Virus record (IMG/VR): IMGVR_UViG_3300032315_001715
Location: 124,001 to 188,000 of that record
Strand: one strand, 5' to 3'
DNA from: a virus
DNA length: 64,000 bases
In this document: in pieces, positions 1 through 64,000 of the stretch
Layout of the letters: the number at the start of each line of letters is the position of its first letter
Numbering within the stretch: the stretch's first letter is position 1
Translations under genes and position numbers: made by a program
The notes under the pieces: generated by a model
The model's database searches: none
What the model saw: the letters and a program-made list of their open reading frames with translations, nothing else
What the model was told of the DNA's origin: nothing

Positions 1-37
1 CAGCAACCAAGCTTACGATGTATTCCCGTTCAATCAT
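1..37 (-). CDS. 5' end of an unidentified CDS running off the left edge
   Basis: An ATG on the minus strand (35-37) overlaps the TGA stop of the tail-spike gene (34-36) in the ATGA arrangement used throughout this genome. The frame stays open to the window edge and reads MIEREYIVSLVA. Only 12 residues are visible, so no function can be assigned. The coupling to the spike gene suggests another late virion or tail gene. Confidence 0.4.
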   Translation of the reverse strand, partial: MIEREYIVSLVA

Positions 38-1728
38 GCCGGAGTACCATCGTCTAGGTTTATCCATGCGCCATTTTGATAGCCCTGGAATCTATTTGCC
101 GTGGTGTTATAGACCATGTCACCGTTGCTTGCCGTGATTAGATTTCTAGCGGTCGTGGTAAATGACGCCAGCCTAAACGGTGAGGATGTTACATCTACTC
201 GATTTGCTGCTGTAAGCAACAGATTGGTTGCCGACACGATTTCCGGTGTGCCAGCCGATGTGGTTATAACATTACCACCAACATAGAGATTTCCTGCGAT
301 ACCAACACCGCCTGCCACTTGCAGCGCACCGCTAGAGATGCTTGTTGACACCGTTGTGTTGCTGATGATTACTATGTTTGCGCCGTTAAATGTCCCGCTG
401 CCAGCTGGTCCGGTTGGTCCAGTTGCACCGCCGCTACCCGCTCCGCCGGCTGGCCCAGTTGGTCCAGTTGCACCGCCGCTACCCGCTCCGCCGGCTGGCC
501 CAGTTGGTCCAGTTGCACCCAGGCTTCCCGGTATGTTGATCACCTGCGGATCAAGCGTGATGTTGGTTGATCCAAGATCGATTACATTGAGAACCGTGTC
601 AAAAACGTCGCCAATGCTGGAACACAGTGATGTGCCTAAATCCCACAATATCGGGCTGTCAGACAGCGAAACACCGCAGTTCTTAAACGAGTTACCTATC
701 GATGTAATGCCCGGATTCGGGCTATACACCTGTATTCCTCCGGAATCAATCGTGTCAAACACCGACTGAGATACAGTTGTGTAAGAAGGACCGTCATACC
801 CCGTGGCAAGATAATCCGATCCCACGCAGATACCGGAATATAATTCGTAAAACCAACACCTCGACATCCTGGTGTGTTCTACCGGATCGTCTGCATAGAT
901 ACCATATGTGAAGTTGCCAAAGTCACAATCCACAAACTGTGAATCATAGGTAGGTGTTGCGTCGCCAATGCTTTGCAACCTCACCGCTGCATGCGCATCA
1001 GTTGTGAGATCGCCCGAAGAATACCCGCCGACAAATCGAATCGACTCAAGTCGAACTCCCTGGTATCTAACTAGATTACACGCATCGATCTTTAAACCGT
1101 CCGTGCTGAGTGTCATGTTTCCTAACAGGATCCGTGTTGGAAGCTGTGCGCTACCGAGGCCTATGTTAGCAGCGGTTTGACCGAGGCTGTCGGCGGTGAT
1201 AAACATTGATGATCCAGAAAAACCAGCATCTGCTACGATGATGGTTTTATCAATGCCGTCTCCTATCAACGTTACATATGGGTACAGTAATATTGGTTGT
1301 GAAATACGATAAATACCAGCCGGCATCCTAAGTAGAACGCGCAATCCGGCATTTGTTGGGGTTGTTGTGCCAGATCGTCCAAGCATCTCAGCAATAGCAG
1401 CATTGATAGCAATCGAATCGTCAGATTCTCCGTCGCCAGTAGCACCGAAATCTTTAACACTTGCTGCATCGTTGAGCTTTTGCCCAATCGACCGTATGGC
1501 GCTTGAATCCAAGGTCGTGTCAAAGGTACGGAACTTGGTTATGATTAGATCAGTGTTTGGACCGTGTTCTGTTAAAACCGCGGTATTTTGACCAAAGCCG
1601 GGTGCATTGCCAATGAAAAGTTCTCTGGTATCCAAGCACCAGCCGAACTCACCCTCGGCTAATGCCGGGGGCAAATCAGCCCTGAGACCTCGTCTCTGTT
1701 GCATTCTAGAGATTGATGTGATGGCCAT
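34..1728 (-). CDS. Tail spike/fibre with pectate-lyase-like beta-helix and collagen-like repeats
   Basis: This 564-residue protein is probably a receptor-binding or glycan-degrading tail spike or fibre. Residues 1-55 (RRG..ADLP..AEGEFGW.LDT.ELFIG) match the N-terminal domain common on phage fibres that bind the virion. From about residue 88, the VKDFGATGDGESDD segment is the classic start of a phage pectate_lyase_3 right-handed beta-helix. A Gly-Pro-Thr/Ala collagen-like stretch follows near residues 403-443. The C-terminus (about 530-564, GDMVYNTTANRFQGY.NG.W) is a small distal-fibre module. A late promoter motif lies 28 nt upstream and AGGAAG serves as ribosome site. The enzymatic specificity cannot be read. 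Confidence 0.8.
   Translation of the reverse strand: MAITSISRMQQRRGLRADLPPALAEGEFGWCLDTRELFIGNAPGFGQNTAVLTEHGPNTDLIITKFRTFDTTLDSSAIRSIGQKLNDAASVKDFGATGDGESDDSIAINAAIAEMLGRSGTTTPTNAGLRVLLRMPAGIYRISQPILLYPYVTLIGDGIDKTIIVADAGFSGSSMFITADSLGQTAANIGLGSAQLPTRILLGNMTLSTDGLKIDACNLVRYQGVRLESIRFVGGYSSGDLTTDAHAAVRLQSIGDATPTYDSQFVDCDFGNFTYGIYADDPVEHTRMSRCWFYELYSGICVGSDYLATGYDGPSYTTVSQSVFDTIDSGGIQVYSPNPGITSIGNSFKNCGVSLSDSPILWDLGTSLCSSIGDVFDTVLNVIDLGSTNITLDPQVINIPGSLGATGPTGPAGGAGSGGATGPTGPAGGAGSGGATGPTGPAGSGTFNGANIVIISNTTVSTSISSGALQVAGGVGIAGNLYVGGNVITTSAGTPEIVSATNLLLTAANRVDVTSSPFRLASFTTTARNLITASNGDMVYNTTANRFQGYQNGAWINLDDGTPA
402..517 (-). repeat. 45-bp tandem repeat encoding collagen-like Gly-X-Y
   Basis: A 45-nt unit recurs almost exactly: agttgcaccgccgct begins at 421 and 466, and agttgcacc again at 511. 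It encodes the 15-residue unit GATGPTGPAGGAGSG. The near-identity at DNA level indicates recent slippage or duplication. Copy number is therefore likely to vary between relatives, changing the length of a flexible or trimeric collagen-like stalk. Confidence 0.85.
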
Positions 1729-1755
1729 TTGTTTACTTCCTGGACGCGTATGGTA

Positions 1756-1762
1756 TATTTAG
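1756..1762 (-). promoter_or_regulatory. Late promoter motif CTAAATA (tail spike)
   Basis: The minus strand reads CTAAATA, close to the T4 late sigma gp55 box TATAAATA, 28 nt before the spike start codon. The same motif at the same distance precedes most virion genes here. Confidence 0.6.
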
Positions 1763-1780
1763 TTGAAAATCGTTTGTCGG

Positions 1781-1808
1781 TTGATCCTGTTCGAAAAGGT
1801 GCTATAAT
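1781..1808 (+). promoter_or_regulatory. Sigma70-like promoter TTGATC-N16-TATAAT
   Basis: TTGATC (1781-1786) and a perfect TATAAT (1803-1808) are separated by 16 nt. They lie just upstream of the AGGAGA ribosome site and ATG of the nucleotidyltransferase gene. This suggests early expression by host sigma70 RNA polymerase. Confidence 0.65.
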
Positions 1809-1828
1809 TTGCGCAAGGAGATAGCGAC

Positions 1829-2968
1829 ATGGTTGCCAATATCATCACGACAGCGTTGCTTGAGCTGCAAACGCTGTTCAACGCAAAGGGATTTGACATC
1901 CGCTTGGTTGGCGGCTGCGTTCGTGATCTCATAGCCGGCGTTGCTCCCAAGGACGTGGACCTTTGCACGGATGCAGATCCGGCAGAGCAGGTGCAGATCT
2001 ACCAGGATGCTGGCATCCGCTACATCGAGACCGGTATCGAACACGGTACGGTAACCGTGGTGTTGGATGGTATCCAATACGAGATCACCAGCCTGCGCTT
2101 GGATGTTGAGACCGACGGCCGGCGAGCCACGGTGGCATACACGCGCGATTGGATCAAGGATCTCGAGCGACGGGATTTCACCATCAATGCCATGAGCCTC
2201 ACCTTTGACGGCGAGCTAATTGACCCATTCAATGGGCTCAAGGACCTTCGCGAAGGCTTGGTTGCATTCGTGGGCGATGCCGAAACACGAATCCGCGAGG
2301 ACTACCTGCGCATCCTGCGTTGGTTCCGTTTCCGTGGTCGCTTTGGCATGAGCATGAGCTACTCCGCCCGGCGTGCCATCGAAAAGCTGGCACCGGGGTT
2401 GCAGGGCATCAGCCGCGAGCGTGTGTGGAGCGAGGTCAGCAAGATCATCGCCGGCAAGGATGGTCCTTACATCATGCTGGAGATGCATCAGATGGGCGTG
2501 GCCCGGTATATCGATCTTCCGGACGAGGTGGATTGGATTCATTTTGCCGAGGAGGTATCCGAGATCACTCGAAATCCGGTTACGCTCATGGTCGCGTTCT
2601 ACGACGAGGAAGCCGAGCAAATCCTTCGCAAGTGGAAGGCCAGCGGCGCGGAAATCCGCCTGGCCGAAAAGCTGAGATGGAGCACCGGCAGCCGCAAGGA
2701 CGTCAGCCCGTTTTATGCCATGGCGGTTCTCGGTTGGACCCGAGAGGATGCCCTCGAGCTTGCTGCCATCATTCAGATGGATGCGTTTGAGCGTGCGGTG
2801 CTAGCAGAATGGCCGGTGCCGGTGTTCCCGGTCAGCGGCAACGATCTCCTTGCCGCAGGCCTTGCACCCGGTCCGGAGTTCAGCCGGCGCATCGGCATCA
2901 TGAAGAATCGATGGGCCGATACCGGCTATACGGCCAGCAAGCAAGACCTGATGATCTTGTTTGATTAA
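1829..2968 (+). CDS. CCA-adding/poly(A) polymerase-type tRNA nucleotidyltransferase
   Basis: This 379-residue class II nucleotidyltransferase probably adds or repairs the 3' CCA of tRNAs, using CTP and ATP. The head domain shows GGCVRD (28-33), the metal-binding DVD (42-44), the ERRDFTINAM motif (113-121) that accepts incoming nucleotides, and the REDYLRILR..RF neck helix (156-168). The length is near the bacterial CCA enzyme norm. A sigma70-like promoter and a strong AGGAGA site precede it, and a hairpin follows. Its GC-rich codon use differs from the AT-richer neighbours, which hints at a separate origin. A poly(A) polymerase or CC-adding role cannot be excluded. A second, shorter homologue lies at 62382-63140. 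Confidence 0.9.
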   Translation: MVANIITTALLELQTLFNAKGFDIRLVGGCVRDLIAGVAPKDVDLCTDADPAEQVQIYQDAGIRYIETGIEHGTVTVVLDGIQYEITSLRLDVETDGRRATVAYTRDWIKDLERRDFTINAMSLTFDGELIDPFNGLKDLREGLVAFVGDAETRIREDYLRILRWFRFRGRFGMSMSYSARRAIEKLAPGLQGISRERVWSEVSKIIAGKDGPYIMLEMHQMGVARYIDLPDEVDWIHFAEEVSEITRNPVTLMVAFYDEEAEQILRKWKASGAEIRLAEKLRWSTGSRKDVSPFYAMAVLGWTREDALELAAIIQMDAFERAVLAEWPVPVFPVSGNDLLAAGLAPGPEFSRRIGIMKNRWADTGYTASKQDLMILFD

Positions 2969-2974
2969 CCCATT

Positions 2975-3005
2975 GCAAGTGCGGGAGATTTTCTCCCGTA
3001 CTTGC
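2975..3005 (+). terminator. Hairpin after the CCA enzyme gene
   Basis: GCAAGTGCGGGAG and CTCCCGTACTTGC form a 12-13 bp stem with one mismatch around an ATTTT loop, 7 nt after the stop codon. No long U tract follows, so it may be a processing or attenuating hairpin rather than a full terminator. Confidence 0.55.
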
Positions 3006-3020
3006 GGTGTTTGTCCTCTG

Positions 3021-3027
3021 GTAAATA
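3021..3027 (+). promoter_or_regulatory. Late promoter motif GTAAATA
   Basis: GTAAATA lies 18 nt before the GGAGGA ribosome site and ATG of the three-gene operon at 3046. It is the same box seen before gp15-like (60715) and the gp16-like gene (40238). Confidence 0.5.
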
Positions 3028-3045
3028 CCCACGGAGGATCAGTTG

Positions 3046-3564
3046 ATGCGCATATCTGAGATACTAGAAACCGCCGGAGTTGGATTGGTTGTACCCGGTG
3101 TTAACATGCCGAAGGGCATGCACCCAGATGAGATCCGGAGACAGGCGGCTAAGTTTGGCAACCAAGTTAGCAAGGACGGAGTCCCTCCTATTGCCAGTAC
3201 CAATGGCGACGATGCCTTAGAGGAAATCACCGACGACGATGTGATCGAGGGCTGGAGCAAGAAATACAAAAACAGCATCAATTGCAGCAATCCAAAAGGT
3301 TTTAGCCAGCGTGCCCATTGTGCTGCACGTCGCAAGAGACAACGAGGTGAAGCAACCAGCAGCCGTAGCGTAAATGAAACCGCGGTTGATGAATCTAACA
3401 CGCTGGTTGAAAAAAAGAAAAAGCCCAAGCCTACCAATCCGGCACTGTGGAGCAGAGCTAAATCGGCCGCCCGAAGCAAGTTTGAGGTGTACCCGTCTGC
3501 CTATGCCAACGCATGGGCGTCTAAATGGTATAAGAATCACGGCGGTGGATGGAGAATGGGATGA
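3046..3564 (+). CDS. DUF5872-like basic protein, candidate internal head protein
   Basis: The 172-residue product starts at the ATG 8 nt after GGAGGA; a TTG one codon earlier is less likely. It is Lys/Arg-rich and has two recognisable segments. One is near 62-102 (EGWSKKYKNSI-C--PKGFSQ-AHCAARRKRQRG). The other is a C-terminal segment (SRAKS.ARSKF.VYPSAYANAWASKWYK) typical of DUF5872 proteins in phages and viruses. The N-terminus MRISEILE-T resembles T4 capsid-targeting peptides that end in an (I/L)-x-E protease site. Function is unknown; packaging in the head and injection is an inference. It overlaps the next gene by ATGA. Confidence 0.75.
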   Translation: MRISEILETAGVGLVVPGVNMPKGMHPDEIRRQAAKFGNQVSKDGVPPIASTNGDDALEEITDDDVIEGWSKKYKNSINCSNPKGFSQRAHCAARRKRQRGEATSSRSVNETAVDESNTLVEKKKKPKPTNPALWSRAKSAARSKFEVYPSAYANAWASKWYKNHGGGWRMG

Positions 3565-3857
3565 GGATTTCAGATATAGATCCGTTGTTCGAAGCATACC
3601 AAGGTGGATTGCGCAAGTGGTTTAAACAAAAATGGGTGAACATCGGCAAGAAGAAGGGCGGTAAACATCCTGAGTGCGGTACCAGTGGTGAGGACAAAGC
3701 TTATGCCAAATGCGTACCGGCCGCCAAAGCCGCATCGATGAGCAGCAAGGACAAAGCGTCAGCAGTTAGGCGAAAACGGGCCGCACAGTCTGCGGCTGGT
3801 AGGTCAGGCAAAGACAAGCCGGGAAGCGGTAAGAAACCAATAAGAGTTAGAACCTAA
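3561..3857 (+). CDS. DUF6321-like Lys-rich small protein, candidate internal head protein
   Basis: This 98-residue basic protein is read from the ATG that overlaps the preceding stop (ATGA); an in-frame ATG four codons earlier also exists. The core has the DUF6321 pattern: W..IGKKKGGKHPECGTSG, then AKCVPAAKAASMS and SAVRRKRAAQ. The conserved Cys pair could bind metal. The N-terminus MRISDIDPLFE-A again ends in an L-x-E site. It is coupled on both sides to small genes with similar N-termini. Biochemical function is unknown. Confidence 0.75.
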   Translation: MRISDIDPLFEAYQGGLRKWFKQKWVNIGKKKGGKHPECGTSGEDKAYAKCVPAAKAASMSSKDKASAVRRKRAAQSAAGRSGKDKPGSGKKPIRVRT

Positions 3858-4036
3858 TGAAGATACGAGATTTAATCGCCGAATCTGCATATGACGGATC
3901 AAACATCAGTGTCACTGGAACCGAAAAATCCATGTTACAACGTAAGTTAAACATACGCCCTGGTACTCCAGAATGGTTTAAGCTTTGGTTTTCTAGACCA
4001 TATCTAACCAATGAAAAACCGGTCGATGATAACTAA
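3857..4036 (+). CDS. Small protein with T4-IP-like N-terminus
   Basis: A 59-residue ORF begins with an ATG sharing one base with the preceding TAA. The start MKIRDLIAE-S is very close to the capsid-targeting peptide of T4 internal proteins (MKTYQEFIAE-A). The C-terminal part contains RPGTPEWFKLWFSRPYLT, a recurrent phage motif of unknown role. It completes a three-gene coupled operon of small head-protein candidates. Confidence 0.65.
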   Translation: MKIRDLIAESAYDGSNISVTGTEKSMLQRKLNIRPGTPEWFKLWFSRPYLTNEKPVDDN

Positions 4037-4107
4037 ATCTTGGACTAATTTTTCAGCGATAACACCATTATCTTGCTAAATCATACCGCAATATAAACCC
4101 TCGTAAA

Positions 4108-4135
4108 TTGACCCAATTAGCCACGTCCGATAATA
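4108..4135 (+). promoter_or_regulatory. Possible sigma70-like promoter
   Basis: TTGACC (4108-4113) is followed by GATAAT (4129-4134) after 15 nt, or by ATAATA after 16 nt. It sits directly before the 2OG-oxygenase-like gene, which has no late motif. The short spacer limits confidence. Confidence 0.4.
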
Positions 4136-4144
4136 CTCATTTAC

Positions 4145-4735
4145 ATGCTTGAAGATCACAAAATCTGCTATTTTACAATAGAGTTGCCAAAGAACCCGAT
4201 ACGCCAGGGAACAACGTGGCCCGTTGCTGCGATCGGGAACAGCCTCGTGTCGAGGCATGGACAAGAGATTCTCTCGGATGAGATCAATGAAATATTTTCC
4301 AAATGCGGATTGATCCCGGATTCGGTATTGCTATGGACATGGAACAACCGTACCGACGGTTCTGATCATTATGCTATACACTCCGACGGACATTATACCA
4401 TGCACAATCAACGACATTGTGCGATGAACTGGCTTATCAGCGGAGCTAGCATGGTTGAATGGTGGAGCTTTAACGGAGCCACGCCAGTGTTGACCAATAA
4501 GGTCAACGAATCATTTTCATTAACGGAATGGCACTATAACAGCAGCGAGCCAACCAAGATCACCGAATGGAACGGTGAATCACCTGCGGTATTGAACATC
4601 AAACAACCGCACAGTGTTAGGGTGTTACCAAGCGCAACTGGTCCTAGAACCAGTGTAACCATTCGATTCAAGAAAAATCCACCAATTAGCGAAATGCTGC
4701 TGAGGCTTAATCAACGGATCATCAGGCTATCATGA
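4145..4735 (+). CDS. 2OG-Fe(II) oxygenase-like protein
   Basis: This 196-residue protein has the facial-triad order of the 2-oxoglutarate/Fe(II) dioxygenase or Asp/Asn beta-hydroxylase fold. H79-S-D81 lies within DHYAIHSDG, a distal H156 within QPHSVRV, and R168/R174 in RTSVTIRF could bind the 2OG carboxylate. It is separate from the 43-51 kb island but of the same broad class as three proteins there. It has a possible sigma70 promoter, and its 3' end lies in a hairpin shared with the convergent exonuclease gene. Substrate is unknown. Confidence 0.6.
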   Translation: MLEDHKICYFTIELPKNPIRQGTTWPVAAIGNSLVSRHGQEILSDEINEIFSKCGLIPDSVLLWTWNNRTDGSDHYAIHSDGHYTMHNQRHCAMNWLISGASMVEWWSFNGATPVLTNKVNESFSLTEWHYNSSEPTKITEWNGESPAVLNIKQPHSVRVLPSATGPRTSVTIRFKKNPPISEMLLRLNQRIIRLS

Positions 4736-4743
4736 TCCGTTGA
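4711..4743. terminator. Bidirectional hairpin between convergent genes
   Basis: TCAACGGATCAT (4711-4722) pairs perfectly with ATGATCCGTTGA (4732-4743) around a 9-nt loop. The stem contains the stop codon of the upstream plus-strand gene and abuts the stop of the minus-strand exonuclease. There is no U tract. Confidence 0.5.
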
Positions 4744-5430
4744 TCAGCCAACCTCATGATATTGTGCAACTCGTTGCCACCAAATATCGACATAAGTCTT
4801 AAACTCGTCACCTTGTAGAATCCAGCGTTGGGGTTCTAGGTCCTTTGAACACATGAGTATCACCCCCTGCTGTATGTCAGTTCCGTGGACCGCATTGTGT
4901 GCTGATGCATATGCAGCAAGCTGCACCTTGTAATCCTGGACCCTGTCATCGGTCTTGGGACGATTGGTTTGTTTGAAATCGATGATGCTGGGAATGCCTT
5001 GGTAGAGACCAACCATGTCAGTGGTACCAGCATATAATTCCGGGTAATATAACGGCGTTTCTAACCCCCATACCTCATCTAGGCATGGTTTGAGATATGT
5101 TTCCAATATCACTGCGGCCATTTTAAAACTATGACGATGATAAAAATTAGTACCCGGTATTGGATTTTCTCCGCGGAGATGTCGTTCTAAGAAACTATGC
5201 ATCAGGGTACCGCGAAAGGCCGCTTCCTGGGTGATCTCAGCGGCCTTTTTTTCGCCAATGCTTCGGCGCCAAGAAGCCAGTGCCTTTTTTGATTCCTCAG
5301 ATTTGGTTTTATCTAATATGGTAGTGACGCTCGGAAGTTTGTTACCGAAAGGATCTACATATTTTCGTCCGTCTGGACCGCCGTCTTCGCGTTTTAGTTT
5401 CGAATATGTGTGTCGTTCAACCAGTTTCAT
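4744..5430 (-). CDS. PD-(D/E)XK family exonuclease
   Basis: This 228-residue nuclease resembles the RecB/MGME1-type exonucleases of phages. Visible motifs are SVTTIL (34-39), RGTLMHSFLE (73-82), ELYAGTTDMVG (about 130-140), the catalytic IIDFKQ (148-153, D and K of the D...DxK core) and QLAAYASAH (169-177). It likely trims or degrades DNA in recombination, or degrades host DNA. It is convergent with the 2OG-like gene. The ribosome site is weak. Confidence 0.8.
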   Translation of the reverse strand: MKLVERHTYSKLKREDGGPDGRKYVDPFGNKLPSVTTILDKTKSEESKKALASWRRSIGEKKAAEITQEAAFRGTLMHSFLERHLRGENPIPGTNFYHRHSFKMAAVILETYLKPCLDEVWGLETPLYYPELYAGTTDMVGLYQGIPSIIDFKQTNRPKTDDRVQDYKVQLAAYASAHNAVHGTDIQQGVILMCSKDLEPQRWILQGDEFKTYVDIWWQRVAQYHEVG

Positions 5431-5451
5431 TTGTTGATTATACGATCCATT

Positions 5452-5973
5452 TCAGTCGAGCTGTAATATAAAACTCGCATTAAGACCATTTCTTCGTTGG
5501 CGTTCAAGCTCCTTAAACTCTCCCAAAGTTTTTACTCCGATATGTTGGCTCATCGACATCAGAGTTTGTGTTGTGTCGTTGTTAGATGTGATCGGAGAGT
5601 TAGTTAGATAGATGACCCCGCTAGCAAGCTGTGCCCAGTACCATCCTTCCTTGATTTCCAACAACGTTGACCCCGTTTTTAACCAGCCATCACCGATGCT
5701 AACGATCTTGAATACTTGGCATGATTGTTCGTCGCCGTTTGGTTGATCAACATGATCCCGTTGCATGAGATCGGCGACCTTTTCAGCTAGGGTGGCTTTC
5801 TTCTGTTCCTCTCCAAAAAGATTAATCAACAGCAAACCTCTTATCACGTCCGGTTTTTCATGTAATGCCCGGATATCGTCTTCGCTCATTGATCTAGATC
5901 TACGAATCAATTCCTGTATTCTTGGTTTCTTGCTGGCCAATAATAATTGATCAGGACCATACATGGATCTCAT
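5452..5973 (-). CDS. Hypothetical protein downstream of the GSGY-repeat virion protein
   Basis: The 173-residue protein is not recognised. The N-terminal half (1-75) is helical and charged, and the C-terminal half (80-150) looks beta-rich (VFKIVSIGDGWLKTGSTLLEIKEGWYWAQL). It starts 5 nt after the stop of the 830-residue virion gene, so it probably belongs to the late operon. No enzymatic motif is visible. Confidence 0.6.
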   Translation of the reverse strand: MRSMYGPDQLLLASKKPRIQELIRRSRSMSEDDIRALHEKPDVIRGLLLINLFGEEQKKATLAEKVADLMQRDHVDQPNGDEQSCQVFKIVSIGDGWLKTGSTLLEIKEGWYWAQLASGVIYLTNSPITSNNDTTQTLMSMSQHIGVKTLGEFKELERQRRNGLNASFILQLD

Positions 5974-5977
5974 CGGA

Positions 5978-8470
5978 TTACCAAAGAATCTTCCACATTA
6001 TCGTTGCATTTGTCGACGGATTCGTTAAACGATTGATCTGATAACCTAGATTGGTAAAATACGTGATGATGGTATCCATCCTATCAATGTATGGTCTTGA
6101 CAGCTGATTGTTGCTGAGTTCCTGATTCTTCCACGCTTTAAAATAATCACGGCTATCTGGATATAGCCTAATACCAAATGTACCAACTCCGGCCCCAATT
6201 GATGCTGTTGCGGTTGATTGGATTCCGCCGGTGATTTGCGGCGGTGCAAGCGTTATGTTAGGTGTTGTTTCATATCCGTCACCGCCCGAAGTAACCGCAA
6301 TATTTGCAATGCTGTAGCCTCGCTGCGGTATCGTAACCGGAGGTACCGGAGTTCCGATTTGATACGGTCCTGGTATGAGATATACCGTTGGATCGGCTGT
6401 ATAGTTAACACCTTGATCAATTACCACGATACGATCTATGGTCGTTGCAGCCAGAACGGATACAGCAAGCGCGTCTCCGTCGATGGTCACCGCTGGAGGT
6501 ACATTGTAACCAGAACCGTTGGTCAACACTGAGATCGATTGTAATGTGGTCGATGCTAGCTCGCCGACAGCATCGGCGTCGATGCCGTCGCCAGCAATAG
6601 TGATGATCGGCAGATTGGTATAACCTGATCCAGGTGTTATCACGTCGATCGAAGTGATCTGGTCACCGACGATGTTTGCGGTTGCGGTGGCGTTTACCGA
6701 TGCACCGCCACCGGTTATGGTAACCGTGGCATAACTATAACCGGAACCCGTACTAATCATGTTTATCGAGAACAGTGAGGTCGGCGATAGAATTGCGGAC
6801 GCGGTTGCACCAGATCCGTTGGAAACGGTAACGTTTGGTATCGAGGTATAAAGGGTTCCCGGCACCAACACATCAAACGTCGATACATTACCGGATGATA
6901 GTACCGCACTAACCACCGCGGCTGTACCCCCCGTTAACGGCGGCTCAACTGCCACCACCGGCGGAACCGAATAACCCGACCCAGCCGTTAACACTCCGAC
7001 ATCGTTAACTCCCATAACAAGATTAAATGCAGCCAGTGTTCCGCTACCCCCGTTTACCGGATTTGATTCCAATCCCGGAAGGGCGGTATATGAACCGCCG
7101 GATTCCAGGGAATAGCTTTGTATTCTCCCTTGTGTATCAACCGCAGTAACACGTATGTAGGAATTTTCAGTTGCAACTCCGCCAGCTATCAACAGGTAGT
7201 CATCCTTGCTATAGTTGATACCGGATGATGTCATTTGTACAGAAACGACCTTCATTGATACCGTTCCCGCAGCGGCCCCTGATCCAACCGCTGTTATCGT
7301 CACCGATGGTACCGACACATAGTAATCATTCTCAACGATTTCTATAGAGTTGACGCTCGACGGGGTCATGCTAGCAATGGCAGTTGCACCATTACCGCTA
7401 TCAAAGGTCACCGAGGTTACTCCTACGTAACCATATCCGGTGTTGGTGATCAACACGGAGGTTACTGCTCCGCCGGTAACCATTGCTACCGCTTCGGCAC
7501 CGACACCGGATGGGTCCTGTATGACCACCCGCGGGGGTGCGGTGTAGCCGAGGCCCGCTGATGATATGGAAATTTCCTTGATACCCATTGTAAGATTAAC
7601 CGTAGCACCGGTGCCACCGCCGGGTAACACGGTTGTGGTTGCCCCGACTAGACCCGGTATGACCGTATAGTTACCAGGATTTGACAACACCAATGATTGT
7701 ATTTCACCGTTGGCATTAACACCTGATACCAGGGCCGTTGCAGCAACGCCAGTACCGCCTACTACCGTTATTATGTCGCCGAGATGATAGTCCATACCAG
7801 AGTTGTTAATGCTTATCCCAACCGCCGTGTATCTTACGGTATCGATGGTTGCACCAGATCCCTGGGCCACGATTTGTACCGTCGGTTGATCAGAATAACC
7901 TGCACCACCGGTGGTGTTTGCAATTGCAACAACGCTGCCCCATGATGCTAGGTATGCTCTCGCTGTTGCCGATACCGTTGGATTTCCACCGGATATGGTT
8001 ACCAACGGCGGTTGTATGTATCCGCTACCTTGTTCAGTAATGGTTATCGCTGTCAGACCCGACGTTACGTCAATCGGAACCGGACGGCCGGATAATGCAT
8101 CCGCATAGCTTGCGGCTAGCTTTATGTGATCAGGATCAACATATATCGCATAGTAATACGCATTGCTTTTTAGAGGTGCAGGAAGGGCTACCGTGCTCGA
8201 TAGGGTTATCGTATCTCCAGTTGAAAAATTATGATTCGGTATGTAAAGCTGATCAGTTAAAGGATCTATGGTCCATACCTGGTTGAACAACGCCGCACTG
8301 TTGGTCATCGGGGTATTGTTTGAAACCGTAGCTTCAAACAACCCCAGCTTAACGGCATCAAGTATTACTGATTCGATACCCCGTGCTTCGTCGTGTACGG
8401 CTCGATCTCGAAGAGGACTGTTCCTGGCTTCGTCGGCAGTGAGAAATACGCATGATCTAGACGTTGCCAT
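5978..8470 (-). CDS. Large repetitive virion protein with GSGY-type beta repeats
   Basis: The 830-residue protein starts with an unusual N-terminal domain (FLTADEARNSPLRDRAVHDEARGIE) seen in tail-associated proteins. About residues 140-740 are many degenerate copies of GSGYxxxPxVxIxGG..A.A, each 25-40 residues. The C-terminal domain (FGIRLYPDSRDYFKAWKNQ...) ends in MWKILW. The repeats should form an extended beta structure, consistent with a fibre, baseplate-peripheral or adhesin-like virion part. AGGGGA precedes the start, which overlaps the stop of the previous gene. The same repeat type occurs in the sheath (52245-56279) and in 25253-26347. Confidence 0.7.
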   Translation of the reverse strand: MATSRSCVFLTADEARNSPLRDRAVHDEARGIESVILDAVKLGLFEATVSNNTPMTNSAALFNQVWTIDPLTDQLYIPNHNFSTGDTITLSSTVALPAPLKSNAYYYAIYVDPDHIKLAASYADALSGRPVPIDVTSGLTAITITEQGSGYIQPPLVTISGGNPTVSATARAYLASWGSVVAIANTTGGAGYSDQPTVQIVAQGSGATIDTVRYTAVGISINNSGMDYHLGDIITVVGGTGVAATALVSGVNANGEIQSLVLSNPGNYTVIPGLVGATTTVLPGGGTGATVNLTMGIKEISISSAGLGYTAPPRVVIQDPSGVGAEAVAMVTGGAVTSVLITNTGYGYVGVTSVTFDSGNGATAIASMTPSSVNSIEIVENDYYVSVPSVTITAVGSGAAAGTVSMKVVSVQMTSSGINYSKDDYLLIAGGVATENSYIRVTAVDTQGRIQSYSLESGGSYTALPGLESNPVNGGSGTLAAFNLVMGVNDVGVLTAGSGYSVPPVVAVEPPLTGGTAAVVSAVLSSGNVSTFDVLVPGTLYTSIPNVTVSNGSGATASAILSPTSLFSINMISTGSGYSYATVTITGGGASVNATATANIVGDQITSIDVITPGSGYTNLPIITIAGDGIDADAVGELASTTLQSISVLTNGSGYNVPPAVTIDGDALAVSVLAATTIDRIVVIDQGVNYTADPTVYLIPGPYQIGTPVPPVTIPQRGYSIANIAVTSGGDGYETTPNITLAPPQITGGIQSTATASIGAGVGTFGIRLYPDSRDYFKAWKNQELSNNQLSRPYIDRMDTIITYFTNLGYQINRLTNPSTNATIMWKILW

Positions 8471-8835
8471 TATATCTTGTCCCCTGCCTTAATAGCATTG
8501 GTAGCTACCTTTGCGGCTGTTTTTTCAACTTTTTCCTGATTTTTGGTCTTTTCATCCTTTGCAACCACTTCCGGTTCCTCTTTCTTAAGGATGATTTTCT
8601 CATTCGGAGGAATACCGTCGATCCGTTTGAAAACCTCGGAAAATCTTTCCGTTTGTAGGAGATCCTTGATCAGATTTGAATTGATCTGAAAATGCTGGCT
8701 GCGCAACATGGAAATAACGGTTGCCATGTCGAGCTCAGTTTTCTTATCCTGTAATGCTGTGATGATGAGATCCATTAGATCGATCGAAATCTCATCAGAC
8801 ACATCATCCTCAAATATGATCTCCTTGATCAACAC
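8470..8835 (-). CDS. Small charged protein, possible head/core component
   Basis: The 121-residue protein has a helical N-terminal two-thirds (ISIDLMDLIITALQDKK...LQTERFSEVFKRIDG) and a Lys/Glu-rich, Ala-rich tail. The start MLIKEIIFE-D contains an I-x-E processing-like site. It sits between two large virion candidates with 1-7 nt spacing. No known family is recognised. Confidence 0.6.
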   Translation of the reverse strand: MLIKEIIFEDDVSDEISIDLMDLIITALQDKKTELDMATVISMLRSQHFQINSNLIKDLLQTERFSEVFKRIDGIPPNEKIILKKEEPEVVAKDEKTKNQEKVEKTAAKVATNAIKAGDKI

Positions 8836-8841
8836 GACCAG

Positions 8842-11800
8842 TTATCCTCGTGCAGCACGATTGATGGCGCTGGTAAAGCTTTCCGGTTCAATCATTCTTG
8901 GATTATTGATCATGTCGGCCTTGAGTTCAAGCCAGTATGCTCGTGCATCTGCACTTTCAAACATCTTCTTGCTCTTTCGACCGCTCTTGGTGGTATAGAT
9001 CACACCATATGGTGTAATGTTTTTGACTTCTTCCAGTGCGGCAGCCTTGTTGAGGCTTTCAATTGTTCGTAGCATGCCGATCACACCTTCTTGCATCTGC
9101 TGGCGAATGGTGTTCTTAGCTGCGGCAATCGTCTTGTTAACAACTGCGATCCTGTCTAGTATCGAGTCGCCTTCGAGACCGTATCCCATCTGTAGAGGAT
9201 CAGATGCCGTACCTTCCTTGAGCAACGACTTGAATTCATTGCGATGTGCAAGCATTTGAGCTTCAAGCTGCTGTAGCTCAACCTTGGCTTCAGCAAGTGC
9301 CTTTCCGGTACTTACAAAGCTTTCGTCCTTCTTGCCGAACTGCTTCCATGCAGTTGCATAAAGAACTTCCTGCCAGCGATTGCCATAACGCTTTTTGAAA
9401 TCATCCTTGTTGCTCTTGATGAAATCCTCGGCCTTCTTGCCAGGGGGTGCAGTTTCTTCGACCTCAGATTCGTTGACCTGCTTTGACAGCTTCTTTATTG
9501 CTGCCTTTGCGTTTGCGATTTCCTTGTTGAGATCCTTATTGCCTAGGTTTACACCGCTGGCCTTTTGCTTCTCAAGCTTCTTCAGTTCGGCCTTCTTGTT
9601 GTTGAGATCTCTTGTCGAGGCGCTGATCTCGGAGTCTAGTGCTTCGTCAACCTCTTCCTTCTTGGTGTTGTCTGCTTTCTTGTTCTTTGCCTTGGCCTTC
9701 ATCTTTTCGATGTTTTTCTTGAAAGCATCTGGTATCTTGCCCTCGGTTAGCCCTGGATTTGCACGCATGATGCGAGCCTTCGGTAGGGTCATTTCTGATC
9801 CATCTGGCTTCTTAAGGGTTATCTTGTCTCCGTCAATTTTAATGATCTCGTATCTCGGTGTTGCCTTTGGATTGGTCACATTGACCTTTTTACCAACAGC
9901 TAGGCTTTCGGCAACCTCATCCTTTTTAGCACGACCGAGAGGTTCGGTTTCACCCTGGGCTGCTGTTGGCCCAGTTTCAGTGCCAATTGCAGCTAGATCG
10001 GCTGATATGTCACTATCATCACCTTCTTCGCCGCCCTCGGTACCAGCGCTTTCAATGTCCGATGTAGCGGCAGGTATTCCTCCACTGTTAAGGGTATCGA
10101 TGGCTGCGTCCATCGTTTCTTTGGTGTTGGTAGTAACCTTCAACAGCTCGTCCAGCGCAGCTTTAACGGTGCTGTTGAATCCCATAGCAACTTCTTGGCC
10201 AAACTGGCTACGCATGATGTTAACTAGCGGCATTAGATCCTCAACGCTCATCTTGGCAACGTCTTCAGCAATATCCTGAACATTGGTGCTCATGTCCTTG
10301 GCTGCTAGTATCGTTGATGCTTTGGCGAGGTCTTCTTGTTCAGAAAGATTTTGAATTGATTCAACGACTTCCTTGCGAGTGGCCTTTATGCCGTCTGCAA
10401 AATGATCGTCCATCGCATGCTGCTCAAACTGCACATAATCCATGTAGTGCTTGCATGAGCTGATGCATTCGCTAGCCGTGGTCAGCTTCATTGCGACCCA
10501 TCCCTCGAGCTTGTCTCCTGGCTTGATCATTTCAAATAGCTTGATTGAGTACTCCATGATCAGCATGAGGTTCTGTCGAGAAACACCGCCGCTGGTCTCG
10601 CCAAGGCCAGCATCCTCATCACCCTCTGGAAGTTCTTCTGGCTCAAACTTCTTGTAGTAATCGAGGTAATGATATACCTTATCAAGCAAACCTGCAGCCT
10701 TGGTAAGTGCGCCAGCGATCCACGGCTGTACCTCAGCTTGCGGATCGATCTGCTTCAACATGCTCATGGCATACTTGGAGTTACGATAAAGCTCACTGCG
10801 AGACATGCTAGCCTGGTATTCATAATGATGCGCATGTCCAACGGCCTTCCCGCCCGCTGGTAAAGTTAGTTGGCCTGTTGCAGCAGGAGCACCAGACGGC
10901 TCATCGATCATGTTTTCCATTATCGATTCATCGCCAGCACTTTCCTTGTTGTATTCCTTGTCCTTGGTCTTGGCAATCGCAGCAGGCTTTGGCATTCCGC
11001 CGGCAACCATTCGGGCAATTTGCACATCAGCGAAATCCTTATCACCGTCCTTGTCTTGGTCGACGCTGGCCTCGCTAACGGTAAGTCCGGCCTTCTTTGC
11101 GGTATTGGACACTATGTTTTGAAGTCTTGTTAGATCAGCCGGATCTAGATTGATCTTGGATGCCACCCGTGGCATTGCCTTCATGATAACTTGTAGATCG
11201 CTCTTGGTAATCCCTGTTGGTCCAAACGAGGTCTTCAATGTGGTGATTTTATCCCCAACCTTGCTGATGGCATTTAGATCAGCCAACACCGTTTCGTCCT
11301 TGCCGCCCATCATCGATGCATCGATGCCGGGATTTTGGCTATAGTCCATCATGGCCCTACCAAGCTCAGCAAAGAGATCCAGCATCGATGCTTGTTCCGA
11401 AAGTCCGCTCGGTGACTCGCTAACGGCAGCTTGCTTTGCAAACATTGCCTTGGCGTATGCCTTGACCTTTTGTTCGTTAGCTGTCAACGGAGACTGGAAT
11501 GCAGTGCCTTGGTTCACTAGCTTTTCACCAACGCGACTAAATGCGTTCATTTTTCTAAGGGTAGCGTCGTCGGTACCCCGTTGATCCTGTGACCATTGCA
11601 TCATAGCACGGCCAAGCGATATGTTGTCATTGAGATCTGGGCTCATAGTTTCTTCCATGCTTGTTTCGGTTGATTCGGCCATCCTGCGGCGACGCCTCTT
11701 TGGCGCAAGCTCCGTAAGCATGATCCTAACGGCCTCTAGGATCAGCATGCTCTTGATGTATTCTGGATTTTGTTGGTAGCTGTTGAAGCTGCTTTCCGAA

Positions 11801-11991
11801 ACGATCTCATCACGCTTGGTTTCCCAAGACGTTTTGCATTCGTTGAGGAATTCTTCCGTAGACGGTGAATCTAGGTTAATGCTCATTTGGACCCCATAAA
11901 CGTTCTTAAGGGTCGATATTATCTGATTAAGCCTGGCCTCGCCCGACGTTTCAAAGTAGTTAAGATACATTCTAACAGAACTCCCGGCCAT
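8842..11991 (-). CDS. Very large multidomain virion/internal protein
   Basis: The 1049-residue protein is modular. A helical N-terminus (1-100) ends in RRRRR. Next come repeated LGRAMMQWSQD and LGRAMMDYSQN units (about 125 and 211), a DKDGDKDFADVQIARM segment (about 310), a helical SRSELYRNSKYAMSML module (about 395), an acidic linker, a KOW-like segment (KKVNVTNP..YEIIKIDGDKITLKK, about 700) and a C-terminal KSNKDDFKKRYG..W segment. Composition is helical, polar and highly charged, as in internal or scaffold proteins. A perfect TATAAATA late box lies 26 nt upstream. An alternative start at 11970, preceded by GGGAG, is plausible. Confidence 0.65.
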   Translation of the reverse strand: MAGSSVRMYLNYFETSGEARLNQIISTLKNVYGVQMSINLDSPSTEEFLNECKTSWETKRDEIVSESSFNSYQQNPEYIKSMLILEAVRIMLTELAPKRRRRRMAESTETSMEETMSPDLNDNISLGRAMMQWSQDQRGTDDATLRKMNAFSRVGEKLVNQGTAFQSPLTANEQKVKAYAKAMFAKQAAVSESPSGLSEQASMLDLFAELGRAMMDYSQNPGIDASMMGGKDETVLADLNAISKVGDKITTLKTSFGPTGITKSDLQVIMKAMPRVASKINLDPADLTRLQNIVSNTAKKAGLTVSEASVDQDKDGDKDFADVQIARMVAGGMPKPAAIAKTKDKEYNKESAGDESIMENMIDEPSGAPAATGQLTLPAGGKAVGHAHHYEYQASMSRSELYRNSKYAMSMLKQIDPQAEVQPWIAGALTKAAGLLDKVYHYLDYYKKFEPEELPEGDEDAGLGETSGGVSRQNLMLIMEYSIKLFEMIKPGDKLEGWVAMKLTTASECISSCKHYMDYVQFEQHAMDDHFADGIKATRKEVVESIQNLSEQEDLAKASTILAAKDMSTNVQDIAEDVAKMSVEDLMPLVNIMRSQFGQEVAMGFNSTVKAALDELLKVTTNTKETMDAAIDTLNSGGIPAATSDIESAGTEGGEEGDDSDISADLAAIGTETGPTAAQGETEPLGRAKKDEVAESLAVGKKVNVTNPKATPRYEIIKIDGDKITLKKPDGSEMTLPKARIMRANPGLTEGKIPDAFKKNIEKMKAKAKNKKADNTKKEEVDEALDSEISASTRDLNNKKAELKKLEKQKASGVNLGNKDLNKEIANAKAAIKKLSKQVNESEVEETAPPGKKAEDFIKSNKDDFKKRYGNRWQEVLYATAWKQFGKKDESFVSTGKALAEAKVELQQLEAQMLAHRNEFKSLLKEGTASDPLQMGYGLEGDSILDRIAVVNKTIAAAKNTIRQQMQEGVIGMLRTIESLNKAAALEEVKNITPYGVIYTTKSGRKSKKMFESADARAYWLELKADMINNPRMIEPESFTSAINRAARG

Positions 11992-12016
11992 GCAAGGCCA
12001 CTTGCTTGATGGTACT

Positions 12017-12024
12017 TATTTATA
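12017..12024 (-). promoter_or_regulatory. Late promoter TATAAATA (perfect T4 consensus)
   Basis: The minus strand carries TATAAATA, identical to the T4 gp55-dependent late box, 26 nt upstream of the 1049-residue protein. Confidence 0.75.
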
Positions 12025-12044
12025 CCAATCAAGAGAGATGTTAG

Positions 12045-12356
12045 TTAGATTGAAAAGCTATTACCACACCCGCAAGTGCCGGTTGCTGCCGGTATATCAA
12101 CGGTAAAATATGAACCATCCAAGCTGACCTTGTAATCGACGGTTGCTGTGTCAATTATATCCAGGCTTGACTGATCTACGATCAATGATCCGGTACCACA
12201 AGCAAACTCAACATCGTCATCTGACACAGATTGATCAAAATCCCAGACCTTGTTAAAGCCTTGGCATCCGCCGGATTCGACGGATAACCTAACTAGCTTG
12301 CCATGCTGGCGGCACAGATCATTAATTTTAGTTTTAGCCGAATCGGTGAGTATCAT
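12045..12356 (-). CDS. IscA/HesB-type iron-sulfur cluster carrier
   Basis: The 103-residue protein (ATG overlapping the previous TGA) matches A-type Fe-S carriers in length and layout. ILTDSAKTKI opens it, the first ligand is C31 in ESGGCQGF, and the C-terminal pair C95-G-C97 lies in GTCGCGNSF. All three canonical Cys are present, so it should bind a cluster or iron and deliver it to apoproteins. It ends a small operon of head-protein candidates. Possible clients are a viral PD-(D/E)XK nuclease or the Rieske oxygenase of the island; neither link is proven. Confidence 0.88.
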   Translation of the reverse strand: MILTDSAKTKINDLCRQHGKLVRLSVESGGCQGFNKVWDFDQSVSDDDVEFACGTGSLIVDQSSLDIIDTATVDYKVSLDGSYFTVDIPAATGTCGCGNSFSI

Positions 12357-13000
12357 TTTACCAAATTCTTGATGTTCTTTTTCGCAGCCATGCAACGATC
12401 CAAGCTAGCTTGATATCTGCTTTCAAATATATCACGTTTTGATGCATCAACTGCTGTCGACATTTTCTTCTTGTACATCAAAGCGTCTACCTTGTGAGAA
12501 GAATACTGGTCATCCTGTTCGAACAGGGTGCGAACTTCTTGGCTGTTTGCAAATCGACCAGCGTTTAGCAATCTAACCACGCCAAGTGCCGTTTCGTACA
12601 GGCTTATGTCGTCGGCAATGGTGTCACTGGTCAGGCTGTTGTAGATGCTGTAAAACTGCTTACCAGCAATCCGTTTAGGATCATCTTTGATCATGATTTG
12701 ATATCTACCAACCTTAACGCCGGTTTCTAATCTCTCGGTATTAAGAGCTTCTGATATCTGCGGGGATGATGCACCTTCCGTGATCATACCGTCAACCACA
12801 TGATTGCTCAATGAATTGAGCCGCGTTAATACCGATGCCATTGCGTTTACATCTGACCGTGTTATCTGTCCAGGTCCGGCTAACTCAATTGCTGATTCAG
12901 CAAGCGCTGTTGATCTAGGAGCATCGGGCGGCGTTTCCCCGTTCATCAATTGCAGTATTCGAGCCATTGCATCTCGATCTTCCGGTGTTACGGCTGTCAT
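12353..13000 (-). CDS. Hypothetical protein, late operon
   Basis: The 215-residue protein is not recognised. It is largely helical, with a central segment GVKVGRYQIMIKDDPKRIAGKQFYSIYNS, an amphipathic region SLYETALGVVRLLNAGR, and a basic C-terminus. It is translationally coupled to the IscA-like gene (ATGA) and follows a 76-residue gene by 1 nt. It is probably virion-associated by position only. Confidence 0.6.
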   Translation of the reverse strand: MTAVTPEDRDAMARILQLMNGETPPDAPRSTALAESAIELAGPGQITRSDVNAMASVLTRLNSLSNHVVDGMITEGASSPQISEALNTERLETGVKVGRYQIMIKDDPKRIAGKQFYSIYNSLTSDTIADDISLYETALGVVRLLNAGRFANSQEVRTLFEQDDQYSSHKVDALMYKKKMSTAVDASKRDIFESRYQASLDRCMAAKKNIKNLVK

Positions 13001-13001
13001 A

Positions 13002-13232
13002 TTAGCTCTCCCATAGTTCCTCTAGATCATTGACCGTGAAGCACAGCTTATCCTCGAACATGATCCTCGTCAATAATCCCCGTCTAACCAATCCTCTTGC
13101 TAGCTCACTTTCGCGAGGATCGAGCAAATGTTTTGGCAATGGGTCAACGTGCCCTCGAACTCGTTCCATTACCACATTTTCTTCATTGCTGACCGGTTGT
13201 AATAGCCCGCCGCGTATTTCGATGAACTTCAT
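13002..13232 (-). CDS. Small hypothetical protein
   Basis: The 76-residue protein has a conserved-looking core, NVVMERVRGHVDPLPKHL, followed by ESELARGLVRRGLL and an acidic end (NDLEELWES). The layout suggests a small winged-helix-like or adaptor fold, but no family is recognised. It is packed between neighbours with 1-3 nt spacing. Confidence 0.6.
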   Translation of the reverse strand: MKFIEIRGGLLQPVSNEENVVMERVRGHVDPLPKHLLDPRESELARGLVRRGLLTRIMFEDKLCFTVNDLEELWES

Positions 13233-13235
13233 CTA

Positions 13236-13940
13236 TCACTCCGTTGGCGGATTTATTGTTTTCATTTTTTCGGCTGTGTTCTTGAGTAACATACCGATGC
13301 CAGTGGCCATTTCGATCTTGTCGTAAAGATCGTCGCTAACCTTTCCCTTGATATTTGCTACCTGGCTTTGCAATCCGACCATGATATCTCCCATGGTGGC
13401 AATCCTAGCAGCAGTGGCATTGTTCTTGAAGTCTCCAAGAAAATGCTTGTTGAACAAACCTGTAAACATATCAGCTTCTTCAATGATGTCCTCGGCAACT
13501 GGCGCTTGTTCTTCAGAAATGCTCGGATCAATGGTTGTTGGATTTGAAATACCAGCAAGTTGCATCATTCGATTGATGGGATTTAAGGGGGTCATGCCGC
13601 CCATCACCCCTTCGTCGATCTTGGTCAGCTTGTTTTCCCTGACCATCTTGGTCTTGCCATCATAAATGATACCGATGCAGGAATTTGGTCCCCTGGGTAT
13701 CGATATCTCGACCTCAGAGCCCTCGTAAATCACGATCTCACCCTTTTCCCAATCCTGCGAAACTGCTCCTTTGTTGGGCAAGTTCATCGCATGCTTGGCC
13801 TTGCGGCTCCATCTATCCTCAACAGAATTCCAAAGGGCGTCATCCCCGTCATTTTGTTCGACCATGATGTGTGGTGGTTTCACGATTGCCTCCTGATTAT
13901 TACCAGAAATATCTGCCATGTATTCGATTAGGGTTTTCAT
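13236..13940 (-). CDS. Hypothetical head/virion protein
   Basis: The 234-residue protein begins MKTLIEYMAD. It contains a small beta-barrel-like segment (KGEIVIYEGSEVEISIPRG....IGIIYDGKTKMVRE, about 66-103) and the short phage motif NRMMQLAGI (about 123-131), which recurs in other proteins here. The second half is helical and contains LFNKHFLGDFKNN. It is coupled by ATGA to the 52-residue gene upstream. Function is unknown. Confidence 0.6.
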   Translation of the reverse strand: MKTLIEYMADISGNNQEAIVKPPHIMVEQNDGDDALWNSVEDRWSRKAKHAMNLPNKGAVSQDWEKGEIVIYEGSEVEISIPRGPNSCIGIIYDGKTKMVRENKLTKIDEGVMGGMTPLNPINRMMQLAGISNPTTIDPSISEEQAPVAEDIIEEADMFTGLFNKHFLGDFKNNATAARIATMGDIMVGLQSQVANIKGKVSDDLYDKIEMATGIGMLLKNTAEKMKTINPPTE

Positions 13941-14095
13941 TTTCTTTCCTTGCTTATTGGGAACAAGGGCTTTGCTCGCTGGTCATACTCCGGATCTTTA
14001 TGTATCGGTGCAGCCTTGTGCGAAAGAACACCATCCTTTCGAACGATGACGATCTGCTTGGGAGTTGATTTTGCAAAAAGTTGATCTAACAACAT
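13937..14095 (-). CDS. 52-residue conserved-style small protein
   Basis: The short ORF starts at 14095 (MLLDQLFAKSTPKQIV) and ends in KERK-TGA, overlapping the next ATG by ATGA. It sits 25 nt after an ATAAATA late box, which supports it as the first gene of the 14.1-12.0 kb operon. No family is recognised. Confidence 0.6.
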   Translation of the reverse strand: MLLDQLFAKSTPKQIVIVRKDGVLSHKAAPIHKDPEYDQRAKPLFPISKERK

Positions 14096-14119
14096 GACCT
14101 TGGCTCTTACTTGATGAGA

Positions 14120-14126
14120 TATTTAT
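14120..14126 (-). promoter_or_regulatory. Late promoter motif ATAAATA
   Basis: ATAAATA on the minus strand, 25 nt before the 52-residue gene at 14095. It lies just after the terminator of the preceding transcription unit. Confidence 0.6.
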
Positions 14127-14131
14127 TGCAA

Positions 14132-14168
14132 AGACAAAAAGAAAGGCGCATCTCTGCGCCTTTCCTTC
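14132..14168 (-). terminator. Rho-independent terminator
   Basis: On the minus strand AAGGAAAGGCGCA, GAGA loop, then TGCGCCTTTCTTTTT gives a G/C-rich stem followed by a T-rich tract. It follows the stop of the 207-residue gene. Confidence 0.8.
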
Positions 14169-14190
14169 CTTGATTCCTTTTGGAAATCTA

Positions 14191-14814
14191 TTACAGCACT
14201 AGTGCGCGGATCGCGATGGTGTTGCGCAGGGTGGTTCCTGCACCGGTACCATCTGCATCGGTGTCGAAGGTTGTTCCGCCGAGTACCGGTGTTGCTAGAT
14301 CCTGCACTGTAACTCCGTTAAGAGCTGTCAACAGCTGATATCCCAGCTCGTTGCTCTGGGCAGCGCTGCTGACATTCCAGTAACCGGTCTTTTCCGTTGC
14401 GATCTTCACGGTAGTCACCGTGGCAGATGCGCTGTAAGTGTCGCCAAATGCCGTGCCGTTTAGATAGCCAGCATAGGTAGCAGTAGACGGGTTAGCGACG
14501 GTTGCAGCAGACACACTGATCGCAACTGGGTTCACGCGCTGTGCGAAGACCTGTAGCAACAGATCCAGGTTAGCCTGCTTGACCAGTGCATCCTCGTAGG
14601 TTGCCTGGGTTGAATAGGTCACCGGTGTACCTGCACCGTTGACCACGGTCACTGGCTGCCAGGTGGTGTACAGATTTTGGATGCCGCTTAGGTCAGCGAC
14701 TGGGGTGGTAACATTGGTCTGTGCCATCGGAACCAGGGTTGCGATTGCAAAGAAATCCATGTTACCAGTGAGGAATTCACCGGCCTGAACGCCGCCATTT
14801 ACCTTATCAGTCAT
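14191..14814 (-). CDS. Probable abundant virion protein (beta-rich)
   Basis: The 207-residue protein is Thr/Ala/Val-rich and Cys-free, with predicted beta strands and an N-terminus MTDKVNGGVQAGEFLTGNMDFF. It has the strongest expression signals in the window. An ATAAATA late box lies 40 nt upstream, AAGGAGATAAACT leads into ATG, and its own terminator follows. This monocistronic layout and composition fit a high-copy head or tail decoration protein. The exact location is unknown. Confidence 0.65.
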   Translation of the reverse strand: MTDKVNGGVQAGEFLTGNMDFFAIATLVPMAQTNVTTPVADLSGIQNLYTTWQPVTVVNGAGTPVTYSTQATYEDALVKQANLDLLLQVFAQRVNPVAISVSAATVANPSTATYAGYLNGTAFGDTYSASATVTTVKIATEKTGYWNVSSAAQSNELGYQLLTALNGVTVQDLATPVLGGTTFDTDADGTGAGTTLRNTIAIRALVL

Positions 14815-14853
14815 AGTTTATCTCCTTGTAAAGGTGCAATTTGCTTGCGTGAT

Positions 14854-14860
14854 TATTTAT
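14854..14860 (-). promoter_or_regulatory. Late promoter motif ATAAATA
   Basis: ATAAATA on the minus strand, 40 nt before the start of the 207-residue virion protein, giving room for its AAGGAG leader. Confidence 0.6.
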
Positions 14861-14874
14861 GTCTGACGGTCCAT

Positions 14875-16686
14875 TTACTGGCGTTTAGACCTCTTCTTCT
14901 TGGTTTTCGTCGGTGCGGTCCCAGCTGGACCAAAGAAGCTCTGCCCAGCCGGCATGCGTCGTATTACTGGCATCATTGGGCCACCGAGGCCGCTTGCAAC
15001 GCTAGCAATGCTACCAGATGACGTTGATCCCGCAGAGGACATCTCCCGTAGATCAGCAGACTTTGCAAATCCGGGCTTTGGAGTAAACGGCGGCGACGAC
15101 GGATCATTTAGATTTTGCCACTTGTTATCACCAACCTTTTTCAGCCGAACATCCACGTCCTTGCCGGTCTTTGGATCCTTGATCGTTCTATTAACCACGG
15201 TACCGATGGGATCCGTTCCGCGATTAACCGCCGTTGACGTTTGATCCGATACCACTTTCTCCCAATAGGCAACAAATGCATCCTTGCCTTTTTCCTTGAA
15301 GATCTTCTCAGCAGCAGCATCAATATCCGCAACACCGCTTTTGAATGGAACCTCAGCAGCCGGTGACCCGGCGCCTAAATCGCTTGCTATGTCATTTTGA
15401 TCAACACCAACCTTGGTCAGCACACCTTTGATCAGATCGTCTGAAATGCCACCTCGGCGTAGTATCTTAACGATGTTTGCACTATCGATTGGTCGGCCAG
15501 CTGCATTCCACAGCTTTTCCAGCTTGTCAGCGGTAACCTTGGTGGTAATGTTTTTTCCAATCTGTGCTGCTTTAGCAGCAGCTTTACCTGCAAGACCTTT
15601 AAGCGCATCAAGCGGTCCTTCTGACATGGAAAAGATCTCAAGTACCTGGGATTCGCTAAGATTGCCTGGTTTGGTTCTATCAACCGATGTTGCAGCGGCT
15701 GTTGCTCCTTGCACACCGGCAACGATCTGTCCTATGACTTTTCTGGTATTAGCAATGTCATCTCTTGCCTGTGCATACAGAGTTTGATTGTTTATCAAGG
15801 CATCGTCGATGACCTTTTGTAGCTCCGCGTTGGTTAATATTTCCTTCAATCGAGCCAATCCATTTGCACCGCGATTGAAGTTACCGTTACGCATCTCTTC
15901 AACCGATGCGTTGAACAGCACGCGGACCCTGGTTTGTAGCTCGGCTGGAATGAAGGAATTGAATTCAAACATGGTAACACCGTTGACCACATATCTCATT
16001 TCAACCCGTCGCAGGGAAACATATCCTGGTATCTTCGCCACGTCTAGCGTTAGATTCGAGAACATCTCAGCAACACCTTTGGCACCGAGGCCGGCAATGT
16101 AACCTATCACCCCTGTCTTGGCACCCCGTCCGACGGCTGTTGATAGTTTTTCTCCCTTGAGCAGTTCAACCGAACCCCGTAGTATTTGACCGGCGATGGC
16201 GCCAGCACCCGGTCCGCCACTGACGCTGGCCACGGCTGTTAGCACACCAACGACGAACGCTGTTTTTCCGGGATTTTCCTTGGCAAACTTACCAAGCGCA
16301 TCAACGCTTTTGATAACAGCCGAATCCTCGCCAAGCTTGTCGGTGATGGTTGATTTTAGTTTCTCAAATTTTTGATCGAAAAATTTAACAGGTGCGGTAT
16401 CCTGCAGCCATTTTCCGGCGGTTGACAGCAATTCCTGCGCACGAGTACCGGCATCAACGGTTTTACCAGCAAGAGTTCGATTTTTTCCTAGATCAGTAAC
16501 GGTCCGTTCAACATCGGAAAACACGTCCTTGATCTGAGAAGGACTTAACGTGGCTTCAATTAGGGGTCTAAAATGATTATACAATCCCTCGATCACCAAC
16601 CGTTGATCGGGAGTGGTACCAACACATACCGTTTCTAACAGTGCTGCCTTTCTTGGATTTGATTCGATCAGATTTTGATATCTCAT
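14875..16686 (-). CDS. Large candidate internal/ejected protein with glycine-rich hydrophobic segments
   Basis: The 603-residue protein starts MRYQNLIE-S, another L-x-E capsid-targeting-like peptide. Residues 142-168 (FVVGVLTAVASVSG then GAGAIAGQIL) and 190-203 (TGVIGYIAGLGAKG) are glycine-rich hydrophobic stretches able to insert in membranes. The rest is helical and charged, and the last 60 residues are Ser/Gly/Pro-rich with a basic KTKKKRSKRQ end. This fits an internal head protein ejected into the host envelope, though no family is recognised. It overlaps the downstream-coded partner by ATGA. Confidence 0.6.
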   Translation of the reverse strand: MRYQNLIESNPRKAALLETVCVGTTPDQRLVIEGLYNHFRPLIEATLSPSQIKDVFSDVERTVTDLGKNRTLAGKTVDAGTRAQELLSTAGKWLQDTAPVKFFDQKFEKLKSTITDKLGEDSAVIKSVDALGKFAKENPGKTAFVVGVLTAVASVSGGPGAGAIAGQILRGSVELLKGEKLSTAVGRGAKTGVIGYIAGLGAKGVAEMFSNLTLDVAKIPGYVSLRRVEMRYVVNGVTMFEFNSFIPAELQTRVRVLFNASVEEMRNGNFNRGANGLARLKEILTNAELQKVIDDALINNQTLYAQARDDIANTRKVIGQIVAGVQGATAAATSVDRTKPGNLSESQVLEIFSMSEGPLDALKGLAGKAAAKAAQIGKNITTKVTADKLEKLWNAAGRPIDSANIVKILRRGGISDDLIKGVLTKVGVDQNDIASDLGAGSPAAEVPFKSGVADIDAAAEKIFKEKGKDAFVAYWEKVVSDQTSTAVNRGTDPIGTVVNRTIKDPKTGKDVDVRLKKVGDNKWQNLNDPSSPPFTPKPGFAKSADLREMSSAGSTSSGSIASVASGLGGPMMPVIRRMPAGQSFFGPAGTAPTKTKKKRSKRQ

Positions 16687-17348
16687 GGGGTTGTTCCTTT
16701 GAGCTTGGCTAGCTCTTGTTTGATTTTATCGATCACGGTCTGGTCAAGCTTGCTAGCAGCAGGTTGGGGCTGCGTCGCCTCTGGTGATCTTGCTAGCTGT
16801 TGCTCTGGTTCATCGTCGGGCATTTCTTGTGATCGATCGCTACGTTCTAGCCATTTAATCGCACCCAGTTCTAGGAGATAGGTTACGGCAATTTCAGCAC
16901 GTTTTGCTGAATCCGTATCATCTGGTCCCCCGATCAGCTGCGAACTTTTAGACCAGGTCTGTTTCATCACATCGGTAGATATCCGCTGACTTGGTGCGGA
17001 TCCGCCGACTTGCTTGCTTGTTTGCTTGGAAATGAGATCAAGTATTTTTGATTGAACCGTTTGGTCCTTGAATATCTTGGTAATCTCGGTACCGGTTAAC
17101 CCGAGCTGATCAGGCATGGAAAGATACTTGTATAGAGTGTTCCATGTTACCGTGTCCCATTTTTGGCCATTACGGCCCATGTGCTGGGTGAAGTTTTTCT
17201 TAGCGTCAAGCAATACCTTTGAAACCTCAGCTTTTCCTCGATGACGCGCACTGACCACGCCGGCTAGGGCATTTCCAACCAATCCAACATAATCTTTCAG
17301 GCCTTCTTTAACCGACCCAGGATCCTCGCTAATTTGCCCGATTTTCAT
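16683..17348 (-). CDS. Hypothetical candidate internal protein
   Basis: The 221-residue protein begins MKIGQISE-D and has a helical basic core (LLDAKKNFTQHMGRNGQKWDTVTWNTLYKYL) and a variable Gln/Pro-rich linker near 165-195. It overlaps genes on both sides by ATGA, so it is made with the 603-residue protein and the 81-residue protein. Its function is unknown. Confidence 0.6.
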   Translation of the reverse strand: MKIGQISEDPGSVKEGLKDYVGLVGNALAGVVSARHRGKAEVSKVLLDAKKNFTQHMGRNGQKWDTVTWNTLYKYLSMPDQLGLTGTEITKIFKDQTVQSKILDLISKQTSKQVGGSAPSQRISTDVMKQTWSKSSQLIGGPDDTDSAKRAEIAVTYLLELGAIKWLERSDRSQEMPDDEPEQQLARSPEATQPQPAASKLDQTVIDKIKQELAKLKGTTP

Positions 17349-17590
17349 TCAGATTTCCTCAATTCTTTGATCTTTCTCATAAATTTTCGATCATCCTCAC
17401 TGAGAATGCTTCGATGCAATCGTTTTACCAAGTCATCTGCAACATCACTTGGATAGCTTTCTCGTATTAATCTAGCAAGATTAACAGCTGATGCTATTAT
17501 ATGGGTAGCTCGACTTTCGATGATGGTATGCTTGCTCTTTGCCGGAACAATCGTGTCAAGCTCGTCGATGATGTTTTTTAATAAGTCCAT
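17345..17590 (-). CDS. Small helical protein
   Basis: The 81-residue protein is wholly helical by appearance (LLKNIIDELDTIV, AVNLARLIRESYPSDVADDLVKRLHRSIL) with a basic end. It is first gene of the 17.6-14.9 kb late operon, 26 nt after an ATAAATA box. No family is recognised. Confidence 0.6.
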   Translation of the reverse strand: MDLLKNIIDELDTIVPAKSKHTIIESRATHIIASAVNLARLIRESYPSDVADDLVKRLHRSILSEDDRKFMRKIKELRKSE

Positions 17591-17615
17591 GATTAAATTC
17601 CGCGCGTTGGTTAAA

Positions 17616-17622
17616 TATTTAT
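17616..17622 (-). promoter_or_regulatory. Late promoter motif ATAAATA
   Basis: Minus-strand ATAAATA, 26 nt upstream of the 81-residue gene. It is one half of a divergent pair with the plus-strand box at 17641. Confidence 0.6.
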
Positions 17623-17640
17623 CCTAAAGTTGCTCGTCGC

Positions 17641-17647
17641 ATAAATA
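17641..17647 (+). promoter_or_regulatory. Late promoter motif ATAAATA
   Basis: Plus-strand ATAAATA, 30 nt before the start at 17677, whose leader contains a GGAGA ribosome site. Confidence 0.6.
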
Positions 17648-17676
17648 GTTCAAACGATCGTATCTGGAGATTACTG

Positions 17677-18471
17677 ATGAAACAACCGTTAGCAGAGGAC
17701 ATCCGAAGCATTCTTAATAAATTAGACGAGTATATCACCTCCGTGCAGGAAGATGACCGTGTTGATACCGACGAAACATTGGATGAACAAGGTGAGACTA
17801 GCAACCCAAAAAATCCAAAGGGCGATGATGCTGCAAATGAACCGGTGGACAAAATGCTCACCAAGCCAGCTGATCTAGAAAAGATCGTCGGAAACATCAA
17901 TGTCCAGTCATTGATCACCATGTTAGAGATTCCAGAAGACCATGTTGCCAATTTCAAGAGCGCAATAAACGCTCTCAGGCATGACGAGCCACGCCTCTCT
18001 CAAGCACAGGCCATGGCACTTGCCATCGCATTCAATCACATGATGACCCTCGGTTCTACCGAAAAGACCAAAATAGCGACCACAATCCGACCGGTCACGG
18101 GTGTTATCGAAAATTTGGATGATAATAAGCTCAAGTCTTACATTGCCAAGGATCAGTCGTCAGCTTCATCCCCCGATACCATTTCCCAAATGAAATCCAT
18201 GATCGATGCCGTGAAAAATCACGGCACTCCGACCGAGAAAAAAGAAATCGGTCTAAACGAAAACAGCGTTGAGATCATCGGCTATAACAGCGGACACGGC
18301 GAAAAGCTAGACGTGGTAGCACAGGATCCAAAGCGACGACGCAAGGTTGAAATGATCCAGCTACGACTGGGCGATCGCGGACAGCCAGAATTGGTATTCA
18401 AGGATACCGACGGAGACAAATACGTCGCCGATTGGAATACAAAATACGGATGGGTTGCAGATTTTGACTAA
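17677..18471 (+). CDS. Hypothetical candidate internal/core protein
   Basis: The 264-residue protein starts MKQPLAE-D, an L-x-E processing-like N-terminus. An acidic disordered segment (20-65) follows, then a helical domain (80-175) and a C-terminal beta-rich domain (VEIIGYNSGHGEKLDVV ... DGDKYVADWNTKYGWVADF). A late box precedes it and a strong hairpin follows. No known family is recognised. Confidence 0.6.
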   Translation: MKQPLAEDIRSILNKLDEYITSVQEDDRVDTDETLDEQGETSNPKNPKGDDAANEPVDKMLTKPADLEKIVGNINVQSLITMLEIPEDHVANFKSAINALRHDEPRLSQAQAMALAIAFNHMMTLGSTEKTKIATTIRPVTGVIENLDDNKLKSYIAKDQSSASSPDTISQMKSMIDAVKNHGTPTEKKEIGLNENSVEIIGYNSGHGEKLDVVAQDPKRRRKVEMIQLRLGDRGQPELVFKDTDGDKYVADWNTKYGWVADFD

Positions 18472-18474
18472 AAG

Positions 18475-18500
18475 AAAACCGGAGCATTGCTCCGGTTTTT
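18475..18500. terminator. Bidirectional rho-independent terminator
   Basis: AAAACCGGAGCA-T-TGCTCCGGTTTTT forms a perfect GC-rich stem flanked by A and T tracts. It separates the convergent 17677-18471 gene and the gp41 helicase gene and can work in both directions. Confidence 0.85.
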
Positions 18501-19914
18501 ATCTCCTCACTAATGCCGTTAAGCTACTAAGATCCTTGATGCTCTTGGTAACATCCATCTTTGGCGGATCTTTTTCTTCCTTCTTCGCCGCAGCAGCATT
18601 CTTCCTGCGAAGATCGGTAAACACGTCTGCTGACTTTCCGCCACCATTTATTATCTGTACGTCTTCCTCGCTGTCAAAGATTCGAAGAGTATTTGGATCA
18701 AATCCTAGATTTACCTTGCTACCAACACCACTGGAACTTCTGGTCTTGAGAAACTGTATTTGATACTGTCCCCGTTCCTTCATTGCTGCACTGGCAAAGA
18801 TTGATATCACGTTGTCAGCAGTTTGGATCTTGGAAATACCACCCGAGATATGGCTGTGATCGTGCTCCTGTTCCTGTACCGCACCTCGATTCAACTGTGC
18901 CGCGGTTTGTCCAATCATCTGGCGCTCGACCATCAATCCCCGAAGCTCCTCGGTGACAAACTTATCCTTAACGAACAAATTGCTAGGATCGATCTTCTTG
19001 TTGTTAGGGAACAACAGATCTAGATAATCAACCACCAACACATCGGGTCTCTTGCCGGTTTCAATTTCATAGTTTTTGAGGTATGCCTTGATGTCGTTGC
19101 AGGTGCTACCCTGTGGCATCTGTTTGACATGCATGCTACCGCTTTTCTTACCAGCCTGGGCAACCTTGATTTCGACCTCATCAATCCTTCGAAAGATTTC
19201 TTTTGTTGATATCTCACTTAGCATCGAGTCCATTCGCATTGAGCACAGTTCTTCGCTAAGTTCCAGCGAGATGTAGATCGCGTTGAGTCCTTGCTTGGCA
19301 AAATTGATTGCGATGTTTTGCAGGAAGAGAGACTTACCGACACCGGAACCGGCACACCATATGGTTATTTCTCCTCGATTTACACCGCCGTATAGCTTGT
19401 CATCAACGGACTTCCATCCGGTACTAATCTGTCCATTTTTGTCCTTGATCCGCATGAGACGCGCTCGCGGATCCTCAAAATAGTTGGTACCAAGATCACT
19501 CTGCAGGCTAATCAAAATGGCTTCTCGCACACGCCGCTCCAATTCCCCGTATTGCCCCTTTTCAATTAGATCAGTTGCACCCAAAACCGCGTTTGCTAGT
19601 GCTCTGTTTTTACAAAACTCCTCTATTTCATCTAAGAATGATTCTTGATGCTGCACGGCTATATCAGCAACATGGATGAATTTTAGTCCAGTTTCTGCGT
19701 TAACCTGTTCAATCTTTGGTAGAACGCTGTATTTTTCCGCATGCTTCAGCATGAATCTAACGGCTGGTCTAAGCCTGTTAACAAAATATTTGTCATTTAA
19801 TATGTTCTGACAGCGAGCAAACACTTCTTCGCTGCTGAGCAACACATCTATCAGCAACTTCTGCTTCTCTTCGGAGTATTCCTTGATTTCTTCTGGATCA
19901 GTTGATATAGCCAT
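18499..19914 (-). CDS. 41: Replicative DNA helicase, T4 gp41 type
   Basis: The 471-residue DnaB-family hexameric helicase moves 5'-3' on the lagging strand. The N-terminal domain (1-140) is helical. The RecA-like domain has Walker A AGSGVGKS (188-195), ISLELSEE (about 216-223) and the Walker B strand DVLVVDYLDLL (about 284-294). The MIGQTAAQLNRG region is typical of the sensor loop. Length equals T4 gp41 (475). It follows the primase gene by 1 nt, as expected for the primosome pair. Confidence 0.95.
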   Translation of the reverse strand: MAISTDPEEIKEYSEEKQKLLIDVLLSSEEVFARCQNILNDKYFVNRLRPAVRFMLKHAEKYSVLPKIEQVNAETGLKFIHVADIAVQHQESFLDEIEEFCKNRALANAVLGATDLIEKGQYGELERRVREAILISLQSDLGTNYFEDPRARLMRIKDKNGQISTGWKSVDDKLYGGVNRGEITIWCAGSGVGKSLFLQNIAINFAKQGLNAIYISLELSEELCSMRMDSMLSEISTKEIFRRIDEVEIKVAQAGKKSGSMHVKQMPQGSTCNDIKAYLKNYEIETGKRPDVLVVDYLDLLFPNNKKIDPSNLFVKDKFVTEELRGLMVERQMIGQTAAQLNRGAVQEQEHDHSHISGGISKIQTADNVISIFASAAMKERGQYQIQFLKTRSSSGVGSKVNLGFDPNTLRIFDSEEDVQIINGGGKSADVFTDLRRKNAAAAKKEEKDPPKMDVTKSIKDLSSLTALVRR

Positions 19915-19915
19915 G

Positions 19916-20959
19916 TTATCCTCTTAATAGTTGTCGTGTAAAACCGATCTTAAGCTGGCTGCTAGTTTTTGCATCTAGTATGCTGGCTAACGTATAAAGC
20001 CTTCCGTATATCTTGGATGCATCGGCAGCATCCTTGATTTTTTCTTCCCAATCAGGGAAGCTTACGCTCCATCGTTGTTCTAAGGCAATGTCGATTAGAT
20101 CCTGATTTTTTGCCTGTCGATCAGGAACCACTATCTTCTCCTTGTCGGTACTGTTGAGCCATGCGATCTGAGATTTGTTCAATGTGCTACCAAGTGCCCC
20201 AACTCCATTGGTCGCTATAGCGTCAAATGGTCCCTCGTGTATCAATACAAATTTTCTATTTTTGGCAAATATAGCATCGCCATTAAACAGATAGCCCGAA
20301 GGGATATCACTGTTGTGATATTTTGAGATACCACTAGGAGGTTTTCCAAAATATCGACCAGTCCAACCGACGATCTTATTTTTGTGCTTGAATGGGATGA
20401 TGATCCTATGATGTAGGTTTACCTTTTTCCCTGCTATGCCGGGAAAGTTAGGAGACCAAAAATATTCCCAGTTTTCTGAGACCGCACGACCTCGACCTAT
20501 TAGGTATTCCAAACACGATACCATGGCATCGGGCGGAGACTCTTCTGCCACCCAATCTGCGAATAATCTGGCTTCGGTCGGAAGCTTGACCTCAGGAAAA
20601 TCCTCAATCTTAAACCAATTGTTTTCTTCAATGGTTTCAAGCTCGCCACTGAGTTTTTTGCTGAGTATTTCTAACTTAGCTTGCTGTATCTGTTCTTGTG
20701 GGACACCGAGCCATCCCATCCATGCCTCAAATTGATGGCCAACATCCCCGCCCTTATAGCCTGTCTTGAATCCACAGTTATAACAGTTATAGACCATGGT
20801 GCCATCTGGCAATGCTAGGAAATTACCCCTGCTTCTGGTTTCAACAGCGTGTCCCCGATGATGGCAACATACCGAATTAAACTGCCACCATCCCTTGGTG
20901 TTTTGCCGGCGTTTCGGTGGTAAGTTGGTCTGTACCAATTGATGTAATAGGAGTGCCAT
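19916..20959 (-). CDS. 61: DNA primase, T4 gp61 type
   Basis: The 347-residue primase makes short RNA primers with gp41. The N-terminal zinc finger shows C31, C32-H-H34 and C59-x2-C62 (YNCYNCGF). The core contains the TOPRIM segment VLIHEGPFDAIA with the conserved Glu and a later IVVPDRQ strand supplying Asp. T4 gp61 is 342 residues. It is translated immediately upstream of the helicase gene. Confidence 0.92.
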   Translation of the reverse strand: MALLLHQLVQTNLPPKRRQNTKGWWQFNSVCCHHRGHAVETRSRGNFLALPDGTMVYNCYNCGFKTGYKGGDVGHQFEAWMGWLGVPQEQIQQAKLEILSKKLSGELETIEENNWFKIEDFPEVKLPTEARLFADWVAEESPPDAMVSCLEYLIGRGRAVSENWEYFWSPNFPGIAGKKVNLHHRIIIPFKHKNKIVGWTGRYFGKPPSGISKYHNSDIPSGYLFNGDAIFAKNRKFVLIHEGPFDAIATNGVGALGSTLNKSQIAWLNSTDKEKIVVPDRQAKNQDLIDIALEQRWSVSFPDWEEKIKDAADASKIYGRLYTLASILDAKTSSQLKIGFTRQLLRG

Positions 20960-20996
20960 AGGCGTATTTTATGTGCATCCTGTTGGTAGGCACAAG

Positions 20997-21815
20997 TTAG
21001 CTCTTGTATAGCACCTTGTCAAACGACCCCGTGTTAATAGGGTCAATCTTGTAAAACATTCGTATCCAATAATAATTTCCGGTCAGATTAAACACTTTGA
21101 TCCGTGGGCTATCCTGGGAAGTATATTGGAAGTAGTTGTTGATCGGCGTTAATGGTATATCAAACCAGTCACCAACCTGGGGTGCTTGGGTGGTTAGGCT
21201 GCCTTGTATCCAGAATTTTCCTTGAAAGTTGTTGGAAGTATATGCCACAATGGTGTGCATACCGTTGGTACGATTATCTTGTGCATCACCGACCAATGCA
21301 CCGGTGCTCCAAGTGTTTTCGTATTCTCCCATTGGGATCGGGGTAAAGGAAGTTGCCTTGATTTCCAGTGCAGGAGCCAACGATATGCTCATTCCTTCGA
21401 TCAATTCAAAGGTACCAAATGTGCTGCGATTGATATCAGTATAAAGATACTCTTGCTTACCGGTTACATCAGTTAACCGAATCGTATAACGATAATAGCC
21501 GGCTAGCCATGTTTCGATTTCACCAGTGTACAATGTTAACCGGCATTTACCGGTCTTATCATCGGTCGGTTGGACAGGCTTTTCAAGAAGAAGCTCCGGC
21601 TGCTCAACCCGTTGTATCAACGCTTCGATTTGGTACCCAACCAGATTTACTGGTTTGCGGTCATTGTTCCTCACTTGGAAATCAATGGTATTCGTTGCGC
21701 CTTTGTAAATCTTGGTGTTGTACTGTATCATCGGTCCATTTATGTTTGGGACATTCCTATCGGTTTGCCACAGCTGGACGTATTCCTTGAATTTGAATAA
21801 TACTTGGTCAGCCAT
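20997..21815 (-). CDS. Beta-rich virion protein
   Basis: The 272-residue protein is rich in aromatic residues and beta-strand patterns. Its N-terminal domain (about 35-145: NTIDFQVRNNDRKPVNLVGYQIEALIQR ... GYYRYTIRLTD) resembles the BppU/fibre N-terminal immunoglobulin-like modules on phage tails. A C-terminal domain has NNFQGKFWIQGSL and YYWIRMFYKI. The late box 26 nt upstream supports a structural role, probably in the tail or a fibre attachment. The precise homologue is not recognised. Confidence 0.6.
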   Translation of the reverse strand: MADQVLFKFKEYVQLWQTDRNVPNINGPMIQYNTKIYKGATNTIDFQVRNNDRKPVNLVGYQIEALIQRVEQPELLLEKPVQPTDDKTGKCRLTLYTGEIETWLAGYYRYTIRLTDVTGKQEYLYTDINRSTFGTFELIEGMSISLAPALEIKATSFTPIPMGEYENTWSTGALVGDAQDNRTNGMHTIVAYTSNNFQGKFWIQGSLTTQAPQVGDWFDIPLTPINNYFQYTSQDSPRIKVFNLTGNYYWIRMFYKIDPINTGSFDKVLYKS

Positions 21816-21840
21816 GGTTTACCGTTTTGCCTCACTGGAT

Positions 21841-21847
21841 TATTTAT
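21841..21847 (-). promoter_or_regulatory. Late promoter motif ATAAATA
   Basis: Minus-strand ATAAATA, 26 nt before the gene at 21815. The plus-strand box begins only 3 nt away, giving back-to-back late promoters. Confidence 0.6.
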
Positions 21848-21849
21848 CC

Positions 21850-21856
21850 ATAAATA
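21850..21856 (+). promoter_or_regulatory. Late promoter motif ATAAATA
   Basis: Plus-strand ATAAATA, 25 nt before the start at 21881. Confidence 0.6.
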
Positions 21857-21880
21857 TCATCACATTATCGGCAGGCACCC

Positions 21881-22255
21881 ATGACACCAGAAACTCACAA
21901 GATCTTACAAGAGAAGTTCCCATTTCTAACCATAGTCACGTACTTAAACAAAGAATACATCGGAATCATGCAGCATTCAGATGACAGCTTTGTCAGCTTA
22001 TACGTGCTAGATGGCGGTTTTACCCAACAGATGAAAAAAGATTTTCTAACCTGTGGGGAAACTTGGTGGTGGGAAAGCAATAGAACCATCCCGATCAATC
22101 TATTCCTCAGGGAAAGATTTAGAACGTTCAAGCCTTGGTTACGGACTTTCGCTAAAAAAGAAACCACCGTGATTGAAGGCCCGACGATAAACATGTTAGA
22201 CCTAATCAATCGACGGTTGAAAAAAAGAACCATTCAGTTGGTTAAGAACCCGTAA
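21881..22255 (+). CDS. Small hypothetical late protein
   Basis: The 124-residue protein combines a beta-rich N-terminal half (FLTIVTYLNKEYIGIMQ..DSFVSLYVLD) with a basic helical C-terminal half (FLRERFRTFKPWLRTFAKK). It is a single plus-strand gene amid minus-strand genes, with its own late box. A virion assembly or regulator role is possible, but no family is recognised. Confidence 0.6.
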   Translation: MTPETHKILQEKFPFLTIVTYLNKEYIGIMQHSDDSFVSLYVLDGGFTQQMKKDFLTCGETWWWESNRTIPINLFLRERFRTFKPWLRTFAKKETTVIEGPTINMLDLINRRLKKRTIQLVKNP

Positions 22256-22277
22256 TTAGTCCCCACCCAATTGCGAG

Positions 22278-22757
22278 TTAGTTTCCGAGTGACGTTACGG
22301 TCACAGTAGCCTTTAGCTTACCGTCCTTGTCAACAAAGACATTGGTCTTCTTACCGACCTTGGCTTCCTGCTTATGAGCATCTTCCAGCGCGTCGCTCCA
22401 CTTCTGCCAAATTTCCACGCTGCTCCATGCAAATAGCGCAGCGTCGTCTGGTTCAGCAAAACGCACCCAAGCTGTAACCACTTGCTTGCCATCCGTGTCA
22501 GATAGCTCTGCCGTGAGATTAAACTTGCCATTGCAGTTATACAGTGAATTAAACGTCGGTGCCCAGTCGTCCTTTTTGATTCCCGGACTACGAAATAAAT
22601 GTCCGGTCTTAATCTTGGTATCAAGACCGGCTAGAGGGTCTGCCGGATTGAATCCTTCAGTGAGGATCTCCTTGTAGGTGCCGCTGGTATTTGCCAGCGT
22701 GATGGTGGTACCAAACATATTGGTTTCGCGAACAAATTTAAGCTTCGAGGTTGCCAT
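22278..22757 (-). CDS. Hypothetical protein
   Basis: The 159-residue protein starts at MATSKLKF after GGAGATCATC. It has an N-terminal beta-rich part and a central TAWVRFAEPDDAALFAWSSV segment, followed by a basic helix and a beta C-terminus (KLKATVTVTSLGN). No enzyme motif is visible. It sits beside replication genes but may be structural. Confidence 0.55.
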   Translation of the reverse strand: MATSKLKFVRETNMFGTTITLANTSGTYKEILTEGFNPADPLAGLDTKIKTGHLFRSPGIKKDDWAPTFNSLYNCNGKFNLTAELSDTDGKQVVTAWVRFAEPDDAALFAWSSVEIWQKWSDALEDAHKQEAKVGKKTNVFVDKDGKLKATVTVTSLGN

Positions 22758-22783
22758 GATGATCTCCGTTTGTTTAACTTTAA

Positions 22784-23395
22784 CTAATCAGCGTGAAATG
22801 TCAATGCGTTTTCGACCAATAGATTAGCATGTACCTTGACCAACATGGCGTATGAAAATGCATGGGCTTTTTTAAAAGCATACGACCCGTCATTGGTTTC
22901 CGTCCAAATATCACCGGCTATTGACGAAAATCCCTCACGCTTGCATCGATCCACCAGGTGCTTTTTACCAGGTCGTATCAGCGCCAGTATCATGGCTATC
23001 TCCATAATGGATGCCGGTTTTAGATCCGATACCAGCTTATGGTGGTTACCAAGATGTATCAGCTGCGATGTGAACTCGTGGTGCTCCAGCAAGGTCCAAT
23101 CTAACTCCGCCGACATCAGTTCCAGCAAATGATTTTCGCTTTTGATCTTTTCGTAAACACCAACATTAAGTAGATCAAATTTGTACCAGCCGCGCTGCTC
23201 GGCAGTTTCATAGTGCATGCTAGCAAATCCGGTCATTGGATCGGTTGGAACTAGATGGAAGTAAACTCCGGTATTGTGTCGATCGATTTTGTTGTTTCGT
23301 ATCATGCTAGCCGGTGTGTGGTCAAGAACCGACAGTGCCTTGGTTCGATCAGCAAAATCGATATCGATATCGCCAGCATGGCGGGCGGTGGTCAT
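22784..23395 (-). CDS. Miniature DnaE (family C) DNA polymerase-like protein
   Basis: The 203-residue protein carries the palm/finger landmarks of bacterial Pol III alpha in the right order. G-D9-I-D11-I-D13-F corresponds to the FDxDF catalytic Asp pair. KFD74LL corresponds to the KFDFLGL third Asp. ALIRPG (139-143) and FKKAHAFSYA (174-183) correspond to the ALYRPGP and FNKSHAAAYA finger motifs. DnaE enzymes exceed 1000 residues and have PHP, thumb and beta-binding domains, all absent here. It may be a stripped polymerase, a nucleotide-binding accessory or a decoy. It overlaps its upstream neighbour by ATGA near replication genes. Confidence 0.75.
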   Translation of the reverse strand: MTTARHAGDIDIDFADRTKALSVLDHTPASMIRNNKIDRHNTGVYFHLVPTDPMTGFASMHYETAEQRGWYKFDLLNVGVYEKIKSENHLLELMSAELDWTLLEHHEFTSQLIHLGNHHKLVSDLKPASIMEIAMILALIRPGKKHLVDRCKREGFSSIAGDIWTETNDGSYAFKKAHAFSYAMLVKVHANLLVENALTFHAD

Positions 23396-23694
23396 TGGTA
23401 ACTGATCTTGTTATCTAGCTCAGATACGGTTTCTGCAATCACACGATCCGTTCGATTGATCCTTGAGTGCAGTTGCCTAATCTCTTGTTCAAGTATAGAT
23501 ATTTTAGACTGCATGATCTTGACCATGTTCTCAACATCAACTATCACCGACGGATCAACCACAACAACCCGATTACCATCAATCGTTACCTCCGTTAGCT
23601 TACCGTTGCGGCGAAACAACGCACCTTTTTTTACGGCCATATGTTCCGTATCATCATCCATATCGTTATACATGCTGGCTAAGTTTTCGTCCAT
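23392..23694 (-). CDS. Small coiled-coil protein
   Basis: The 100-residue protein has a short beta segment (GALFRRNGKLTEVTIDGNRVVVVD) followed by a clear coiled coil (about 58-98: VENMVKIMQSKISILEQEIRQL...). It overlaps the mini-DnaE gene start, so the two are translationally coupled. A structural or partner role for the polymerase-like protein is an inference. Confidence 0.55.
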   Translation of the reverse strand: MDENLASMYNDMDDDTEHMAVKKGALFRRNGKLTEVTIDGNRVVVVDPSVIVDVENMVKIMQSKISILEQEIRQLHSRINRTDRVIAETVSELDNKISYQ

Positions 23695-23697
23695 CTG

Positions 23698-24384
23698 TTA
23701 CATCCCACTTTCTCTTAGTGCTGTTCGTATGAAATCACAGCTATCCGGATATCGATTGAATTTGATCTTCCACGGCCCAGGCGCTGCACATCCCTTGATC
23801 ATTGCTATCTGTTCCGGTGTACATCTTTCGAAAAGTTCCACGGCACTGTCAACATTATATAGCACCCATGGTGATATCCTGCCGCTTTTGATCCACATGG
23901 TTGCTTGATTTGGATTCACCTTTCGAAAAAAATCATACCAAGGTTCTCCGGTCTGCATGCTCCATTCGTTCATTAACAGGACATTTCTCTCTAATGCCTG
24001 TTCGGCGGTTTCCTGTCTGGTTAGCTCCCTGATATATTGCTCGTAAACAAAATCATGCGTCCATTTATCTATCGGAAGATTGTTTTTGATCACGTAATCA
24101 ATCAGCTTTGCGGGTTCAACGGCATTTAGATCTCGCATGTGTCGACCAAATTTCATGAAAGCGTTGTGGTACTGGCTGTCTATGAAATTGCGATAACTGC
24201 TGCGATATTCCTTGCTTTTGCCAAAGCTGTTAAGCTCATAAAATCGACTCCATGCCATGAATCCAAGCCGTGCATGCAGCTCATCCTTTTGGAACCATCG
24301 TCGTTTTTTTTCACAGCTATGATTTACCAAAGACATTTCTTTGACAAATTCTCTCTTGCAAAATTCGCAGGCGTGCTTGGTCAT
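23698..24384 (-). CDS. C2H2-type zinc-finger protein of unknown function
   Basis: The 228-residue protein starts at the ATG overlapping the previous TGA. It opens with CEFCKREFVKEMSLVNHSC, a Cys2-His-Cys zinc-finger pattern. The rest is helical and aromatic (ARLGFMAWSRFYELNSFGK..., FVYEQYIRELTRQETAEQAL) and ends with a DNA-replication-style segment FIRTALRESGM. Placement between the gp62-like gene and the DnaE-like gene suggests a role in replication or late transcription; this is inferred. Confidence 0.6.
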   Translation of the reverse strand: MTKHACEFCKREFVKEMSLVNHSCEKKRRWFQKDELHARLGFMAWSRFYELNSFGKSKEYRSSYRNFIDSQYHNAFMKFGRHMRDLNAVEPAKLIDYVIKNNLPIDKWTHDFVYEQYIRELTRQETAEQALERNVLLMNEWSMQTGEPWYDFFRKVNPNQATMWIKSGRISPWVLYNVDSAVELFERCTPEQIAMIKGCAAPGPWKIKFNRYPDSCDFIRTALRESGM

Positions 24385-24881
24385 GCCGTTTGCTTCTTCC
24401 AAGCCTCCACCAGTTCCTTGACCTTTGCATCATTTACACCGCTTGACTTGACGAATTCGGTCCAACTTTTGGTATCATGTTGCGACCGAATGATCTCAAG
24501 CTCGTCATCACTAAGATCCGGCCATATTTCCAATAACCAAGAATCAATCTTGCTACTGGTCCGTCGGCCTCGTTTGGTTGCCATCCAAGGTCGATATTGC
24601 TTGCCTCCAAGACCCGTTAAACACAGCAGGAGATGTTGCAATTCCGGATGCTTGCCGAGTTCCCAGAGACCAATGTTCACTAGATCATTTGTTGCAATGA
24701 TCGAATATGCTGCGTTGCTGTTTTGATCAGTTAACGAGCTCATGTACCGCATGAGGACCAGCGGGGAATAACCCTTCTTTTCTTCTTCCGTTAGCCGGGA
24801 ATAAAAACCGAGATCTCGTCGATCCAGTGCTTGTAATACCGACATTAAATCAAGCTTGTAAGCTTTTTTAGCTGCCATCAT
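24381..24881 (-). CDS. 62: Probable clamp-loader small subunit, T4 gp62-like
   Basis: The 166-residue protein follows the gp62 pattern: SPLVLMRYMSSL, then AAYSIIATNDLVNIGLWEL..HPELQHLLLCL and GGKQYRPWM, with a helical C-terminal domain. In T4, gp62 partners gp44 to load the gp45 clamp. The match is by layout and motif spacing, not a strong identity. Position among primase, helicase and polymerase-like genes supports it. The gp44 and gp45 genes are not in the window. Confidence 0.55.
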   Translation of the reverse strand: MMAAKKAYKLDLMSVLQALDRRDLGFYSRLTEEEKKGYSPLVLMRYMSSLTDQNSNAAYSIIATNDLVNIGLWELGKHPELQHLLLCLTGLGGKQYRPWMATKRGRRTSSKIDSWLLEIWPDLSDDELEIIRSQHDTKSWTEFVKSSGVNDAKVKELVEAWKKQTA

Positions 24882-25090
24882 GATTTCCCATCATCAATAC
24901 GATCCCAGCAATCCCACCACGGACCGTGCATCGCCGTTCTTTCCCTTGATTCAACAGACACGGCCGAATCAAATTTGGTTTCAGGATCATCCAAATGTTT
25001 TGAAGCCTCTGCCCATGAGAGATCCTCGTGTATGATCTCTCGCCTGTCATCTCTGATATAATATCGAAAAATTTGAAACCTGTCTGGCAT
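24878..25090 (-). CDS. Small hypothetical protein
   Basis: The 70-residue protein (MPDRFQIFRYYIRDDRREI...) has an acidic C-terminus with WWDCWDRID. It overlaps the gp62-like start by ATGA, supporting it over the overlapping frame. The pattern resembles a small phage-conserved nucleic-acid-related protein, but no family is named. Confidence 0.6.
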   Translation of the reverse strand: MPDRFQIFRYYIRDDRREIIHEDLSWAEASKHLDDPETKFDSAVSVESRERTAMHGPWWDCWDRIDDGKS

Positions 25091-25175
25091 TTTAACACCT
25101 CATCGAAGCTACATTGTTACTTAAGGCCATTGATATCGCAAGAGCCAAATATCGGTACATTTATCTGTTGAGCAG

Positions 25176-25182
25176 CTAAATA
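25176..25182 (+). promoter_or_regulatory. Late promoter motif CTAAATA
   Basis: Plus-strand CTAAATA, 71 nt before the start at 25253. The resulting leader of about 60 nt contains a small GC-rich hairpin (GCGG..CCGC) and ends in AAGGAG. Confidence 0.55.
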
Positions 25183-25252
25183 GAATTAACGTTGTAACGA
25201 TTATGCGGTTCCCAGCCGCGTAGCCCTAGAACGGCAACAAAGGAGAAACAAC

Positions 25253-26347
25253 ATGGGACGCCCCGTTAACAAGAGATATATCGGCAACACCAGCCAGTCT
25301 GGACAGCAGATACAAGCCACCGCATATTTTGGCGGTGCCACCGGACCAGTGACCGCTTGGATCAACAAGCAGGTTGCTACCAATACCTATGAGATGATCG
25401 CCCAAGACGGACTGTCTAGGGGAAGAGTGCAGCTATCCCAGGGAGGAGTTGCATTGCAGCCGGGCGAGGCCAACATCACCGTGACGCCATACGGTGCCGG
25501 TGGGTCCGGAGCCGTAGCAGCAAATTCCAACCTCGGTGTCAACACAGCATCAGTGGCCACGGCCGGAACCGGTGATACCACACGCTTCTATGTTCCAGGA
25601 GAGATCATCTATCCAAGCAGCGGCACGGCATCTGCGCGAGCCAATCTAACCGTCTCCGGAGTAACCCTAGGCAGCGCAATCGCAAATGCCGGGTCCGGAC
25701 CTGGATACACCGCAGGGGATCAATTTATCTGGGGCTATGCCGGATACGAGACCCCAGTTGTTGTCACGGTTGCTAGCACCACCGGCAACGGCAACATAAA
25801 CGGATTAACATACACCACACCCGGGTATGTCACCAACGTCAGCGTGACCAATACCACACCTTATAGCAGCCGCGTTACCGCCAATGCATGGGCCACCGGC
25901 GCCACGTTTAATGTTCGCTGGGACGTTGCATCACTGTCCATCACCGATAGCGGCGACTACAGTTCTGCCCCAGCAAATCCCGTTGCCCTTACCGGCAGCG
26001 CCAAGGGAACCGGTGCAACCGCAACCGTTGGTTGGGAAGTTGCATCGGTAAGAATGACCAACGGCGGCAGCGGATATCAGTACGTTGTTGTTGATATTGC
26101 TGGCGATGCGCAAGCACTTGGCACCGTCAATGCAGCCGGAAGCGTAAGCGGTGTTACCGTTACACACCCAGGAAGTGGTTATACCAACTCGGCGCCGGCA
26201 GTTACGATTTCCCCGCTAGCAAGCGTTGAGTATGCCGCCGAGATAAGGAATCTCACGGTAACCACCTTTACTAACAATAACACATACGAGTGGGTCGATA
26301 GCACCGGTACGCCAACCAGCGGACAGGCCAAGCTGCAAACCTCGTAA
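25253..26347 (+). CDS. Beta-rich virion protein with GSGY repeats
   Basis: The 364-residue protein is Gly/Thr/Ser/Val-rich with almost no Cys. Its N-terminus (MGRPVNKRYIGNTSQSGQQI) and repeat units GPGYTAGDQF, GGSGYQYVVVDI and GSGYTNSAPAVTIS match the GSGY module in the 830-residue protein and the sheath insert. A strong AAGGAG site, its own late promoter and a terminator indicate high-level monocistronic expression. A head-surface or tail decoration role is likely. Confidence 0.65.
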   Translation: MGRPVNKRYIGNTSQSGQQIQATAYFGGATGPVTAWINKQVATNTYEMIAQDGLSRGRVQLSQGGVALQPGEANITVTPYGAGGSGAVAANSNLGVNTASVATAGTGDTTRFYVPGEIIYPSSGTASARANLTVSGVTLGSAIANAGSGPGYTAGDQFIWGYAGYETPVVVTVASTTGNGNINGLTYTTPGYVTNVSVTNTTPYSSRVTANAWATGATFNVRWDVASLSITDSGDYSSAPANPVALTGSAKGTGATATVGWEVASVRMTNGGSGYQYVVVDIAGDAQALGTVNAAGSVSGVTVTHPGSGYTNSAPAVTISPLASVEYAAEIRNLTVTTFTNNNTYEWVDSTGTPTSGQAKLQTS

Positions 26348-26388
26348 ACACATGCCCTGACCCAAAAGGTCCAGGCAGACTCGGCGAG

Positions 26389-26423
26389 CCCCCGATGATT
26401 AGCCCGAGCGAAATCATCGGGGG
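26389..26423. terminator. Terminator hairpin between convergent genes
   Basis: CCCCCGATGATT (26389-26400) pairs with AATCATCGGGGG (26412-26423) over an 11-nt loop, followed by TTCTG. It lies between the plus-strand virion gene and the convergent minus-strand gene. Confidence 0.75.
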
Positions 26424-26432
26424 TTCTGCTGA

Positions 26433-26933
26433 TTAGAACATTTTACGTATGTCTAGATTATCCGGAATCTTGTTGGTATCCTTGACAAAAAACGCACATA
26501 TTGGATTATCGCCTTCTTCAAGCGGTATGGTAAGCAGGTGACCATTTTTGAGCTTGGGAAAATACCATTTAACGTCTGGCCAGGTGTTGATTATTTCTAT
26601 CCTTAGAAATTTCGGCATGTATCCCTTGATCGGGTTAAAGCAAAATGCATCAAAATCCTTATCCATGAGATATACCAATGGCATGATTTCTAAATCTCCT
26701 AGATTCATATCGCCAATGATCAAGCTCCAATCAAGCGGCATCTGTATGTTATGATGCCCGATGCGCAGGTCTATGCAGGGACTATGGAAGCTCTCGAGAA
26801 AAATCAAAGGGAGAAAGTAATAGTCCACATCATGTTGATTTGAGTAGTCTAAAACACAGTATCGTACATCATCCACTTTATCTGGTATTTGATTTATCAA
26901 ATACGCCTTGTTTTCGTTGGTTAATATCCTAAT
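26433..26933 (-). CDS. Conserved phage protein of unknown function
   Basis: The product resembles a protein family common in T4-like phages, with PLIFLESFHSPCIDLRIGHHNIQMPLDW, GDLEIMPL and DVKWYFPKLKNGHLL. No ATG opens the reading frame before the conserved part. A TTG at 26900 preceded by AAGG is possible. An ATT at 26933, 6 nt after a strong AGGAGA, gives MRILTNENKAYL... and a full-length protein of 166 residues, and is chosen here. Enzymatic function is unknown. Confidence 0.55.
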   Translation of the reverse strand: MRILTNENKAYLINQIPDKVDDVRYCVLDYSNQHDVDYYFLPLIFLESFHSPCIDLRIGHHNIQMPLDWSLIIGDMNLGDLEIMPLVYLMDKDFDAFCFNPIKGYMPKFLRIEIINTWPDVKWYFPKLKNGHLLTIPLEEGDNPICAFFVKDTNKIPDNLDIRKMF

Positions 26934-27057
26934 GGTACGTCTCCTGCTAGATATAACTATAGCTTAAATGCCTAAGAATTATATTTACGCAGGTAAACGT
27001 ACCATCGGATGTTATATGGTCATCGATCTAACTGATCAAGCTGATAATTTTCAGAGG

Positions 27058-29607
27058 TTAATAGGTAATCTTTGTCTGGGTAAACGGATACTCAACCGAC
27101 TCGTAGAACTTCTTCCGCTTTAAAAGGTGGCGGTTAGAAAACTTGCACTTGCTTGATACGTCGAATATCTCAACGGCTTCCTTGTCATCAGCCTTTCGGA
27201 GTCCTCGTCCAATGCTCTGGATCACGCGCACAAAGCTCTTACCAGGTTCGATGAGAACCAAGTTGAATATTCGATTGATGCTGATGCCTGTGCTGGTGGT
27301 GCCATATGTGGCGATCATTATGGCATTATCAGCCAAGTTAATCTCCTTGTATGCCTCCTTGCGTTTGGTACTCTTCATCTGTCCACTAATAAAGGTCGAA
27401 CCATCGATGAGCTCGTGTAATATGTCACCGGTCTCGATCCTATCCACCAAGATCAGTGTGTTACCGCTTTCGGATATCTCCTGTATCTTTCCAGCCAGCC
27501 ACGTTAATCGATCTCGGTTGGTAACAAGATACTTGAGCTCGCTCTGATAGTCGTTGTAAACGACCGCATCCTGTGTTTGCAAGATGTTCACATGGCACTG
27601 GGCTAGATATCCTTTATCTTGCAATTCCTTGGCACTGAGCTTGCCAATGATTGGCCCGATGGCGCTGTAAAGACTGACCTGGTTGTATTCCTCTTCCGGA
27701 ATGGTACCAGTTAATCCCCAACGAATAGGTATGTTGGAAAATACCGTGGTTAATAGATTATGCAACACATTCATGTTCTTCACGCTGTGGACTTCGTCGC
27801 AAATTACCGCAACCAATCCGTCCAGAAACACCGTTAGCTGGTCGTCGTCAAGCGCATCCTTGCTTTTCTTGTCAAGGACCATGAGGCTCTGCCAGGTGCA
27901 GATCGTGTGCGTACGAGTGTATTCCTTGCGATCACCATATAGCACGCCAACGTCGAGACCGATGTTTCGATAATCCTCTTCCGTTTGCTGCACGAGATTT
28001 TTGTTCGGAACGATGACTATGGTACGCCCATATTGCTCGGCTAACTTGCTGAGGCTTGCGGTAATGATCGTATTATGAGTTACAACATATCCATCTGTTA
28101 GATATAGATGGTCTGGATGGTCGACCATAATACACCGAACCGGCTCGTTAGATACCTTTTTGATATCAATAATATGAAGCATTGGCGCCCGTCTCACAAC
28201 TCTAGATGATACACGGTCAATCTTCCTGGGCATTGTAACCAGTATACCAGGCGTTGGATGGTATATAGACACGTTATAAATATCCTTGCAAGGTGTCATT
28301 TCTCCCTTATAACGATACATCCGATTGGTGCCTGCGGTGACATTAGCAATACCCCCGATGCTATGGAGCAGTTTTGCAAATCCATCGGCCAATTGTTGGC
28401 TAGTTGTTGTGAACGAAATGCATCCACGTTTGTCAACATATCCGTCAGTATCCAGAAGACCTTGTACCAACGACAGTCTTTGCGAATAGCTACTATTGAG
28501 ATATATAGGCGGTATAAACTTGGTATGACTATACGCCCCCTTTAGGCCAAGTTCTTCGATACGTGCCTTGTAGATGTGGTATGTTGGTTTTTTGATATCG
28601 GGCTGTGCATTGATATCACGCATCCATTCAGATCTTGCTTCCATATGAAGCTCATTTGAGCCAAATGAAATACTATAATCATATCGATCCTTGTGTTTTA
28701 GAACATATCTTGGGTCAAGCTTAGATGAGATCTTATCGACAATGAACTGATCAGCCGTTGAGATGCCAAAATTATCTCTAAATGATCCATCTCCGAGTAA
28801 TGCTCCTAGTAAGTACGGATCAATTGGTAAGTCTATATCGTTCGTCGTATCGAATACCATCGTTGGTAACGGGACTGACAGCGTCCGTTGATTGGTCCGT
28901 TGATACTCAATGATCTCCTTCAAGGAGATCACCTTCCATTTTTCAGTCCAATTGTGATTATGTACCTTCCATAAGTGCTCATCGCATGATCGTACCTTGC
29001 GACCGTCCTCAAATGTGATCTCATACACATCCTTTGGATCATGATCAAAGATTCCACTGACAACAGCCGAAGATCCGTCGGGTATCGCGACGAGATCACC
29101 TATCATGATATCTCCCATTGCCTTCCAACCACCAGGAACCTTAACGAGGCTCGATAGAGGTTGAGCCTTACCTGCCGATGTTGGGGCAATGCTGATGCCT
29201 TGCAGATTGCCAACGCACTCATTGATGGCCTGTATTTGATAGTCTCGTAGCATGATCGGTTGGCCGGCCATTCGATGGTCCGCCGGCCAGTTGATATGGC
29301 TTAGAAAGTTCTCGTTAACCTCGTGGAATTCAAACTCGTGCTTGGCACGATGATCCTGTATTTCAATTTCGTACCCGTTGTCGATAACAACCGGCAATAT
29401 CTTATCCAACAGGTTAAGATAGGTGCGGCCACCTAGGGTGCAAAAGCTCTGGGTGCCGTCCCATCTGCCCAAACGATAAGCCGGGCTATATCTTGCATGT
29501 GGGAGGAAATACTTGACCGCGTTAACACACGCTCGCCTGGTTACAAGATCCAAGCCGTCAATCTTTGCTGTACATTCGTCGACTATGACTATTTCTGCTT
29601 TTTTCAC
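27058..29607 (-). CDS. uvsW: UvsW-like superfamily 2 helicase interrupted by an intein
   Basis: The 849-residue precursor starts with GTG after GAGGATT. The N-extein has the UvsW domain (1-115), followed by the RDYQ motif (121-124). The Walker A motif APTSAGK-T is split at residue 147 by a 365-residue intein (148-512). Downstream come the DEVH box, the WGLTGTIPEEE motif and the C-terminal helicase domain. The mature protein would be 484 residues, close to T4 UvsW (503). UvsW remodels recombination intermediates and R-loops. Without splicing the ATP site is broken, so activity depends on the intein. Confidence 0.92.
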   Translation of the reverse strand: MKKAEIVIVDECTAKIDGLDLVTRRACVNAVKYFLPHARYSPAYRLGRWDGTQSFCTLGGRTYLNLLDKILPVVIDNGYEIEIQDHRAKHEFEFHEVNENFLSHINWPADHRMAGQPIMLRDYQIQAINECVGNLQGISIAPTSAGKAQPLSSLVKVPGGWKAMGDIMIGDLVAIPDGSSAVVSGIFDHDPKDVYEITFEDGRKVRSCDEHLWKVHNHNWTEKWKVISLKEIIEYQRTNQRTLSVPLPTMVFDTTNDIDLPIDPYLLGALLGDGSFRDNFGISTADQFIVDKISSKLDPRYVLKHKDRYDYSISFGSNELHMEARSEWMRDINAQPDIKKPTYHIYKARIEELGLKGAYSHTKFIPPIYLNSSYSQRLSLVQGLLDTDGYVDKRGCISFTTTSQQLADGFAKLLHSIGGIANVTAGTNRMYRYKGEMTPCKDIYNVSIYHPTPGILVTMPRKIDRVSSRVVRRAPMLHIIDIKKVSNEPVRCIMVDHPDHLYLTDGYVVTHNTIITASLSKLAEQYGRTIVIVPNKNLVQQTEEDYRNIGLDVGVLYGDRKEYTRTHTICTWQSLMVLDKKSKDALDDDQLTVFLDGLVAVICDEVHSVKNMNVLHNLLTTVFSNIPIRWGLTGTIPEEEYNQVSLYSAIGPIIGKLSAKELQDKGYLAQCHVNILQTQDAVVYNDYQSELKYLVTNRDRLTWLAGKIQEISESGNTLILVDRIETGDILHELIDGSTFISGQMKSTKRKEAYKEINLADNAIMIATYGTTSTGISINRIFNLVLIEPGKSFVRVIQSIGRGLRKADDKEAVEIFDVSSKCKFSNRHLLKRKKFYESVEYPFTQTKITY
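28072..29166 (-). mobile_element. Ala1 intein with LAGLIDADG homing endonuclease in the UvsW Walker A motif
   Basis: The 365-residue intein begins AQPLSSLVKVPGGW-MGDI-GD and ends LTDGYVVTHN, followed by Thr as +1 residue. Ala at position 1 replaces the usual Cys/Ser, as in the alternative splicing mechanism of class 2 inteins. Blocks C and E, LLGALLGDGSF (about 119-129) and LVQGLLDTDGYV (about 233-244), are the two LAGLIDADG motifs, each with an Asp. The HEN domain therefore looks intact. The terminal His-Asn for cyclisation is present. Insertion between GK and T of a P-loop is a classic conserved target site. Confidence 0.92.
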
Positions 29608-29663
29608 CGTTCAATCCTCACAATCACTGTAGTATTATATAGTGCTTGCTGGATATAAGCGAC

Positions 29664-30698
29664 TTACACAGCCTTTAGCACGTTCTTGTCGGCAAACTTG
29701 CGCCATCGATCTGGCATGGCCTTGCGGAGATCAGCGGTTTTCAAGATCGATCTAAGGCTTACTTCTCGTAGGCGATCAGCATTGCTGATCACATACTCCA
29801 TGACCTCTTCGGTTTCAGAAGGACCAAATCCATGTCCACCGAGCATGTTATTGCTGTCAACCACATTGCGGATGTGTATCATCTTTTCACGGATGGTCTT
29901 GATACCCAGGCTCATGTAGTGGCAGCGTGATACGATAGCTTCGAGATGATTTTGTATCCTCGGGCTCCGCACATGATTAAAATCGATATTGGTGATGAAA
30001 ATGATCGAACCTCGATATTCAAAGCTGTTGGGGATATCCTTGCGATCCAGAACATAGCTGTTGGTATTCCAATGTATGGTACGAACAGCTTTGCTATCCA
30101 GGGCAGCTTTGAGAATGTTCAGCGCATCCTCATCGTACAATATGCCATCGCAGTCATCAAATACCAGCACGTTGCAAGTGTCCTTGTGATGCCAGAGCTT
30201 TTCGTAAAGCACGCTAGCACTCATAGCCCCGTGGAAAAATTCATACATGCTGGGTGTACCACGTAGAGCAGCCAAGGTTTCTAGCTCCCCCTTGAGGGTG
30301 TGTTCAACCGTATGGCTCTTACCAACGCCGGCTGGTCCGCTCACTACCAATCCCTTGACAATCCCTGATGCAATCGCGGTGGTCATGTCTCGAAGGATTT
30401 CAAATGTTTCATTGATCTCAGTTCGGATCTCGTCGTCGGTCTTGTCGACCACAGCAGCATCACCCGATGCAGAAGCCGTTTCTAGATCGGTTTTCTCGGC
30501 CGGTTCATAGCTTTCCACACCGTTGGTTAGATATACCCGGGCTCTTCCATTTCGCATGTCCTGGTATGTGGACCCATCAACGACAATGTAGGTACCGTCA
30601 CGATCCTTGTTTGGCTGCTGTAACAGCATAAACACCCGGCCGCTAACATCCAGATCTTGTCTGGTTCTTCCAGAAATAACTCGAACGTAGAGTTGCAT
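29664..30698 (-). CDS. AAA+ ATPase of unknown role
   Basis: The 344-residue protein is read from the ATG 10 nt after AGGAGA; an ORF extension of 10 residues is unlikely. An N-terminal beta-rich domain (1-90) precedes an AAA+ core with Walker A GPAGVGKS (about 135-142), Walker B VLVFDDCDG (about 178-186), sensor 1 SIIFITNIDF and a C-terminal lid ending in DRWRKF. It sits among recombination and repair genes. It could be a clamp-loader-like remodeler or packaging-related ATPase; no specific family is identified. Confidence 0.75.
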   Translation of the reverse strand: MQLYVRVISGRTRQDLDVSGRVFMLLQQPNKDRDGTYIVVDGSTYQDMRNGRARVYLTNGVESYEPAEKTDLETASASGDAAVVDKTDDEIRTEINETFEILRDMTTAIASGIVKGLVVSGPAGVGKSHTVEHTLKGELETLAALRGTPSMYEFFHGAMSASVLYEKLWHHKDTCNVLVFDDCDGILYDEDALNILKAALDSKAVRTIHWNTNSYVLDRKDIPNSFEYRGSIIFITNIDFNHVRSPRIQNHLEAIVSRCHYMSLGIKTIREKMIHIRNVVDSNNMLGGHGFGPSETEEVMEYVISNADRLREVSLRSILKTADLRKAMPDRWRKFADKNVLKAV

Positions 30699-30740
30699 TG
30701 TGATTTTGTCTCCTAGACTAGTTGTCACTGTTGAAGTTCA

Positions 30741-30768
30741 ATTCTAGTGCCGGATCTCGGCTAGTCAA
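30741..30768 (-). promoter_or_regulatory. Sigma70-like promoter TTGACT-N16-TAGAAT
   Basis: On the minus strand TTGACT (30763-30768) and TAGAAT (30741-30746) are separated by 16 nt, before the AAA+ ATPase gene. It overlaps the 3' end of the glycosylase gene. Confidence 0.55.
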
Positions 30769-31186
30769 CCAACAACTTGGTTTTCCTTGGATCTGGTAAA
30801 CCGAGATACCTACAAAGCTCGTGGTCGGTTGGTATTATATCCCTGCGACCGTTGAAGAAAATCTCATAGCTATCGCTGCCATATCGTCCGATGCCATACA
30901 GCTTCGTAGCATCAATACCGTCCCAGGTTTTCCAGTCCTCGCTCATACGACGTAGTGTATTTGCACGTCGATTGTACATACCCAACGGTTTGATAACCTC
31001 GATTACATACCCAACACCGGCAACCAAGAACTCGTCAGCGGTTGACCATTTATGCAAAAACTCCGGTAACACGGTTTTGACCTGTTTGCGTCCGGTTTGG
31101 TTCAGCATGATCACGGCAACGAAATGTTGCCATGTCCCGGATATTTGTTCCTGCACCATTAGATCATCGCGCAATGGTTTAATCAT
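30761..31186 (-). CDS. MBD4-like HhH-GPD DNA glycosylase
   Basis: The 141-residue protein matches the catalytic domain of mammalian MBD4 almost from end to end. LQEQ-like VQEQ precedes FVAVIMLNQT (22-31), then VIKPLGMYNRRANTL (64-78). The helix-hairpin-helix LYGIGRYGSDSYEIF (97-110) follows, and the catalytic Asp in IPTDHEL (D121) aligns with MBD4 D560. It should remove uracil or thymine from mismatches in DNA. It overlaps the uvsY start by ATGA, placing it in the recombination-repair operon. Confidence 0.88.
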   Translation of the reverse strand: MIKPLRDDLMVQEQISGTWQHFVAVIMLNQTGRKQVKTVLPEFLHKWSTADEFLVAGVGYVIEVIKPLGMYNRRANTLRRMSEDWKTWDGIDATKLYGIGRYGSDSYEIFFNGRRDIIPTDHELCRYLGLPDPRKTKLLVD

Positions 31187-31650
31187 CCGCCCTTGGTCCC
31201 TAGATTAACGTCTTCCATGCCGACGATACGAAGCTTGGTGATGTTACCAATTTGGTAGTGTTTGATCTCAAGACCTTTCATCACCGCTAGATACTTGTTT
31301 CGTATCAGGCTAACTTCGTTGATCAACACGCTCATGCTGCCTATATCATCCTCGCCATCGATGTATTTTTCAATGGCACGATCAGATAGGTCACGTTGAT
31401 ATCTCTCGAGATATCGTCGATAATGATCACTGCGCATCTTGTCATACTTGACGTTGAGATGCTTGAGTATTGCTTCAATTTCTTGCAACTGCCCAAATCT
31501 GTAGGAAGTTATGCCGCTTAATTCCTGCGCATTTTTCTCTAGACTACCGGAAATCCTTGTTTCATTTTTAGCTAAATTGAGCTCATTCTCATAATAAGAA
31601 ATCGCAGCAGGGATTTCTCCAAAATCGTTGACTACGCGGGAATACCACAT
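31183..31650 (-). CDS. uvsY: UvsY recombination mediator
   Basis: The 155-residue protein has the UvsY core: LEKNAQELSGITSYRFGQLQEIEAIL, then the KMRSDHYRRYLERYQRDLSDR helix and EKYIDGEDDI, ending with ITKLRIVGMEDV. UvsY loads UvsX recombinase onto gp32-coated ssDNA. T4 UvsY is 137 residues. It is coupled to the glycosylase gene and close to uvsX. Confidence 0.92.
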   Translation of the reverse strand: MWYSRVVNDFGEIPAAISYYENELNLAKNETRISGSLEKNAQELSGITSYRFGQLQEIEAILKHLNVKYDKMRSDHYRRYLERYQRDLSDRAIEKYIDGEDDIGSMSVLINEVSLIRNKYLAVMKGLEIKHYQIGNITKLRIVGMEDVNLGTKGG

Positions 31651-31656
31651 GCTATC

Positions 31657-31884
31657 TTACTTTATAAATTTGCTATAAATTTCCCACATCTTCCAATCTA
31701 GCATTTTAAGCATGATAAGAGATCTAGTGTGGACCTCAAGCTGTAACCATGGTAAAGAATCTGCGTCCTTTTCTTCGATGGCCGTCTTGATCCGATCAAC
31801 GAGTTCGTCTATATTTGACCAATCGTCCCTGGTTGATTTTTCAATTCCAGCCAAATTCTTAGATTTCTTAAAATCAGTCTTCAT
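31657..31884 (-). CDS. Small hypothetical protein near uvsY
   Basis: The 75-residue protein is helical and charged (LVDRIKTAIEEKDADSLPWLQLEVHTRSLIMLKMLDWKMWEIYSKF). It lies 6 nt upstream of uvsY and overlaps the acidic 77-residue gene by 11 nt. T4 also carries small uvsY-linked genes; homology is not established. Confidence 0.55.
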   Translation of the reverse strand: MKTDFKKSKNLAGIEKSTRDDWSNIDELVDRIKTAIEEKDADSLPWLQLEVHTRSLIMLKMLDWKMWEIYSKFIK

Positions 31885-32107
31885 ATTCTATCCCATTGTC
31901 ATAATCTTGATCATCGTCGGCAAAATGCTCTAACGCATGATCAATGTGTTCGTCCTCTCCCCTAATATCTTCCAGATCAGATATTTCTATTTCCTGATCC
32001 AAAAATATCTTGAGATATTTTACGGCAAGATCATTTCTCTTTGATGCTGGGAGCTGTTCCATGAACAGCTCCCAGATCTCAAGAACAACTTCTTCTGAGA
32101 TTTCCAT
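31874..32107 (-). CDS. Small acidic protein downstream of uvsX
   Basis: The 77-residue protein has a helical N-terminus (EEVVLEIWELFMEQLPASKRNDLAVKYLKIF) and a strongly acidic C-terminus (EDIRGEDEHIDHALEHFADDDQDYDNGIEYED region). It lies 11 nt after the uvsX stop on the same strand. Its composition suggests protein binding. Function is unknown. Confidence 0.6.
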   Translation of the reverse strand: MEISEEVVLEIWELFMEQLPASKRNDLAVKYLKIFLDQEIEISDLEDIRGEDEHIDHALEHFADDDQDYDNGIEYED

Positions 32108-32118
32108 TTGTTGATTCC

Positions 32119-33192
32119 TTATTCAGAACTTGTATCAGTATCGCTTGGTTCTGACTCCTGAATCTCTACTACCTTGGTCTCATCCCATTCATTCATGATG
32201 AGATCGAGCAGTTCATTCGGGATGGCAGAACGGAAATACTTATGCTCTTTGCCGGACCTGTCAATATATTTCATCTTGGTAGAATCCTTGGCCAAGATAC
32301 CTTTCTTCTCGAAGAGGTCGATGAGCCCGCTGTAGGGATCCATACCTGTTTCCCAGGGAATCTTGATCTCAACGTTTTCGAACGGCTTGTTATACCTGGT
32401 CTTCATGATCTTGCAAGCTGCTCGAATACCACGAACGTCGGTAACCTTCTTACCGTCCTCGTCTTCCTTCAGTTTTCTCTTCTGCATGGCCACTACGATC
32501 GAGCTCGCATAAACAAAGCCTTGTCCACCAGAAATCTTGTCATCTGGATCAAACATGTCTTGGCTTGCATAGCTATGGTTCGTTACGGCTAGACCGACTT
32601 CGTATTCACCAAACATGTTCACACAGTTGCGCACCAGTGCTGCAAGTGCCTTGGGCTTACGTCCCATATCACCCTTGAGCTCTCCGGCTTCAAACTGATT
32701 CACGTCGGTAGGTGTAAGCAACATCCCAAGGCTATCTAGAACGAATAGGATCTTCGGCCTCTGGCTTTCCTCAACACTGTCGTATCTAGCCTTGTAATCC
32801 TTCATGAAGTCGCTCATCAACCTAGCAACATCATCAATCATGGCCATGTTGACCTTGAGCAGCTTTTCTTCCGAAGTATCAACACCCAGTGCTAGCAGCC
32901 ACTTTTCATCAAGAGCGTTTTCGGTATCAATCAACACAACAAATATACCCTGTTGCTGTGCAGCTCTAACCATGTTGCCCGAACAGATAAAGCTCTTACC
33001 GGAGCCGCTCTGTCCAGCAAACATGGTTACCTTACCGAGAGGAATACCGTGCTTAAAATTGCTAGAAATACAATAGTTTAGGGCATAATTGCCCGTGCTG
33101 ATCCACACCTTTGGATCATGGAATCCCAGCGAAATGCCGGGAATATTCTTAGTCAGATCCTTGCGGAACTTTGATAAATCAAACGGACGCAT
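32119..33192 (-). CDS. uvsX: UvsX RecA-like recombinase
   Basis: The 357-residue recombinase has Walker A GQSGSGKS (60-67), the VVLIDTENALD strand and LFVLDSLGML Walker B. It also has L1/L2 loop regions (DVNQFEAGELKGDMGRKPKAL and DDKISGGQGFVYASS) and an acidic C-terminus. T4 UvsX is 391 residues. It drives strand exchange in recombination-dependent replication and repair. AAGGAAAGAC leads into the start codon. Confidence 0.95.
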   Translation of the reverse strand: MRPFDLSKFRKDLTKNIPGISLGFHDPKVWISTGNYALNYCISSNFKHGIPLGKVTMFAGQSGSGKSFICSGNMVRAAQQQGIFVVLIDTENALDEKWLLALGVDTSEEKLLKVNMAMIDDVARLMSDFMKDYKARYDSVEESQRPKILFVLDSLGMLLTPTDVNQFEAGELKGDMGRKPKALAALVRNCVNMFGEYEVGLAVTNHSYASQDMFDPDDKISGGQGFVYASSIVVAMQKRKLKEDEDGKKVTDVRGIRAACKIMKTRYNKPFENVEIKIPWETGMDPYSGLIDLFEKKGILAKDSTKMKYIDRSGKEHKYFRSAIPNELLDLIMNEWDETKVVEIQESEPSDTDTSSE

Positions 33193-33276
33193 GTCTTTCC
33201 TTTCGTTGTTGTTGTGCCAATCGTCTAGCTTCCTTGAAACAAGTTATGATCAGATCTAGCGGTCTTACTAAAAGAC

Positions 33277-33300
33277 GTGGGGGATGCATGCATCCCCCAC
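33277..33300 (-). terminator. Perfect 24-bp palindrome between gp32 and uvsX
   Basis: GTGGGGGATGCATGCATCCCCCAC is perfectly self-complementary and on the minus strand is followed by GTCTTTTAG. It sits just after the gp32 stop, so it probably ends or attenuates the gp32 transcript before uvsX. It could also protect the 3' end of the gp32 mRNA. Confidence 0.75.
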
Positions 33301-33308
33301 TGATCTGT

Positions 33309-34406
33309 TTACTTCTGTTGCTGGCGCTTGCGGATGGCAGCAAGAATGTCTTCTGGAGACTGCATCTTCGGCTTTTCGGCCTGTGCTACGGGTTCAGATG
33401 ACTTTTCTTCCCACGGTACGGTAACGCTTTCCTCGGCCATCGGCTTGTTGGCAACCCTGTTCAGGATGCTAGCTGCGGTCACTGCTGGTGCTGGTGCTGG
33501 TGCCGGAGCAGGATTAACCGAACGTGCTGCCATCTGCACGGTGGTTCGACCAGTTGCCTCACCGGAATCGCCGTTGTTATCCAGTCGCATACCGTTTGGA
33601 CGATAGAACTGTCCCCAACGATCAGCATCATACAGTTCCTCATTTACCGATGCGGTAAACAGTTCCATGATAGCATTGAGATGGTCCTCGTCGGGCTTCT
33701 TTGGCATGTACTGGGAAAGATTCCACAGCCCGTGCGTGCTGATTGCAGCCCGTTCAGACTCGGTTAGGGGACGAGAACGAGGGCTCAAGCTTCCCGGCTT
33801 GATCCAGCCGCTGTCGTCGTAGTTAGCCCACTGTCCCTGCTTCTTCTTTGCCAAGAAGAAGTCCATGCCATGATCGTAGTCAACCGGGCTGTGCTCGATC
33901 TCCTGGACCATGAGGATCTTCTTGATGCATTCAAAGATGCTGGGATTGATGATAAATCTACGGATTGGATTTTCCGGGGTTTGATCCTGTTGGTTTGGAT
34001 TGTCTGTGACAAATCCCTGGAAGAGAAAGCTCTTCTTGCGATAATACTTGCGAGCCATGTCTTCAAGACTCTTGTCCTTCCACCAAGGCCGAATCTCGGC
34101 ATTGATCGGACAGCTACCAGCCTTCCACATGTCAGTGCAAGGGACCTGAACTTCAACCGGCTTACCGTCATTCTGGCCCTTGACGCCAGGGAACGGAAGC
34201 TTGATGATCAGTCTTTCCAACCAGAAGAAATCATTGTTTTCATCTCCATCGGGTAGAAGACGTAGCGTTGCTACGGTATTATCGGGATTGTTCCAAAAAG
34301 GATATACGGCATTGTCGCCGCCAAAGCTACCGCCATTCTTAGCGCGGTCCTTGTTTGCTTGCTGCGCAAGCAGCTTTGCTTGTATTTCTTTAAGTGTGAG
34401 TGCCAT
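33309..34406 (-). CDS. 32: gp32 single-stranded DNA-binding protein
   Basis: The 365-residue protein has the T4 gp32 order. A basic LAST-like N-terminus (KEIQAKLLAQQANKDRAKNGG) opens it. The OB-fold core contains VYPFWNNPDNTVATLRLLPDGD and PFPGVKG, with Cys of the zinc site in VPCTDMWKAGSCPI. The C-terminal region is an Ala/Pro-rich linker with an acidic/Lys end. It coats ssDNA in replication and recombination. The long leader contains a hairpin as in the autoregulated T4 gene. Length exceeds T4 gp32 (301) through the linker. Confidence 0.95.
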   Translation of the reverse strand: MALTLKEIQAKLLAQQANKDRAKNGGSFGGDNAVYPFWNNPDNTVATLRLLPDGDENNDFFWLERLIIKLPFPGVKGQNDGKPVEVQVPCTDMWKAGSCPINAEIRPWWKDKSLEDMARKYYRKKSFLFQGFVTDNPNQQDQTPENPIRRFIINPSIFECIKKILMVQEIEHSPVDYDHGMDFFLAKKKQGQWANYDDSGWIKPGSLSPRSRPLTESERAAISTHGLWNLSQYMPKKPDEDHLNAIMELFTASVNEELYDADRWGQFYRPNGMRLDNNGDSGEATGRTTVQMAARSVNPAPAPAPAPAVTAASILNRVANKPMAEESVTVPWEEKSSEPVAQAEKPKMQSPEDILAAIRKRQQQK

Positions 34407-34444
34407 TTTATGTGCCTTTCATGTGCCTATTATGAGTTTGGATG

Positions 34445-34472
34445 CCAGGGAGTCATCTTTCTGTCTCCCTGG
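34445..34472 (-). promoter_or_regulatory. Hairpin/pseudoknot candidate in the gp32 mRNA leader
   Basis: On the minus strand CCAGGGAG, a 12-nt loop (acagaaagatga) and CTCCCTGG form an 8-bp stem 39-66 nt before the gp32 start, just after the late-promoter start. The loop AUGA can pair with UCAU about 10 nt downstream, which would make an H-type pseudoknot. A/U-rich unstructured RNA follows up to the start codon. T4 gp32 represses its own translation by nucleating on a leader pseudoknot in this position. Confidence 0.5.
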
Positions 34473-34481
34473 TAACAGCTT

Positions 34482-34489
34482 TATTTATA
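34482..34489 (-). promoter_or_regulatory. Late promoter TATAAATA before gp32
   Basis: A perfect TATAAATA on the minus strand, 76 nt before the gp32 start. Transcription from it would begin directly ahead of the leader hairpin. Confidence 0.7.
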
Positions 34490-34526
34490 CCGCTAGCTCC
34501 AGTCAATTAACGATCTGGAACATTTT

Positions 34527-36437
34527 TTAGATTCCGGCAAGATTTCTGAGTCTGGTCAAGAAGGAAACCTCATTAACGCTGCCCTCTTCTGACATGATCA
34601 TACCATGTGTTTCCATGTAATCCATGACATCGTCTGATGAGATACCTAGGTACAACTTTTCAATTGACCCTGCATAGTTATGTGCCTGGGCCATGGTGAT
34701 CGGTGCCGTTACTCCCAGCTCTTTTAGATGCAGCTCAATGTTAGCTTCCGTTGCTTCGGCCCTCTGAGAATCAAGATGATCAGGATCCTCGTCCCATTCG
34801 GACATCGCGTCGTGTTCCGCAACGCTCGGCTCTGCCGTGCTGCCATACTTGGTTCGAAACTTTTCGATGGCAATGTTACCCCGGCGGTCATACGGTTCGT
34901 TAATGTTTTCGATGTGCTTCCATCCGGATCCCTGCTGCTGGTACACGTCGTATTCGTGCTTGACCACATCACCGTAGTCGTCCTCGTCGTGCATGAGGAC
35001 ATACTCACCAACACGATCGATGATTTCGCCTGGGATTCCTGGAATGTAAATCTGGCGTTCTGCTTCGCTCATGGTATCGTGTGCTTCTTGTTCAGCATCC
35101 GCCGAATCCATTCCGGTGCTTTCTAGATCAGATACCTCATCCTGCTCGGCATCCTCTGAAAAGATCGACTCCAGGGAATATGATGACAAGAATTCCTCAA
35201 GTTCAACTTCTTCTGGCATTGACGATTCCCTGGGAATAAAGCTCATGCCGCTGGCAAATGCTTCCTTGACCATTGCTAGATCGCTTTCGCACGGCTCGTC
35301 TCCATTTGAAATCATCTCAGCGATTTCCGACAATCTCGCTGACACTCTAGCATCGGAACATGCATCAGCAAGCTCCATGATCTGGTGGTACATCCGCTCA
35401 GCTGCACTAGGTTGCACAGCAGTTGATAGATCAGGTTGGCGATTCCACGAAAAGGTCATAGGAGTCAGCTCCGGTTGAGGAGTCTTGACGATATAAGATG
35501 CTGCTTTACCAAAATCACCGTACCGAGGATCTTCTTGGTCACAGCCGCATGTTTTGGCCAACGTCTCATGTAGGCGTTCGATTGCTGCAAGATCAACCAC
35601 CGCGCTTTCATCCAACAGCTCTTGGGTTGCTGTGGCATATCCCTTTGGCCCGTGCATGCTCTTTAGTCGCCGATTGATTGCGTCCATGCTTTCTCGTATA
35701 GAAAGCACCCAGGTTGATGCTCCTTCAAACAATCTAAGTTCGTTTTTGGATCTACGCAAGCTGCTGTAATCTTCGCTCAATGAAAAGATCTTTTGTGCCA
35801 CCGCATCGTGATTGGTACCACCGTTGCTGATATGCCTAGCAAATGCTCGAGCACCGGCCATGTGCAGGTGCGGATAGGCAAATCGTTCCCCAAGCCTGTT
35901 TTCAACAAACAGTGCTCGTATGTGTCGCGTGCGAGCACCGTGTTTTTCCTCGTTAACCGTTTCGGTATGACGTATGATTAGCTTGGCGTCTCCGATGCGC
36001 TGGAAGGAGCTTTTTGTGGTGCCAAACACCTTGCTAACGTCCTTGCTTTCCTTGATGTTGTTCACTGCTTCCTCCCTGGGATCTATTGCTTTATCGAAAT
36101 CTTGCCAATTAACCTTGATACCTTCCCTTTGTCCGACAGCAAGCCTGATATGGCCGATCAGTTTTTTGACCATTTCAAAATCACGATCATCCTTGATTTC
36201 TGGTGTTTTGATATCAACGTGGCTACTTTGACCCTCGTCCCTGATTGCAACCAAAACCGTAAAGGTTTCCAAATCTGCACTTTTGCTTTCAAAGGTGGGC
36301 AAAAACCGATTTGCTTTGGTTGGTTCAAGGGTTTCTCTGCCCTGTTCGTCATACATTGGCAGCTTCACCAAACCACGACCGGGGGCCTTGATGATCCCGT
36401 AAAGCTTTTTTCGTATGAGTTTCCAGTTGAAAGCCAT
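34527..36437 (-). CDS. Large hypothetical late protein
   Basis: The 636-residue protein is not identified. The N-terminal region (1-210) contains KSADLETFTVLVAIRDEG, VKKLIGHIRLAVGQ and RTRHIRALFVENRLGERFAYPHLHMAGARAFARH, which looks like a folded nucleic-acid or virion domain. The middle is helical, followed by a long acidic stretch. A second folded part (about 470-560) has DEDDYGDVVKHEYDVYQQQG. The C-terminus ends in FLTRLRNLAGI, a short motif seen in other phage proteins. It follows gp17 by a late promoter that overlaps the gp17 stop. Confidence 0.6.
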   Translation of the reverse strand: MAFNWKLIRKKLYGIIKAPGRGLVKLPMYDEQGRETLEPTKANRFLPTFESKSADLETFTVLVAIRDEGQSSHVDIKTPEIKDDRDFEMVKKLIGHIRLAVGQREGIKVNWQDFDKAIDPREEAVNNIKESKDVSKVFGTTKSSFQRIGDAKLIIRHTETVNEEKHGARTRHIRALFVENRLGERFAYPHLHMAGARAFARHISNGGTNHDAVAQKIFSLSEDYSSLRRSKNELRLFEGASTWVLSIRESMDAINRRLKSMHGPKGYATATQELLDESAVVDLAAIERLHETLAKTCGCDQEDPRYGDFGKAASYIVKTPQPELTPMTFSWNRQPDLSTAVQPSAAERMYHQIMELADACSDARVSARLSEIAEMISNGDEPCESDLAMVKEAFASGMSFIPRESSMPEEVELEEFLSSYSLESIFSEDAEQDEVSDLESTGMDSADAEQEAHDTMSEAERQIYIPGIPGEIIDRVGEYVLMHDEDDYGDVVKHEYDVYQQQGSGWKHIENINEPYDRRGNIAIEKFRTKYGSTAEPSVAEHDAMSEWDEDPDHLDSQRAEATEANIELHLKELGVTAPITMAQAHNYAGSIEKLYLGISSDDVMDYMETHGMIMSEEGSVNEVSFLTRLRNLAGI

Positions 36438-36461
36438 GTTAAACTCCGTAAATGCGTTGGA

Positions 36462-36468
36462 TATTTAG
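36462..36468 (-). promoter_or_regulatory. Late promoter CTAAATA overlapping the gp17 stop codon
   Basis: Minus-strand CTAAATA contains the TAA stop of gp17 (36465-36467) and lies 25 nt before the 636-residue gene. Its ribosome site is CGGAG. Confidence 0.6.
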
Positions 36469-38066
36469 CTAATCATTATCGAGAACGGCATTGGGTCACG
36501 ATGATCGTTGGCTTCATCGCCATCAAACACATCTTTCATCATTTCGCCAACACGATCGTCCCAGTTGGTGACCATCTGCATCATTCGAACACACAGCATG
36601 GTGCTCATCACGCAGTCATCATTCTCTCCGGATTTAGCCGCAAAACTGTCTCCCTTTGCTACAAAGAACTTGAGCTGGCGTACCAACATCTTGCTTTGTA
36701 TCTTAAGCTTGTTGCTTTCGACCAAGCTTTTCAGCTTGGTACAAGCACTGGATTTGCTTCGACCATTGGTATTGAGCCCCTTGCGTAGTCTCACCGTACC
36801 CGGACGCCGGGGCTCGTGTAGGAATTGACCGCTGAAATTTTCCTCGCCGATGTCGCTGACGGTTTGCAATGCAGCTTCGCCCCATGAGTTGTTTTCCAGG
36901 GTGAAGTATATTTCCGGTTCTCCCTTGAATCCAGTTTTCTTGATTTCCTGGTAAATGGCATTGATGATGGTTTGCATGGTTCGAACTTGATTTGGTATGC
37001 CAACCTTGTTGGAATTCCATTCAGCTATCTGCATCATATCAGGTAGGCTCCATACCTGTATGCAAGCACCATCCTTGCCGACTCCGGCACTGGGATCCAA
37101 GCTTACGAGATAAATGCGATCCGATGTTACCTTGTCATACCACCGAACGTCGCCGTGGGTCTTGAGTATCGGATCAACCCCTCGCAATCGTTGCAGCGTT
37201 AGGCTGCTGATAAGCGAACTCTCTTCACCTGCAAACACACATTCGTATTCTCGTTGGAACTTTTCCAGTCCTATTTTTGCACGCTCGGTTGCTGCCCATT
37301 GTTCATCTCGACCCGGGACTTCGCTGTAGTGTGCCGTGACCGCCTTGAATCCATTAACTCCCATGCCGCCCGGTATGTCATTGCCGTCCTCATCAACCGT
37401 TGCTGTAGCACCGTGCCATATCTCAGCAAACATGTCCTCATCAGACGCCGGTGTTGATGTAATGATGCATTTACCACCAGTTGCTAGGGTCGGTGCCATT
37501 GCTGACCAAAATTCGGTTGCCATCCTTGGCTTAACGAACGCAAACTCGTCCAAATAAAGCAAGCTAATCGCCAATCCTCGACCAGAGTCCGGAGTTGTAG
37601 TCGTTGCGATTATTCGACTGCCGTTGTCAAATCGTATGCTGGTCACGTTATATTCAACAACGCCCGGCCGTATATAATTTGGTAACTCCTCGTATGCATA
37701 CTTGATGCGCATCATGATCTCATTAGCAGCCTTGAACTTGTTTGCTGCGATCAGCACGGTTACATCCGGGTTAAACGATGCATACCAAAGCAGGTATCCC
37801 GCCGCGGTTGTTGTCTTGCCACTCTGTCGCGGGATCATTGCGATGGTATTTCTAAATGACCAATATGTTTTTACTAAATCTTTTTGGAATGGATATGCTT
37901 CAAACGGTATCTTACCCTTGGTAGGATGCTGGATGAACATGTGCTTTTCCATGAAATAGATCGGATCCTGCGCGCAGCGGACGAATTCCTGTATCTGTTC
38001 CGGAGTGTATGTCGTTGGTTGATTTGCGGGCTTGAGCTTCTCAAAGTCCGTGTTATTCTTTGCCAT
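36465..38066 (-). CDS. 17: Terminase large subunit, T4 gp17 type
   Basis: The 533-residue packaging motor and nuclease has the adenine/Q motif (PFQKDLVKTY), Walker A IPRQSGKTT (about 78-86), Walker B LLYLDEFAFV and the coupling TSTPAS. The RNase-H-like nuclease domain has SLDPSAGVGKDGA, the ENNSWG region and DDCVMST. T4 gp17 is 610 residues. It docks on the portal and cuts the concatemer. A GAGGA ribosome site precedes the start. Confidence 0.95.
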   Translation of the reverse strand: MAKNNTDFEKLKPANQPTTYTPEQIQEFVRCAQDPIYFMEKHMFIQHPTKGKIPFEAYPFQKDLVKTYWSFRNTIAMIPRQSGKTTTAAGYLLWYASFNPDVTVLIAANKFKAANEIMMRIKYAYEELPNYIRPGVVEYNVTSIRFDNGSRIIATTTTPDSGRGLAISLLYLDEFAFVKPRMATEFWSAMAPTLATGGKCIITSTPASDEDMFAEIWHGATATVDEDGNDIPGGMGVNGFKAVTAHYSEVPGRDEQWAATERAKIGLEKFQREYECVFAGEESSLISSLTLQRLRGVDPILKTHGDVRWYDKVTSDRIYLVSLDPSAGVGKDGACIQVWSLPDMMQIAEWNSNKVGIPNQVRTMQTIINAIYQEIKKTGFKGEPEIYFTLENNSWGEAALQTVSDIGEENFSGQFLHEPRRPGTVRLRKGLNTNGRSKSSACTKLKSLVESNKLKIQSKMLVRQLKFFVAKGDSFAAKSGENDDCVMSTMLCVRMMQMVTNWDDRVGEMMKDVFDGDEANDHRDPMPFSIMIS

Positions 38067-38078
38067 GAGTCCTCGTCA

Positions 38079-38327
38079 TTACGAATTTAAGTTGATGATC
38101 TCATCAACCGAGCGCCAAGTTTTACGGCGCCCATCAGCTATACTTAGCAGCACTTCGAATATGACAGCATCTATGTTGTGTTTCCAATGATATAGGAAAC
38201 GATTGGTTCGTAAAAGATCGGGAAGGTGATCCTCATAACCCCACGTAAATTCTTGCAACAAAGTGGGATGCTTTGGCATGTAATATATTATCTGTAATAA
38301 TACAGGCCTTACGTTGGTTATAAGCAT
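38079..38327 (-). CDS. Conserved small protein upstream of gp17
   Basis: The 82-residue protein shows the segment VRPVLLQIIYYMPKHPTLLQEF and W..D.LPDLLRTNRFLYHWK, known as a conserved small protein near packaging genes of T4-like phages. The role is unknown. It starts after GGAGG with a short 4-nt spacer; a GTG one codon earlier would have no spacer. Confidence 0.6.
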   Translation of the reverse strand: MLITNVRPVLLQIIYYMPKHPTLLQEFTWGYEDHLPDLLRTNRFLYHWKHNIDAVIFEVLLSIADGRRKTWRSVDEIINLNS

Positions 38328-38347
38328 CACTCCTCCATTTTCTTGTC

Positions 38348-38917
38348 CTATTTCAGCGCCGGCTGGCGCTTGATGGTGCTCATTGGGCTGTGGCTGCCGT
38401 CATCAACGACTGGCTTACCGGCCAACGGATCTTTGTCGAAATCCTCAATGTCGGGATCGCTCAGCGGGCTCATAATGCCGTCGTCGTTTTCCCGCGACTC
38501 TTCAGCTAGAAACAATCGATATGCGTCTGATAGATTCATATAAATTGATCGTGCTGCTTCGTTGATCGGATCGTTTAGAGTATTGTCTCCATTCTTACCG
38601 AAGTGCTGAGGCAGGCGATCAGCGGTCCATGTGTAGGTATCTGCATCAACCTCATTACCGGTATCAGACTGTCTGTTATGGCCATAATCAAACTCCGCCG
38701 TTTCTTCAGCGAGGTCGTCACCCATATCATCAACAGCGGTTGGCGCAGCCGGAGGATCCACCGGCTCCATGACCGGAGGTGCTGACATCGGTACTGCTAC
38801 CGGTGCGGCCTTTAGACCTGCTAGCTGCACTATGCGTGCAACTTCGTCAGCGTCAACGCTGTCAACATCAATATTAGTTGTATCGCTCGTTACTTTGAGC
38901 TGATAATGTCTGTCCAT
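38348..38917 (-). CDS. Hypothetical protein with acidic disordered middle
   Basis: The 189-residue protein has a short N-terminal motif DADEVARIVQLAGL (LAG-type, recurring here), an Ala/Pro/acidic disordered region (40-90), then TYTWTADRLPQHFGKNGDN and helical IYMNLSDAYRLFLAEES. It lies between the small packaging genes and a candidate internal protein with 1-nt spacing. Function is not known. Confidence 0.6.
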   Translation of the reverse strand: MDRHYQLKVTSDTTNIDVDSVDADEVARIVQLAGLKAAPVAVPMSAPPVMEPVDPPAAPTAVDDMGDDLAEETAEFDYGHNRQSDTGNEVDADTYTWTADRLPQHFGKNGDNTLNDPINEAARSIYMNLSDAYRLFLAEESRENDDGIMSPLSDPDIEDFDKDPLAGKPVVDDGSHSPMSTIKRQPALK

Positions 38918-38918
38918 G

Positions 38919-39710
38919 TCACTTTTTCTCCATTGGCTTTAGCACCTGCTCGGCCTTGCCGGTCTTCGGGTCCTTGAAGAACTTGACCTGCGGGATAGCG
39001 TCATCAGACATGGTGCCTGTATTGTTCAACCACTTGCTGTCAACCGGGGTAGAATCATCTCCCTTGGTGATTGGCATTGGTGCACCCTTGATGTGGGTAT
39101 TGAAATTTGTGGTATCCTGACGTGGCTCACCCGGCGCGATGTCCTCCATCTGTATCCAACTAAACAACGGAGCTGGCGGATCAACTTCCATCGTTGGACG
39201 AGAATCTGCAACTCCTGCTAGATATGTCAGCAGCTTGTTGTTGTATTCATTGCCAAACAAGTCGTCGGTCTTTGGTTGCTCAGCATCAGTATATTCGCGA
39301 TCGGTGCTGAGACGTGCTGCTGATATTTCGTTCTTTTTATCCGCCTCCGCATTTGCCTTGCGTTCCCAGGCATCAAACTGAGAATACATCTCAATTGGTT
39401 CGTTTTGGCTTCGAACAACCATCATCTTTTCACTGACGTTTGCAGCATCCTTGAGATCCTGCAATAAAATGTATTGGCTTATCGGTACTCCGAGAACAAC
39501 CTTCATTGAATGCACATTGCGATTTTGTACGTCTATGAAATCCTTGTGATTATCGTCAACCACAACCGGCGCTATCAGTTCCTTGAGATCGTATTTTTTT
39601 AGCCACGATTCGATGGTCCCAACCTGTTCGTCAGCAGGCTTGGTTGCAAACTTGATAAAATAAACGTAGGACTTGGCGCTTTCTGCGAGATAATCCCTGA
39701 AATTCTTCAT
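38919..39710 (-). CDS. Candidate internal head protein with T4-like capsid-targeting peptide
   Basis: The 263-residue protein starts MKNFRDYLAE-S, near-identical in pattern to the T4 IP/CTS sequence MKTYQEFIAE-A with an L-A-E cleavage site. The rest has a folded N-terminal domain (YVYFIKFATKP.DEQVGTIESWLKKYDLKELIAP...) and a disordered C-terminal half. A late ATAAATA box overlaps the stop of the gp16-like gene upstream. Packaging in the head is inferred. Confidence 0.65.
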   Translation of the reverse strand: MKNFRDYLAESAKSYVYFIKFATKPADEQVGTIESWLKKYDLKELIAPVVVDDNHKDFIDVQNRNVHSMKVVLGVPISQYILLQDLKDAANVSEKMMVVRSQNEPIEMYSQFDAWERKANAEADKKNEISAARLSTDREYTDAEQPKTDDLFGNEYNNKLLTYLAGVADSRPTMEVDPPAPLFSWIQMEDIAPGEPRQDTTNFNTHIKGAPMPITKGDDSTPVDSKWLNNTGTMSDDAIPQVKFFKDPKTGKAEQVLKPMEKK

Positions 39711-39731
39711 ATGCTTAGGCTCCTATGTCCT

Positions 39732-40205
39732 TTATTTATCACCACCATTCATTTGACGGAGGTGTTTTAGTATTTCGTTTCTATCGAGAGCAACTGCTGT
39801 ACCTTCAACCGTGTTACCGTTGTCCTGCCCGCCCATTCGATCTATCCGCATTTTATCAAGCTGTAGCTTGAGCATTTTGAGCTTCTTTTCTACCTTGAGA
39901 TTCTTAGCATCAACGGCTATCTTCAACATTTGGCTTGATGAGCTGAATATCTCTCCAGCATGCTTGACCTCAACGTTCATACCAAGTTCCTGCAGATCCT
40001 TGTGTGCTTGCTTGGCAAGCTCAGCTAATTCGTCCATTTCCTCGTCGTGCTGATCAAAATGGTCGATCTTGTCAAACTCTTTACCGATCTCTTCAGCATG
40101 CTCCAACGCAGCATGCACGTCCTCGCTGGTAGCAGGTAACTCTTTGACCAGATCTAAGTCCGGTAGTTCGAATATTTCTTCTAGCTTGTCGAATTGCTTG
40201 CTCAT
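39732..40205 (-). CDS. 16: Probable terminase small subunit, gp16-like
   Basis: The 157-residue protein follows gp16 layout: an acidic N-terminus with LPDLDLV, a long central helix (ELAELAKQAHKDLQELGM) and the coiled coil SSSSQMLKIAVDAKNLKVEKKLKMLKLQLDKM. T4 gp16 is 164 residues with the same helical oligomerisation core. Location just upstream of gp17 in the late order supports it, with three small genes between. Sequence identity is weak. Confidence 0.6.
   Translation of the reverse strand: MSKQFDKLEEIFELPDLDLVKELPATSEDVHAALEHAEEIGKEFDKIDHFDQHDEEMDELAELAKQAHKDLQELGMNVEVKHAGEIFSSSSQMLKIAVDAKNLKVEKKLKMLKLQLDKMRIDRMGGQDNGNTVEGTAVALDRNEILKHLRQMNGGDK
39733..39739 (-). promoter_or_regulatory. 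Late promoter ATAAATA overlapping the gp16-like stop
   Basis: Minus-strand ATAAATA includes the TAA stop of the gp16-like gene and lies 23 nt before the MKNFRDYLAE gene. Confidence 0.6.
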
Positions 40206-40237
40206 GGGATTTCTTCTTTGGGTTATATAGCCGTTGG

Positions 40238-40244
40238 TATTTAC
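40238..40244 (-). promoter_or_regulatory. Late promoter motif GTAAATA
   Basis: Minus-strand GTAAATA (context GTAAATACC) is 33 nt before the gp16-like start. The 100-nt gap 40206-40305 holds nothing else recognisable. Confidence 0.45.
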
Positions 40245-40305
40245 GACAAATACATCACCAACACGCTACGACCGGCACATATCAGGAATCAAACCCAACT
40301 GCTGC

Positions 40306-40752
40306 TTATTTTCTTTTGATCTGGGAACCCTTCTTGATGTAGATATCGTCTTCGGTTAATATTCGGAATACCAACCCATTCTTTTTACAATACATCATTG
40401 CTGCTGCCCATTTAGCGGTATTGACCAGCAATGCCGCTTTATCTCGCTTGCTTTTGGCATTTTCAGCAATGGCTTCTTTTTTCGGCTTAACTTCGACCAG
40501 CTCGGCTCGACGCTTACCAAATTTATCCTGATAAACGATCAAAAAATCCGGTATGTACATGCTTTTCCTACCGGTCAACGGATGAACATACGGTATTGAT
40601 ATGCTTTCACTGGCCCAGTTAATCACGTTTGGATGTTGATCTAGTAATGTCATGACCGTTAATTCCCACGAGCTTCGGTAGAACGGTCTTGCGTTGCCGA
40701 TCAGCTTTTGTGGATTTTTGGGTATGAATGCGTCTTGGCTATATTTGCTCAT
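40306..40752 (-). CDS. 4: Head completion protein gp4-like, TnsA-fold nuclease
   Basis: The 148-residue protein is the T4 gp4 (gp50/65) head completion type. FYRSSWELTVM, NWASESISIPY, the SMYIPDFLIVY strand with catalytic Asp and AELVEVKPKKEA (E-x-K) form a TnsA-like PD-(D/E)XK site. T4 gp4 is 150 residues. It finishes the DNA-filled head before tail joining. It is coupled by ATGA to the 159-residue gene. Confidence 0.9.
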   Translation of the reverse strand: MSKYSQDAFIPKNPQKLIGNARPFYRSSWELTVMTLLDQHPNVINWASESISIPYVHPLTGRKSMYIPDFLIVYQDKFGKRRAELVEVKPKKEAIAENAKSKRDKAALLVNTAKWAAAMMYCKKNGLVFRILTEDDIYIKKGSQIKRK

Positions 40753-41228
40753 GGTTCATCCGTTATAGCTGCCGATATGCTGCCTCGCAGAGTTGGATTG
40801 TTGGTCCAGCTCGGTACTCTTACTGATTGCAATACTCCGACCTGTGATCCTTTTGGCTTAAACGAATTATATGCCTGTATCAGTTCCAAGCTTATTGAGT
40901 CGTTGGTCAACAGCGTGCTCACTGATACACCGCGCACGGCAGAAACATATGCAGCAACGGATGCGATGGCTTCTACCATTTCGGGCGGCACGTTTGACCT
41001 CGAATAGTATCCCCGAGCAGCATCCAATGCTCGAGACTTTATCTTTGGATCATTAACCCGTTGCGGGTTGGCAAGTAGGCTCGATGATGCCGGTAATGCA
41101 TCTATGCTCTTTCCGGTTAGATCATCAACGAACTGCCATCCACCGTTGTCTTGGGTTACCGATATCTGACCGCTGCGCTGTGCTAGCTGTTGGGTAATGG
41201 TCTGTGAGGTAAAATTTGTGGTTGCCAT
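40749..41228 (-). CDS. Structural protein candidate, tail/baseplate region
   Basis: The 159-residue protein contains SVTQDNGGWQFVDDLTGKSIDALPASSSLLANPQRV and ISLELIQAYNSFKPKGSQVGVL. The second half may be membrane-neutral and helical. It lies between gp4-like and gp54-like genes and shares their operon. It is probably a virion component; no defined T4 counterpart is recognised. Confidence 0.55.
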   Translation of the reverse strand: MATTNFTSQTITQQLAQRSGQISVTQDNGGWQFVDDLTGKSIDALPASSSLLANPQRVNDPKIKSRALDAARGYYSRSNVPPEMVEAIASVAAYVSAVRGVSVSTLLTNDSISLELIQAYNSFKPKGSQVGVLQSVRVPSWTNNPTLRGSISAAITDEP

Positions 41229-41242
41229 GGTTCGCGCCTTTA

Positions 41243-42658
41243 TTAGCCAGCTATCAGTTGTCTGAGCCGATTTACCCTATCTTGGTCTTCGGCAGAAAGT
41301 GTTGGCCTAATCGTTCGGCCATCGACCGTTACGCTTGTTACTATGTTACCGCCAACGATGTTTCCGGAAATGCGCGATGCTCGGGTTCCCGGAGGTATTA
41401 GCCCGGCTGCAACAGCAGCTTCATTAAGCAGCTCGACCTGCCGGCGCGTTTCGGCACTCCGTTGGGCTATCTGACGATCTATGGATGCACCGAGTCCGGA
41501 ATTTACATTTGATCGCACCGGTGCTACGGGATTGGCAGGCGGTATTGGTTCCGTACCGGTAACATTTCCCAGGGGATCATATGTAGGCCTCATCGGAGTA
41601 CCGGGAACAACCGTCGATGATCTCGGCGGGATAGGCCGTCCTGGTTCCGTACCAGTGACATTTCCCAGGGGATCATAGTTGATGATTGGTGGTCCGAATT
41701 CTGGAACTCCGGCGCCTGCGATTGATCCGTTTGGTAGTGTCGGTGTTACCAACAATGCATTCTCATCGGGTGCTGTACCGGCTGCCCCTCGCTGCTGTGT
41801 GTCCAGAAATGCATTCTCGTCTGGCGCCGTGCCAGCTGCTCCGCGTTGAGATCTAACGGCTGGTTGGGTTGAAAATATGCGAGGTTGGGGCGGTGTTGGT
41901 ATATTTGGGAGAACCCCTGGTATGTCCAATGAATCAATTGGTTGCCATCCAAATACTGTCGAATCCACAACCGGTTGACCAAATGCTTCGTATTCAATGG
42001 CCTCGTATTTGAAGCTTATATTAACCTCTTCTGGTTCTTCGCTGGAATAGTCCCGTTGCTGCCAGTCGATGGTTGTTATTTTTGGATTGATGTAGCTAAA
42101 TGCTGTGTAGGTATTGGCATAAAATCCATAAACCGTGATACGATCAAAGAATTGGGTATCGTTGCTAAGGGGTCTCAGGCCCCATCCACTATCGTCGGTA
42201 AATTTTGCATCAACCGGACTTTGGCTGTAGGCATTTTGATTTCTCTTTACTCGGCTATCACCAAAATAAAATGTGAAATAGTCTATCCATGTTGCTAGAA
42301 CCGAATCATCAACTGAATCATACAGTCGTATCGATGCTTCGCCATAATCAATCTTGGTATATATCACCTTTTTCTTGTTATAGTGATTAAGCTCCTGTGT
42401 GGTAAGCGTTATCTTTGGTTTATCAACCTGCTTTACCTTGAAACTTAGGCTTCTATTACCATCATAGCCGTTTAACACCGCATTATTGGTCATGGATTTG
42501 CCGGCCGCCGACAGCTCAAACTTCGTATAAAACATGAACCGCATGCGAGGGACCGCAGTAACCAGTTGACCCGGATTGTTTAATCCAAAAACTCTGGATG
42601 CTATCCTAGGTGATCGAAGCCTTATTTTGCCGTCAGTTTGGGAAAGATTAGCTACCAT
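41243..42658 (-). CDS. 54: gp54-like baseplate/tail-tube initiator
   Basis: The 471-residue protein (start at the ATG five nt after a late box) resembles the T4-like gp54 family related to gp19 tube protein. VPRMRFMFYTKFEL, FKVKQVDKPKITL, ELNHYNKKKVIYTKI, ASIRLYDSVDDS, WIDYFTFYFGDSR and FFDRITVYGFYAN stand in order. The N-terminal 230 residues match this tube-initiator fold. The C-terminal 240 residues are Pro/Gly-rich linker (two copies of TYDPLGNVTGTEP-like units) and a helix. It would nucleate the tail tube on the baseplate. An upstream ATG at 42673 is possible. Confidence 0.7.
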   Translation of the reverse strand: MVANLSQTDGKIRLRSPRIASRVFGLNNPGQLVTAVPRMRFMFYTKFELSAAGKSMTNNAVLNGYDGNRSLSFKVKQVDKPKITLTTQELNHYNKKKVIYTKIDYGEASIRLYDSVDDSVLATWIDYFTFYFGDSRVKRNQNAYSQSPVDAKFTDDSGWGLRPLSNDTQFFDRITVYGFYANTYTAFSYINPKITTIDWQQRDYSSEEPEEVNISFKYEAIEYEAFGQPVVDSTVFGWQPIDSLDIPGVLPNIPTPPQPRIFSTQPAVRSQRGAAGTAPDENAFLDTQQRGAAGTAPDENALLVTPTLPNGSIAGAGVPEFGPPIINYDPLGNVTGTEPGRPIPPRSSTVVPGTPMRPTYDPLGNVTGTEPIPPANPVAPVRSNVNSGLGASIDRQIAQRSAETRRQVELLNEAAVAAGLIPPGTRASRISGNIVGGNIVTSVTVDGRTIRPTLSAEDQDRVNRLRQLIAG

Positions 42659-42663
42659 ATAGA

Positions 42664-42670
42664 TATTTAT
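42664..42670 (-). promoter_or_regulatory. Late promoter ATAAATA, 5 nt before the gp54-like start
   Basis: Minus-strand ATAAATA ends 5 nt before ATG 42658. Late transcription would begin at or near the start codon, giving a leaderless message. Confidence 0.5.
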
Positions 42671-42676
42671 CATGGT

Positions 42677-42704
42677 AAGGGCGGTGTAAAAATACACCGC
42701 CCTT
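42677..42704 (-). terminator. Strong hairpin after tail tube gene
   Basis: AAGGGCGGTGTA and TACACCGCCCTT form a perfect 12-bp stem over a 4-nt loop, 45 nt after the gp19 stop. No U tract follows, yet the stem is very stable and is followed directly by the next late promoter. Confidence 0.7.
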
Positions 42705-42748
42705 GCTATACACACACCAAATTTTTATTAAGTCTAATGAAATACTAA

Positions 42749-43363
42749 TTAGCCATTAACAAAAAGAGGAACAGCCAATTCATTACCTTGAGTTGCGTTG
42801 TCGTAGCGAATTGTCAAAGTAATCATTGTCGGGTCAGAGCTAGAATAATCCATTTGATCATACTGTACCTGCTCAAGGAAGCAGCCCTCGAGGAACCATT
42901 CTTCAATAACGTTGGCAGGATATGCCATGGTACCATCGAGAGTTTGCATCAAGCATCCAAACTTGTAATTAACATGGGAACGAGCAGCACTCTGGCTAAA
43001 ATGATTCATCTGCTTTTGCAGTTGAGCGCTCACCAACCCAGAAACGCTATTGGTAATGTCGTCACGAAGGGCTATCTCAACGGTCTGCCATTCTGGCTTG
43101 TTAGCATAGTATGCAATGTTGTTGTAGCTGTGCAAGGCGGTATTGTTGTGCTGTAGCTGTGGTCGACCAGCTGTAGCAACCTGTTTGGTAAAATCGATCG
43201 GATTAATACCAGTTTGGCCAAAGCCCAACATCTGAACCCTGAACCGATGCTTTAGTTTTGGCATCAAGATCCCGCCTGTTAGGCCGGCCGAGTTACTAGG
43301 TACCCCGAATCGATTTAAGGTTCCGGTTTGCGTTATCGGATTTTGATTTGGAATGAGTGACAT
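42749..43363 (-). CDS. 19: Tail tube protein gp19-like
   Basis: The 204-residue protein is a T4-like tail tube subunit. KLKHRFRVQMLGFGQ and DFTKQVATAGRPQLQ match the tube family. Then come KPEWQTVEIALRDDITNSVSGLV, QKQMNHFSQSAARSHVNYKFG and VIEEWFLEGCFLEQVQYDQMDYSSSDPTMITLTIRYD. T4 gp19 is 163 residues. It polymerises inside the sheath (52245-56279). A GGAGG site and ATAAATA box precede it. Confidence 0.9.
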   Translation of the reverse strand: MSLIPNQNPITQTGTLNRFGVPSNSAGLTGGILMPKLKHRFRVQMLGFGQTGINPIDFTKQVATAGRPQLQHNNTALHSYNNIAYYANKPEWQTVEIALRDDITNSVSGLVSAQLQKQMNHFSQSAARSHVNYKFGCLMQTLDGTMAYPANVIEEWFLEGCFLEQVQYDQMDYSSSDPTMITLTIRYDNATQGNELAVPLFVNG

Positions 43364-43393
43364 GGTATTAACCTCCGTGTGTATGTTGTAAGT

Positions 43394-43400
43394 TATTTAT
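43394..43400 (-). promoter_or_regulatory. Late promoter ATAAATA before tail tube
   Basis: Minus-strand ATAAATA, 31 nt before the gp19 start, with GGAGGT between. Confidence 0.6.
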
Positions 43401-43417
43401 TCCAGGAGGTGTTTTTA

Positions 43418-44017
43418 TCACCGGCTGCTTGACAGGTCTGGATCGCAAGTGAGGGCAACAGGGTTCCCATTAGACTTCATCAATCGATCCCAGGTGGTTG
43501 CATGGCACAGATCGAGGATTATGTGTGTTCGTATTTCATTGCCGTTGTTCACCGCGCTGTGCTGCGTTCGATTATTGATCTCGTAGATATGCCCGGGTTC
43601 TAGATGCTGGGAAAAATCCCTCCATAGTTGCAGGCATTTTTCATTGGTTTTTACCGGAACATGTATCCTATGGCAGTGCTCGTGGAACCATGCTGGATCT
43701 CGATGCCATCCCAGCTGAACCCCTGGCATCAATGTAGCAACTTCCCCTCGTAAAAACACATGGTTGTCAAACATGGATATCACTTGATCGCATACCGGTT
43801 TGCACAATTCAAGCAGGGTTCGTTGATCATCGGTAAGGTGATAATCTCTCGACTTGATCGGAAACGGAAACACCACCAACTTTCCGTCCTTTAATGGCGG
43901 TTCGTGTCTAGCATATTCCTCTTGTATCCAGTTCATCATGTTGCATTGATGAGCAATCGGTTCTATAATTGATATGTCAATCGTTGTTAGGTGCTTAACA
44001 AAGCCATCAAAATCCAT
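43418..44017 (-). CDS. Aspartyl/asparaginyl beta-hydroxylase-like 2OG-Fe(II) oxygenase
   Basis: The 199-residue protein has the Asp/Asn beta-hydroxylase layout. GWH105RD107 and HRIHVPVKTN come first. The distal H153 lies in NNRTQHSAVNNG, and R163 in EIRTHIILD is the likely 2OG-carboxylate ligand. Substrate is unknown. It overlaps the divergent GNAT-like gene by 2 nt and opens the metabolic island on the tail-tube side. It could share the metabolite or peptide substrate of the island. Confidence 0.8.
   Translation of the reverse strand: MDFDGFVKHLTTIDISIIEPIAHQCNMMNWIQEEYARHEPPLKDGKLVVFPFPIKSRDYHLTDDQRTLLELCKPVCDQVISMFDNHVFLRGEVATLMPGVQLGWHRDPAWFHEHCHRIHVPVKTNEKCLQLWRDFSQHLEPGHIYEINNRTQHSAVNNGNEIRTHIILDLCHATTWDRLMKSNGNPVALTCDPDLSSSR
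43941..43969 (+). promoter_or_regulatory. Sigma70-like promoter TTGCAT-N17-TATAAT for the island operon
   Basis: TTGCAT (43941-43946) and perfect TATAAT (43964-43969), 17 nt apart, lie inside the antisense hydroxylase gene. Transcription would start about 40 nt before ATG 44016. No late box precedes this operon. Confidence 0.6.
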
Positions 44018-44654
44018 GGAAATCTCCGATCAAAACTTCTCAAGTATATATGAATGCGAACAGATAGCAAGTGATAACATCACACAATCAACATGGAATG
44101 ATTTGGTACGATTTGTAGAATTACAAACGTCTAAGTCTCCCAACCATGTTGCATTGTCGAACATGACCAACGAAGCACCGGCAGGTTTGCTGCATAATAT
44201 CGCGTCGAAAGCACGATGGACCAGCGACGTCGGAGAAATCGCACTGTTGCGGGCAAATGGTCAAATCATTGGGATCAGCTGCGTTGAATTCAGCGAGCTG
44301 CATTGCCAGCTTTCAGTCGGCGGAGCTAGATGTTGGCTGGATGATCAACATCGATCAAAACAGCTGATGAGCAGATATCTGTTAGACGCTAATCTGCGAT
44401 GGAGCCAAAATCGCCAATTATCAGGCATGCTGCTGACCTTTAACCATTACAATAAATGGATATATAATGGCATCAATCGAGCTGCTAATGGAAAAGCCGT
44501 TGGCATTGGATCGGTTTGGAGCAATTGGTGGGACGATTGCAAACCATTACCAAATCCAATAACCGTAAGATACACCAAACAATGGTGTGTGATCAAACCG
44601 CTAGCTAACCACGGACTAGACAACATCATCCAGGAGATTTTGAATTCCCAATGA
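44016..44654 (+). CDS. GNAT-like acyltransferase candidate
   Basis: The 212-residue protein (ATG 44016, after the proposed sigma70 start; an ATG at 43974 would leave no leader) has the GNAT-like order. A beta segment GEIALLRANGQIIGISCVEF is followed by a weakly conserved acetyl-CoA loop and helix (LDDQHRSKQLMSRYLLDANLRW), then GMLLTFNHYNKWIYN. This suggests transfer of an acyl group to an amine. First gene of the six-gene island run, overlapping the PP-loop gene by ATGA. Fold assignment is tentative. Confidence 0.45.
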   Translation: MEISDQNFSSIYECEQIASDNITQSTWNDLVRFVELQTSKSPNHVALSNMTNEAPAGLLHNIASKARWTSDVGEIALLRANGQIIGISCVEFSELHCQLSVGGARCWLDDQHRSKQLMSRYLLDANLRWSQNRQLSGMLLTFNHYNKWIYNGINRAANGKAVGIGSVWSNWWDDCKPLPNPITVRYTKQWCVIKPLANHGLDNIIQEILNSQ

Positions 44655-45595
44655 CTGATCTGTATTCAAAATTTGAACTATCAAAAAATAACCATATTCG
44701 ATATTGGTTTAATAACGATTGTAATCAAATATATAGGAATCTCGCCAATGAAAGCTCGCACATGAGCCTCGGCGGCGCCATTAGCAAGACAACCGTTTCA
44801 TTTCTAGACTCATTAATGAATTCTGCCCGAGAAATTGGTGGAAAACATCATGGTGAGTTCCATCTGTTTCTCAGTGGCGGTCTTGACAGCGAGTTAGCAT
44901 TTCGATCATTCATTAGAGCCGGTGTTAGATTTCGTCCAGTGATTGTAAAATTTTCAAATAATCTCAACATCGAGGATGTTGTTGGTGCGATTACATTGTG
45001 TGCAACAGCTAACAAGGATCCTATCATTGTTGATTTTGATCCACTTGAGTTTTTTCTATCTGAAGATTGGAAGCGGATTGCTGTTAGCTACCAAGCACAC
45101 ACGTTTTATCAACAACTATTGATAAAGATCGCTGAGAATCTAGCCGCACCAATGATAACCATCGATGAGATTGAGATCAGCCGGGGTGACAGGGGTATTT
45201 GGAAATTCGTAAAGAAGGAGGACCAAGACGGTTGTTGGCATCGATTCGTCGAAAAAACCGGAATTCCGGCATACAATAATTTCTACACATACGATCCTCG
45301 TACCATCATCGCATTCATGTCTAGCCGTCGAATCAAATCTCTAATCAACAACGATGTTCACGGAAAGCTATCTTGGAACAGCAGCAAAAATGAGGTATAT
45401 TTCGAGTTGACAAGATTAAATATGGCCAAAAGACACAAGCGCCATGGCATGGAAAGAATGATGCATATCTGGGAATACGTTGAGAACGCAACATGTTTAT
45501 TAATGCCCGGCAGCCCGAGGACGTTTGAATATTCGGCCATACCTCTCCAAGCCAATCTACGAACCATGGAAGAGATGACATGCAATACCATATAA
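44651..45595 (+). CDS. PP-loop ATPase related to asparagine synthetase
   Basis: The 314-residue protein has the adenylating P-loop FLSGGLDSELAF (SGGLDS 75-80) of asparagine-synthetase/ATP-pyrophosphatase enzymes. It then has a VVGAITLCATA helix and KDPIIVDFDP strand. No glutaminase N-domain or ThiI/TilS features are apparent. It would activate a carboxyl or amide by AMP and join it to an amine. It is coupled to the GNAT genes on both sides, so it may build an amide bond in the island product. Confidence 0.7.
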   Translation: MTDLYSKFELSKNNHIRYWFNNDCNQIYRNLANESSHMSLGGAISKTTVSFLDSLMNSAREIGGKHHGEFHLFLSGGLDSELAFRSFIRAGVRFRPVIVKFSNNLNIEDVVGAITLCATANKDPIIVDFDPLEFFLSEDWKRIAVSYQAHTFYQQLLIKIAENLAAPMITIDEIEISRGDRGIWKFVKKEDQDGCWHRFVEKTGIPAYNNFYTYDPRTIIAFMSSRRIKSLINNDVHGKLSWNSSKNEVYFELTRLNMAKRHKRHGMERMMHIWEYVENATCLLMPGSPRTFEYSAIPLQANLRTMEEMTCNTI

Positions 45596-46152
45596 GATGG
45601 ATCACCCACAACGATGCCAATAATGTTATGGCATTGTCTAAACACATATATGAAACCGACAAGGAATCATATCCCACCAATCTCAACGTATCCAACCCAA
45701 ACATTCTATCTGCATTTTTCGTATCAGAAGACATCACCGGATCATATAATCGCCGCGCTATTGGAATCTTCGACAACAACCAACGCCTTGTTGCTGCTAC
45801 CGGTACCAGGAAGATGGATTTCATACCGGTCTGGGTCCTAAGCTGGACACTGAGCAGCATTAAAACCGCACAGTTTGGATCCATCTGGCAAAAACAGCTT
45901 GGAATGCTTACGGACGATTTTGAAAGTCGAGGTATTAACGAATTTTACGTGGTAAGCCCTGCTAGCAGGGAGCTTGCTTACAAGAAAATGATGAGATTCA
46001 TGAGAAAACGCTACTGGACCTTCGCCGAGCTTAACATCAGTGCTGGTACCAAGCCTTCCCACGGATTGCATTGGATTATCATGGGAAATCAACTGTATTC
46101 GTATGATATAAACATTCGACGATATATCTTAAAAAGGGGGGACAATGATTAA
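45580..46152 (+). CDS. GNAT-like acyltransferase candidate
   Basis: The 190-residue protein has beta segments RAIGIFDNNQRLVAATGTRKM and a helix-strand pattern INEFYVVSPASRELAYKKMMRFMRKRYWTF suggestive of an N-acyltransferase fold. It overlaps the PP-loop gene by 16 nt and the desaturase gene by 8 nt. No catalytic motif is decisive, so this assignment is provisional. It could supply or use an acyl chain acted on by the desaturase. Confidence 0.4.
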   Translation: MQYHIRWITHNDANNVMALSKHIYETDKESYPTNLNVSNPNILSAFFVSEDITGSYNRRAIGIFDNNQRLVAATGTRKMDFIPVWVLSWTLSSIKTAQFGSIWQKQLGMLTDDFESRGINEFYVVSPASRELAYKKMMRFMRKRYWTFAELNISAGTKPSHGLHWIIMGNQLYSYDINIRRYILKRGDND

Positions 46153-47011
46153 CTGGATCAAATACACATGGCAAACATATAAGGTTACCGGGCAGATCCC
46201 ATACATTATTTCAATTTGGTTGCCTTTTCATCTTCTTTTAGTAGCTGGTATTGTTTTAGCCATCACAGCGTGGTCGTGGACTTATCTGGTGTATTTTGTA
46301 ATCGGATGGACCATTTTTGGTGGTCTCGGCACGGCAGTGATGCTGCATCGCCACGTGTCCCATCGTTCGATCGTCGTTAGAACCTGGATGAAACCAGGCT
46401 TATATTGGATCGGATGCTTGGCTGCACAGGGATCACCAATTTGGTGGGCCGCGTTGCATCGAGGCTACCATCACGCACATTCTGATAAAGACAAGGACAT
46501 ACACAGCCCAATCAATGGGTTCTGGCATGCATACATGGGCTGGATGTTTGGAATCAAACACGATTCAGTTAACCTCAAATACGGAGTCGAGCTGCTGAGA
46601 GATAAGCAGTTAATATGGTTCCATAAGAACTACAACATGGTGGTATGGGGATCAATTGTCGTGATGGCACTGATAGACCCTATGTTTTGTCTGTGGTTTT
46701 ATATCATACCAGCTATGGTTGGTTTACATACTGATAGCCTTGTAAACAGCGTGTGTCACACCATGGGTGCCGGATATCGACCGTTCGACACCAAGGATCG
46801 TAGCCAAAATGTTTGGTATCTCGGATATCTAGGCTGGGGCCAAGGTTGGCACAATAATCATCATTCTGATCCAAGAAGCTATGACTTTGGTACCACCGTT
46901 AGCAAAAAATGGTGGGAATTTGATCCGTGCATGTTATGGGTTCCAATCATATCGCCCTGGGCAGAAACTAAGAAAATTTGGGCACAATGGAGGAATTCAT
47001 GCGCTGGATAG
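46145..47011 (+). CDS. Delta-9-type fatty-acid/acyl-lipid desaturase
   Basis: The 288-residue membrane di-iron desaturase has three histidine boxes. They are H68-R-H-V-S-H73, H105-RGYHH-AHSD (105-113) and H236-N-N-H-H240. Long hydrophobic segments at about 25-57 and 165-195 flank them, with the box-2 tail DKDKDIHSP. It would insert a double bond in an acyl chain in the membrane using O2 and an electron donor. It is the clearest membrane enzyme of the island and overlaps the next gene by 13 nt. Confidence 0.9.
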   Translation: MINWIKYTWQTYKVTGQIPYIISIWLPFHLLLVAGIVLAITAWSWTYLVYFVIGWTIFGGLGTAVMLHRHVSHRSIVVRTWMKPGLYWIGCLAAQGSPIWWAALHRGYHHAHSDKDKDIHSPINGFWHAYMGWMFGIKHDSVNLKYGVELLRDKQLIWFHKNYNMVVWGSIVVMALIDPMFCLWFYIIPAMVGLHTDSLVNSVCHTMGAGYRPFDTKDRSQNVWYLGYLGWGQGWHNNHHSDPRSYDFGTTVSKKWWEFDPCMLWVPIISPWAETKKIWAQWRNSCAG

Positions 47012-47628
47012 CAATAGGAGCTACCGTTGAAAACGTTGTAATTGCTGCACACGACGAAATAACACTGCTAGAAACCATAGCCGAGCATGATTTCGACGTC
47101 ATCGTAAAGATATATGGATTGTCTGATGGTGAGTATAACGAAATCAAATCAGGCAACTATGAGTATCGAATTCGATTCAATAATCTAAGAAGCGTTTATC
47201 TTGAACGCATTGGTCGCAGCGAGGAAACCAAACAGCTATCTAGAATTTATACCAAACGAATACAACAAATGGTTGCAATGCGGGGTCGATACGAACATGC
47301 GTTCAACAAACACCGAGCGTTGCTGAGCCAGCAGTATGAAATTTATGAATCCAAGGCCATGGAAGCCAAGGACATCATCAACAACCAGAATAGCGCATTT
47401 TTTCTCGATGGGTATGTTAAGGATTATGCCGAGGAAGCCAACATGGATGTGTTGGCAGCAGCAACACTGATCTGGGCCAAATACACCAACTGGCACGAAT
47501 ATCTTCGAAAGATCGAGCGACTTCGCCTGCGGCATTTCAATGCACTCAAGACCGCCAAGACTGATGAGGATTTCCTTGCGCTTGCTGCCCAGGTCGACAA
47601 AGACTTCTTTATTAACATGCTGATGTAA
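46999..47628 (+). CDS. Unknown island protein, helical
   Basis: The 209-residue protein is read from the ATG 5 nt after GGAGG; upstream TTG and ATG codons are less likely. It is mainly helical (EETKQLSRIYTKRIQQMVAM, MDVLAAATLIWAKYTNW, YLRKIERLRLRHFNALKTAK). No known motif is seen. The high Lys/Arg/Tyr content and the operon position suggest an accessory of the pathway, possibly carrier or binding protein. This is inference. Confidence 0.6.
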   Translation: MRWIAIGATVENVVIAAHDEITLLETIAEHDFDVIVKIYGLSDGEYNEIKSGNYEYRIRFNNLRSVYLERIGRSEETKQLSRIYTKRIQQMVAMRGRYEHAFNKHRALLSQQYEIYESKAMEAKDIINNQNSAFFLDGYVKDYAEEANMDVLAAATLIWAKYTNWHEYLRKIERLRLRHFNALKTAKTDEDFLALAAQVDKDFFINMLM

Positions 47629-47638
47629 AGGAACGGCC

Positions 47639-48718
47639 ATGGAATTAGTTTATTACACCCCTAACAAGCTGTATTCTTATCAAGATATTCGAAGGATTGA
47701 TCCGATGCAGGTGTCGTTTTCACAGATGTTTAATCCAAGCATCAGCTTGATGGATCGAACAGGATCAATTAATTGTCCACCTGTGTCGGTTAAGATCCTA
47801 GATAGTTTCCCGGAATGGACATCGCCGCCAAGCTTCGAGGAACTATGTTACTCGAGGTATGATTCGATATTGCAGCAAGCATTATCCTCCAACAAGACCG
47901 TGGTGATCTTCTATTCCGGTGGGATCGACAGCACGCTGATAGCGGCATTAGCAATCGCACATCCGGATTTCCATCGCCATCGAAATAATCTGCTGTTGGC
48001 GTTTAGCGAGGAAAGCATCAAAGAAAATCCAAAATTTTGGTATGACCGATTGTTGCCAGCGTTTGGGCATCGGATCATAAATTCAAACGGATATCATACG
48101 CATATATCTGACCCAAACAATGTATGCATCACCGGTGAATTTGCTGACAACATTTTTGGTAGCCTAACGGTTAAAAGCTACATGGATGTTAGTGGCGACT
48201 TTGATGCTATACAAAAGCCTTTTGCAGATACTGGAAGATTTTGGCTCTTAAAGAAAATCACCAGTCCTGCTGATCGAGATCGATGTGGTGATATGATGGA
48301 CAAGATCTTCGCAACCAGTCCCAGACCAATGGTGTCAAATCATGATTGCCTGTGGTGGTTGAATTTTGTGCTAAAGTGGCAAGCTGTTAAATTCAGGCTA
48401 GCTAGCCATGCACCTACACCCGATATGGTTGATCTCATGGCTAAAAATGTGGTCCATTTTTTTGAAACCAAGGAGTTTCAAAACTGGGCGGTGATGACCG
48501 ATGAACCAAAGGTTGAAAAGGATTGGTACAGCTATAAGCTGCCAGCAAAGAAGCTAATACATTCAATCAATGGCGACGATTATTATCTACGCTGGAAGAC
48601 CAAGTATCCTAGCATACCCGGATTGACCAGGTATGCTAATACACACGATTTCATATATTGGGACGAACCCAATGATCGATATGTTGCATCAAAGGATTAT
48701 CTATTACCTCTGAAGTGA
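47639..48718 (+). CDS. Asparagine-synthetase-like PP-loop amidotransferase
   Basis: The 359-residue protein has SGGIDS (93-98) and the AsnB-specific motif TGEFADNIFG (165-174, TGEGADELFG in AsnB). The glutaminase N-domain is absent; residues 1-60 are a short beta-rich module. Such C-domains are used for carboxyl adenylation and amide or lactam formation. It is last in the island run, after AAGGAA, and converges with the 2OG oxygenase gene. Amine source and substrate are unknown. Confidence 0.75.
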   Translation: MELVYYTPNKLYSYQDIRRIDPMQVSFSQMFNPSISLMDRTGSINCPPVSVKILDSFPEWTSPPSFEELCYSRYDSILQQALSSNKTVVIFYSGGIDSTLIAALAIAHPDFHRHRNNLLLAFSEESIKENPKFWYDRLLPAFGHRIINSNGYHTHISDPNNVCITGEFADNIFGSLTVKSYMDVSGDFDAIQKPFADTGRFWLLKKITSPADRDRCGDMMDKIFATSPRPMVSNHDCLWWLNFVLKWQAVKFRLASHAPTPDMVDLMAKNVVHFFETKEFQNWAVMTDEPKVEKDWYSYKLPAKKLIHSINGDDYYLRWKTKYPSIPGLTRYANTHDFIYWDEPNDRYVASKDYLLPLK

Positions 48719-49446
48719 TCGTAAAGGCCGGTTCGATTTAAAAAGTCATCTGAGAACACGCCGTCGATCCTTAGGCTCCAATTGGCAAACTGGCAGGGTT
48801 CTGAACCGTGCCAGTTTGCGTTATCAAAATATATCACCCGAGAATCGGTATAGTGTTTGGTACCGTCGTTATCTAACACGAAGAATCGCTTGAGGGAGTT
48901 CAAGGTTAACCATATGAATTCGTTTCGATGGCTTCGAGGATTGGGATAATCCCGATGTGTTACGGTTTTAACGCCCGGTTCGTTGATGAACATCACCACA
49001 CGACCGTATTCGTTAAATACATTTTGGGAATCAATCCATTCAAATAGAAATTTGAAATCATTGGTAACGGGGGTATCAATGCAACTATCGTGCAGATGTT
49101 TCGTGCTGTAATGGTCCTGTTTCATCACACGGATATACATCGCTTGGTTCAAGCTAACCACCGGATGCATGTATTTGCAATAGGTGTAAAATCTACCAAG
49201 GCTTCCCAGCTTCGTGGCAATCTGTCTTGCATCTGAGGTTGGATCCCCTACCAAACCTTTTGCAAAGTCACCAAGCTCAATTTGTGTTTGATCATATAGA
49301 TTTGCTTGCACACCAACCAAACTGGTATAAATTTGTTCAGGATATTTGGCAATGGCATATGCAAACGCAGATTGGTGCTGTTCAAGCGCAGAAATATCTA
49401 TGTGGGTTGATAGATCAACCCACGGTTGATCGTTGACAAGATGCAT
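48697..49446 (-). CDS. 2OG-Fe(II)-oxygenase-like protein
   Basis: The 249-residue protein starts at the ATG preceded by GGAGAG. The longer ORF reading from 49536 is unlikely. Core motifs are VKTVTH164RD166, the distal H213 in NANWHGSEPC, and R226 in NWSLRIDG. The strand VMFINEPG-VKTVT-HRD is typical for beta-hydroxylase relatives. A divergent sigma70-like promoter with the Rieske gene lies just upstream. Function in the island is probably hydroxylation. Confidence 0.7.
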   Translation of the reverse strand: MHLVNDQPWVDLSTHIDISALEQHQSAFAYAIAKYPEQIYTSLVGVQANLYDQTQIELGDFAKGLVGDPTSDARQIATKLGSLGRFYTYCKYMHPVVSLNQAMYIRVMKQDHYSTKHLHDSCIDTPVTNDFKFLFEWIDSQNVFNEYGRVVMFINEPGVKTVTHRDYPNPRSHRNEFIWLTLNSLKRFFVLDNDGTKHYTDSRVIYFDNANWHGSEPCQFANWSLRIDGVFSDDFLNRTGLYDHFRGNR

Positions 49447-49473
49447 GTTACTCTCCGAAATTGATGTTGACTT

Positions 49474-49502
49474 TTGGCATGTCTGCCTACATCGTTTATA
49501 AT
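49474..49502 (+). promoter_or_regulatory. Sigma70-like promoter TTGGCA-N17-TATAAT for the Rieske gene
   Basis: TTGGCA (49474-49479) and TATAAT (49497-49502) with a 17-nt spacer, 28 nt before the Rieske ATG. Near-perfect consensus. Confidence 0.65.
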
Positions 49503-49524
49503 TAAATACATACAGATAAGTCAA
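49495..49524 (-). promoter_or_regulatory. Divergent sigma70-like promoter TTGACT-N18-TATAAA
   Basis: On the minus strand TTGACT (49519-49524) and TATAAA (49495-49500) with an 18-nt spacer drive the 2OG gene at 49446. It shares its -10 with the plus-strand promoter, so the two overlap. Confidence 0.5.
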
Positions 49525-49529
49525 ACCAG

Positions 49530-50555
49530 ATGTCATTAATCATTGATCCACGTAGTTATCATCAACAAGAAGACCACACACAATGGCCTTCTAGATTCCC
49601 AGCATGGTTGACTACAACGCAGGATTTATCCCCCGGAAGCTATGTGGTTCCTGATCACGATCACTCGATAGTCATGTTGGGAGGAGAACAACCTCGATGC
49701 ATGGCCAACGTCTGTACTCACAAACGATCCGTCATTCTCAAGGGAAGGGGACAGATCGGATCGGTGATGACCTGCCCGATACATAAATGGACATGGAGCT
49801 TAACCGGAAAGCTACGCGGCGCTAGGGGTTTTGAAAAAAGCTGCGAAATGGATCTCGAGGAACACCCGATACACACATGGCAAAGCCATATTTTTGGCGG
49901 AAATCAAAGCTGGCAAGAGGACATTGGATCTCTTGGCGATCTTGCCAAATGGTTGGATATACAGGACTATCAGTGGCATAGCGGATCAAGATTAAGCTAC
50001 GCATTTGATTGGAAGATTTTCATGGAAATCTTCCTAGATCTCTACCATGTTGCACCGTATCATCCTGGACTTCGAAGCTTAACCGATTGCAACACATTTG
50101 ATTGGATATTTGGCAAGCATTGGAGCTGTCAAACCGCTAAGTTTAACAGGGATTGGCCAAATGAGCTTGGTTATAGGGAGTTGTATAAGCTTTATCAGAA
50201 ATCAGGTCACTACGATTCGGCGATATATGGTGCGGTATGGTTGGGAATCTATCCAAACATCATGATCGAATACTATCCGGGATCAATCGTTGTTAGTACG
50301 GTATGGCCTGACGGACAAGGTAAGTGCGTTAACCATCTTGATTTTTATTATGAAACGTGGTTGTTGGAAAAATTTCCAGAGTTTCCTGCGGTATTCCAAA
50401 ATACGTTCATGACAACCGCCGACGAGGATGAAGAAATCGGGCTTAGGATGCAAGAAGGGTTATCATTGACCAAGACCCCATTTAAATCAATGAACCACAA
50501 GATTGAGGAAGCTGGGTATCAGCATTTCCATCAATGGTTACAAACGTATCTTTAG
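49530..50555 (+). CDS. Rieske non-heme iron oxygenase (ring-hydroxylating/demethylase-type alpha subunit)
   Basis: The 341-residue protein has the Rieske cluster C62-T-H64 and C82-P-I-H85. The mononuclear iron site is at D170-LYH173-VAPYH178, with a carboxylate near D298/D300 in TTADEDEEIGL. The C-terminal EEAGYQHFHQWL segment also fits. This is a complete Rieske oxygenase catalytic subunit, which hydroxylates or demethylates small substrates with O2 and an external reductase. No reductase or ferredoxin is visible, so host electron transfer would be needed. A sigma70-like promoter precedes it. Confidence 0.92.
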   Translation: MSLIIDPRSYHQQEDHTQWPSRFPAWLTTTQDLSPGSYVVPDHDHSIVMLGGEQPRCMANVCTHKRSVILKGRGQIGSVMTCPIHKWTWSLTGKLRGARGFEKSCEMDLEEHPIHTWQSHIFGGNQSWQEDIGSLGDLAKWLDIQDYQWHSGSRLSYAFDWKIFMEIFLDLYHVAPYHPGLRSLTDCNTFDWIFGKHWSCQTAKFNRDWPNELGYRELYKLYQKSGHYDSAIYGAVWLGIYPNIMIEYYPGSIVVSTVWPDGQGKCVNHLDFYYETWLLEKFPEFPAVFQNTFMTTADEDEEIGLRMQEGLSLTKTPFKSMNHKIEEAGYQHFHQWLQTYL

Positions 50556-51097
50556 ATAGAGCAAGCTACCAAATGTATTCGAGGTGTCCATCCGCCGTTG
50601 AAAACAAAGTGCTCTTTGGCGGTATGGACCCTGTACCAGTGACCATCAGATGGTAAATGATAACATATTGATCTTATTGAACTTTTTTCAAAGCATTCGC
50701 CAAATATTGCATTAAGGTTAGTGTCGATCGCTAGGTGATATCTATATCCGTCGTCCTTATGCATCGTTAGTCCGGTCTTGGGCATTAGTCGCATGAATCT
50801 AACCCTGCCCCATTTTACCCCAAGTGTCGATGAGAGATTTTTCAGTACACCCCTGGTATAATCAGGACATTGATCGTTCCATTGATCAAAATCAGATTCA
50901 ACGGCTAAGGTCTTTTTGGCAACGGTATCATATATCCACCCAGTGCAGTCTTTCCATTGGTCTGATGCATTAATTCGATGCCTAAGCCCAATTTGATTAT
51001 TTGATTCCCACGATGTCATTGACAACATCCGTTGAAGATCAGAACGAATCTGATCAAGATCAACGGTACCTTCTATTTTTTTGATAAAATCACTCAT
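50552..51097 (-). CDS. 2OG-Fe(II)/beta-hydroxylase-like protein
   Basis: The 181-residue protein has H113-K-D115 in LTMHKDDGYRYHLAI, distal H163 in AKEHFVFNGGW and R173 in PRIHLVA. The phage pattern of a short beta-hydroxylase-like oxygenase is clear. It overlaps the methyltransferase-like gene (start 51677) by 8 nt, so the two are co-translated, and it meets the Rieske 3' end. Substrate unknown; a modification step of the island product is likely. Confidence 0.7.
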   Translation of the reverse strand: MSDFIKKIEGTVDLDQIRSDLQRMLSMTSWESNNQIGLRHRINASDQWKDCTGWIYDTVAKKTLAVESDFDQWNDQCPDYTRGVLKNLSSTLGVKWGRVRFMRLMPKTGLTMHKDDGYRYHLAIDTNLNAIFGECFEKSSIRSICYHLPSDGHWYRVHTAKEHFVFNGGWTPRIHLVACSI

Positions 51098-51677
51098 GAT
51101 TCTTTCTACCTATGATCATGTATCTAGAAAAATTCCACGTCGGATAATTGAAATCAAGCTGGCCTTTATACATCATCGGGGATAGACCATAGTTTGAGAC
51201 AAATGATTCTAGATCATCATAGCAATCATGATGATCGTCATGCGGCATGTTATTGCTTTGCAATACCATCATGGTACCAGACGGTATGCGATCATACCAA
51301 TCCCTGGAATGAAAATGTTCGGTGCTGGTATTAATCACGATATCCGGTGGTGGTCCATATTCTCCGCTGATTGGATCTATGGAATTACAGTCTCGGGTAA
51401 ATGCCTTGAATTTCCAACCTTGCCATATCCAATTTTCCATCAGGCTATCAGCTGTTGATTCACAGCTCGGATCAACATCAAAGCTCCTGATGTGTGATAT
51501 TGGCATGATCTGCCTTGCTAGCAACAGCATTCCGGTCATAGCGTGCCATCCACCGTATAACCAAATTATCTGCGGGCGATCGTACTGCATCCGTTCCAAT
51601 TGAGAACAAAGCCATAACTTGCTTGATATCTGGCCGCTGCTAAAAGCATCCCTACTGACAAGAAACTGATCAGCCAT
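51090..51677 (-). CDS. Class I SAM-methyltransferase-like protein
   Basis: The 195-residue protein has a Rossmann-like order: motif I IIWLYGGWHA (37-46), motif II IRSFDVDP (63-70) and the post-II strand DIVINTSTEHF (112-121), followed by a SGTMMVLQSNN strand. The classic GxGxG loop is changed to YGGWHAMTG. It probably binds SAM or NAD and methylates a small molecule. It is coupled to the 2OG-like gene. Confidence 0.6.
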   Translation of the reverse strand: MADQFLVSRDAFSSGQISSKLWLCSQLERMQYDRPQIIWLYGGWHAMTGMLLLARQIMPISHIRSFDVDPSCESTADSLMENWIWQGWKFKAFTRDCNSIDPISGEYGPPPDIVINTSTEHFHSRDWYDRIPSGTMMVLQSNNMPHDDHHDCYDDLESFVSNYGLSPMMYKGQLDFNYPTWNFSRYMIIGRKNHE

Positions 51678-51966
51678 GACCGACCTGGCCGTACGTATTA
51701 TAGCTCACTTTTTCAATTGTCGACGAGAAGCTCTTTTCGAATATTGTCTGGGCTACCCGGAGATACTCGTTGCGATATTTTTCGGGTATCTGTCCAATGA
51801 TCAGCCCTAAATTTGTAGCAACCGCAGATACAACAACACCAATGGACTGATCCGGTGGGATCGTTTCGATCATCTGCTGATATAACTCTGATATGTATTC
51901 ATACATATCCTCATTTATCGCGAGTTGGATATCCGTAATGTCACTATGATCGTCGTTAGTTGCCAT
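51670..51966 (-). CDS. Small hypothetical protein
   Basis: The 98-residue protein is helical, with IAINEDMYEYISELYQQMIETIPPD-like N-half and a hydrophobic helix (IGVVVSAVATNLGLIIGQIP) that could be membrane-associated. It overlaps the methyltransferase-like start by 8 nt. Function is unknown. Confidence 0.5.
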   Translation of the reverse strand: MATNDDHSDITDIQLAINEDMYEYISELYQQMIETIPPDQSIGVVVSAVATNLGLIIGQIPEKYRNEYLRVAQTIFEKSFSSTIEKVSYNTYGQVGHG

Positions 51967-51969
51967 TGT

Positions 51970-52173
51970 CTATTGCTTCTTCTTTTTGTAACGAGTTAGC
52001 AAGGCTGATATAGTTTCAGCATTTCCTTGCTCTTCAGGGTGATTCTGTAATAACCATTCTTCAACTTCCATGCAGGTACGTTGATTTGTTGCTACCAGTC
52101 GAAGCATTTGGATCGCTTCTTCAAGTCGTAATTCTAAGATTTGTATTTTGCTTTCAGGAGACTTCTTAACCAT
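51970..52173 (-). CDS. Small coiled-coil protein
   Basis: The 67-residue protein is a helical/coiled-coil peptide (SKIQILELRLEEAIQMLRLVATN) with a basic tail KKKKQ. It precedes the 98-residue gene by 3 nt and lies after the sheath terminator. Role unknown. Confidence 0.5.
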   Translation of the reverse strand: MVKKSPESKIQILELRLEEAIQMLRLVATNQRTCMEVEEWLLQNHPEEQGNAETISALLTRYKKKKQ

Positions 52174-52212
52174 AAACAGATTATTACCGTCTGATCAAGG
52201 AAAATCAACCTT

Positions 52213-52239
52213 AAAAAAAGGGTCCTTTCGGACCCTTTT
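52213..52239 (-). terminator. Rho-independent terminator after the tail sheath gene
   Basis: On the minus strand AAAAGGGTCC-GAAA-GGACCCTTTTTTT forms a GC-rich stem with a T tract, 6 nt after the sheath stop. Confidence 0.88.
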
Positions 52240-52244
52240 CTTTG

Positions 52245-55200
52245 TTACGCAGAACCTCCTGGTAGAGGATCGCCAGTATTGAGTATCCTGATCGGGATAT
52301 AGATGAACTCAATCGCCTTTTCTGGCTTGATCGCAATATCAATCCACAGCTCGTTCCTGTCAATTCTTTCAGCGGTGTTGTTGCTGTCGTCGCAAACCAC
52401 GGCAAAGTCGTACACTGCCCGCAGAGTTTGCAGGTTGCGCATGAAGGAATTAAACGTAGCAACGACGTTCTGGCGCGTTTGCTGATCGTTAGGCTCAAAG
52501 AGGAACGGTTTTGCAAGTATATCTAGGTTGTATTTGAGATAGTTAATCAGCCGTACAACGTTGATTCGATCCAGTGCCGTGGGCACCGGGCTTAGGGTCT
52601 TCTGACCATATACCACAAGTCCTCGACCTGGAATGAACGCGATCGGATTGATCTTGTTGGCGTAGAGAACATCGCGCTGGCCTTGATTCAACCGGACCAC
52701 GCTGTATTCTTCCTCGGCATTGAGATATCCAACGCTTGCTACACCGGTAACCAATCCTCGGTTGAATCCTGCCGGAGCAAACCACGGATATGCAACCTGA
52801 TCGCTGTATGCTATGGTACGAAGGGCCATCATCGCCGCCGGTACCATTACTTCATTACCGTTGAGATCCGTTCCAAGACCCCAAGGATAGTAAAGGGCTG
52901 CATACGGAGTGCTGCTGGTTAGTCCATCTGGACCATTGCTTGCTGCACCGTTCTGATTGTTAGCCCATTCCGTGAACGCGGTGCCAGTTGGTTCTAGCGT
53001 TGCAGGTGTGTCAGCTACGATAAACGCAACTTCCTTCTTGTCAACATTTAGGGTGATCATTTCATCCAAGCATTCAACATATCCGGGGGTTGAAATGAGG
53101 TTGAAATAGGTTTCTTCGGCACGTGCTTCCTCGTTACCACTAATCGCACCCTGCAACCCGCGCACGATGACAGCCCTCTGTGCTGCATCGCCCATGTACG
53201 GTGCACCGTTGAGCTGATTGCCACTTTCGGTAACCCAACGGTCACGATAAGAATATGTCGTCGGTAGGTAGTTCTTTCGGAACACCTTGACGTTGTTGGT
53301 GCTGTAACGGGTATTAAACAACATCATACCGGCTGGATACAACATTGCATCTGGGCAATCTGGATCAACATAATCGCTGGTAACCATATCACTTTCAATT
53401 TGGCTGCCAGTTGCGGTGCCGTTAGCATTTGGACGTGCATCGGCAAACACGATCCCCTTGCTGGTGGTTCGATCGGTGTTATCGACCAACACCCAGCTTG
53501 CATCCATGCTGCTGTATCGATAGATTGCCGGATATGTCGATACGTTGGTATCAATCCAGATATCGTAATCAACCAATGCACCAAGAGTGCTTTGCTCAAG
53601 AGGAGCCTCGCTTGACAATATCGGTCCGTTTGGATCAGTTGCTGGATATGCATTCCTATAGCCAAGCCACTGTGTTCCGTTATTGACCATGATATCGGCA
53701 CGCAACGTTGTATTGTACCAAAGTGTGCCATCAACCGGAGTACCGCTCGGAGCAGACGCTGATGGAGTATAATCTAGGTCAACCCACGAAGTTCCATCCC
53801 ATTCCTTGATGACATGCGATGCTTCGGCCGGAGATGTGTTGTCGCTGTTATACAGCACAAACACGCTGCCGATTTGCTTGAGACTACCAAATGCAACATC
53901 AGCTGCCGACGTCGACGAATACATGGGAACCGTACCGGTGTTCGGCCTAATGTTTAGGGACCGCCATGCAGCTCCGGTATAGGTCTTAACCGAGTAGTTT
54001 GCACCTTGGTTTCCCGGCGTGGTGTTGATCCACACATTGGTAGCAGCGATGCTGGATAGATCAGACGGTACAGTTAACCCTGGTGAATAACCCTGGTAAA
54101 CCAGCGAACGACCAAAGGTTACACCTGCAGCAATTCCGGCTCCTGCCAATGGGCTTTCCCTGATATCCTCAAGGATAAAACTGGTGCCATTGGTGTTGGT
54201 AAGTTTCAGCATGTTGTCGGTGGTCTTGCTTGCTACGATCGGACCGTTAGGGAATCCAACCGTATTGATTTCTGCAATCAATCCATCCAAGGTATTGTTA
54301 GGAAGGGCCGGAACGTGGATTATCACCGGGCCGCTGCCTGCGTCAATGCTGAAACTCACGCTCTGCAACCAGTCATCTATAAGATTAAACGTTGCGCCGA
54401 CTCCACCACCGGTGACCGACACCGGATTAGTTGGGTATATCGTATAGCTACCAGGAGTGGTAACAGTTACAGTGTTTACACCCCATACCAAGTCAACCGT
54501 TGCACTATCTCCGCCGCCGGAGGTCGAAGTTGCTGATACGTTTGTGGTAGGAGCAACAGCACCGGTATATTGACCAGCCTGGACAATGCTCAGCCCGGTA
54601 ATACCGTTCGATCCATCAATGCTGTCAACCTTCAATATCACCGGTGTTGCAAATCCAGCTCCGCTAAAGGTCAGCGTGTCATTAACATCGTATCCGCTAC
54701 CTGGGACGTTTGGAGTGCCTCCGACGACCTTAATGCTAGCGACTGTCAATACCGTTGCCGTGCTAAAGGTACCTCCAGCAACCGTCAACGCATCACTAAC
54801 CGCGTATCCGCTGCCAGCTGCTACCGAGGTAGCGCTTGCGGTCTTCAGCGTTGCTGCGGTAAACGTTGGATTGCTAACGGTGCCGGTTACGCTGGCCCAA
54901 TAGGTGTTGGTAGGAAGTATTCCTGCATTCCTCCACGGTGTTCCGACGCCATACTGATCACTGAGATCATTAACGATGATGTCGGTCGAATCATAGTTGG
55001 TTATGCGTAGATATTTTTGGCTACCAACGGTGTACACAGATGCCACGGCATTAACACTGGCCGTGTTAAGTGCAGTGTTGATTGCACCGACAAATCCAGT
55101 CAGCGTGCCACCAGATGGTACCGTAATCGTTGCTGTGCTCACTGCACCGATCGTGATCTTGCACTGAGTGCCGGCGGTAAATGTTGGATTTGCAACGGTT

Positions 55201-56279
55201 CCAGTTAACACACGCGGAGCAGCTTCTCGCCATCCGTATCCAGGATATGTATCATCGGTGCTGCCAACCTTGAACCACCAATTAGCCGTACCAGTGTTGG
55301 TGTTGACAGATATCTTTTCCCAGATCTCATTCTTGTAGCTACCGTCAGCCGCTTCGAGGGTATTCACGGCAAAATCACCAGAGGCGCCAAAGATCGTGGT
55401 AGGTAACACAACGTTGTCAGGCAGTGCTGTAAATCCTAAATCGGTTAGGATTCCGGCGGTTGAGCCGCCAAGAACAATGTCCTGTATCATGTTCGAGGTA
55501 ACCAGCCTTAGGCTAAACACGTCCCCGTAATCAGACGCCGATGGCGAATACTTTTCAGATCGAACAAAGACCTGTGCGCGAACCTGCTGTGTAGCAAGTG
55601 CTGGACTTCCGTTGATCTTGCTAGCCACGGTCGAAATGCTCATCCCTGCGGTTAGTGGCAAGGAAACACCGTTAACAATGAGATTTCCGTTGGCATTAAT
55701 GCAGCTACCAGATCCGCTGGTAATCTTCACAGTTGCATTACCTTGCACGATCTTTTCGAGATTTAAGCTAGAATTAATAACCAATGGCGTGCGGGCCTGC
55801 CAGCTAAATGCCGGGTTTGGATTACCATTGCTACGGAAGATGCCAAACGTGGACGAGCTTAGGTCAAGCCAATTTTGTCCGGCAGTTACAGGACCGGTCG
55901 GTTCGGTCGAAGTTGGGATCAACTGTCCAAGATCAACATTGGCGCGGACCACATATGCTTGATTGGCAATTCCGAGGTACTCATACAAGGTGAAAAGTCC
56001 AAGCTCGTTAAGCTGATTGCCCTGCTGCACGGTGCCAGCTGAGCTGTAAAACTGCGGATTGCCAAACGTCTGCAACGCATCTCGCTGGCTGGTAATCAAC
56101 CATAGCTTGCCGGCATTTTCTGCGGTGGTTCCAGGAGCAACGGACGTCGCACTACCTGGTTGCAGCTTGTTCTGCTTGGTAGCGATTACGATAAATGGTA
56201 CGGTGCCCGGTCCAGCTGGGCCATATTGGCTTTCGTCGGTTACGGTAACGCTTACACCTGGAGAAACTAAAATAGCCAT
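52245..56279 (-). CDS. 18: Tail sheath protein gp18, greatly enlarged
   Basis: The 1344-residue sheath is twice the T4 gp18 length (659). The conserved N-terminus MAILVSPGVSVTVTDESQYG and the C-terminal contractile domain from about residue 1000 (VAFIVADTPATLEPTG... VNVVRLINYLKYNLD..AKPFLFEPND) are standard. Between them lies an insertion of about 360-900 with small repeated domains. These include GSGY repeats (near 489, 527 and 568), TGTVxNPTFTA modules, and a fibre-type unit LWYNTTLRADIMVNNGTQW. The insert probably decorates the outside of the sheath. GAGGTAACAA and a late box precede it. Confidence 0.95.
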   Translation of the reverse strand: MAILVSPGVSVTVTDESQYGPAGPGTVPFIVIATKQNKLQPGSATSVAPGTTAENAGKLWLITSQRDALQTFGNPQFYSSAGTVQQGNQLNELGLFTLYEYLGIANQAYVVRANVDLGQLIPTSTEPTGPVTAGQNWLDLSSSTFGIFRSNGNPNPAFSWQARTPLVINSSLNLEKIVQGNATVKITSGSGSCINANGNLIVNGVSLPLTAGMSISTVASKINGSPALATQQVRAQVFVRSEKYSPSASDYGDVFSLRLVTSNMIQDIVLGGSTAGILTDLGFTALPDNVVLPTTIFGASGDFAVNTLEAADGSYKNEIWEKISVNTNTGTANWWFKVGSTDDTYPGYGWREAAPRVLTGTVANPTFTAGTQCKITIGAVSTATITVPSGGTLTGFVGAINTALNTASVNAVASVYTVGSQKYLRITNYDSTDIIVNDLSDQYGVGTPWRNAGILPTNTYWASVTGTVSNPTFTAATLKTASATSVAAGSGYAVSDALTVAGGTFSTATVLTVASIKVVGGTPNVPGSGYDVNDTLTFSGAGFATPVILKVDSIDGSNGITGLSIVQAGQYTGAVAPTTNVSATSTSGGGDSATVDLVWGVNTVTVTTPGSYTIYPTNPVSVTGGGVGATFNLIDDWLQSVSFSIDAGSGPVIIHVPALPNNTLDGLIAEINTVGFPNGPIVASKTTDNMLKLTNTNGTSFILEDIRESPLAGAGIAAGVTFGRSLVYQGYSPGLTVPSDLSSIAATNVWINTTPGNQGANYSVKTYTGAAWRSLNIRPNTGTVPMYSSTSAADVAFGSLKQIGSVFVLYNSDNTSPAEASHVIKEWDGTSWVDLDYTPSASAPSGTPVDGTLWYNTTLRADIMVNNGTQWLGYRNAYPATDPNGPILSSEAPLEQSTLGALVDYDIWIDTNVSTYPAIYRYSSMDASWVLVDNTDRTTSKGIVFADARPNANGTATGSQIESDMVTSDYVDPDCPDAMLYPAGMMLFNTRYSTNNVKVFRKNYLPTTYSYRDRWVTESGNQLNGAPYMGDAAQRAVIVRGLQGAISGNEEARAEETYFNLISTPGYVECLDEMITLNVDKKEVAFIVADTPATLEPTGTAFTEWANNQNGAASNGPDGLTSSTPYAALYYPWGLGTDLNGNEVMVPAAMMALRTIAYSDQVAYPWFAPAGFNRGLVTGVASVGYLNAEEEYSVVRLNQGQRDVLYANKINPIAFIPGRGLVVYGQKTLSPVPTALDRINVVRLINYLKYNLDILAKPFLFEPNDQQTRQNVVATFNSFMRNLQTLRAVYDFAVVCDDSNNTAERIDRNELWIDIAIKPEKAIEFIYIPIRILNTGDPLPGGSA

Positions 56280-56311
56280 TTGTTACCTCATTGAAAATGG
56301 AGTTGTGCTAT

Positions 56312-56318
56312 TATTTAG
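56312..56318 (-). promoter_or_regulatory. Late promoter CTAAATA before sheath
   Basis: Minus-strand CTAAATA, 33 nt before the gp18 start. Confidence 0.6.
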
Positions 56319-56384
56319 TAAACCACCACTAAAAACCGGCGTCATTTCCAAATGTCTTTCCAAAGCTATGTTGATTACCAACTT

Positions 56385-56391
56385 CTAAATA
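56385..56391 (+). promoter_or_regulatory. Late promoter motif CTAAATA
   Basis: Plus-strand CTAAATA, 16 nt before the dNMP-kinase ATG. The leader would be very short, and no clear ribosome site is seen. Confidence 0.35.
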
Positions 56392-56406
56392 AGACAAAAT
56401 CATGTC

Positions 56407-57015
56407 ATGAGCAAAAATCTAATCGGACTGGTTGGTTTCATCGGTAGCGGCAAGGGCACCGTTGGTGATCATCTCGTAGTAACCCACGGATATCAATCGG
56501 CTAGCTTTGCTAGTTCCCTTAAGGATGCCGTATCGTCGATCTTTTCGTGGCCAAGGCACCTATTGGAAGGCGACAACACTGAAAGCCGAGAATGGCGAGA
56601 GCGTGAGGATCAATATTGGTCAACCCAGTTACAAAAACGCATAACCCCTAGATGGGTATTGCAATACATGGGCACAGATGTACTTCGAAATAATTTTCAT
56701 GAAGATATTTGGTTACATAGCCTAGAGAAGAGATTAATCGATTCAAGCAAACCAACAGTCATTACCGATGTGCGATTCCCAAATGAAATTTCAATGGTCA
56801 CACGGCTTGGCGGTGAAATCTGGTGGATCAAACGAGACCCAGGACCAGTATGGGAATATACCGCTGTCACTGATAAAAGGCTGATGAAATCAGTTTATCC
56901 AGAGGTTCATTCTAGCGAGTACGAATGGCTGGGTACGACCGATCTGAAGATCCTAGAGAACAACGGTTCGATAGAAGATCTACATTCCAATATCGATCAG
57001 TATCTCGCAAAATGA
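56407..57015 (+). CDS. 1: Deoxynucleoside monophosphate kinase, T4 gp1-like
   Basis: The 202-residue kinase has P-loop GFIGSGKGT (10-18), the LLEGDNTESREWRER dNMP-binding region and QYMGTDVLR, then ITDVRFPNEI. It supplies dNDPs for replication. T4 gp1 is 241 residues. It overlaps the SLOG-like gene by ATGA and is divergent from the sheath gene. Confidence 0.9.
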   Translation: MSKNLIGLVGFIGSGKGTVGDHLVVTHGYQSASFASSLKDAVSSIFSWPRHLLEGDNTESREWREREDQYWSTQLQKRITPRWVLQYMGTDVLRNNFHEDIWLHSLEKRLIDSSKPTVITDVRFPNEISMVTRLGGEIWWIKRDPGPVWEYTAVTDKRLMKSVYPEVHSSEYEWLGTTDLKILENNGSIEDLHSNIDQYLAK

Positions 57016-57575
57016 CCGGATTATGCTTTAGCGGGGGAGCTAAGGGAGCCGATCATGCATGGGGGTTGATGGCACTTGATCGAGGACATGATCTCATACA
57101 TTTCACCTTTCAAGGGCATTCTTCCGTTGACAAGGATCATTCCAACACTCTCACAAGAGCCGAACTTGATAGCGCAGACGAGCATGTTGCACTTGCAGCT
57201 AAGAGCATGAAACGCAAATGGCCTAGCAAGAATCCACACGTAAATGATCTGTTGCGGCGCAACTACTCCCAGATTCGCTGGGCTGAACGAGTCTATGCCA
57301 TTGCTAATTTGATGCCAGATGACAAGAGTATGTTGAGAATTTCTGGAGGAACCGCATGGGCATGCCAGATGTATGTGGATCGCTGGTACAGCGGTCGAGA
57401 TCTCAAGGAATGTGAGCTATATTTTTACGATATGGAATCCAACAAGTGGATGCAATGGTGGGAGACCTGGAAGGCGATTGAACGCCCTCCGGTCCCCCAC
57501 GGTCGTTACGCCGCGATCGGTAGCCGAGAAATGACCGATGCTGGGATACGTGCGATCTTTGACGCCTACGGGTGA
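57012..57575 (+). CDS. SLOG/DprA-like nucleotide-binding protein
   Basis: The 187-residue protein has CFSGGAKGADHAWG near the N-terminus, a SLOG/Rossmann glycine-rich motif, and the matching strand RISGGTAWACQMYVD and the late Rossmann strand YAAIGSREMTDAG. SLOG proteins bind nucleotide ligands or process nucleotides; some act in DNA uptake, nucleotide signalling or defence. Here it is translationally coupled to the dNMP kinase, suggesting nucleotide metabolism. The exact ligand is unknown. Confidence 0.65.
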   Translation: MTGLCFSGGAKGADHAWGLMALDRGHDLIHFTFQGHSSVDKDHSNTLTRAELDSADEHVALAAKSMKRKWPSKNPHVNDLLRRNYSQIRWAERVYAIANLMPDDKSMLRISGGTAWACQMYVDRWYSGRDLKECELYFYDMESNKWMQWWETWKAIERPPVPHGRYAAIGSREMTDAGIRAIFDAYG

Positions 57576-58051
57576 AGATTAAGGCCCTCAAACAGGCAGC
57601 AAAAGCGGATGTCGTTGCGATCACCGCAGAACCATGCGCAGGTGACTTCCTCACGAACCATGAGGATTTTGCCATCCGACATCTTCTTAATGGCCTTGGC
57701 CGCTGACTCGGGAATGAGATCAGCAACCTCGGCATTCTCAACGAAGAACGGATAACTGGGGTCCGTCACAGTGTTGAACACCACCACGTCATCGCCGGCA
57801 TTCTCCGCCTCCTGTCCGCGCTGGATGATGTCAGACAGGGTTGCACCAAGGACCAAGGTGGTGTTAAAGTAGACCGCACCTTGGGCAATACCGTCCTTCA
57901 CATAGTCTTGCACCAGCTGTCGCTTGCCATGCTTGGCCATCATCTGGACGCCGGCATGATGCACCTGTGCAGCAGCCTTGCCCGGATTCATGCTGGGCAG
58001 ATCGGTCCTCAACAGGACATACACTACCAACTCCTTTGTATTTTCTTCCAT
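57566..58051 (-). CDS. Peptidyl-tRNA hydrolase PTH2-like
   Basis: The 161-residue protein has the PTH2-type N-terminus VVYVLLRTDLPSMNPGKAAAQVHHAG, where the Lys and His of the catalytic lobe stand. The C-terminal part has a VREEVTCAWFCGDRN segment in place of the usual TCLAIGP. It might release stalled peptidyl-tRNAs; activity is uncertain as family residues are diverged. Starts after a promoter-poor AT-rich leader and is convergent with the SLOG gene with a 10-nt overlap. Confidence 0.6.
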   Translation of the reverse strand: MEENTKELVVYVLLRTDLPSMNPGKAAAQVHHAGVQMMAKHGKRQLVQDYVKDGIAQGAVYFNTTLVLGATLSDIIQRGQEAENAGDDVVVFNTVTDPSYPFFVENAEVADLIPESAAKAIKKMSDGKILMVREEVTCAWFCGDRNDIRFCCLFEGLNLHP

Positions 58052-58109
58052 GTTATTCTCCTATCAATTTTCAAAGAATAACACGGATCATTATATCGGT
58101 CAACCGGAT

Positions 58110-58862
58110 TTATCCAATGACGATCATCGGTGGCATCGAGCTATCAATGTAGAGATCGATTTCTTTCTCGAGCTGTTCAAACATTGCGGCTGCTTCCTGC
58201 TTTAGGGCATCACCTTTGAGTGTGGTGCCGCCTTGCGGACCAATGATGGTGTTGAACTTGCTGTATGCCTCGCCTAGCATTTGCTTGCACCAAGCGAGCG
58301 TATAACTGCGGATCCATGGTCGTATGTACGGATCCTGTAGGATCTGATCATCTGGTTTGACCTTCATGACCCAGAGCACAACTGTTTCGCCGCCGGTTGG
58401 TTTGCGGATCAGCTGTAGCTTCTTGGTAACAGGGTCAAACGTAAAGTTCATGTGTGCTCCAAACATCCTACCAGCCTGCTTGAGATAGTCGTTAAACAGT
58501 TCGTATGTCAACAACCCTGCTGTGTAGCCGCCGCCCGCACCAGCTTGCAGCAAATACAGATTGGTATATGCCAACGAGAATGGGTCAAGAGATGTGCCGC
58601 CTCCGACCTCACCGAGCCCACGACGAAATACCTGCCGCACCTGCACGATCTCATCTGGCAATGTGTAGACATTGACCTCGTAGAGGATCTTGAGGAACAT
58701 ATAAGCCTCTTCCATGGAGTTACCTGCTCGCTGACGATAACGATCAAACGCAAGATTTGCCGCGGTCTCGAAATGCTCAGGATCAAGCTCAATGTCGACC
58801 ATCTGGCCACCCATCATTAACCTGACCTCGTTTATCAATTGTTGTCGTAATGGTGTTGCCAT
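58110..58862 (-). CDS. Virion neck/adaptor-type structural protein
   Basis: The 250-residue protein starts MATPLRQQLINEVRLMMGG after AAGGGG. LDPEHFETAANLAFDRYRQRAGNSMEEAY, VYTLPDEIVQVRQVFRRG, and the C-terminal GGTTLKGDALKQEAAAM are conserved across many T4-like and other phages. It probably is a virion structural or adaptor protein; no T4 number is safe. Longer ORF readings run over the late promoter and are unlikely. Confidence 0.7.
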   Translation of the reverse strand: MATPLRQQLINEVRLMMGGQMVDIELDPEHFETAANLAFDRYRQRAGNSMEEAYMFLKILYEVNVYTLPDEIVQVRQVFRRGLGEVGGGTSLDPFSLAYTNLYLLQAGAGGGYTAGLLTYELFNDYLKQAGRMFGAHMNFTFDPVTKKLQLIRKPTGGETVVLWVMKVKPDDQILQDPYIRPWIRSYTLAWCKQMLGEAYSKFNTIIGPQGGTTLKGDALKQEAAAMFEQLEKEIDLYIDSSMPPMIVIG

Positions 58863-58879
58863 GATAAGCCCCTTTCCGT

Positions 58880-58886
58880 TATTTAT
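58880..58886 (-). promoter_or_regulatory. Late promoter motif ATAAATA
   Basis: Minus-strand ATAAATA, 18 nt before the 58862 start. It forms a divergent late pair with the box at 58895. Confidence 0.6.
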
Positions 58887-58894
58887 TGGGCTCG

Positions 58895-58901
58895 ATAAAT
58901 A
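58895..58901 (+). promoter_or_regulatory. Late promoter motif ATAAATA
   Basis: Plus-strand ATAAATA, 26 nt before the GTG start at 58927, with AAGGAG in the leader. Confidence 0.6.
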
Positions 58902-58926
58902 ACAGACAACTAAAAAGGAGCCGCCC

Positions 58927-60045
58927 GTGCCACCACTCTCTTTATGGAAAGGCCTAGCTGTAAAAACCAATGACTACAAGTTCATTGATCGCATCGTGGC
59001 AGAGCAATATTCGGTCGGAGGGACGGAATTTTACATACACAAGTATCTGGGAGTTGCTGACCAGGGCACTGCTGATAATTTAAGCCTTAATGTGGATCAA
59101 AGCGGGGGCAATGATCCAACATTAACCATACAGGATGTTCTCAACATGGAGATCAGGGATCGAAAATATGACAGCGACGTGTATAGCATGAAGGGCCATT
59201 ACACCGTATCTGACACGGAATTTGATCTACGCCAGTTTGGATTGTTCCTCAGCAATGAAACCATATTCCTAACATTTCATCTCAACAGGATGGTTGATCA
59301 GATTGGTCGAAAGCTGATGTCAGGCGATGTGATCGAGATATTGCATCAACGCGACGATTTGGTGCTGGGTTCACCAGCTGCAATCAGCAAGTTTTATGTT
59401 GTTGAAGAAGGCACACGCCCGGCCGAGGGCTACAGCCCAACGTGGTGGCCGCACTTATGGCGAGTCAAATGCAATCCAATAACCGATAGCCAGGAATTCC
59501 GAGATATCATGGATCGTCCAATACTGGATGCCAGCGGAGATCTCATACCAAGCGGTGATTGTGACGGAGGCTTCCTAACCAACAAGGATGCCATGAGCAC
59601 CAAGCCAGCCGAGGATCAGATCTCCGACGCCATTGTCGAAGCAGCTGAGCAAGAAGTTCCGTTTCGATATTTTCAATCACAGCATTTTTATATCCTACCA
59701 GGACAGAATCCAAATTTTCTGGGGCAGGACATATGGACCGGAGATGGCATACCACCAAACGGCAGCGCACCAGTGGCCAGTGGCAGCACCTGGCCTGCTA
59801 CACCTCTTAACGGCGATTACTTTCTTCGAAATGATTATAATCCTCCGCAACTGTTCCAAAGAGAAAGCGGGAAATGGGTGCGTGTACAGACCAACTGGCG
59901 CAACAAGTGGCAGCCGGCCACGCAGACCTTGGTCAGCTTCATCAACAATACCAACACCACCGTGCTAACTGACGGGACAACCATACAGCAACAACAAAAT
60001 CTACGCACGGCAATCAAGCCAAAGCTTGATCCAGACATCATTTAA
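58927..60045 (+). CDS. 14: Neck protein, gp14-like
   Basis: The 372-residue protein starts with GTG after AAGGAG. NDYKFIDRIVAEQYSVGGTEFYIHKYLG, MEIRDRKYDSDVYSMKGHYTV, FDLRQFGLFLSNETIFLTFHLN and WWPHLWRVKCNPITDSQEF match gp14-type neck proteins, and a small repeated module follows (about 270-340). T4 gp14 is 256 residues. It joins the head to the tail. The neck-type family seems sure, the gp14 number less so. Confidence 0.65.
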   Translation: MPPLSLWKGLAVKTNDYKFIDRIVAEQYSVGGTEFYIHKYLGVADQGTADNLSLNVDQSGGNDPTLTIQDVLNMEIRDRKYDSDVYSMKGHYTVSDTEFDLRQFGLFLSNETIFLTFHLNRMVDQIGRKLMSGDVIEILHQRDDLVLGSPAAISKFYVVEEGTRPAEGYSPTWWPHLWRVKCNPITDSQEFRDIMDRPILDASGDLIPSGDCDGGFLTNKDAMSTKPAEDQISDAIVEAAEQEVPFRYFQSQHFYILPGQNPNFLGQDIWTGDGIPPNGSAPVASGSTWPATPLNGDYFLRNDYNPPQLFQRESGKWVRVQTNWRNKWQPATQTLVSFINNTNTTVLTDGTTIQQQQNLRTAIKPKLDPDII

Positions 60046-60057
60046 AAGGAAACCATC

Positions 60058-60681
60058 ATGTCTTTTGTTTTCGATTTCACACCAGAAAAGCTATCCAAGT
60101 GCATCAACAATCCAAATGCCGAGAAATGGTTTGCTGCGTTATATGAAATATTACCGACCTATCAAATCAACACCAAGCTGCGAGTAGCAGGTTGGCTTAG
60201 CCAGACAGGACATGAGAGTGGAGATTTCCGTGCCGTGCAAGAGAATCTCAACTATGGTGCCAAGGGATTACGGGCGACATTTCCCAAGTATTTTCCAACT
60301 GACGACCTTGCCGCAACGTATCAACGCCAGCCAGAAAAGATCGCCAACAAGGTATATGGTGGCCGCATGGGCAACGGTCCAGAAAGCAGCGGAGACGGAT
60401 GGAAATTCCGCGGTAGAGGACTGATACAGGTTACCGGAAAGGAAAACTATCTACGTTGTTCACAAGCATTATATGGTACTGACATGCTCATGCAGACTCC
60501 CGAGCTGTTGCAGGACATTGATGGAGCCGTGCGGTCAGCCTGCTGGTACTGGAATAGCCGAAACATCAACGTTGACGCTGATCGATCTGATGTGATGGCA
60601 ATGACCAAGAAGATCAACGGCGGCACCCACGGCCTTGATGATCGCCAGCGTCGATATGCCATCTGCATGCAAGTTCTGTAA
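60058..60681 (+). CDS. GH19-type endolysin
   Basis: The 207-residue protein is a glycoside hydrolase 19 / chitinase-like lysozyme. VAGWLSQTGHESGDF (43-57) has catalytic Glu in HESGDF, NLNYGAKGL and NKVYGGRMGNG follow, then WKFRGRGLIQVTGKENY and CWYWNSRNINV. Such phage endolysins cut peptidoglycan at lysis. The start follows AAAAGGA, 12 nt after the neck gene. No signal peptide is visible, so a holin is needed. A virion-bound role is possible. Confidence 0.92.
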   Translation: MSFVFDFTPEKLSKCINNPNAEKWFAALYEILPTYQINTKLRVAGWLSQTGHESGDFRAVQENLNYGAKGLRATFPKYFPTDDLAATYQRQPEKIANKVYGGRMGNGPESSGDGWKFRGRGLIQVTGKENYLRCSQALYGTDMLMQTPELLQDIDGAVRSACWYWNSRNINVDADRSDVMAMTKKINGGTHGLDDRQRRYAICMQVL

Positions 60682-60693
60682 AATTTTACAGAA
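60674..60693. terminator. Perfect 20-nt palindrome over the endolysin stop
   Basis: TTCTGTAAAATTTTACAGAA is perfectly self-complementary and covers the endolysin stop. It may form a small 3' end hairpin or be a binding site. The next late motif lies 21 nt later. Confidence 0.4.
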
Positions 60694-60714
60694 ACTCCGT
60701 CGCTAATAGGTTCG

Positions 60715-60721
60715 GTAAATA
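60715..60721 (+). promoter_or_regulatory. Late motif GTAAATA, 5 nt before gp15-like ATG
   Basis: GTAAATA ends 5 nt before the ATG at 60727. There is no ribosome site, as with the gp54-like gene, so the mRNA may be leaderless. Confidence 0.5.
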
Positions 60722-60726
60722 CCAGC

Positions 60727-62382
60727 ATGCAATATTGGTATTCAGCGCAGCTACGGCAGTATCGACTTCAGTTTATCCGGGCATTCAGCGGGTTTAACGT
60801 TAAGACCGGCAGAAACGGTCCAAACAACACCGAGGAACTCATCAAGGTTCCCTGTCGGTACGGCGATCCATCAAGGATCGCCGCATCGATAGTCAAGGGT
60901 AACAGTGAAAACAAGGTACTATCAGTACCATTCATTACCTGTTTTATCAGCTCGTTGAACATGAACGCATCTCGGCGGCAAGATCCACAGTTAGTACAAA
61001 AGGTGCAGGTAAACGAGCGCCTATATGACGAAGAACTAGGCCGATACACCAACGAGATAGGCAATCGCTATACTGTGGAGCGGCACATGCCAGTCCCGTA
61101 TGACGTCACCATGCAGGTCGACATATGGACCAACAATCTCGACATCAAGGAGCAGCTACTAGAGCAGATAATCGTTCTTTATAACCCGGCCATTGACATA
61201 CAGACCTCCGTAAATCCACTTGATTGGACGGTTCTCAGCTATATTGAAATGCAGGACAACATCACATGGACCAGCCGATCGATCCCAGTTGGTACCGAAA
61301 ATCCAATTGATGTGGCAACTTTTATGTTCAAGGTTCCGATATGGATCAACCCTCCGGCCAAGGTCAAGAAGCAATCCTTGATACATCAAATCGTTACCAA
61401 CATAGTGCAGGGAGAGAAAAATCCCAGGGCAATGGAATGGACCGAATACGAGTTTTTCTCAAGAACCATAACCACACCGGGCGATGCAACCATCAAGGTC
61501 CATCCAAACTTGGATGGCACTTATCGAGTGTTGTTGTGTGATAGCTCTGGATCGACCGTTGACAAGGAAAGGTTGCCAACGGTAACATTTTCGATGGATT
61601 CTCCGCAGTTCACCTCAGGACTGAGTTTTAAATGGAATGATCACACATGCATCATCACCAGCAGTGACATCAATCAAGTTGTCAAGGATATCCGCACGGC
61701 AATAATCGGTAGCGATCTGAACTGTGTCATTTACAACGACACCTCTTTGCAGTTTATCAACACGGTAGGTGGTGATAATACCTTTGCGGACATCGCTCCG
61801 GGCAGCCTTGCTGCACTGGGATTGCAAGCCGTTACCTATCCAGGAGGTAACTTAGCTTGGTGGAGATTGCTGACCTTGTACGGCAGCATCAAACCATACA
61901 GCAGTTATGGATCAAACGCTAGCCAGATACGCCTAAAGACCATTGAAGACATAGATCAAACCAACACCGATGTCGTTGGATGGATAGATATAGATACGGT
62001 TGATCAAAATCAAATCATATGGACACCGGACTCTGAAACATACCCAACACCGACATTGCCTGCCGTTAGTGCCATTGTTGACCCACACACCAGCGGGCCA
62101 AACATAAACCTACCAGAAGCCGCCATTGGCCAACGATATCTGTTAACCGAGGATGCATCAGAAAGCAGCGTTGCGTGGGGTGCAATGACCAGCAAGGCCA
62201 ACGATATCGTGGAATTTAACGGATCAAACTGGCAAGTGTCGTGGAATGCCGGAGATAACGCCAGTGCATTGGAGTACGTGTTAAACACGAGATCCAATCG
62301 AACATACAGATGGCTTAATGGTTATTGGACCACTGTCATCGAGCCAAAGTATCTGCAAGGGTACTGGAGGATCAGCATGTGA
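60727..62382 (+). CDS. 15: Tail sheath stabiliser/completion protein, gp15-like
   Basis: The 551-residue protein begins with the gp15-type core. MQYWYSAQLRQYRLQFIRAF, KVPCRYGDPSRIAASI and PFITCFISSLNMNASRRQDP come first, then MPVPYDVTMQVDIWTNNLDIKEQLLEQI and MFKVPIWINPPAKVKKQ. T4 gp15 is 272 residues. The extra 280 C-terminal residues have beta modules and a tail-fibre-style unit (GQRYLLTEDASESSVAWG). gp15 caps the tail sheath and joins the head neck. It is followed by the second CCA-type gene by TGATG. Confidence 0.78.
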   Translation: MQYWYSAQLRQYRLQFIRAFSGFNVKTGRNGPNNTEELIKVPCRYGDPSRIAASIVKGNSENKVLSVPFITCFISSLNMNASRRQDPQLVQKVQVNERLYDEELGRYTNEIGNRYTVERHMPVPYDVTMQVDIWTNNLDIKEQLLEQIIVLYNPAIDIQTSVNPLDWTVLSYIEMQDNITWTSRSIPVGTENPIDVATFMFKVPIWINPPAKVKKQSLIHQIVTNIVQGEKNPRAMEWTEYEFFSRTITTPGDATIKVHPNLDGTYRVLLCDSSGSTVDKERLPTVTFSMDSPQFTSGLSFKWNDHTCIITSSDINQVVKDIRTAIIGSDLNCVIYNDTSLQFINTVGGDNTFADIAPGSLAALGLQAVTYPGGNLAWWRLLTLYGSIKPYSSYGSNASQIRLKTIEDIDQTNTDVVGWIDIDTVDQNQIIWTPDSETYPTPTLPAVSAIVDPHTSGPNINLPEAAIGQRYLLTEDASESSVAWGAMTSKANDIVEFNGSNWQVSWNAGDNASALEYVLNTRSNRTYRWLNGYWTTVIEPKYLQGYWRISM

Positions 62383-63140
62383 TGCAGACATCCCTGTTTG
62401 AAATCAAAGGATCAATAGATGCCGAGTCGTTCGGCGCGATCTTCACACCAAATATCAAAAAAGTCATTAGGGTGGTAAGAAAGTACGGATTTGATATTCG
62501 CGTGATCGGAGGGGCCGTTAGGGACTTTCTTCGCGGCAAAATGCCAAGAGATGTGGATTTTGCGACCAATGCCGAGCCGGCTGAACTGATGTTCATTTTT
62601 GATCTCGAGGGCATCGAACATGACGATTGGGGCATTGCACACGGTACCATCAAGGCTGTTTTTGGTGATGAGGTGATTGATGTGACGTCAATCACGTATA
62701 AGCTGCGAATTTCCGGTGATCGTATCAAGATAGATCGCAAGGCATCCTGGGAAACTGATGCTGCACGCAGGGATCTAACCATCAACGCAATGAGCGTTGA
62801 TATGTACGGTAATTTATATGATTATCGAAACGGCCAAAAGGATTTAGCCGAACAATTGGTTAAATTCAATCCCGATGCGCAGGACAAGATCGACCAGGAC
62901 CCATATACCATATTGCGATGGTTCAAGGCACTGGATTTGTTTGACGATCCAAAGTGGTTGAAAAAAGACAAGATGATCATCATGTCAAATGCCAGCAAGG
63001 TTTCGCGGGTTAAAAAAGAAAAACGCACGAGCAAGCTGCTAGCGTCACTGAAGCAGTCCAAAAAATGGCCAAAAATTCTCAAGCTCATGTGCGATACCGG
63101 GGTTGCAAAACAACTTGATCTAACTTGCACCGATGAATAA
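62382..63140 (+). CDS. Second CCA/poly(A)-type nucleotidyltransferase (short)
   Basis: The 252-residue protein starts at the ATG sharing one base with the gp15-like TGA. Motifs are GGAVRD (43-48), DVD (57-59) and ARRDLTINAM (128-137), then TILRWFKAL. It lacks much of the body and tail domains of the 379-residue homologue at 1829-2968, so it may be a poly(A)/CC-adding or nucleotide-tagging enzyme. The C-terminus is basic (SKVSRVKKEKRTSKLL). It is translated with a virion gene, which is unusual. Confidence 0.85.
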   Translation: MQTSLFEIKGSIDAESFGAIFTPNIKKVIRVVRKYGFDIRVIGGAVRDFLRGKMPRDVDFATNAEPAELMFIFDLEGIEHDDWGIAHGTIKAVFGDEVIDVTSITYKLRISGDRIKIDRKASWETDAARRDLTINAMSVDMYGNLYDYRNGQKDLAEQLVKFNPDAQDKIDQDPYTILRWFKALDLFDDPKWLKKDKMIIMSNASKVSRVKKEKRTSKLLASLKQSKKWPKILKLMCDTGVAKQLDLTCTDE

Positions 63141-63159
63141 CAATTGATATACTTGGTCC

Positions 63160-64000
63160 ATGGCGGACCGCACACAGCAAGATCTCATCATTTCAGCATA
63201 TACCAACTATGATTGGTCAAAACTAAAGTATTGGGCAAACAGCATCGATCGATGCGGGTTTACCGGGGATAAGGTCATGATCGTTTATAACAGCGATCCG
63301 GCAACAGTGCAAAAATTAGTTGATCTTGGATTTAAGATCTGGGCCTTTAATCGAGATTCAACTACCGGTAATTTTTTCTGGCCAACCGAACTAATCATAG
63401 TGGTGCAGAGATTTTACCATATGTGGTATTATCTAAATCAGCTTCCAGACGACCATTATCGATATGTCATTACCACCGATGCCAAGGATGTAGTATTCCA
63501 AACCAATCCGGTAAAATGGCTGGAAAACAATCTAGGCAACAAGGACATCGTGGCTAGCTGCGAAAGCATTCGCTACATGCACGAACCATGGGGCGATGAC
63601 AACCTAAATGGTAGCTATCCCATGGTACACCAACAGATGAGAAAAAATCCAATCTGGAATTGCGGAGTACAAGCAGGCCGACAGCGTGCTATCAAGGAGC
63701 TATGGCTACATATATGGTTAATGTGCAAGGCTGGCGGTAGGCCAAATCCTGACCAAGCCGCATATAACGTTCTTCTGGATACCAAAGCATGGAGCGAAAT
63801 AACCAAGTTCTCGATGAGCGAGGATGGGTGGGCTTGCCAGGCAGGTACCACCGTTGATCCAAAAAAGATCAATGATTATCGGTCACATCTGCTGGAAGCA
63901 GAACCAGTTTGGCACGACGGGCTTGCCAAGACCAGCCAGAATCATACACATTCCATCCTGCATCAGTGGGATCGCATACCAACATGGCTTCCGGATATTG
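63160..64000 (+). CDS. Glycosyltransferase-like protein, runs off the right edge
   Basis: At least 280 residues are encoded; the 3' end is beyond the window. The N-terminus (ISAYTNYDWSKLKYWANSIDRCGFTGDKVMIVYN) is a Rossmann/GT-A start. YVITTDAKDVVFQTNP carries a DxKD acidic motif, and NPIWNCGVQAG, GGRPNPDQAAYNVLL and HDGLAK follow. The pattern is that of phage-coded glycosyltransferases acting on surface glycans or DNA. Acceptor is unknown. The leader has no clear ribosome site. Confidence 0.6.
   Translation, partial: MADRTQQDLIISAYTNYDWSKLKYWANSIDRCGFTGDKVMIVYNSDPATVQKLVDLGFKIWAFNRDSTTGNFFWPTELIIVVQRFYHMWYYLNQLPDDHYRYVITTDAKDVVFQTNPVKWLENNLGNKDIVASCESIRYMHEPWGDDNLNGSYPMVHQQMRKNPIWNCGVQAGRQRAIKELWLHIWLMCKAGGRPNPDQAAYNVLLDTKAWSEITKFSMSEDGWACQAGTTVDPKKINDYRSHLLEAEPVWHDGLAKTSQNHTHSILHQWDRIPTWLPDI

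What the first reader, a model, noticed from the sequence alone, without database searches (positions are those of the whole stretch)
3046..39710. A set of proteins sharing a T4-like capsid-targeting N-terminus
Proteins at 3046 (MRISEILE-T), 3561 (MRISDIDPLFE-A), 3857 (MKIRDLIAE-S), 8835 (MLIKEIIFE-D), 16686 (MRYQNLIE-S), 17348 (MKIGQISE-D), 17677 (MKQPLAE-D) and 39710 (MKNFRDYLAE-S) begin with 7-11 residue peptides ending in (I/L)-x-E. T4 internal proteins begin MKTYQEFIAE and are cut after I/L-x-E by the gp21 protease. These may be packaged in the head, cleaved, and injected into the host. That would give DUF5872 and DUF6321 proteins a role as injected effectors.
Basis: partly seen in the sequence, partly recalled or inferred. 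Interest (0 to 1): 0.78.

Follow-up and report, generated by a model that had tools for sequence, protein, structure and literature searches.

The report
Phage-head address tags on many proteins
A giant phage carries, on about twenty unrelated proteins, the same kind of short removable N-terminal tag that phage T4 uses to load proteins into its head, so the tag can be read from sequence to list which proteins (among them a superoxide dismutase) probably enter the host cell with the phage DNA.

Summary
All eight N-termini are where stated, and the pattern exceeds chance. Across the whole 453-kb phage record, 20 genes have K/R at residue 2 plus [IL]xE ending at residues 6-12; shuffling gives 3.5±1.9. 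phiKZ, a jumbo phage whose protease cuts another motif, has 0 (1.8 expected).

The phage encodes a gp21-type (S77) prohead protease. Protease, scaffold and capsid proteins carry the same kind of N-terminus, as in T4.

The tag is under selection. In the 39710 family it is 71% identical against 33-35% elsewhere. In viral superoxide dismutases a presequence diverges freely yet keeps [IL]xE in 36 of 47 cases (14 expected). In Atu_ph07, tags concentrate in a cluster that supplied 29 virion proteins by mass spectrometry (PMC6102473).

These are very probably T4-type capsid-targeting propeptides. Packaging is well supported; cleavage and injection are inferred. An effector role for the DUF5872/DUF6321 proteins is not shown: they are small and basic, like T4 internal proteins. 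Better effector candidates lie outside the window: superoxide dismutase, ADP-ribosyltransferase-like and archaeosine-synthase-like proteins. 17677 is the weakest of the eight.

The parts
3046..3069 (+). Capsid-targeting propeptide MRISEILE|T of gene 3046-3564 (172 aa, DUF6321-like core plus N-half of DUF5872)
   Evidence: the same octamer opens the unrelated gene G000:198421-199287 (MRISEILE|A); relatives with the same domain have CTS-like starts such as MLIREITE|G, MHLAELYTVELLE|A
3561..3593 (+). Capsid-targeting propeptide MRISDIDPLFE|A of gene 3561-3857 (98 aa, DUF5872-like, mature pI 10.7)
   Evidence: relatives keep the pattern but not the sequence before the shared YQGGLRKWF body: MRYEEIISE, MRASEFITE, MLINEILNE, MRAHEFIME
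3857..3883 (+). Propeptide MKIRDLIAE|S of gene 3857-4036 (59 aa)
   Evidence: pattern only, no relatives looked for
8809..8835 (-). Propeptide MLIKEIIFE|D of gene 8470-8835 (121 aa)
   Evidence: syntenic counterparts begin MRLIDLLE|S in Atu_ph07 and MRLSEIINE|S in Phosso
16663..16686 (-). Propeptide MRYQNLIE|S of gene 14875-16686 (603 aa, mature pI 9.7)
   Evidence: one relative (L211, 68% identical) aligned from residue 1
17325..17348 (-). Propeptide MKIGQISE|D of gene 16683-17348 (221 aa)
   Evidence: syntenic genes begin MTNDIRKHMDMLNE|A (Phosso) and MRQLDE|E (Atu_ph07), alignment weak
17677..17697 (+). Possible propeptide MKQPLAE|D of gene 17677-18471 (264 aa, acidic); the weakest of the eight
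   Evidence: not kept in the syntenic genes
39681..39710 (-). Capsid-targeting propeptide MKNFRDYLAE|S of gene 38919-39710 (263 aa; family annotated as virion structural protein, head and packaging)
   Evidence: MKNFRDYL[AIT]ES almost invariant in relatives that are ~30% identical elsewhere
8842..11991 (-). 1049-aa neighbour without an N-terminal tag, related to a family annotated as virion structural protein, head and packaging
   Evidence: phrog_14154, E 3.7e-12; syntenic with AUZ94856 in the Atu_ph07 virion-protein cluster

Best explanation
The N-termini are T4-type capsid-targeting sequences (CTS): short propeptides that draw a protein into the core of the assembling prohead and are then cut after (I/L)-x-E by the phage's gp21-like S77 protease. 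The mature proteins stay in the head with the DNA and would enter the host through the tail at infection. Shown here: the pattern, its excess, the protease, the same tag on protease, scaffold and capsid proteins, and selection on the tag. Inferred: packaging of these particular proteins, the cut, and injection. The system is used widely: about 20 unrelated tagged proteins in this phage, including basic internal-protein-like ones (3046, 3561) and enzymes such as a superoxide dismutase.
For: (1) Excess over shuffles in the whole phage, absent from phiKZ. (2) An S77 prohead protease at G000:202757-203404 (E 2.4e-26) with the gp21 His and Ser motifs aligned (LGE..HP, GVSSRG) and the same kind of start as T4 gp21: MRNQNLLIE|T against MNEPQLLIE|T. 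(3) Scaffold MEKEIKDLLE|T and capsid MSKNLFE|T match T4 head genes in kind (gp22 MLKEQLIAE|A, gp24 MAKINELLRE|S). The MCP also has LFE or LME just before the conserved NAT in this phage and Atu_ph07; T4 gp23 loses 65 residues (PMC9026906). (4) The bodies of 24 tagged proteins share no detectable similarity, so the tag is not a remnant of common descent. (5) The tag is the most conserved part of the 39710 family, 71% against 33-35%. (6) In phage superoxide dismutases 36 of 47 distinct presequences have [IL]xE (14.1±2.9 expected), with E nearly always 9-13 residues before the SOD domain, then mostly A/S/G/T; solved cellular SODs align from residue 13-16 onward. (7) ART-like orthologues keep E13-S14 invariant while residues 2-12 vary. 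(8) In Atu_ph07 20 of 44 genes of the CDS 31-76 stretch carry the site (4.2±1.9 expected), against 40 of 399 (30.1±5.1) outside the three virion clusters; that cluster gave 29 virion proteins by ESI-MS/MS (PMC6102473). (9) The residue after the Glu is biased to A/S/D/T/N/G.
Against: No mass-spectrometry data exist for this phage, and the Atu_ph07 per-protein table could not be opened, so it is unknown which tagged proteins were among the 29. The Phosso orthologue of 39710 reads MKNFYEYLSS, without the P1 Glu. In DUF5872/DUF6321 loci the excess over neighbouring genes is modest (41% against 23%, p=0.001) and vanishes when K/R at residue 2 is required, partly because neighbours are tag-rich too. 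Only 17 of 40 related contigs tested showed an S77 gene, though most are fragments.
Confidence: 0.87

Rival explanations
1. The proteins are packaged head-core components that act only in assembly or DNA condensation; they are not injected effectors. The tag is a CTS but the function is structural.
For: The two DUF proteins are small and strongly basic (pI 10.7 and 9.8), like T4 IPs; the 39710 family and 8842 are filed under head and packaging; T4 scaffold and core proteins carry the same motif.
Against: Tagged enzymes (superoxide dismutase, DUF5591/ArcS-like, ART-like) have no obvious assembly role; T4 Alt and IPI are injected and act in the host (PMC9026906).
Confidence: 0.4
2. The shared N-termini are chance: short amphipathic starts with E, common in phage proteins.
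For: Single cases such as 17677 or 13236 (MKTLIE|Y) are compatible with chance; about 29 of the 53 sites in the genome are expected by chance.
Against: Excess in this phage and in the Atu_ph07 virion cluster but not in phiKZ and only slightly elsewhere in Atu_ph07; pattern kept in orthologues while sequence drifts.
Confidence: 0.05
3. The peptides are a different signal, for example for targeting to a replication compartment or a membrane, and the (I/L)xE is part of that signal and not a cut site.
For: Cleavage was not observed here; one orthologue (Phosso) keeps the start but not the Glu.
Against: Glu and the small residue after it are the most constant positions in the SOD and ART-like families; the protease and capsid genes carry the same kind of start as their T4 counterparts.
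Confidence: 0.06

Closest known systems
T4 capsid-targeting sequence of IPI, IPII, IPIII and Alt, cut by gp21
   Same: Length, K/R near the start, hydrophobic-x-Glu end, small residue after the cut, S77 protease, use on unrelated cargo
   Different: Here about 20 tagged proteins instead of a handful; cargo unrelated to T4 IPs; the consensus is closer to M-[KR]-[ILW]-x-[DEQ]-[IL]-[IL]-x-E
Atu_ph07 (Agrobacterium jumbo phage) virion cluster CDS 31-76
   Same: Syntenic gene block, same tag, same protease; virion location of much of the cluster shown by mass spectrometry (PMC6102473)
   Different: There the block holds a tandem array of about 10 ART-like paralogues (M[RK]W.QL[TN]E starts); at this place the present phage has other tagged genes. 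The published paper did not report propeptides in the text read here
Long propeptides of phiKZ/SPN3US inner head proteins
   Same: Head proteins cut after Glu by a prohead protease and ejected (PMC5694885)
   Different: Propeptides mostly over 100 residues, motif A/S-x-E; phiKZ shows no excess of the short tag
Chlorovirus virion superoxide dismutase (named from memory as a lead)
   Same: A virus that would bring its own SOD in the particle
   Different: Cu/Zn type in an algal virus; here Fe/Mn type in a phage, with a propeptide; not tested beyond sequence

Membership tests
T4-type capsid-targeting sequence | N-terminal peptide of about 6-20 residues ending in (I/L)-x-E | tested here: met
T4-type capsid-targeting sequence | Phage encodes a gp21-family (S77) prohead protease | tested here: met
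   PF03420, 90.4 bits, G000:202892-203332; motifs aligned with gp21
T4-type capsid-targeting sequence | Same tag on protein bodies that are unrelated to one another | tested here: met
   no body-to-body BLASTP hit at E<=0.01 among 24 tagged proteins
T4-type capsid-targeting sequence | Protein found in the virion | not testable with these tools
   only the gene range for Atu_ph07 (29 of CDS 31-76) is in the paper's text; the table is in a supplement
T4-type capsid-targeting sequence | Cut after the Glu by the protease | not testable with these tools
   needs semi-tryptic peptides or an in vitro assay
DUF5872 (PF19197) | Score above Pfam's cut-off (27.5 bits) | tested here: not met
   3561: 18.9 bits, profile 53-92; 3046: 16.6 bits, profile 1-38. 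Related, but below the cut-off singly; the model appears split over the two genes
ADP-ribosyltransferase superfamily (Atu_ph07 array) | ART fold with R-S-E type motifs | tested here: inconclusive
   YRG, CTTS-like and E-V/I motifs in the alignment; the 12 best VIA rows are all ART-superfamily chains but Z is only 2.3-4.5; no PF03496 match, whereas T4 Alt matches at 4.4e-38
ADP-ribosyltransferase superfamily (G000:110897-111730) | ART fold | tested here: inconclusive
   motifs YRGQ, LSWTSDP, QSEFIL; model pLDDT 70.6 gave no coherent match
Fe/Mn superoxide dismutase (G000:338877-339425) | Pfam SOD domains above cut-off | tested here: met
   Sod_Fe_C 68.8 bits (cut-off 20.9), Sod_Fe_N 45.5 (27)

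The most novel reading that the evidence does not exclude
Rak2/Atu_ph07-like giant phages use a T4-type address tag as a general cargo code: they load a large, fast-changing set of unrelated proteins into the head, including superoxide dismutases and arrays of ADP-ribosyltransferase-like enzymes, so that a first wave of host-directed proteins enters with the DNA, and this set can be read from N-termini alone in uncultured phages.
Probability: 0.6. Interest if true: 0.82.

Novelty: new variant of a known kind. Interest (0 to 1): 0.7.

Why it matters
Most genes of giant phages have no known function. A tag that predicts which proteins ride in the head and probably enter the host gives a direct, testable short list in genomes known only from metagenomes. 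It extends T4's CTS system from a few proteins to about 20, puts tens of viral superoxide dismutases into the predicted virion, and gives DUF5872/DUF6321 families a location if not yet a function.

Tried and rejected
Fold comparison of the G000 ART-like protein (110897) gave nothing coherent, so that assignment rests on motifs only. Sequence search of both ART-like alignments against PDB chains found nothing; PF03496 found only T4 Alt. NCBIfam had no match for the DUF proteins or the 39710 family. The DUF5872/6321 locus control was not clean because neighbouring genes are themselves tag-rich and start choice is uncertain. The T4 half-genome (70-169 kb) is not strongly enriched by the blunt statistic (18 against 11.1±3.1), so the statistic alone would miss a phage with few tagged proteins. 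Shared ancestry of tagged proteins was rejected by all-against-all BLASTP. MIJ3 proteomics named only four proteins and does not test the SOD.

Full report
Setting. The window is bases 124001-188000 of a 452,799-base virus record. The terminase places it near Sinorhizobium phage Phosso and Agrobacterium phage Atu_ph07, jumbo myoviruses with T4-like heads. Window 4744-43363 is syntenic with Atu_ph07 28-92 kb.

Observation. All eight N-termini are present as quoted. T4 IPII and IPIII do begin MKTYQEFIAE. Over the whole record 53 of 466 genes have [IL]xE ending at residues 6-12, against 29.1±5.0 after shuffling residues 2-30; 20 also have K/R at residue 2, against 3.5±1.9. phiKZ, whose protease cuts another motif (PMC5694885), has 18 against 15.0±3.6 over its first 200 kb, and none with K/R. 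The residue after the Glu is A, S, D, T, N or G in 15 of 18 K/R cases, against 40% at internal sites, p=3e-4.

The machinery. The record holds a Peptidase S77 gene. Aligned with T4 gp21 it keeps the His and Ser motifs, and both begin with a stretch ending LLIE|T. The scaffold (MEKEIKDLLE|T) and major capsid protein (MSKNLFE|T) beside it carry the pattern; T4 gp22 (MLKEQLIAE|A) and gp24 (MAKINELLRE|S) do the same. In T4, ten residues of IPIII suffice for packaging, with residues 4 and 7 for targeting and 8 and 10 for processing (PMC9026906).

Selection on the tag. In the 39710 family, residues 2-11 are 71% identical and the remainder 33-35%; MKNFRDYL[AIT]ES is almost invariant. In four ART-like orthologues, only M1, E13 and S14 are invariant within the first 14 residues. 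The gene at G000:338877-339425 is an Fe/Mn superoxide dismutase that starts MRFQHILE|A before the SOD domain. Relatives in 80 viral loci have presequences of very different sequence and length; of 47 distinct ones 36 hold [IL]xE (14.1±2.9 expected, maximum 24 of 2000). Allowing I, L, V, F, M or T at P3 (43 cases), the Glu lies 9-13 residues before the domain in 41, and the next residue is mostly A, S, G or T. Solved cellular SODs align only from about residue 13 on. Sequence freely drifting while a cut site stays put is what a removable propeptide predicts. DUF5872 relatives show the same in smaller number.

Virion evidence from a relative. In Atu_ph07, CDS 31-76 contributed 29 proteins found in the virion by ESI-MS/MS (PMC6102473). 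In my gene calls for that stretch 20 of 44 genes carry the site (4.2±1.9 expected), 13 of them with K/R at residue 2 (0.6 expected); outside the three virion clusters the figures are 40 of 399 (30.1±5.1) and 6 (3.8±2.0). The gene range was placed on the record by matching the paper's gp numbers for portal, prohead core, capsid, sheath and head-completion genes to the CDS order. The block includes about ten tandem paralogues starting M[RK]W.QL[TN]E, in which the tag is among the most conserved parts. Part of the excess comes from these paralogues, which are not independent. Which of these were among the 29 could not be checked.

Cargo. The 24 tagged bodies of the present phage are mutually unrelated. 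Beside the window's proteins they include the SOD, a DUF5591/archaeosine-synthase-like protein with the same octamer as 3046, and an ART-like protein. The Atu_ph07 array is probably of the ART superfamily: motifs fit, and the twelve best VIA rows are all ART-superfamily chains, but Z is only 2.3-4.5. One member is fused to a zeta-toxin-like kinase domain. The G000 ART-like model was uninformative.

The DUF proteins. 3561 and 3046 are basic (pI 10.7 and 9.8). They resemble T4 internal proteins in size and charge. DUF6321-like domains occur right after a tag in 50-residue proteins and also within long tagged proteins. A role in DNA association inside the head is at least as likely as an effector role.

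Limits. Cleavage, packaging and injection were not observed. One orthologue lacks the Glu (Phosso, MKNFYEYLSS). 17677 has no support from relatives. Of 40 related contigs tested 17 showed S77; most are fragments. No paper in the library linked CTS with this phage group, and DUF5872 occurred only as a gene name; subscription journals are missing, so novelty is provisional.

Noticed in passing
G000:338877-339425 (L026:16877-17425, outside the window): Fe/Mn superoxide dismutase with a capsid-targeting-like presequence; 36 of 47 distinct presequences of viral relatives keep the cut-site pattern.
   Followed up: yes
L009:39484-49507 (Atu_ph07): Tandem array of about 10 tagged ART-like paralogues; the 778-aa member adds a zeta-toxin/kinase-like domain.
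   Followed up: partly
window 27058-29607, minus: UvsW-like helicase interrupted by what looks like an intein (about 350 aa) just after the Walker A lysine.
   Followed up: no
window 3046-3857: The Pfam DUF5872 model is spread over two adjacent genes: positions 1-38 match the end of 3046, positions 53-92 match 3561.
   Followed up: partly
G000:198421-199287 (L005:11421-12287): DUF5591/archaeosine-synthase-like protein beginning with exactly the same octamer (MRISEILE) as window gene 3046.
   Followed up: partly
L010:34393-35148 (Atu_ph07 AUZ94910): Annotated start is too far downstream; the full ORF restores MKTLQDYLTE|S, the orthologue of the 39710 tag.
   Followed up: yes
window 43418-51966: By eye: GNAT, asparagine-synthase-like, fatty-acid-desaturase, Rieske and 2OG-oxygenase-like genes together; looks like a tailoring or biosynthesis cluster.
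   Followed up: no
window 1829-2968 and 62325-63140: Two genes both similar to the Atu_ph07 tRNA nucleotidyltransferase.
   Followed up: no
L157 (and L155, L174), ORFs listed: Related phage contigs encode tagged proteins that look by eye like nucleotidyltransferases of NAD synthesis (e.g. MFAHELYE|QNKPRVIVTYPGRFQPFHQGH).
   Followed up: no

Follow-up and report, generated by a model that had tools for sequence, protein, structure and literature searches.

Inteins that lack the N-terminal nucleophile otherwise required for splicing are found in class 2 as well as in class 3, and an alanine at position 1 (Ala1) is common to both. Class 2 consists of the KlbA orthologs, which have Cys at the +1 position, Ser at G:6, and a needed Asp at F:4 (PMC4031507), and class 3 inteins are distinguished by Trp B:12, Cys F:4, and Thr G:5, the WCT triplet, and usually by Ser or Thr at +1 (PMC5222942). 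Solved class 3 inteins include those of mycobacterial DnaB proteins (M. smegmatis DnaB-1, 6bs8; M. chimaera DnaB1, 6rix/6riy), which are mini-inteins without endonuclease located in bacterial DnaB. Class 3 inteins of phages (Bethlehem DnaB, Catera Gp206, terminases) have the WCT triplet, reside in phage genes, and carry a LAGLIDADG domain (PMC3196547, PMC5050341). The GK^T site of the P-loop is a classic insertion site in the literature (PMC5050341) and is also occupied by the phage terminase intein TerL1-a.

In this report, we describe an intein at the same GK^T site in a UvsW-like helicase gene, which lies in a 64,000-nucleotide stretch of viral DNA (the window). With the mycobacterial DnaB inteins it shares the HINT fold, His B:10, Trp B:12, Cys F:4, Thr G:5, the terminal His-Asn, and a near-identical block F motif (VRC.xVD.P.HLYL), but it differs from them by its full LAGLIDADG domain and its position in a phage uvsW gene. 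It likewise agrees with the phage class 3 inteins in its triplet, its phage host gene, and its LAGLIDADG domain, but it is set apart from them by its extein and by its membership in a separate uvsW-specific clade rich in Cys1. The M. jannaschii KlbA class 2 intein and its orthologs have Ala1 and the HINT fold in common with the window intein, whereas the KlbA type carries Cys+1, Ser G:6, and Asp F:4 and the window intein Thr+1, His, and the class 3 Cys at the corresponding positions. PI-SceI, the yeast VMA1 intein, shows the same architecture, a HINT domain split by a two-motif LAGLIDADG domain (Z 27.6 for the whole intein model; sequence match 1.9e-5), but belongs to class 1 (Cys1) and has an additional DNA recognition region. 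We read the window intein as a member of class 3 that carries an endonuclease, interrupts the P-loop of a jumbo-phage UvsW at GK^T, and would begin splicing with an attack by Cys345, and assign this reading a probability of roughly 0.93; it is well supported that this is a well-formed, essentially ordinary class 3 member, located in a recombination helicase and apparently still mobile.

The ends of the precursor protein (Table 1) matched ResIII (2.7e-11) and Helicase_C (1.6e-7) of Pfam, the protein matched a DNA helicase family of PHROG (1.7e-59), and its exteins are 47-50% identical to phage homologs, some of which are annotated as UvsW; the SF2 domains and the homology to phage UvsW proteins point to a UvsW-type SF2 helicase. 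The source is a 452,799-base virus record, corresponding to a phage of roughly 450 kb, in which no further copy of the intein and only a single LAGLIDADG_3 match were found. A second IMG/VR contig (L001, 170 kb) contains an identical copy and probably represents the same or a near-identical virus.

The intein begins with A1-Q2, ends with T363-H364-N365, and is followed by Thr+1, and the extein junction IAPTSAGK^TIITAS places it within Walker A exactly between Lys and Thr, in agreement with the initial annotation, which had proposed an intein with Ala1, terminal His-Asn, and Thr+1 at 28072-29166 that interrupts the GK-T of the UvsW ATP site. The intein-less alleles which that annotation proposed to look for exist: 62 homologous uvsW loci with both sides resolved are continuous across GK-T, with no insert and zero extra bases, and 18 rows of the comparison (three of them one sequence) contain an in-frame insert of 1089-1140 bases exactly at GK^T. 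As empty and filled loci agree at the junction, the boundaries are fixed by comparison and the motif is not their sole basis; in addition, the NCBIfam intein C-terminal model matched above its cut-off. As relatives, 150 complete inteins, all distinct, were collected from contigs of viruses and bacteria, and 149 of them are inserted at GK^T or GK^S, their hosts, assigned from motifs by eye, being P-loop ATPases of many kinds (UvsW, DnaB-type, SbcC/gp46-type, ClpB-type, RecD-type). The SAGK^T junction of the window intein is a P-loop site of this kind, and from its position it is reasonable to infer that UvsW activity would require splicing and that the unspliced helicase would be inactive.

Table 1 Features of the uvsW locus (positions in the window)
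Feature	Position	Strand	Evidence
UvsW-like SF2 helicase precursor ORF	27058..29607	-	849 aa, GTG start; stop within coordinates
N-extein of 147 aa, up to the Walker A Lys (...IAPTSAGK)	29167..29607	-	Joined directly to C-extein in 62 intein-less loci
Class 3 intein, 365 aa, A1 to N365 (ORF residues 148-512)	28072..29166	-	Termini, empty alleles, relatives
N-terminal part of HINT splicing domain, residues about 1-110	28837..29166	-	6bs8 alignment, AlphaFold2 model
Block B: His64 (B:10), Leu65, Trp66 (B:12)	28969..28977	-	His and Trp in 150/150 relatives
LAGLIDADG homing endonuclease (predicted), residues about 112-322	28201..28833	-	Pfam, relatives, fold match, dN/dS
Putative catalytic Asp126	28789-28791	-	Acidic residue in 135/150 relatives
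Putative catalytic Asp241	28444-28446	-	Acidic residue in 140/150 relatives
C-terminal splicing-domain segment with blocks F and G	28072..28188	-	NCBIfam, 6bs8 alignment, AlphaFold2 model
Cys345 (F:4), putative initiating nucleophile	28132..28134	-	Invariant among relatives
Block G: Thr363 (G:5), His364 (G:6), Asn365 (G:7)	28072..28080	-	Intein termini, relatives
Thr+1, the Walker A Thr that opens the C-extein; putative second branch point	28069..28071	-	Thr in 144 and Ser in 6 of 150 relatives
C-extein of 337 aa, with the helicase motifs that follow the Walker A Lys	27061..28071	-	ORF translation, Pfam

An AlphaFold2 model of the intein, built on a 50-row alignment, reached a pLDDT of 91.7 and a pTM of 0.89, and the predicted fold supports an intein with a LAGLIDADG endonuclease. 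When the splicing domain alone was compared with the class 3 structures 6bs8 and 6riy, a Z score of 18.2 was obtained, with rmsd values of 1.6 and 1.9 Å, respectively, and about 30% identity. Class 1 mini-inteins score about equally in such comparisons, so the fold cannot decide the class and the residues must do so.

Both LAGLIDADG motifs of the endonuclease (GALLGDGSF and GLLDTDGYV) were found with acidic catalytic residues, as is expected of an intein-borne enzyme of this family, and the domain matches Pfam LAGLIDADG_3 (PF14528) with 3.2e-9. The intact-looking motifs, the conservation of Asp126 and Asp241 among the relatives, and this match bear out the earlier view that the endonuclease blocks are complete. 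The closest non-identical relative (L002, which lies on the same contig as L102) differs from the window at 26% of the synonymous sites of the intein and at 65-80% of those of the exteins (pS 0.26 for the intein and 0.75 for the pooled exteins in the comparison with L002/L102; bootstrap 95% interval of the difference 0.39-0.60). The change occurs at the intein borders, where the nucleotide identity of this pair is 0.71 just before and 0.92 just inside one border and 0.97 just inside and 0.79 just after the other. Further uvsW pairs with the same pattern are L106-L079 (intein 0.27 vs extein 0.69), L108-L114 (0.04 vs 0.47), and L109-L110 (0.03 vs 0.65), and one intein-less uvsW gene (L022) is about 94% identical to the window extein. 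The empty alleles and the four pairs in which the inteins are closer than the exteins support the homing suggested in the initial annotation and form the pattern that would be expected from recent endonuclease-driven homing between related phages; the near-clade relatives are all metagenomic contigs, so that a chimeric assembly could mimic transfer in one pair, but not easily in four. In mixed infections, the LAGLIDADG domain would cleave intein-less uvsW at the conserved P-loop codons, and repair of the cut gene would copy the intein in; since the target codons differ at third positions among the empty alleles, a homing enzyme acting there would have to tolerate such variation.

For the endonuclease, a dN/dS of 0.17 was calculated from the window-L002 pair, a value that speaks for purifying selection on this domain; the two parts of the splicing domain gave 0.085 and 0.071. 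An intein that splices by the class 3 route, carries an endonuclease that is now inactive, and is inherited vertically would be compatible with the window phage taken by itself, for which vertical inheritance is possible, but this is improbable in view of the retention of both acidic residues, the apparent purifying selection on the endonuclease, and a transfer between diverged uvsW alleles that postdates most of the extein divergence.

The class of the intein is decided by two residues that had been overlooked by the initial annotation, Trp66 and Cys345. Block B reads CDEHLW, with Cys61 at B:7, His64 at B:10, and Trp66 at B:12; block F reads VRCIMVDHPDHLYLT, with Cys345 at F:4; and block G reads YVVTHN, with Thr363 at G:5. 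Of the splicing-block residues anticipated by that annotation, the terminal HN is present and TxxH is not, CDEHLW being the usual form in this lineage (Cys B:7 in 112/150 relatives). His64, Trp66, Cys345, His364, and Asn365 are conserved in all 150 relatives and Thr363 in 149, the count for Cys345 being partly built in by the search patterns that found most of the relatives (CIM..), which include the block F Cys. Loci recovered by extein patterns alone carried this Cys in every case, and a pure search-pattern artefact was rejected on this ground. Residue 1, on the other hand, is Ala in 121 relatives, Cys in 16, Met in 4, Ser and Phe in 3 each, and Asp, Glu, and Gly in 1 each, and is therefore unlikely to start the reaction, since an initiating residue would stay fixed. 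The window intein thus has Trp B:12, Cys F:4, and Thr G:5, a seemingly dispensable residue 1, and Thr+1, that is, every class 3 property that can be read from the sequence. The best sequence match in the PDB was the class 3 M. smegmatis DnaB intein 6bs8 (8.4e-12); the two sequences align across the N- and C-terminal halves of the splicing domain, and their Trp and Cys residues coincide. Because the class 3 residues are constant and residue 1 is variable, the first attack is most likely made by Cys345 and not by Thr+1.

From Ala1, the terminal His-Asn, and Thr+1, a class 2 mechanism with direct attack on the peptide bond at the N-terminal junction had been proposed. Apart from Ala1 in place of Cys, Ser, or Thr, no class 2 property was found: the Cys+1 that would act as first attacker is replaced by Thr, Ser G:6 by His364, and Asp F:4 with Thr B:7 by Cys345 and Cys61, and the assignment was rejected on these residues. 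The class 2 route is also very improbable in view of the fact that no class 2 intein is known outside the KlbA orthologs, which have Cys+1, Ser G:6, and a required Asp F:4 (PMC4031507), that a tested class 3 intein, Bvi IcmO, could not take this route (PMC5222942), that class 3 inteins are the nearest sequences of solved structure, and that the WCT triplet is complete. The window intein thus corrects the rule of thumb by which Ala1 is taken to indicate class 2. A splicing-defective or decaying intein that leaves the helicase cleaved or inactive has a precedent in the class 3-like pseudogene intein Arsp-FB24 Arth_1007 (PMC3196547), but is equally improbable here, where all catalytic residues are retained (Arth_1007 is without Cys F:4 and His B:10), the dN/dS values of splicing domain and endonuclease are low, and the helicase frame is open and conserved on either side. 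For the class 3 intein, the residues suggest a reaction in which Cys345, aided by His64 and Thr363, would attack the Lys(-1)-Ala1 bond to form a block F branched thioester, the N-extein would then move to Thr+1, cyclization of Asn365 would release the intein, and an acyl shift would rebuild the Lys-Thr bond and Walker A.

Class 3 inteins with Ser1 or Cys1 were reportedly described by Tori and Perler in 2011, with an N-terminal Ser in Catera Gp206. This intein is listed as class 3 (PMC3196547), and as class 3 inteins with N-terminal Ser are already known, a combination of Cys1 and WCT represents an extension and no new kind. A census of 2020 defined class 3 by the absence of Cys1 (PMC7891396), and the Cys1 inteins with WCT in uvsW would fall outside that census by this definition. 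Such inteins, which mix class 1 and class 3 features, were observed at the uvsW GK^T site in L057, L065, L078, L079, L092, L104, L106-L110, L114, L117, L119, L121, and L124. All 16 Cys1 inteins are hosted by uvsW, and together with the Ala1 inteins of the window, L102, and L003 they form one supported clade (SH-aLRT 100; 99/94 in a second tree), in which the Ala1 members are nested among mostly Cys1 inteins. A single Cys1 clade without the Ala1 members was rejected at a cost of 61 log-likelihood units with a p-AU of 0.0045, a value that is optimistic, as the tested group was named after the first tree had been viewed. The residue-1 codons (GCT/GCA for Ala, TGT/TGC for Cys) are separated by a change of at least two bases. 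The simplest history would be that Cys1 arose once from Ala1 and was then lost once or twice. As the nearest relatives at the uvsW site mostly have Cys1, both class 1 and class 3 may have had a part in the history of the intein. In a more far-reaching scenario, which we regard as rather unlikely, Ala1 class 3 ancestors gained Cys1 and kept WCT, the lineage of the window lost Cys1 again, and some Cys1 members may use both cysteines. If it were true, such members would follow a class 1, a class 3, or a mixed route, and these otherwise similar inteins would form a natural series between the chemistries. It has been argued that class 3 could not evolve directly from class 1 (PMC7664689), and the set of Ala1 and Cys1 inteins at the same site with identical triplets, which could show whether residue 1 contributes to splicing where both nucleophiles are present, bears on this argument.

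Several other loci deserve mention. The extein of L107 is about 86-90% identical to the window uvsW in the best-matching parts, but the Cys1 intein that it carries at this position shares only about 50% identity with that of the window, which makes an intein replacement likely; its C-extein frame stops early (193 aa), perhaps due to a frameshift or an assembly error. In L016, a terminase-like gene contains two tandem class 3 mini-inteins (252-695 and 705-1127) within one P-loop, with just three extein residues between them (RQ^intein^TGK^intein^TVCAL). In the same genome as the window but outside of it (L260, about G000:C1:294228-296676), a split intein apparently divides a family B DNA polymerase gene at DTD^S: the N-half ORF stops past block B and is followed by a separate 347-aa ORF, for which Pfam gave no match, and by a C-half ORF that opens with intein blocks F/G (HN^SGYF). 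This order resembles the "fractured gene" arrangement, in which a freestanding homing endonuclease lies between the split-intein halves. Within the window, a fibre-like protein with an Mtd_N domain and a pectate-lyase-like fold is encoded at 34-1728 (-); no match to the reverse transcriptase family PF00078 was found in the genome to go with this Mtd-like fibre, and thus no sign of a diversity-generating retroelement. At 52245-56279 (-), the window encodes a very large tail sheath protein of 1344 aa with extra N-terminal sequence (PHROG tail sheath, 2.3e-257).

Follow-up and report, generated by a model that had tools for sequence, protein, structure and literature searches.

A recurrent PP-loop, GNAT-fold and desaturase gene cassette of large uncultured phages with a possible role in acyl-amide synthesis

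Our analysis of a 453-kb phage (IMG/VR record IMGVR_UViG_3300032315_001715) has revealed an island of enzyme genes that separates the tail-tube gene from the tail-sheath gene. The core of this island is found again in dozens of other, uncultured viruses as well as a small number of Bdellovibrio-like bacteria, and we therefore think that the viruses carrying it probably build a lipid-like small molecule of their own. Our preferred reading, to which we give a probability of roughly 0.55, is that phages maintain the island as a biosynthetic cassette, which depends on an acyl carrier protein (ACP) and yields a tailored unsaturated acyl-amide.

Results

Positions refer to the window, the 64,000-nucleotide stretch of the record that was analysed. 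An open reading frame check placed eleven genes at 43418-51677, all at the coordinates below; an earlier note on this DNA had spoken of ten, although its own list sums to eleven.

42749..43363, minus strand: left flank, tail tube protein (phrog_4542, 7.2e-47)
43418..44017, minus strand: g1, 2OG-Fe(II) oxygenase of the Asp_Arg_Hydrox family, accessory (PF05118, 1e-7; HRD motif kept)
43974..44654, plus strand: g2 (GNATa), GNAT-like, first core gene (42-member family matching GNAT Pfam models)
44651..45595, plus strand: g3 (PP3), PP-loop ATP-pyrophosphatase, amide-ligase-like, core gene (profile, AlphaFold, Foldseek, motif)
45580..46152, plus strand: g4 (GNATb), divergent GNAT-fold protein, core gene (AlphaFold, hhalign)
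46145..47011, plus strand: g5 (DES), membrane acyl desaturase, core gene (PF00487 FA_desaturase, 2.4e-14)
46999..47628, plus strand: g6 (HEL6), helical protein with no assigned function (family alignment; conserved start, ATG at 46999)
47639..48718, plus strand: g7 (PP7), second PP-loop enzyme, of another family than g3 (marginal Asn_synthase match, 0.00036; family invariants)
48697..49536, minus strand: g8, 2OG-Fe(II) oxygenase-like, accessory (HxD...H...R motif)
49530..50555, plus strand: g9, Rieske non-haem iron oxygenase, accessory (Pfam Rieske 8.9e-10, Ring_hydroxyl_A 1e-27)
50552..51097, minus strand: g10, 2OG-Fe(II) oxygenase of the Asp_Arg_Hydrox family (PF05118, 1.1e-8; HKD motif)
51090..51677, minus strand: g11, methyltransferase-like (assigned from sequence only; no Pfam match)
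52245..56279, minus strand: right flank, tail sheath protein (tblastn to the tail sheaths of two rhizobial phages)

As had been noted earlier, six plus-strand genes overlap or abut; with the ATG at 46999 taken as the start of g6, the overlaps are 4, 16, 8 and 13 bp and there is one 10-bp spacing. Purifying selection is strong in 11/11 genes when compared with the nearest distinct relative, locus L023 (dN/dS, or pN/pS where dS was saturated, 0.02-0.22). Within the window the T4-type late promoter TATAAATA was not enriched, and sigma-70-like sites were not above chance. None of the PADLOC anti-phage defence models matched the ten island proteins submitted, which rules out known defence systems as the identity of the island. 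Enzymes similar to those of the island are scattered elsewhere over the phage genome.

Both PP-loop enzymes claimed by the earlier note were confirmed, g3 by profile and fold and g7 by a marginal Asn_synthase match and its family invariants, and SGGxDS is intact in each. G76, G77, D79 and S80 are invariant in an alignment of 59 members of the g3 family, and the family profile matches NAD synthetase (1.4e-6). Like beta-lactam synthetase, carbapenam synthetase and asparagine synthetase B, g3 carries the PP-loop motif, and its AlphaFold model (314 residues, pLDDT 94.4) has carbapenam/beta-lactam synthetase as its best PDB fold by Foldseek (9.5e-6). Unlike these enzymes, however, g3 has no N-terminal Ntn-type glutaminase-like domain, its modelled PP-loop domain starting near residue 51 and leaving no room for one, and its global similarity to known amide synthetases is moderate only (TM about 0.4). 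The model also reaches a TM of 0.93 to an uncharacterised protein of an uncultured phage. No curated model claims g3, and members of its family show weak matches to the QueC and tRNA_Me_trans Pfam models and to MnmA/TtuA sequences and folds. The alignment of g7 to g3 is limited to the PP-loop region, and relatives of g7 in Bdellovibrionales score 242-277 bits.

Searched as single proteins, g2, g3, g4, g6 and g8 gave no significant Pfam match. Nevertheless, the GNAT-like character noted earlier is borne out for g2 and g4: members of the g2 family match Acetyltransf_1 (best 3.9e-5) and share an invariant R, and the AlphaFold model of g4 (pLDDT 88.5) has a GNAT fold (PDB 3g8w, 1.3e-7). In addition, hhalign places g4 in one family with cluster c2 over its full length (99% probability, E 3.6e-18). 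A reading of g2 and g4 as ordinary acetyl-CoA enzymes is not supported, however, as the CoA-binding loop R/Q-x-x-G-x-G/A is conserved in neither family. The earlier note had proposed a check of active-site residues in the PP-loop, GNAT and 2OG proteins; these are intact in the PP-loop and 2OG enzymes, whereas the CoA loop of the GNAT-like proteins has been lost.

Catalytic motifs are kept in the desaturase, the Rieske enzyme and all three 2OG enzymes, in agreement with the earlier assignments. The three His boxes of g5 (HRHVSH, HRGYHH and HNNHH) have His residues invariant in 52 relatives, and the g5 profile matches stearoyl-CoA desaturase 4ymk at 2.1e-25. The g9 protein has CxH...CxxH and DxxHx4H intact, and the HxD...H...R residues of g8 are invariant in 23 relatives. 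Relatives of g10 lie near PP3 in Bdellovibrionia (8/24 bacterial loci), the g11 family is present in 38 loci, and where g6 occurs it is usually followed by a member of the g7 family.

The core, GNATa-(ACP)-PP-loop-GNATb-desaturase, was found again in dozens of uncultured phage contigs. Among 68 non-redundant desaturase-anchored loci, selected by similarity to g5, PP3 is present in 67 and lies within 1.5 kb in 63, against about 25 expected under uniform placement; GNATb is at most 1.5 kb from the anchor in 61. An independent scan anchored on PP3 recovered the desaturase in 68 and GNATb in 69 of 80 loci. Pairwise distances also co-vary (PP3-GNATb r=0.935, DES-PP3 0.55), and 0/2000 permutations were as high; since the desaturase tracks PP3 only moderately, it may be exchanged. 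The cassette is found beside tail sheath/tube, UvsX/SSB, ribonucleotide reductase/PAAR or HNH/ATPase genes, and its gene order differs as well. Because both order and neighbourhood vary, this linkage is not mere synteny within a single lineage.

Whether the gene order recurs elsewhere, a check suggested in the earlier note, can be answered positively: L023 has the full gene set (66-88% identical), L026 and L029-L032 share the six-gene plus-strand backbone, and most of the 68 loci contain the core. Genes g1 and g8 are absent from L026 and L029, and in L029 a fatty-acid hydroxylase-type gene takes the place of the Rieske gene with the backbone unchanged. The idea of one joint pathway is thus well supported by co-occurrence for the core, but its extension to every gene is not supported, as g1, g8 and g9 come and go among close relatives.

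An ACP gene was found within the fetched locus in 26/68 desaturase-anchored loci. Its family has an invariant Ser, and the family profile matches PDB ACPs at 1e-12. There is none inside the present island; the ACP of this phage is encoded 57 kb away (G000:C1:230868-231113), adjoins baseplate genes and scores 28.4 bits against the Pfam PP-binding model, above the cut-off of 20.8. Since this gene lies outside the island and beside baseplate genes, we infer rather than observe its use by the island enzymes. We identified neither a thioesterase nor a phosphopantetheinyl transferase in the island, and likewise no fatty acyl-AMP ligase and no amino-lipid O-acyltransferase. The earlier note had left the product as an acyl-amide, lipid or peptide; the finding of an ACP and the hydroxylase-type replacement in L029 make an acyl-derived product more likely.

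When bacterial genomes were scanned, a single phage PP3 sequence as query gave nothing, and a PP3 subset alignment found four Bdellovibrionales loci. One Bdellovibrionales chromosome (L188) groups PP3, two desaturases, GNATb, ACP, GNATa, a 2OG gene and two B12 radical SAM genes. GNATb occurs in only 4/369 Bdellovibrionota genomes, all 4 of which also have PP3. The full set is missing from most PP3-bearing Bdellovibrionia, and PP3 alone is therefore not diagnostic. Because 60/64 phage PP3 proteins form one lineage, separate from nearly all bacterial relatives sampled, the cassette looks like an old phage possession and not a recent capture from a host. A tblastn search of 50,697 phage records with three PP3 representatives gave no match. 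Matches in Acinetobacter phage MD-2021a appear to be bacterial chromosomal DNA within an assembly labelled as phage, because trp, btuB and baeSR surround the match.

Discussion

We infer the following order of reactions, with an ACP acting in trans. The core would comprise GNATa, ACP, PP3, GNATb and the membrane desaturase; the ACP, supplied in cis in other phages, would here probably be the distant phage protein or that of the host. The g5 enzyme would desaturate an acyl chain bound to ACP as a thioester (or carried by a lipid), and PP3 would spend ATP on an acyl-adenylate and then an amide. The GNAT-fold proteins, lacking the acetyl-CoA loop, may take the ACP-bound acyl group and an amine as substrates, and the exchangeable oxygenases g1, g8, g9 and g10 together with the methyltransferase g11 would decorate the product. 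This would be an unsaturated acyl-amide, for example an N-acyl compound or an amino-lipid, that the phage has made in the course of infection; our guess is that it targets the membrane of the infected cell, or competitors. The roles proposed in the earlier note, superinfection exclusion and host benefit, are likewise speculative.

Alternatively, the enzymes could modify proteins, with a GNAT-fold enzyme using an unsaturated fatty acyl group supplied by ACP to acylate a lysine or the N-terminus of a host protein or a phage (tail) protein, and the Asp/Asn-hydroxylase-type 2OG enzymes hydroxylating the same or other proteins. HlyC-type enzymes transfer acyl groups from acyl-ACP onto protein. The position of the island, with a tail tube gene on one side and a tail sheath gene on the other, the ACP together with GNAT folds that lack the CoA loop, and two enzymes of a family named after aspartyl/asparaginyl beta-hydroxylase are all consistent with such a role. 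However, it would leave the PP-loop amide ligases, the Rieske oxygenase and the methyltransferase superfluous, and other phages carry the cassette at sites remote from tail genes, as do bacterial chromosomes. We consider protein modification unlikely.

Slightly less probable still is a loose collection of auxiliary genes that have nothing to do with one another and form no joint pathway, at a hyperplastic insertion site in a T4-like structural region. Such sites exist in T4-like phages, and in cyanomyoviruses one lies between g15 and g18 (PMC2984593). The differences in g1, g8 and g9 between close relatives and the spread of similar enzymes over the same genome fit this explanation, which may hold for those three genes. 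It does not account for a core that stays linked across many contexts despite altered gene order, for the co-evolution of PP3 and GNATb, or for the presence of PP3 in the Bdellovibrionota genomes with GNATb.

The PP-loop enzymes TilS, MnmA, TtuA and QueC act in tRNA or base modification, and GNAT-fold and oxygenase proteins are involved in making hypermodified phage bases. A nucleic-acid or nucleotide modification system, to which the weak QueC, tRNA_Me_trans and MnmA/TtuA resemblances of PP3 might point, is nevertheless quite improbable, as it has no place for a membrane acyl desaturase or an ACP, the best folds are amide synthetases and an RNA-binding domain was not recognised.

The acyl-amide cassette that we favour can be compared with known systems. 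Bacterial alkyne/polyyne clusters of the JamABC type combine a membrane desaturase, a dedicated ACP and a fatty acyl-AMP ligase (PMC8406139). The island is likewise a small cassette with a membrane fatty acyl desaturase (PF00487, three His boxes); as to the dedicated ACP, which in JamABC stands beside the desaturase, one is present in 26 of the 68 phage loci and in L188, and in this phage it is absent from the island and encoded elsewhere in the genome. Unlike JamABC, the island has a PP-loop enzyme together with a pair of GNAT-fold proteins; neither a thioesterase nor a rubredoxin was found, and Pfam recognised no AMP-binding domain in g1-g10. In ornithine/amino-lipid synthesis by OlsB, OlsA and OlsC, an N-acyltransferase using acyl-ACP acts on an amine and the lipid is then hydroxylated (PMC4484230). 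Our scheme would similarly involve N-acylation from acyl-ACP followed by hydroxylation. In contrast to Ols, the island adds a PP-loop ligase and a desaturase, and the acyltransferase families are unrelated by sequence: GNATa and GNATb match generic GNAT Pfam models only, with no OlsB-type domain, and an OlsA-type O-acyltransferase is absent among the island genes scanned with Pfam.

No described equivalent of the gene set was found in the mainly open-access journal literature and the family libraries searched. We tentatively raise the possibility, which we still regard as doubtful, that this is an undescribed pathway: a PP-loop enzyme would stand in for the usual acyl-AMP ligase of an ACP-desaturase cassette, and the product would be an acyl-amide of a new class, by which the infected cell is remodelled. 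Many lineages of large uncultured phages would have kept this pathway for a long time, and Bdellovibrio-like predators would share it.

Known viral metabolic genes are mostly copies of steps in host metabolism. A multi-enzyme cassette that combines an ACP and exchangeable oxygenases with PP3 and GNATb, both of them enzyme families without a name, resembles a phage-owned secondary-metabolite cluster, and raises the question of why large phages and predatory bacteria have it in common. The five-gene core is a defined set suited to expression and product testing.

Lipid desaturases are reported from cyanophages (Roitman et al. 2018), and a freshwater pelagimyophage has fabF and a stearoyl-CoA desaturase (PMC7029224). 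In pelagiphage Mosig EXVC030M a desaturase gene lies beside Asp_Arg_Hydrox and GNAT genes, but this enzyme shares just 30% identity with g5, and PP3 is missing from the Mosig island. As for the host of the present phage, the sole pointer is the likeness of its tail sheath to those of rhizobial phages (tblastn: 42.7% to Agrobacterium phage Atu_ph07 and 45.2% to Sinorhizobium phage Phosso).

Location and gene content of the island

The window (G000:C1:124001-188000) belongs to a virus record of 452,799 bases, and its ORFs place eleven enzyme-like genes, g1 to g11, between two tail genes:

42749-43363, tail tube gene on one flank of the island (phrog_4542, 7.2e-47)
52245-56279, tail sheath gene on the other flank (closest isolates are Agrobacterium phage Atu_ph07 and Sinorhizobium phage Phosso, 43-45%)

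A comparable enzyme set was absent from the sheath neighbourhood of Atu_ph07. T4-like phages have hyperplastic insertion sites among their structural genes (PMC2984593). The tail-cluster position suggests late expression of the island; a search of the window for promoter evidence on timing found none. Two small genes (51670-52173) lie between g11 and the sheath gene and are kept in relatives having the sheath beside the island.

The desaturase (g5), the Rieske oxygenase (g9) and two Asp_Arg_Hydrox enzymes are backed by Pfam, which gives no more than a hint of a PP-loop enzyme. Family profiles and AlphaFold models assigned g3 (PP3) to the PP-loop enzymes, with carbapenam, beta-lactam and asparagine synthetases as its closest solved folds, and the AlphaFold model of g4 (GNATb) has a GNAT fold. 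The earlier note's reading depended on active-site residues in the PP-loop, GNAT and 2OG proteins. Catalytic motifs are indeed intact in the PP-loop and 2OG enzymes, as in the desaturase and Rieske enzymes, but the R/QxxGxG/A loop, with which GNATs bind acetyl-CoA, is conserved in neither the GNATa (g2) nor the GNATb family. The window's GNATb and its counterpart in most other phages (cluster c2) form a single family (hhalign 99%, E 3.6e-18). Comparison of the window with its relative L023 showed strong purifying selection on all island genes.

Recurrence of the core in phages

Island genes do co-occur in other genomes: the core was found as a unit in many viral contigs from both desaturase and PP3 anchors. 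Scanning 2.9 million viral contigs with the desaturase as anchor found 79 loci, of which 68 remained once near-duplicates were removed. PP3 was present in 67 of these, within 1.5 kb in 63, where about 25 would be expected under uniform placement of PP3 copies in the same loci; GNATb lay within 1.5 kb in 61, while GNATa occurred in 45 and an acyl carrier protein (ACP) in 26. A PP3-anchored scan gave 307 relatives. Of the best 80 loci, 68 have the desaturase and 69 have GNATb; where the desaturase is missing, the contig nearly always ends near PP3. Protein distances of PP3 and GNATb were correlated at 0.935 (60 loci), and those of the desaturase and PP3 at 0.548, with 0 of 2000 permutations as high. 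The cassette is real and widely conserved in phages; its gene set, co-inheritance, folds and motifs are shown here.

The commonest order is GNATa-(ACP)-PP3-GNATb-desaturase; desaturase-PP3-GNATb and others were also seen. Neighbours of the core vary, and include tail genes, UvsX with a single-strand-binding protein, ribonucleotide reductase with PAAR, and HNH/ATPase genes. Near the cassette of some phages is a periplasmic TctC-type tricarboxylate-binding protein (cluster c38, 10 members, e.g. L063:5084-6007; PF03401, 2.7e-18).

Close relatives keep GNATa-PP3-GNATb-desaturase-HEL6-PP7 (g2 to g7, PP7 being the second PP-loop enzyme) and also the 2OG oxygenase g10 with the methyltransferase-like g11, while the presence of g1, g8 and g9 is variable. 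In locus L029, the gene at the Rieske position belongs to cluster c67; the L032 protein of this cluster is a fatty-acid hydroxylase (PF04116, 6.3e-18). Such swaps around a fixed backbone follow the pattern of biosynthetic clusters, in which tailoring oxygenases are swapped around a constant core.

A search of 50,697 phage records yielded no PP3 family member, and no NCBIfam or PADLOC model covers the core PP3 and GNAT proteins. In a viral structure library, the nearest PP3 relatives are annotated only as uncharacterised uncultured-phage proteins (TM 0.93). Phage desaturases are already known; a search of the literature, incomplete in coverage, yielded no description of the linked cassette. An analogous island in Pelagibacter phage Mosig (MT647606.1, 50765-69283) has a desaturase, two Asp_Arg_Hydrox, GNAT, aminotransferase, carbamoyltransferase, nitroreductase and MoaA-like genes, but differs in being without PP3.

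Bacterial relatives

A subset profile search found PP3 in four Bdellovibrionales assemblies. One 413-kb contig (L188) carries PP3, two desaturases, a membrane protein, GNATb, ACP and GNATa, along with an SDR gene, transketolase-like genes, a 2OG gene and two B12 radical SAM genes, all bordered by ordinary chromosomal genes. PP3 occurs in 24 of 144 genomes of the class Bdellovibrionia. Across the phylum Bdellovibrionota, 4 of 369 genomes have GNATb, all with PP3 (on the same contig in 3), and two have GNATa, that of L188 and G053. The latter (G053:C1:72000-91900) combines GNATa with PP7, two genes of the g8 2OG type and two desaturase genes; PP3 was not found at this locus, which is a different combination of the same toolbox. 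An AMP-binding-ligase-like gene lies 5 kb off. Of the 64 phage sequences in the PP3 tree, 60 group together, separate from the bacterial ones, and therefore the phage cassette looks old; one long-branched bacterial sequence falls beside the main phage group.

A possible acyl-ACP pathway

Many relatives encode a 74-residue ACP immediately 5′ of PP3, with an invariant DSL motif and a profile that matches solved ACPs at 1e-12. No ACP gene lies in the window's island. The L030-L032 group, which shares the GNATa-to-PP7 backbone with the window, has its ACP flanked by two 2OG genes. The window's own genome encodes one elsewhere:

G000:C1:230868-231113, ACP gene adjoining baseplate genes (above the Pfam cut-off)

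The phage cassette is very likely biosynthetic, and we infer an acyl-ACP pathway with an amide as its end product. Acyl-adenylates are made by the PP-loop enzyme family, and PP3 may carry out the adenylate-forming step in place of a fatty acyl-AMP ligase. The bacterial JamABC cassette comprises such a ligase, a desaturase and an ACP (PMC8406139). The likeness would lie in combining desaturase with ACP, which is present in 26 of the 68 phage loci and in L188 but, for the window's phage, elsewhere in the genome; in contrast, the adenylate-forming enzyme here would be of the PP-loop type, and Pfam found no acyl-AMP ligase in the island, which places it outside JamABC. Amino-lipid synthesis offers a precedent for acyl-ACP N-acylation followed by hydroxylation (PMC4484230), but Pfam found no OlsB or OlsA domains in the island genes or GNAT families, so we do not assign the cassette to that pathway.

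Other features of the same genome

Outside the window, two adjacent CTA-anticodon tRNAs (G000:C1:321051-321206; L016:13051-13206), called tRNA-Pyl by ARAGORN, are possible amber-suppressor tRNAs. Over 40 tRNA genes are present in the genome, together with a permuted tmRNA (C1:111695-112033). A second enzyme-rich area, in a tRNA-rich region (G000:C1:388280-404301; L020), encodes two B12-binding radical SAM proteins, several methyltransferases, a GalE-like gene, c20-type 2OG oxygenases and a g10 paralogue.
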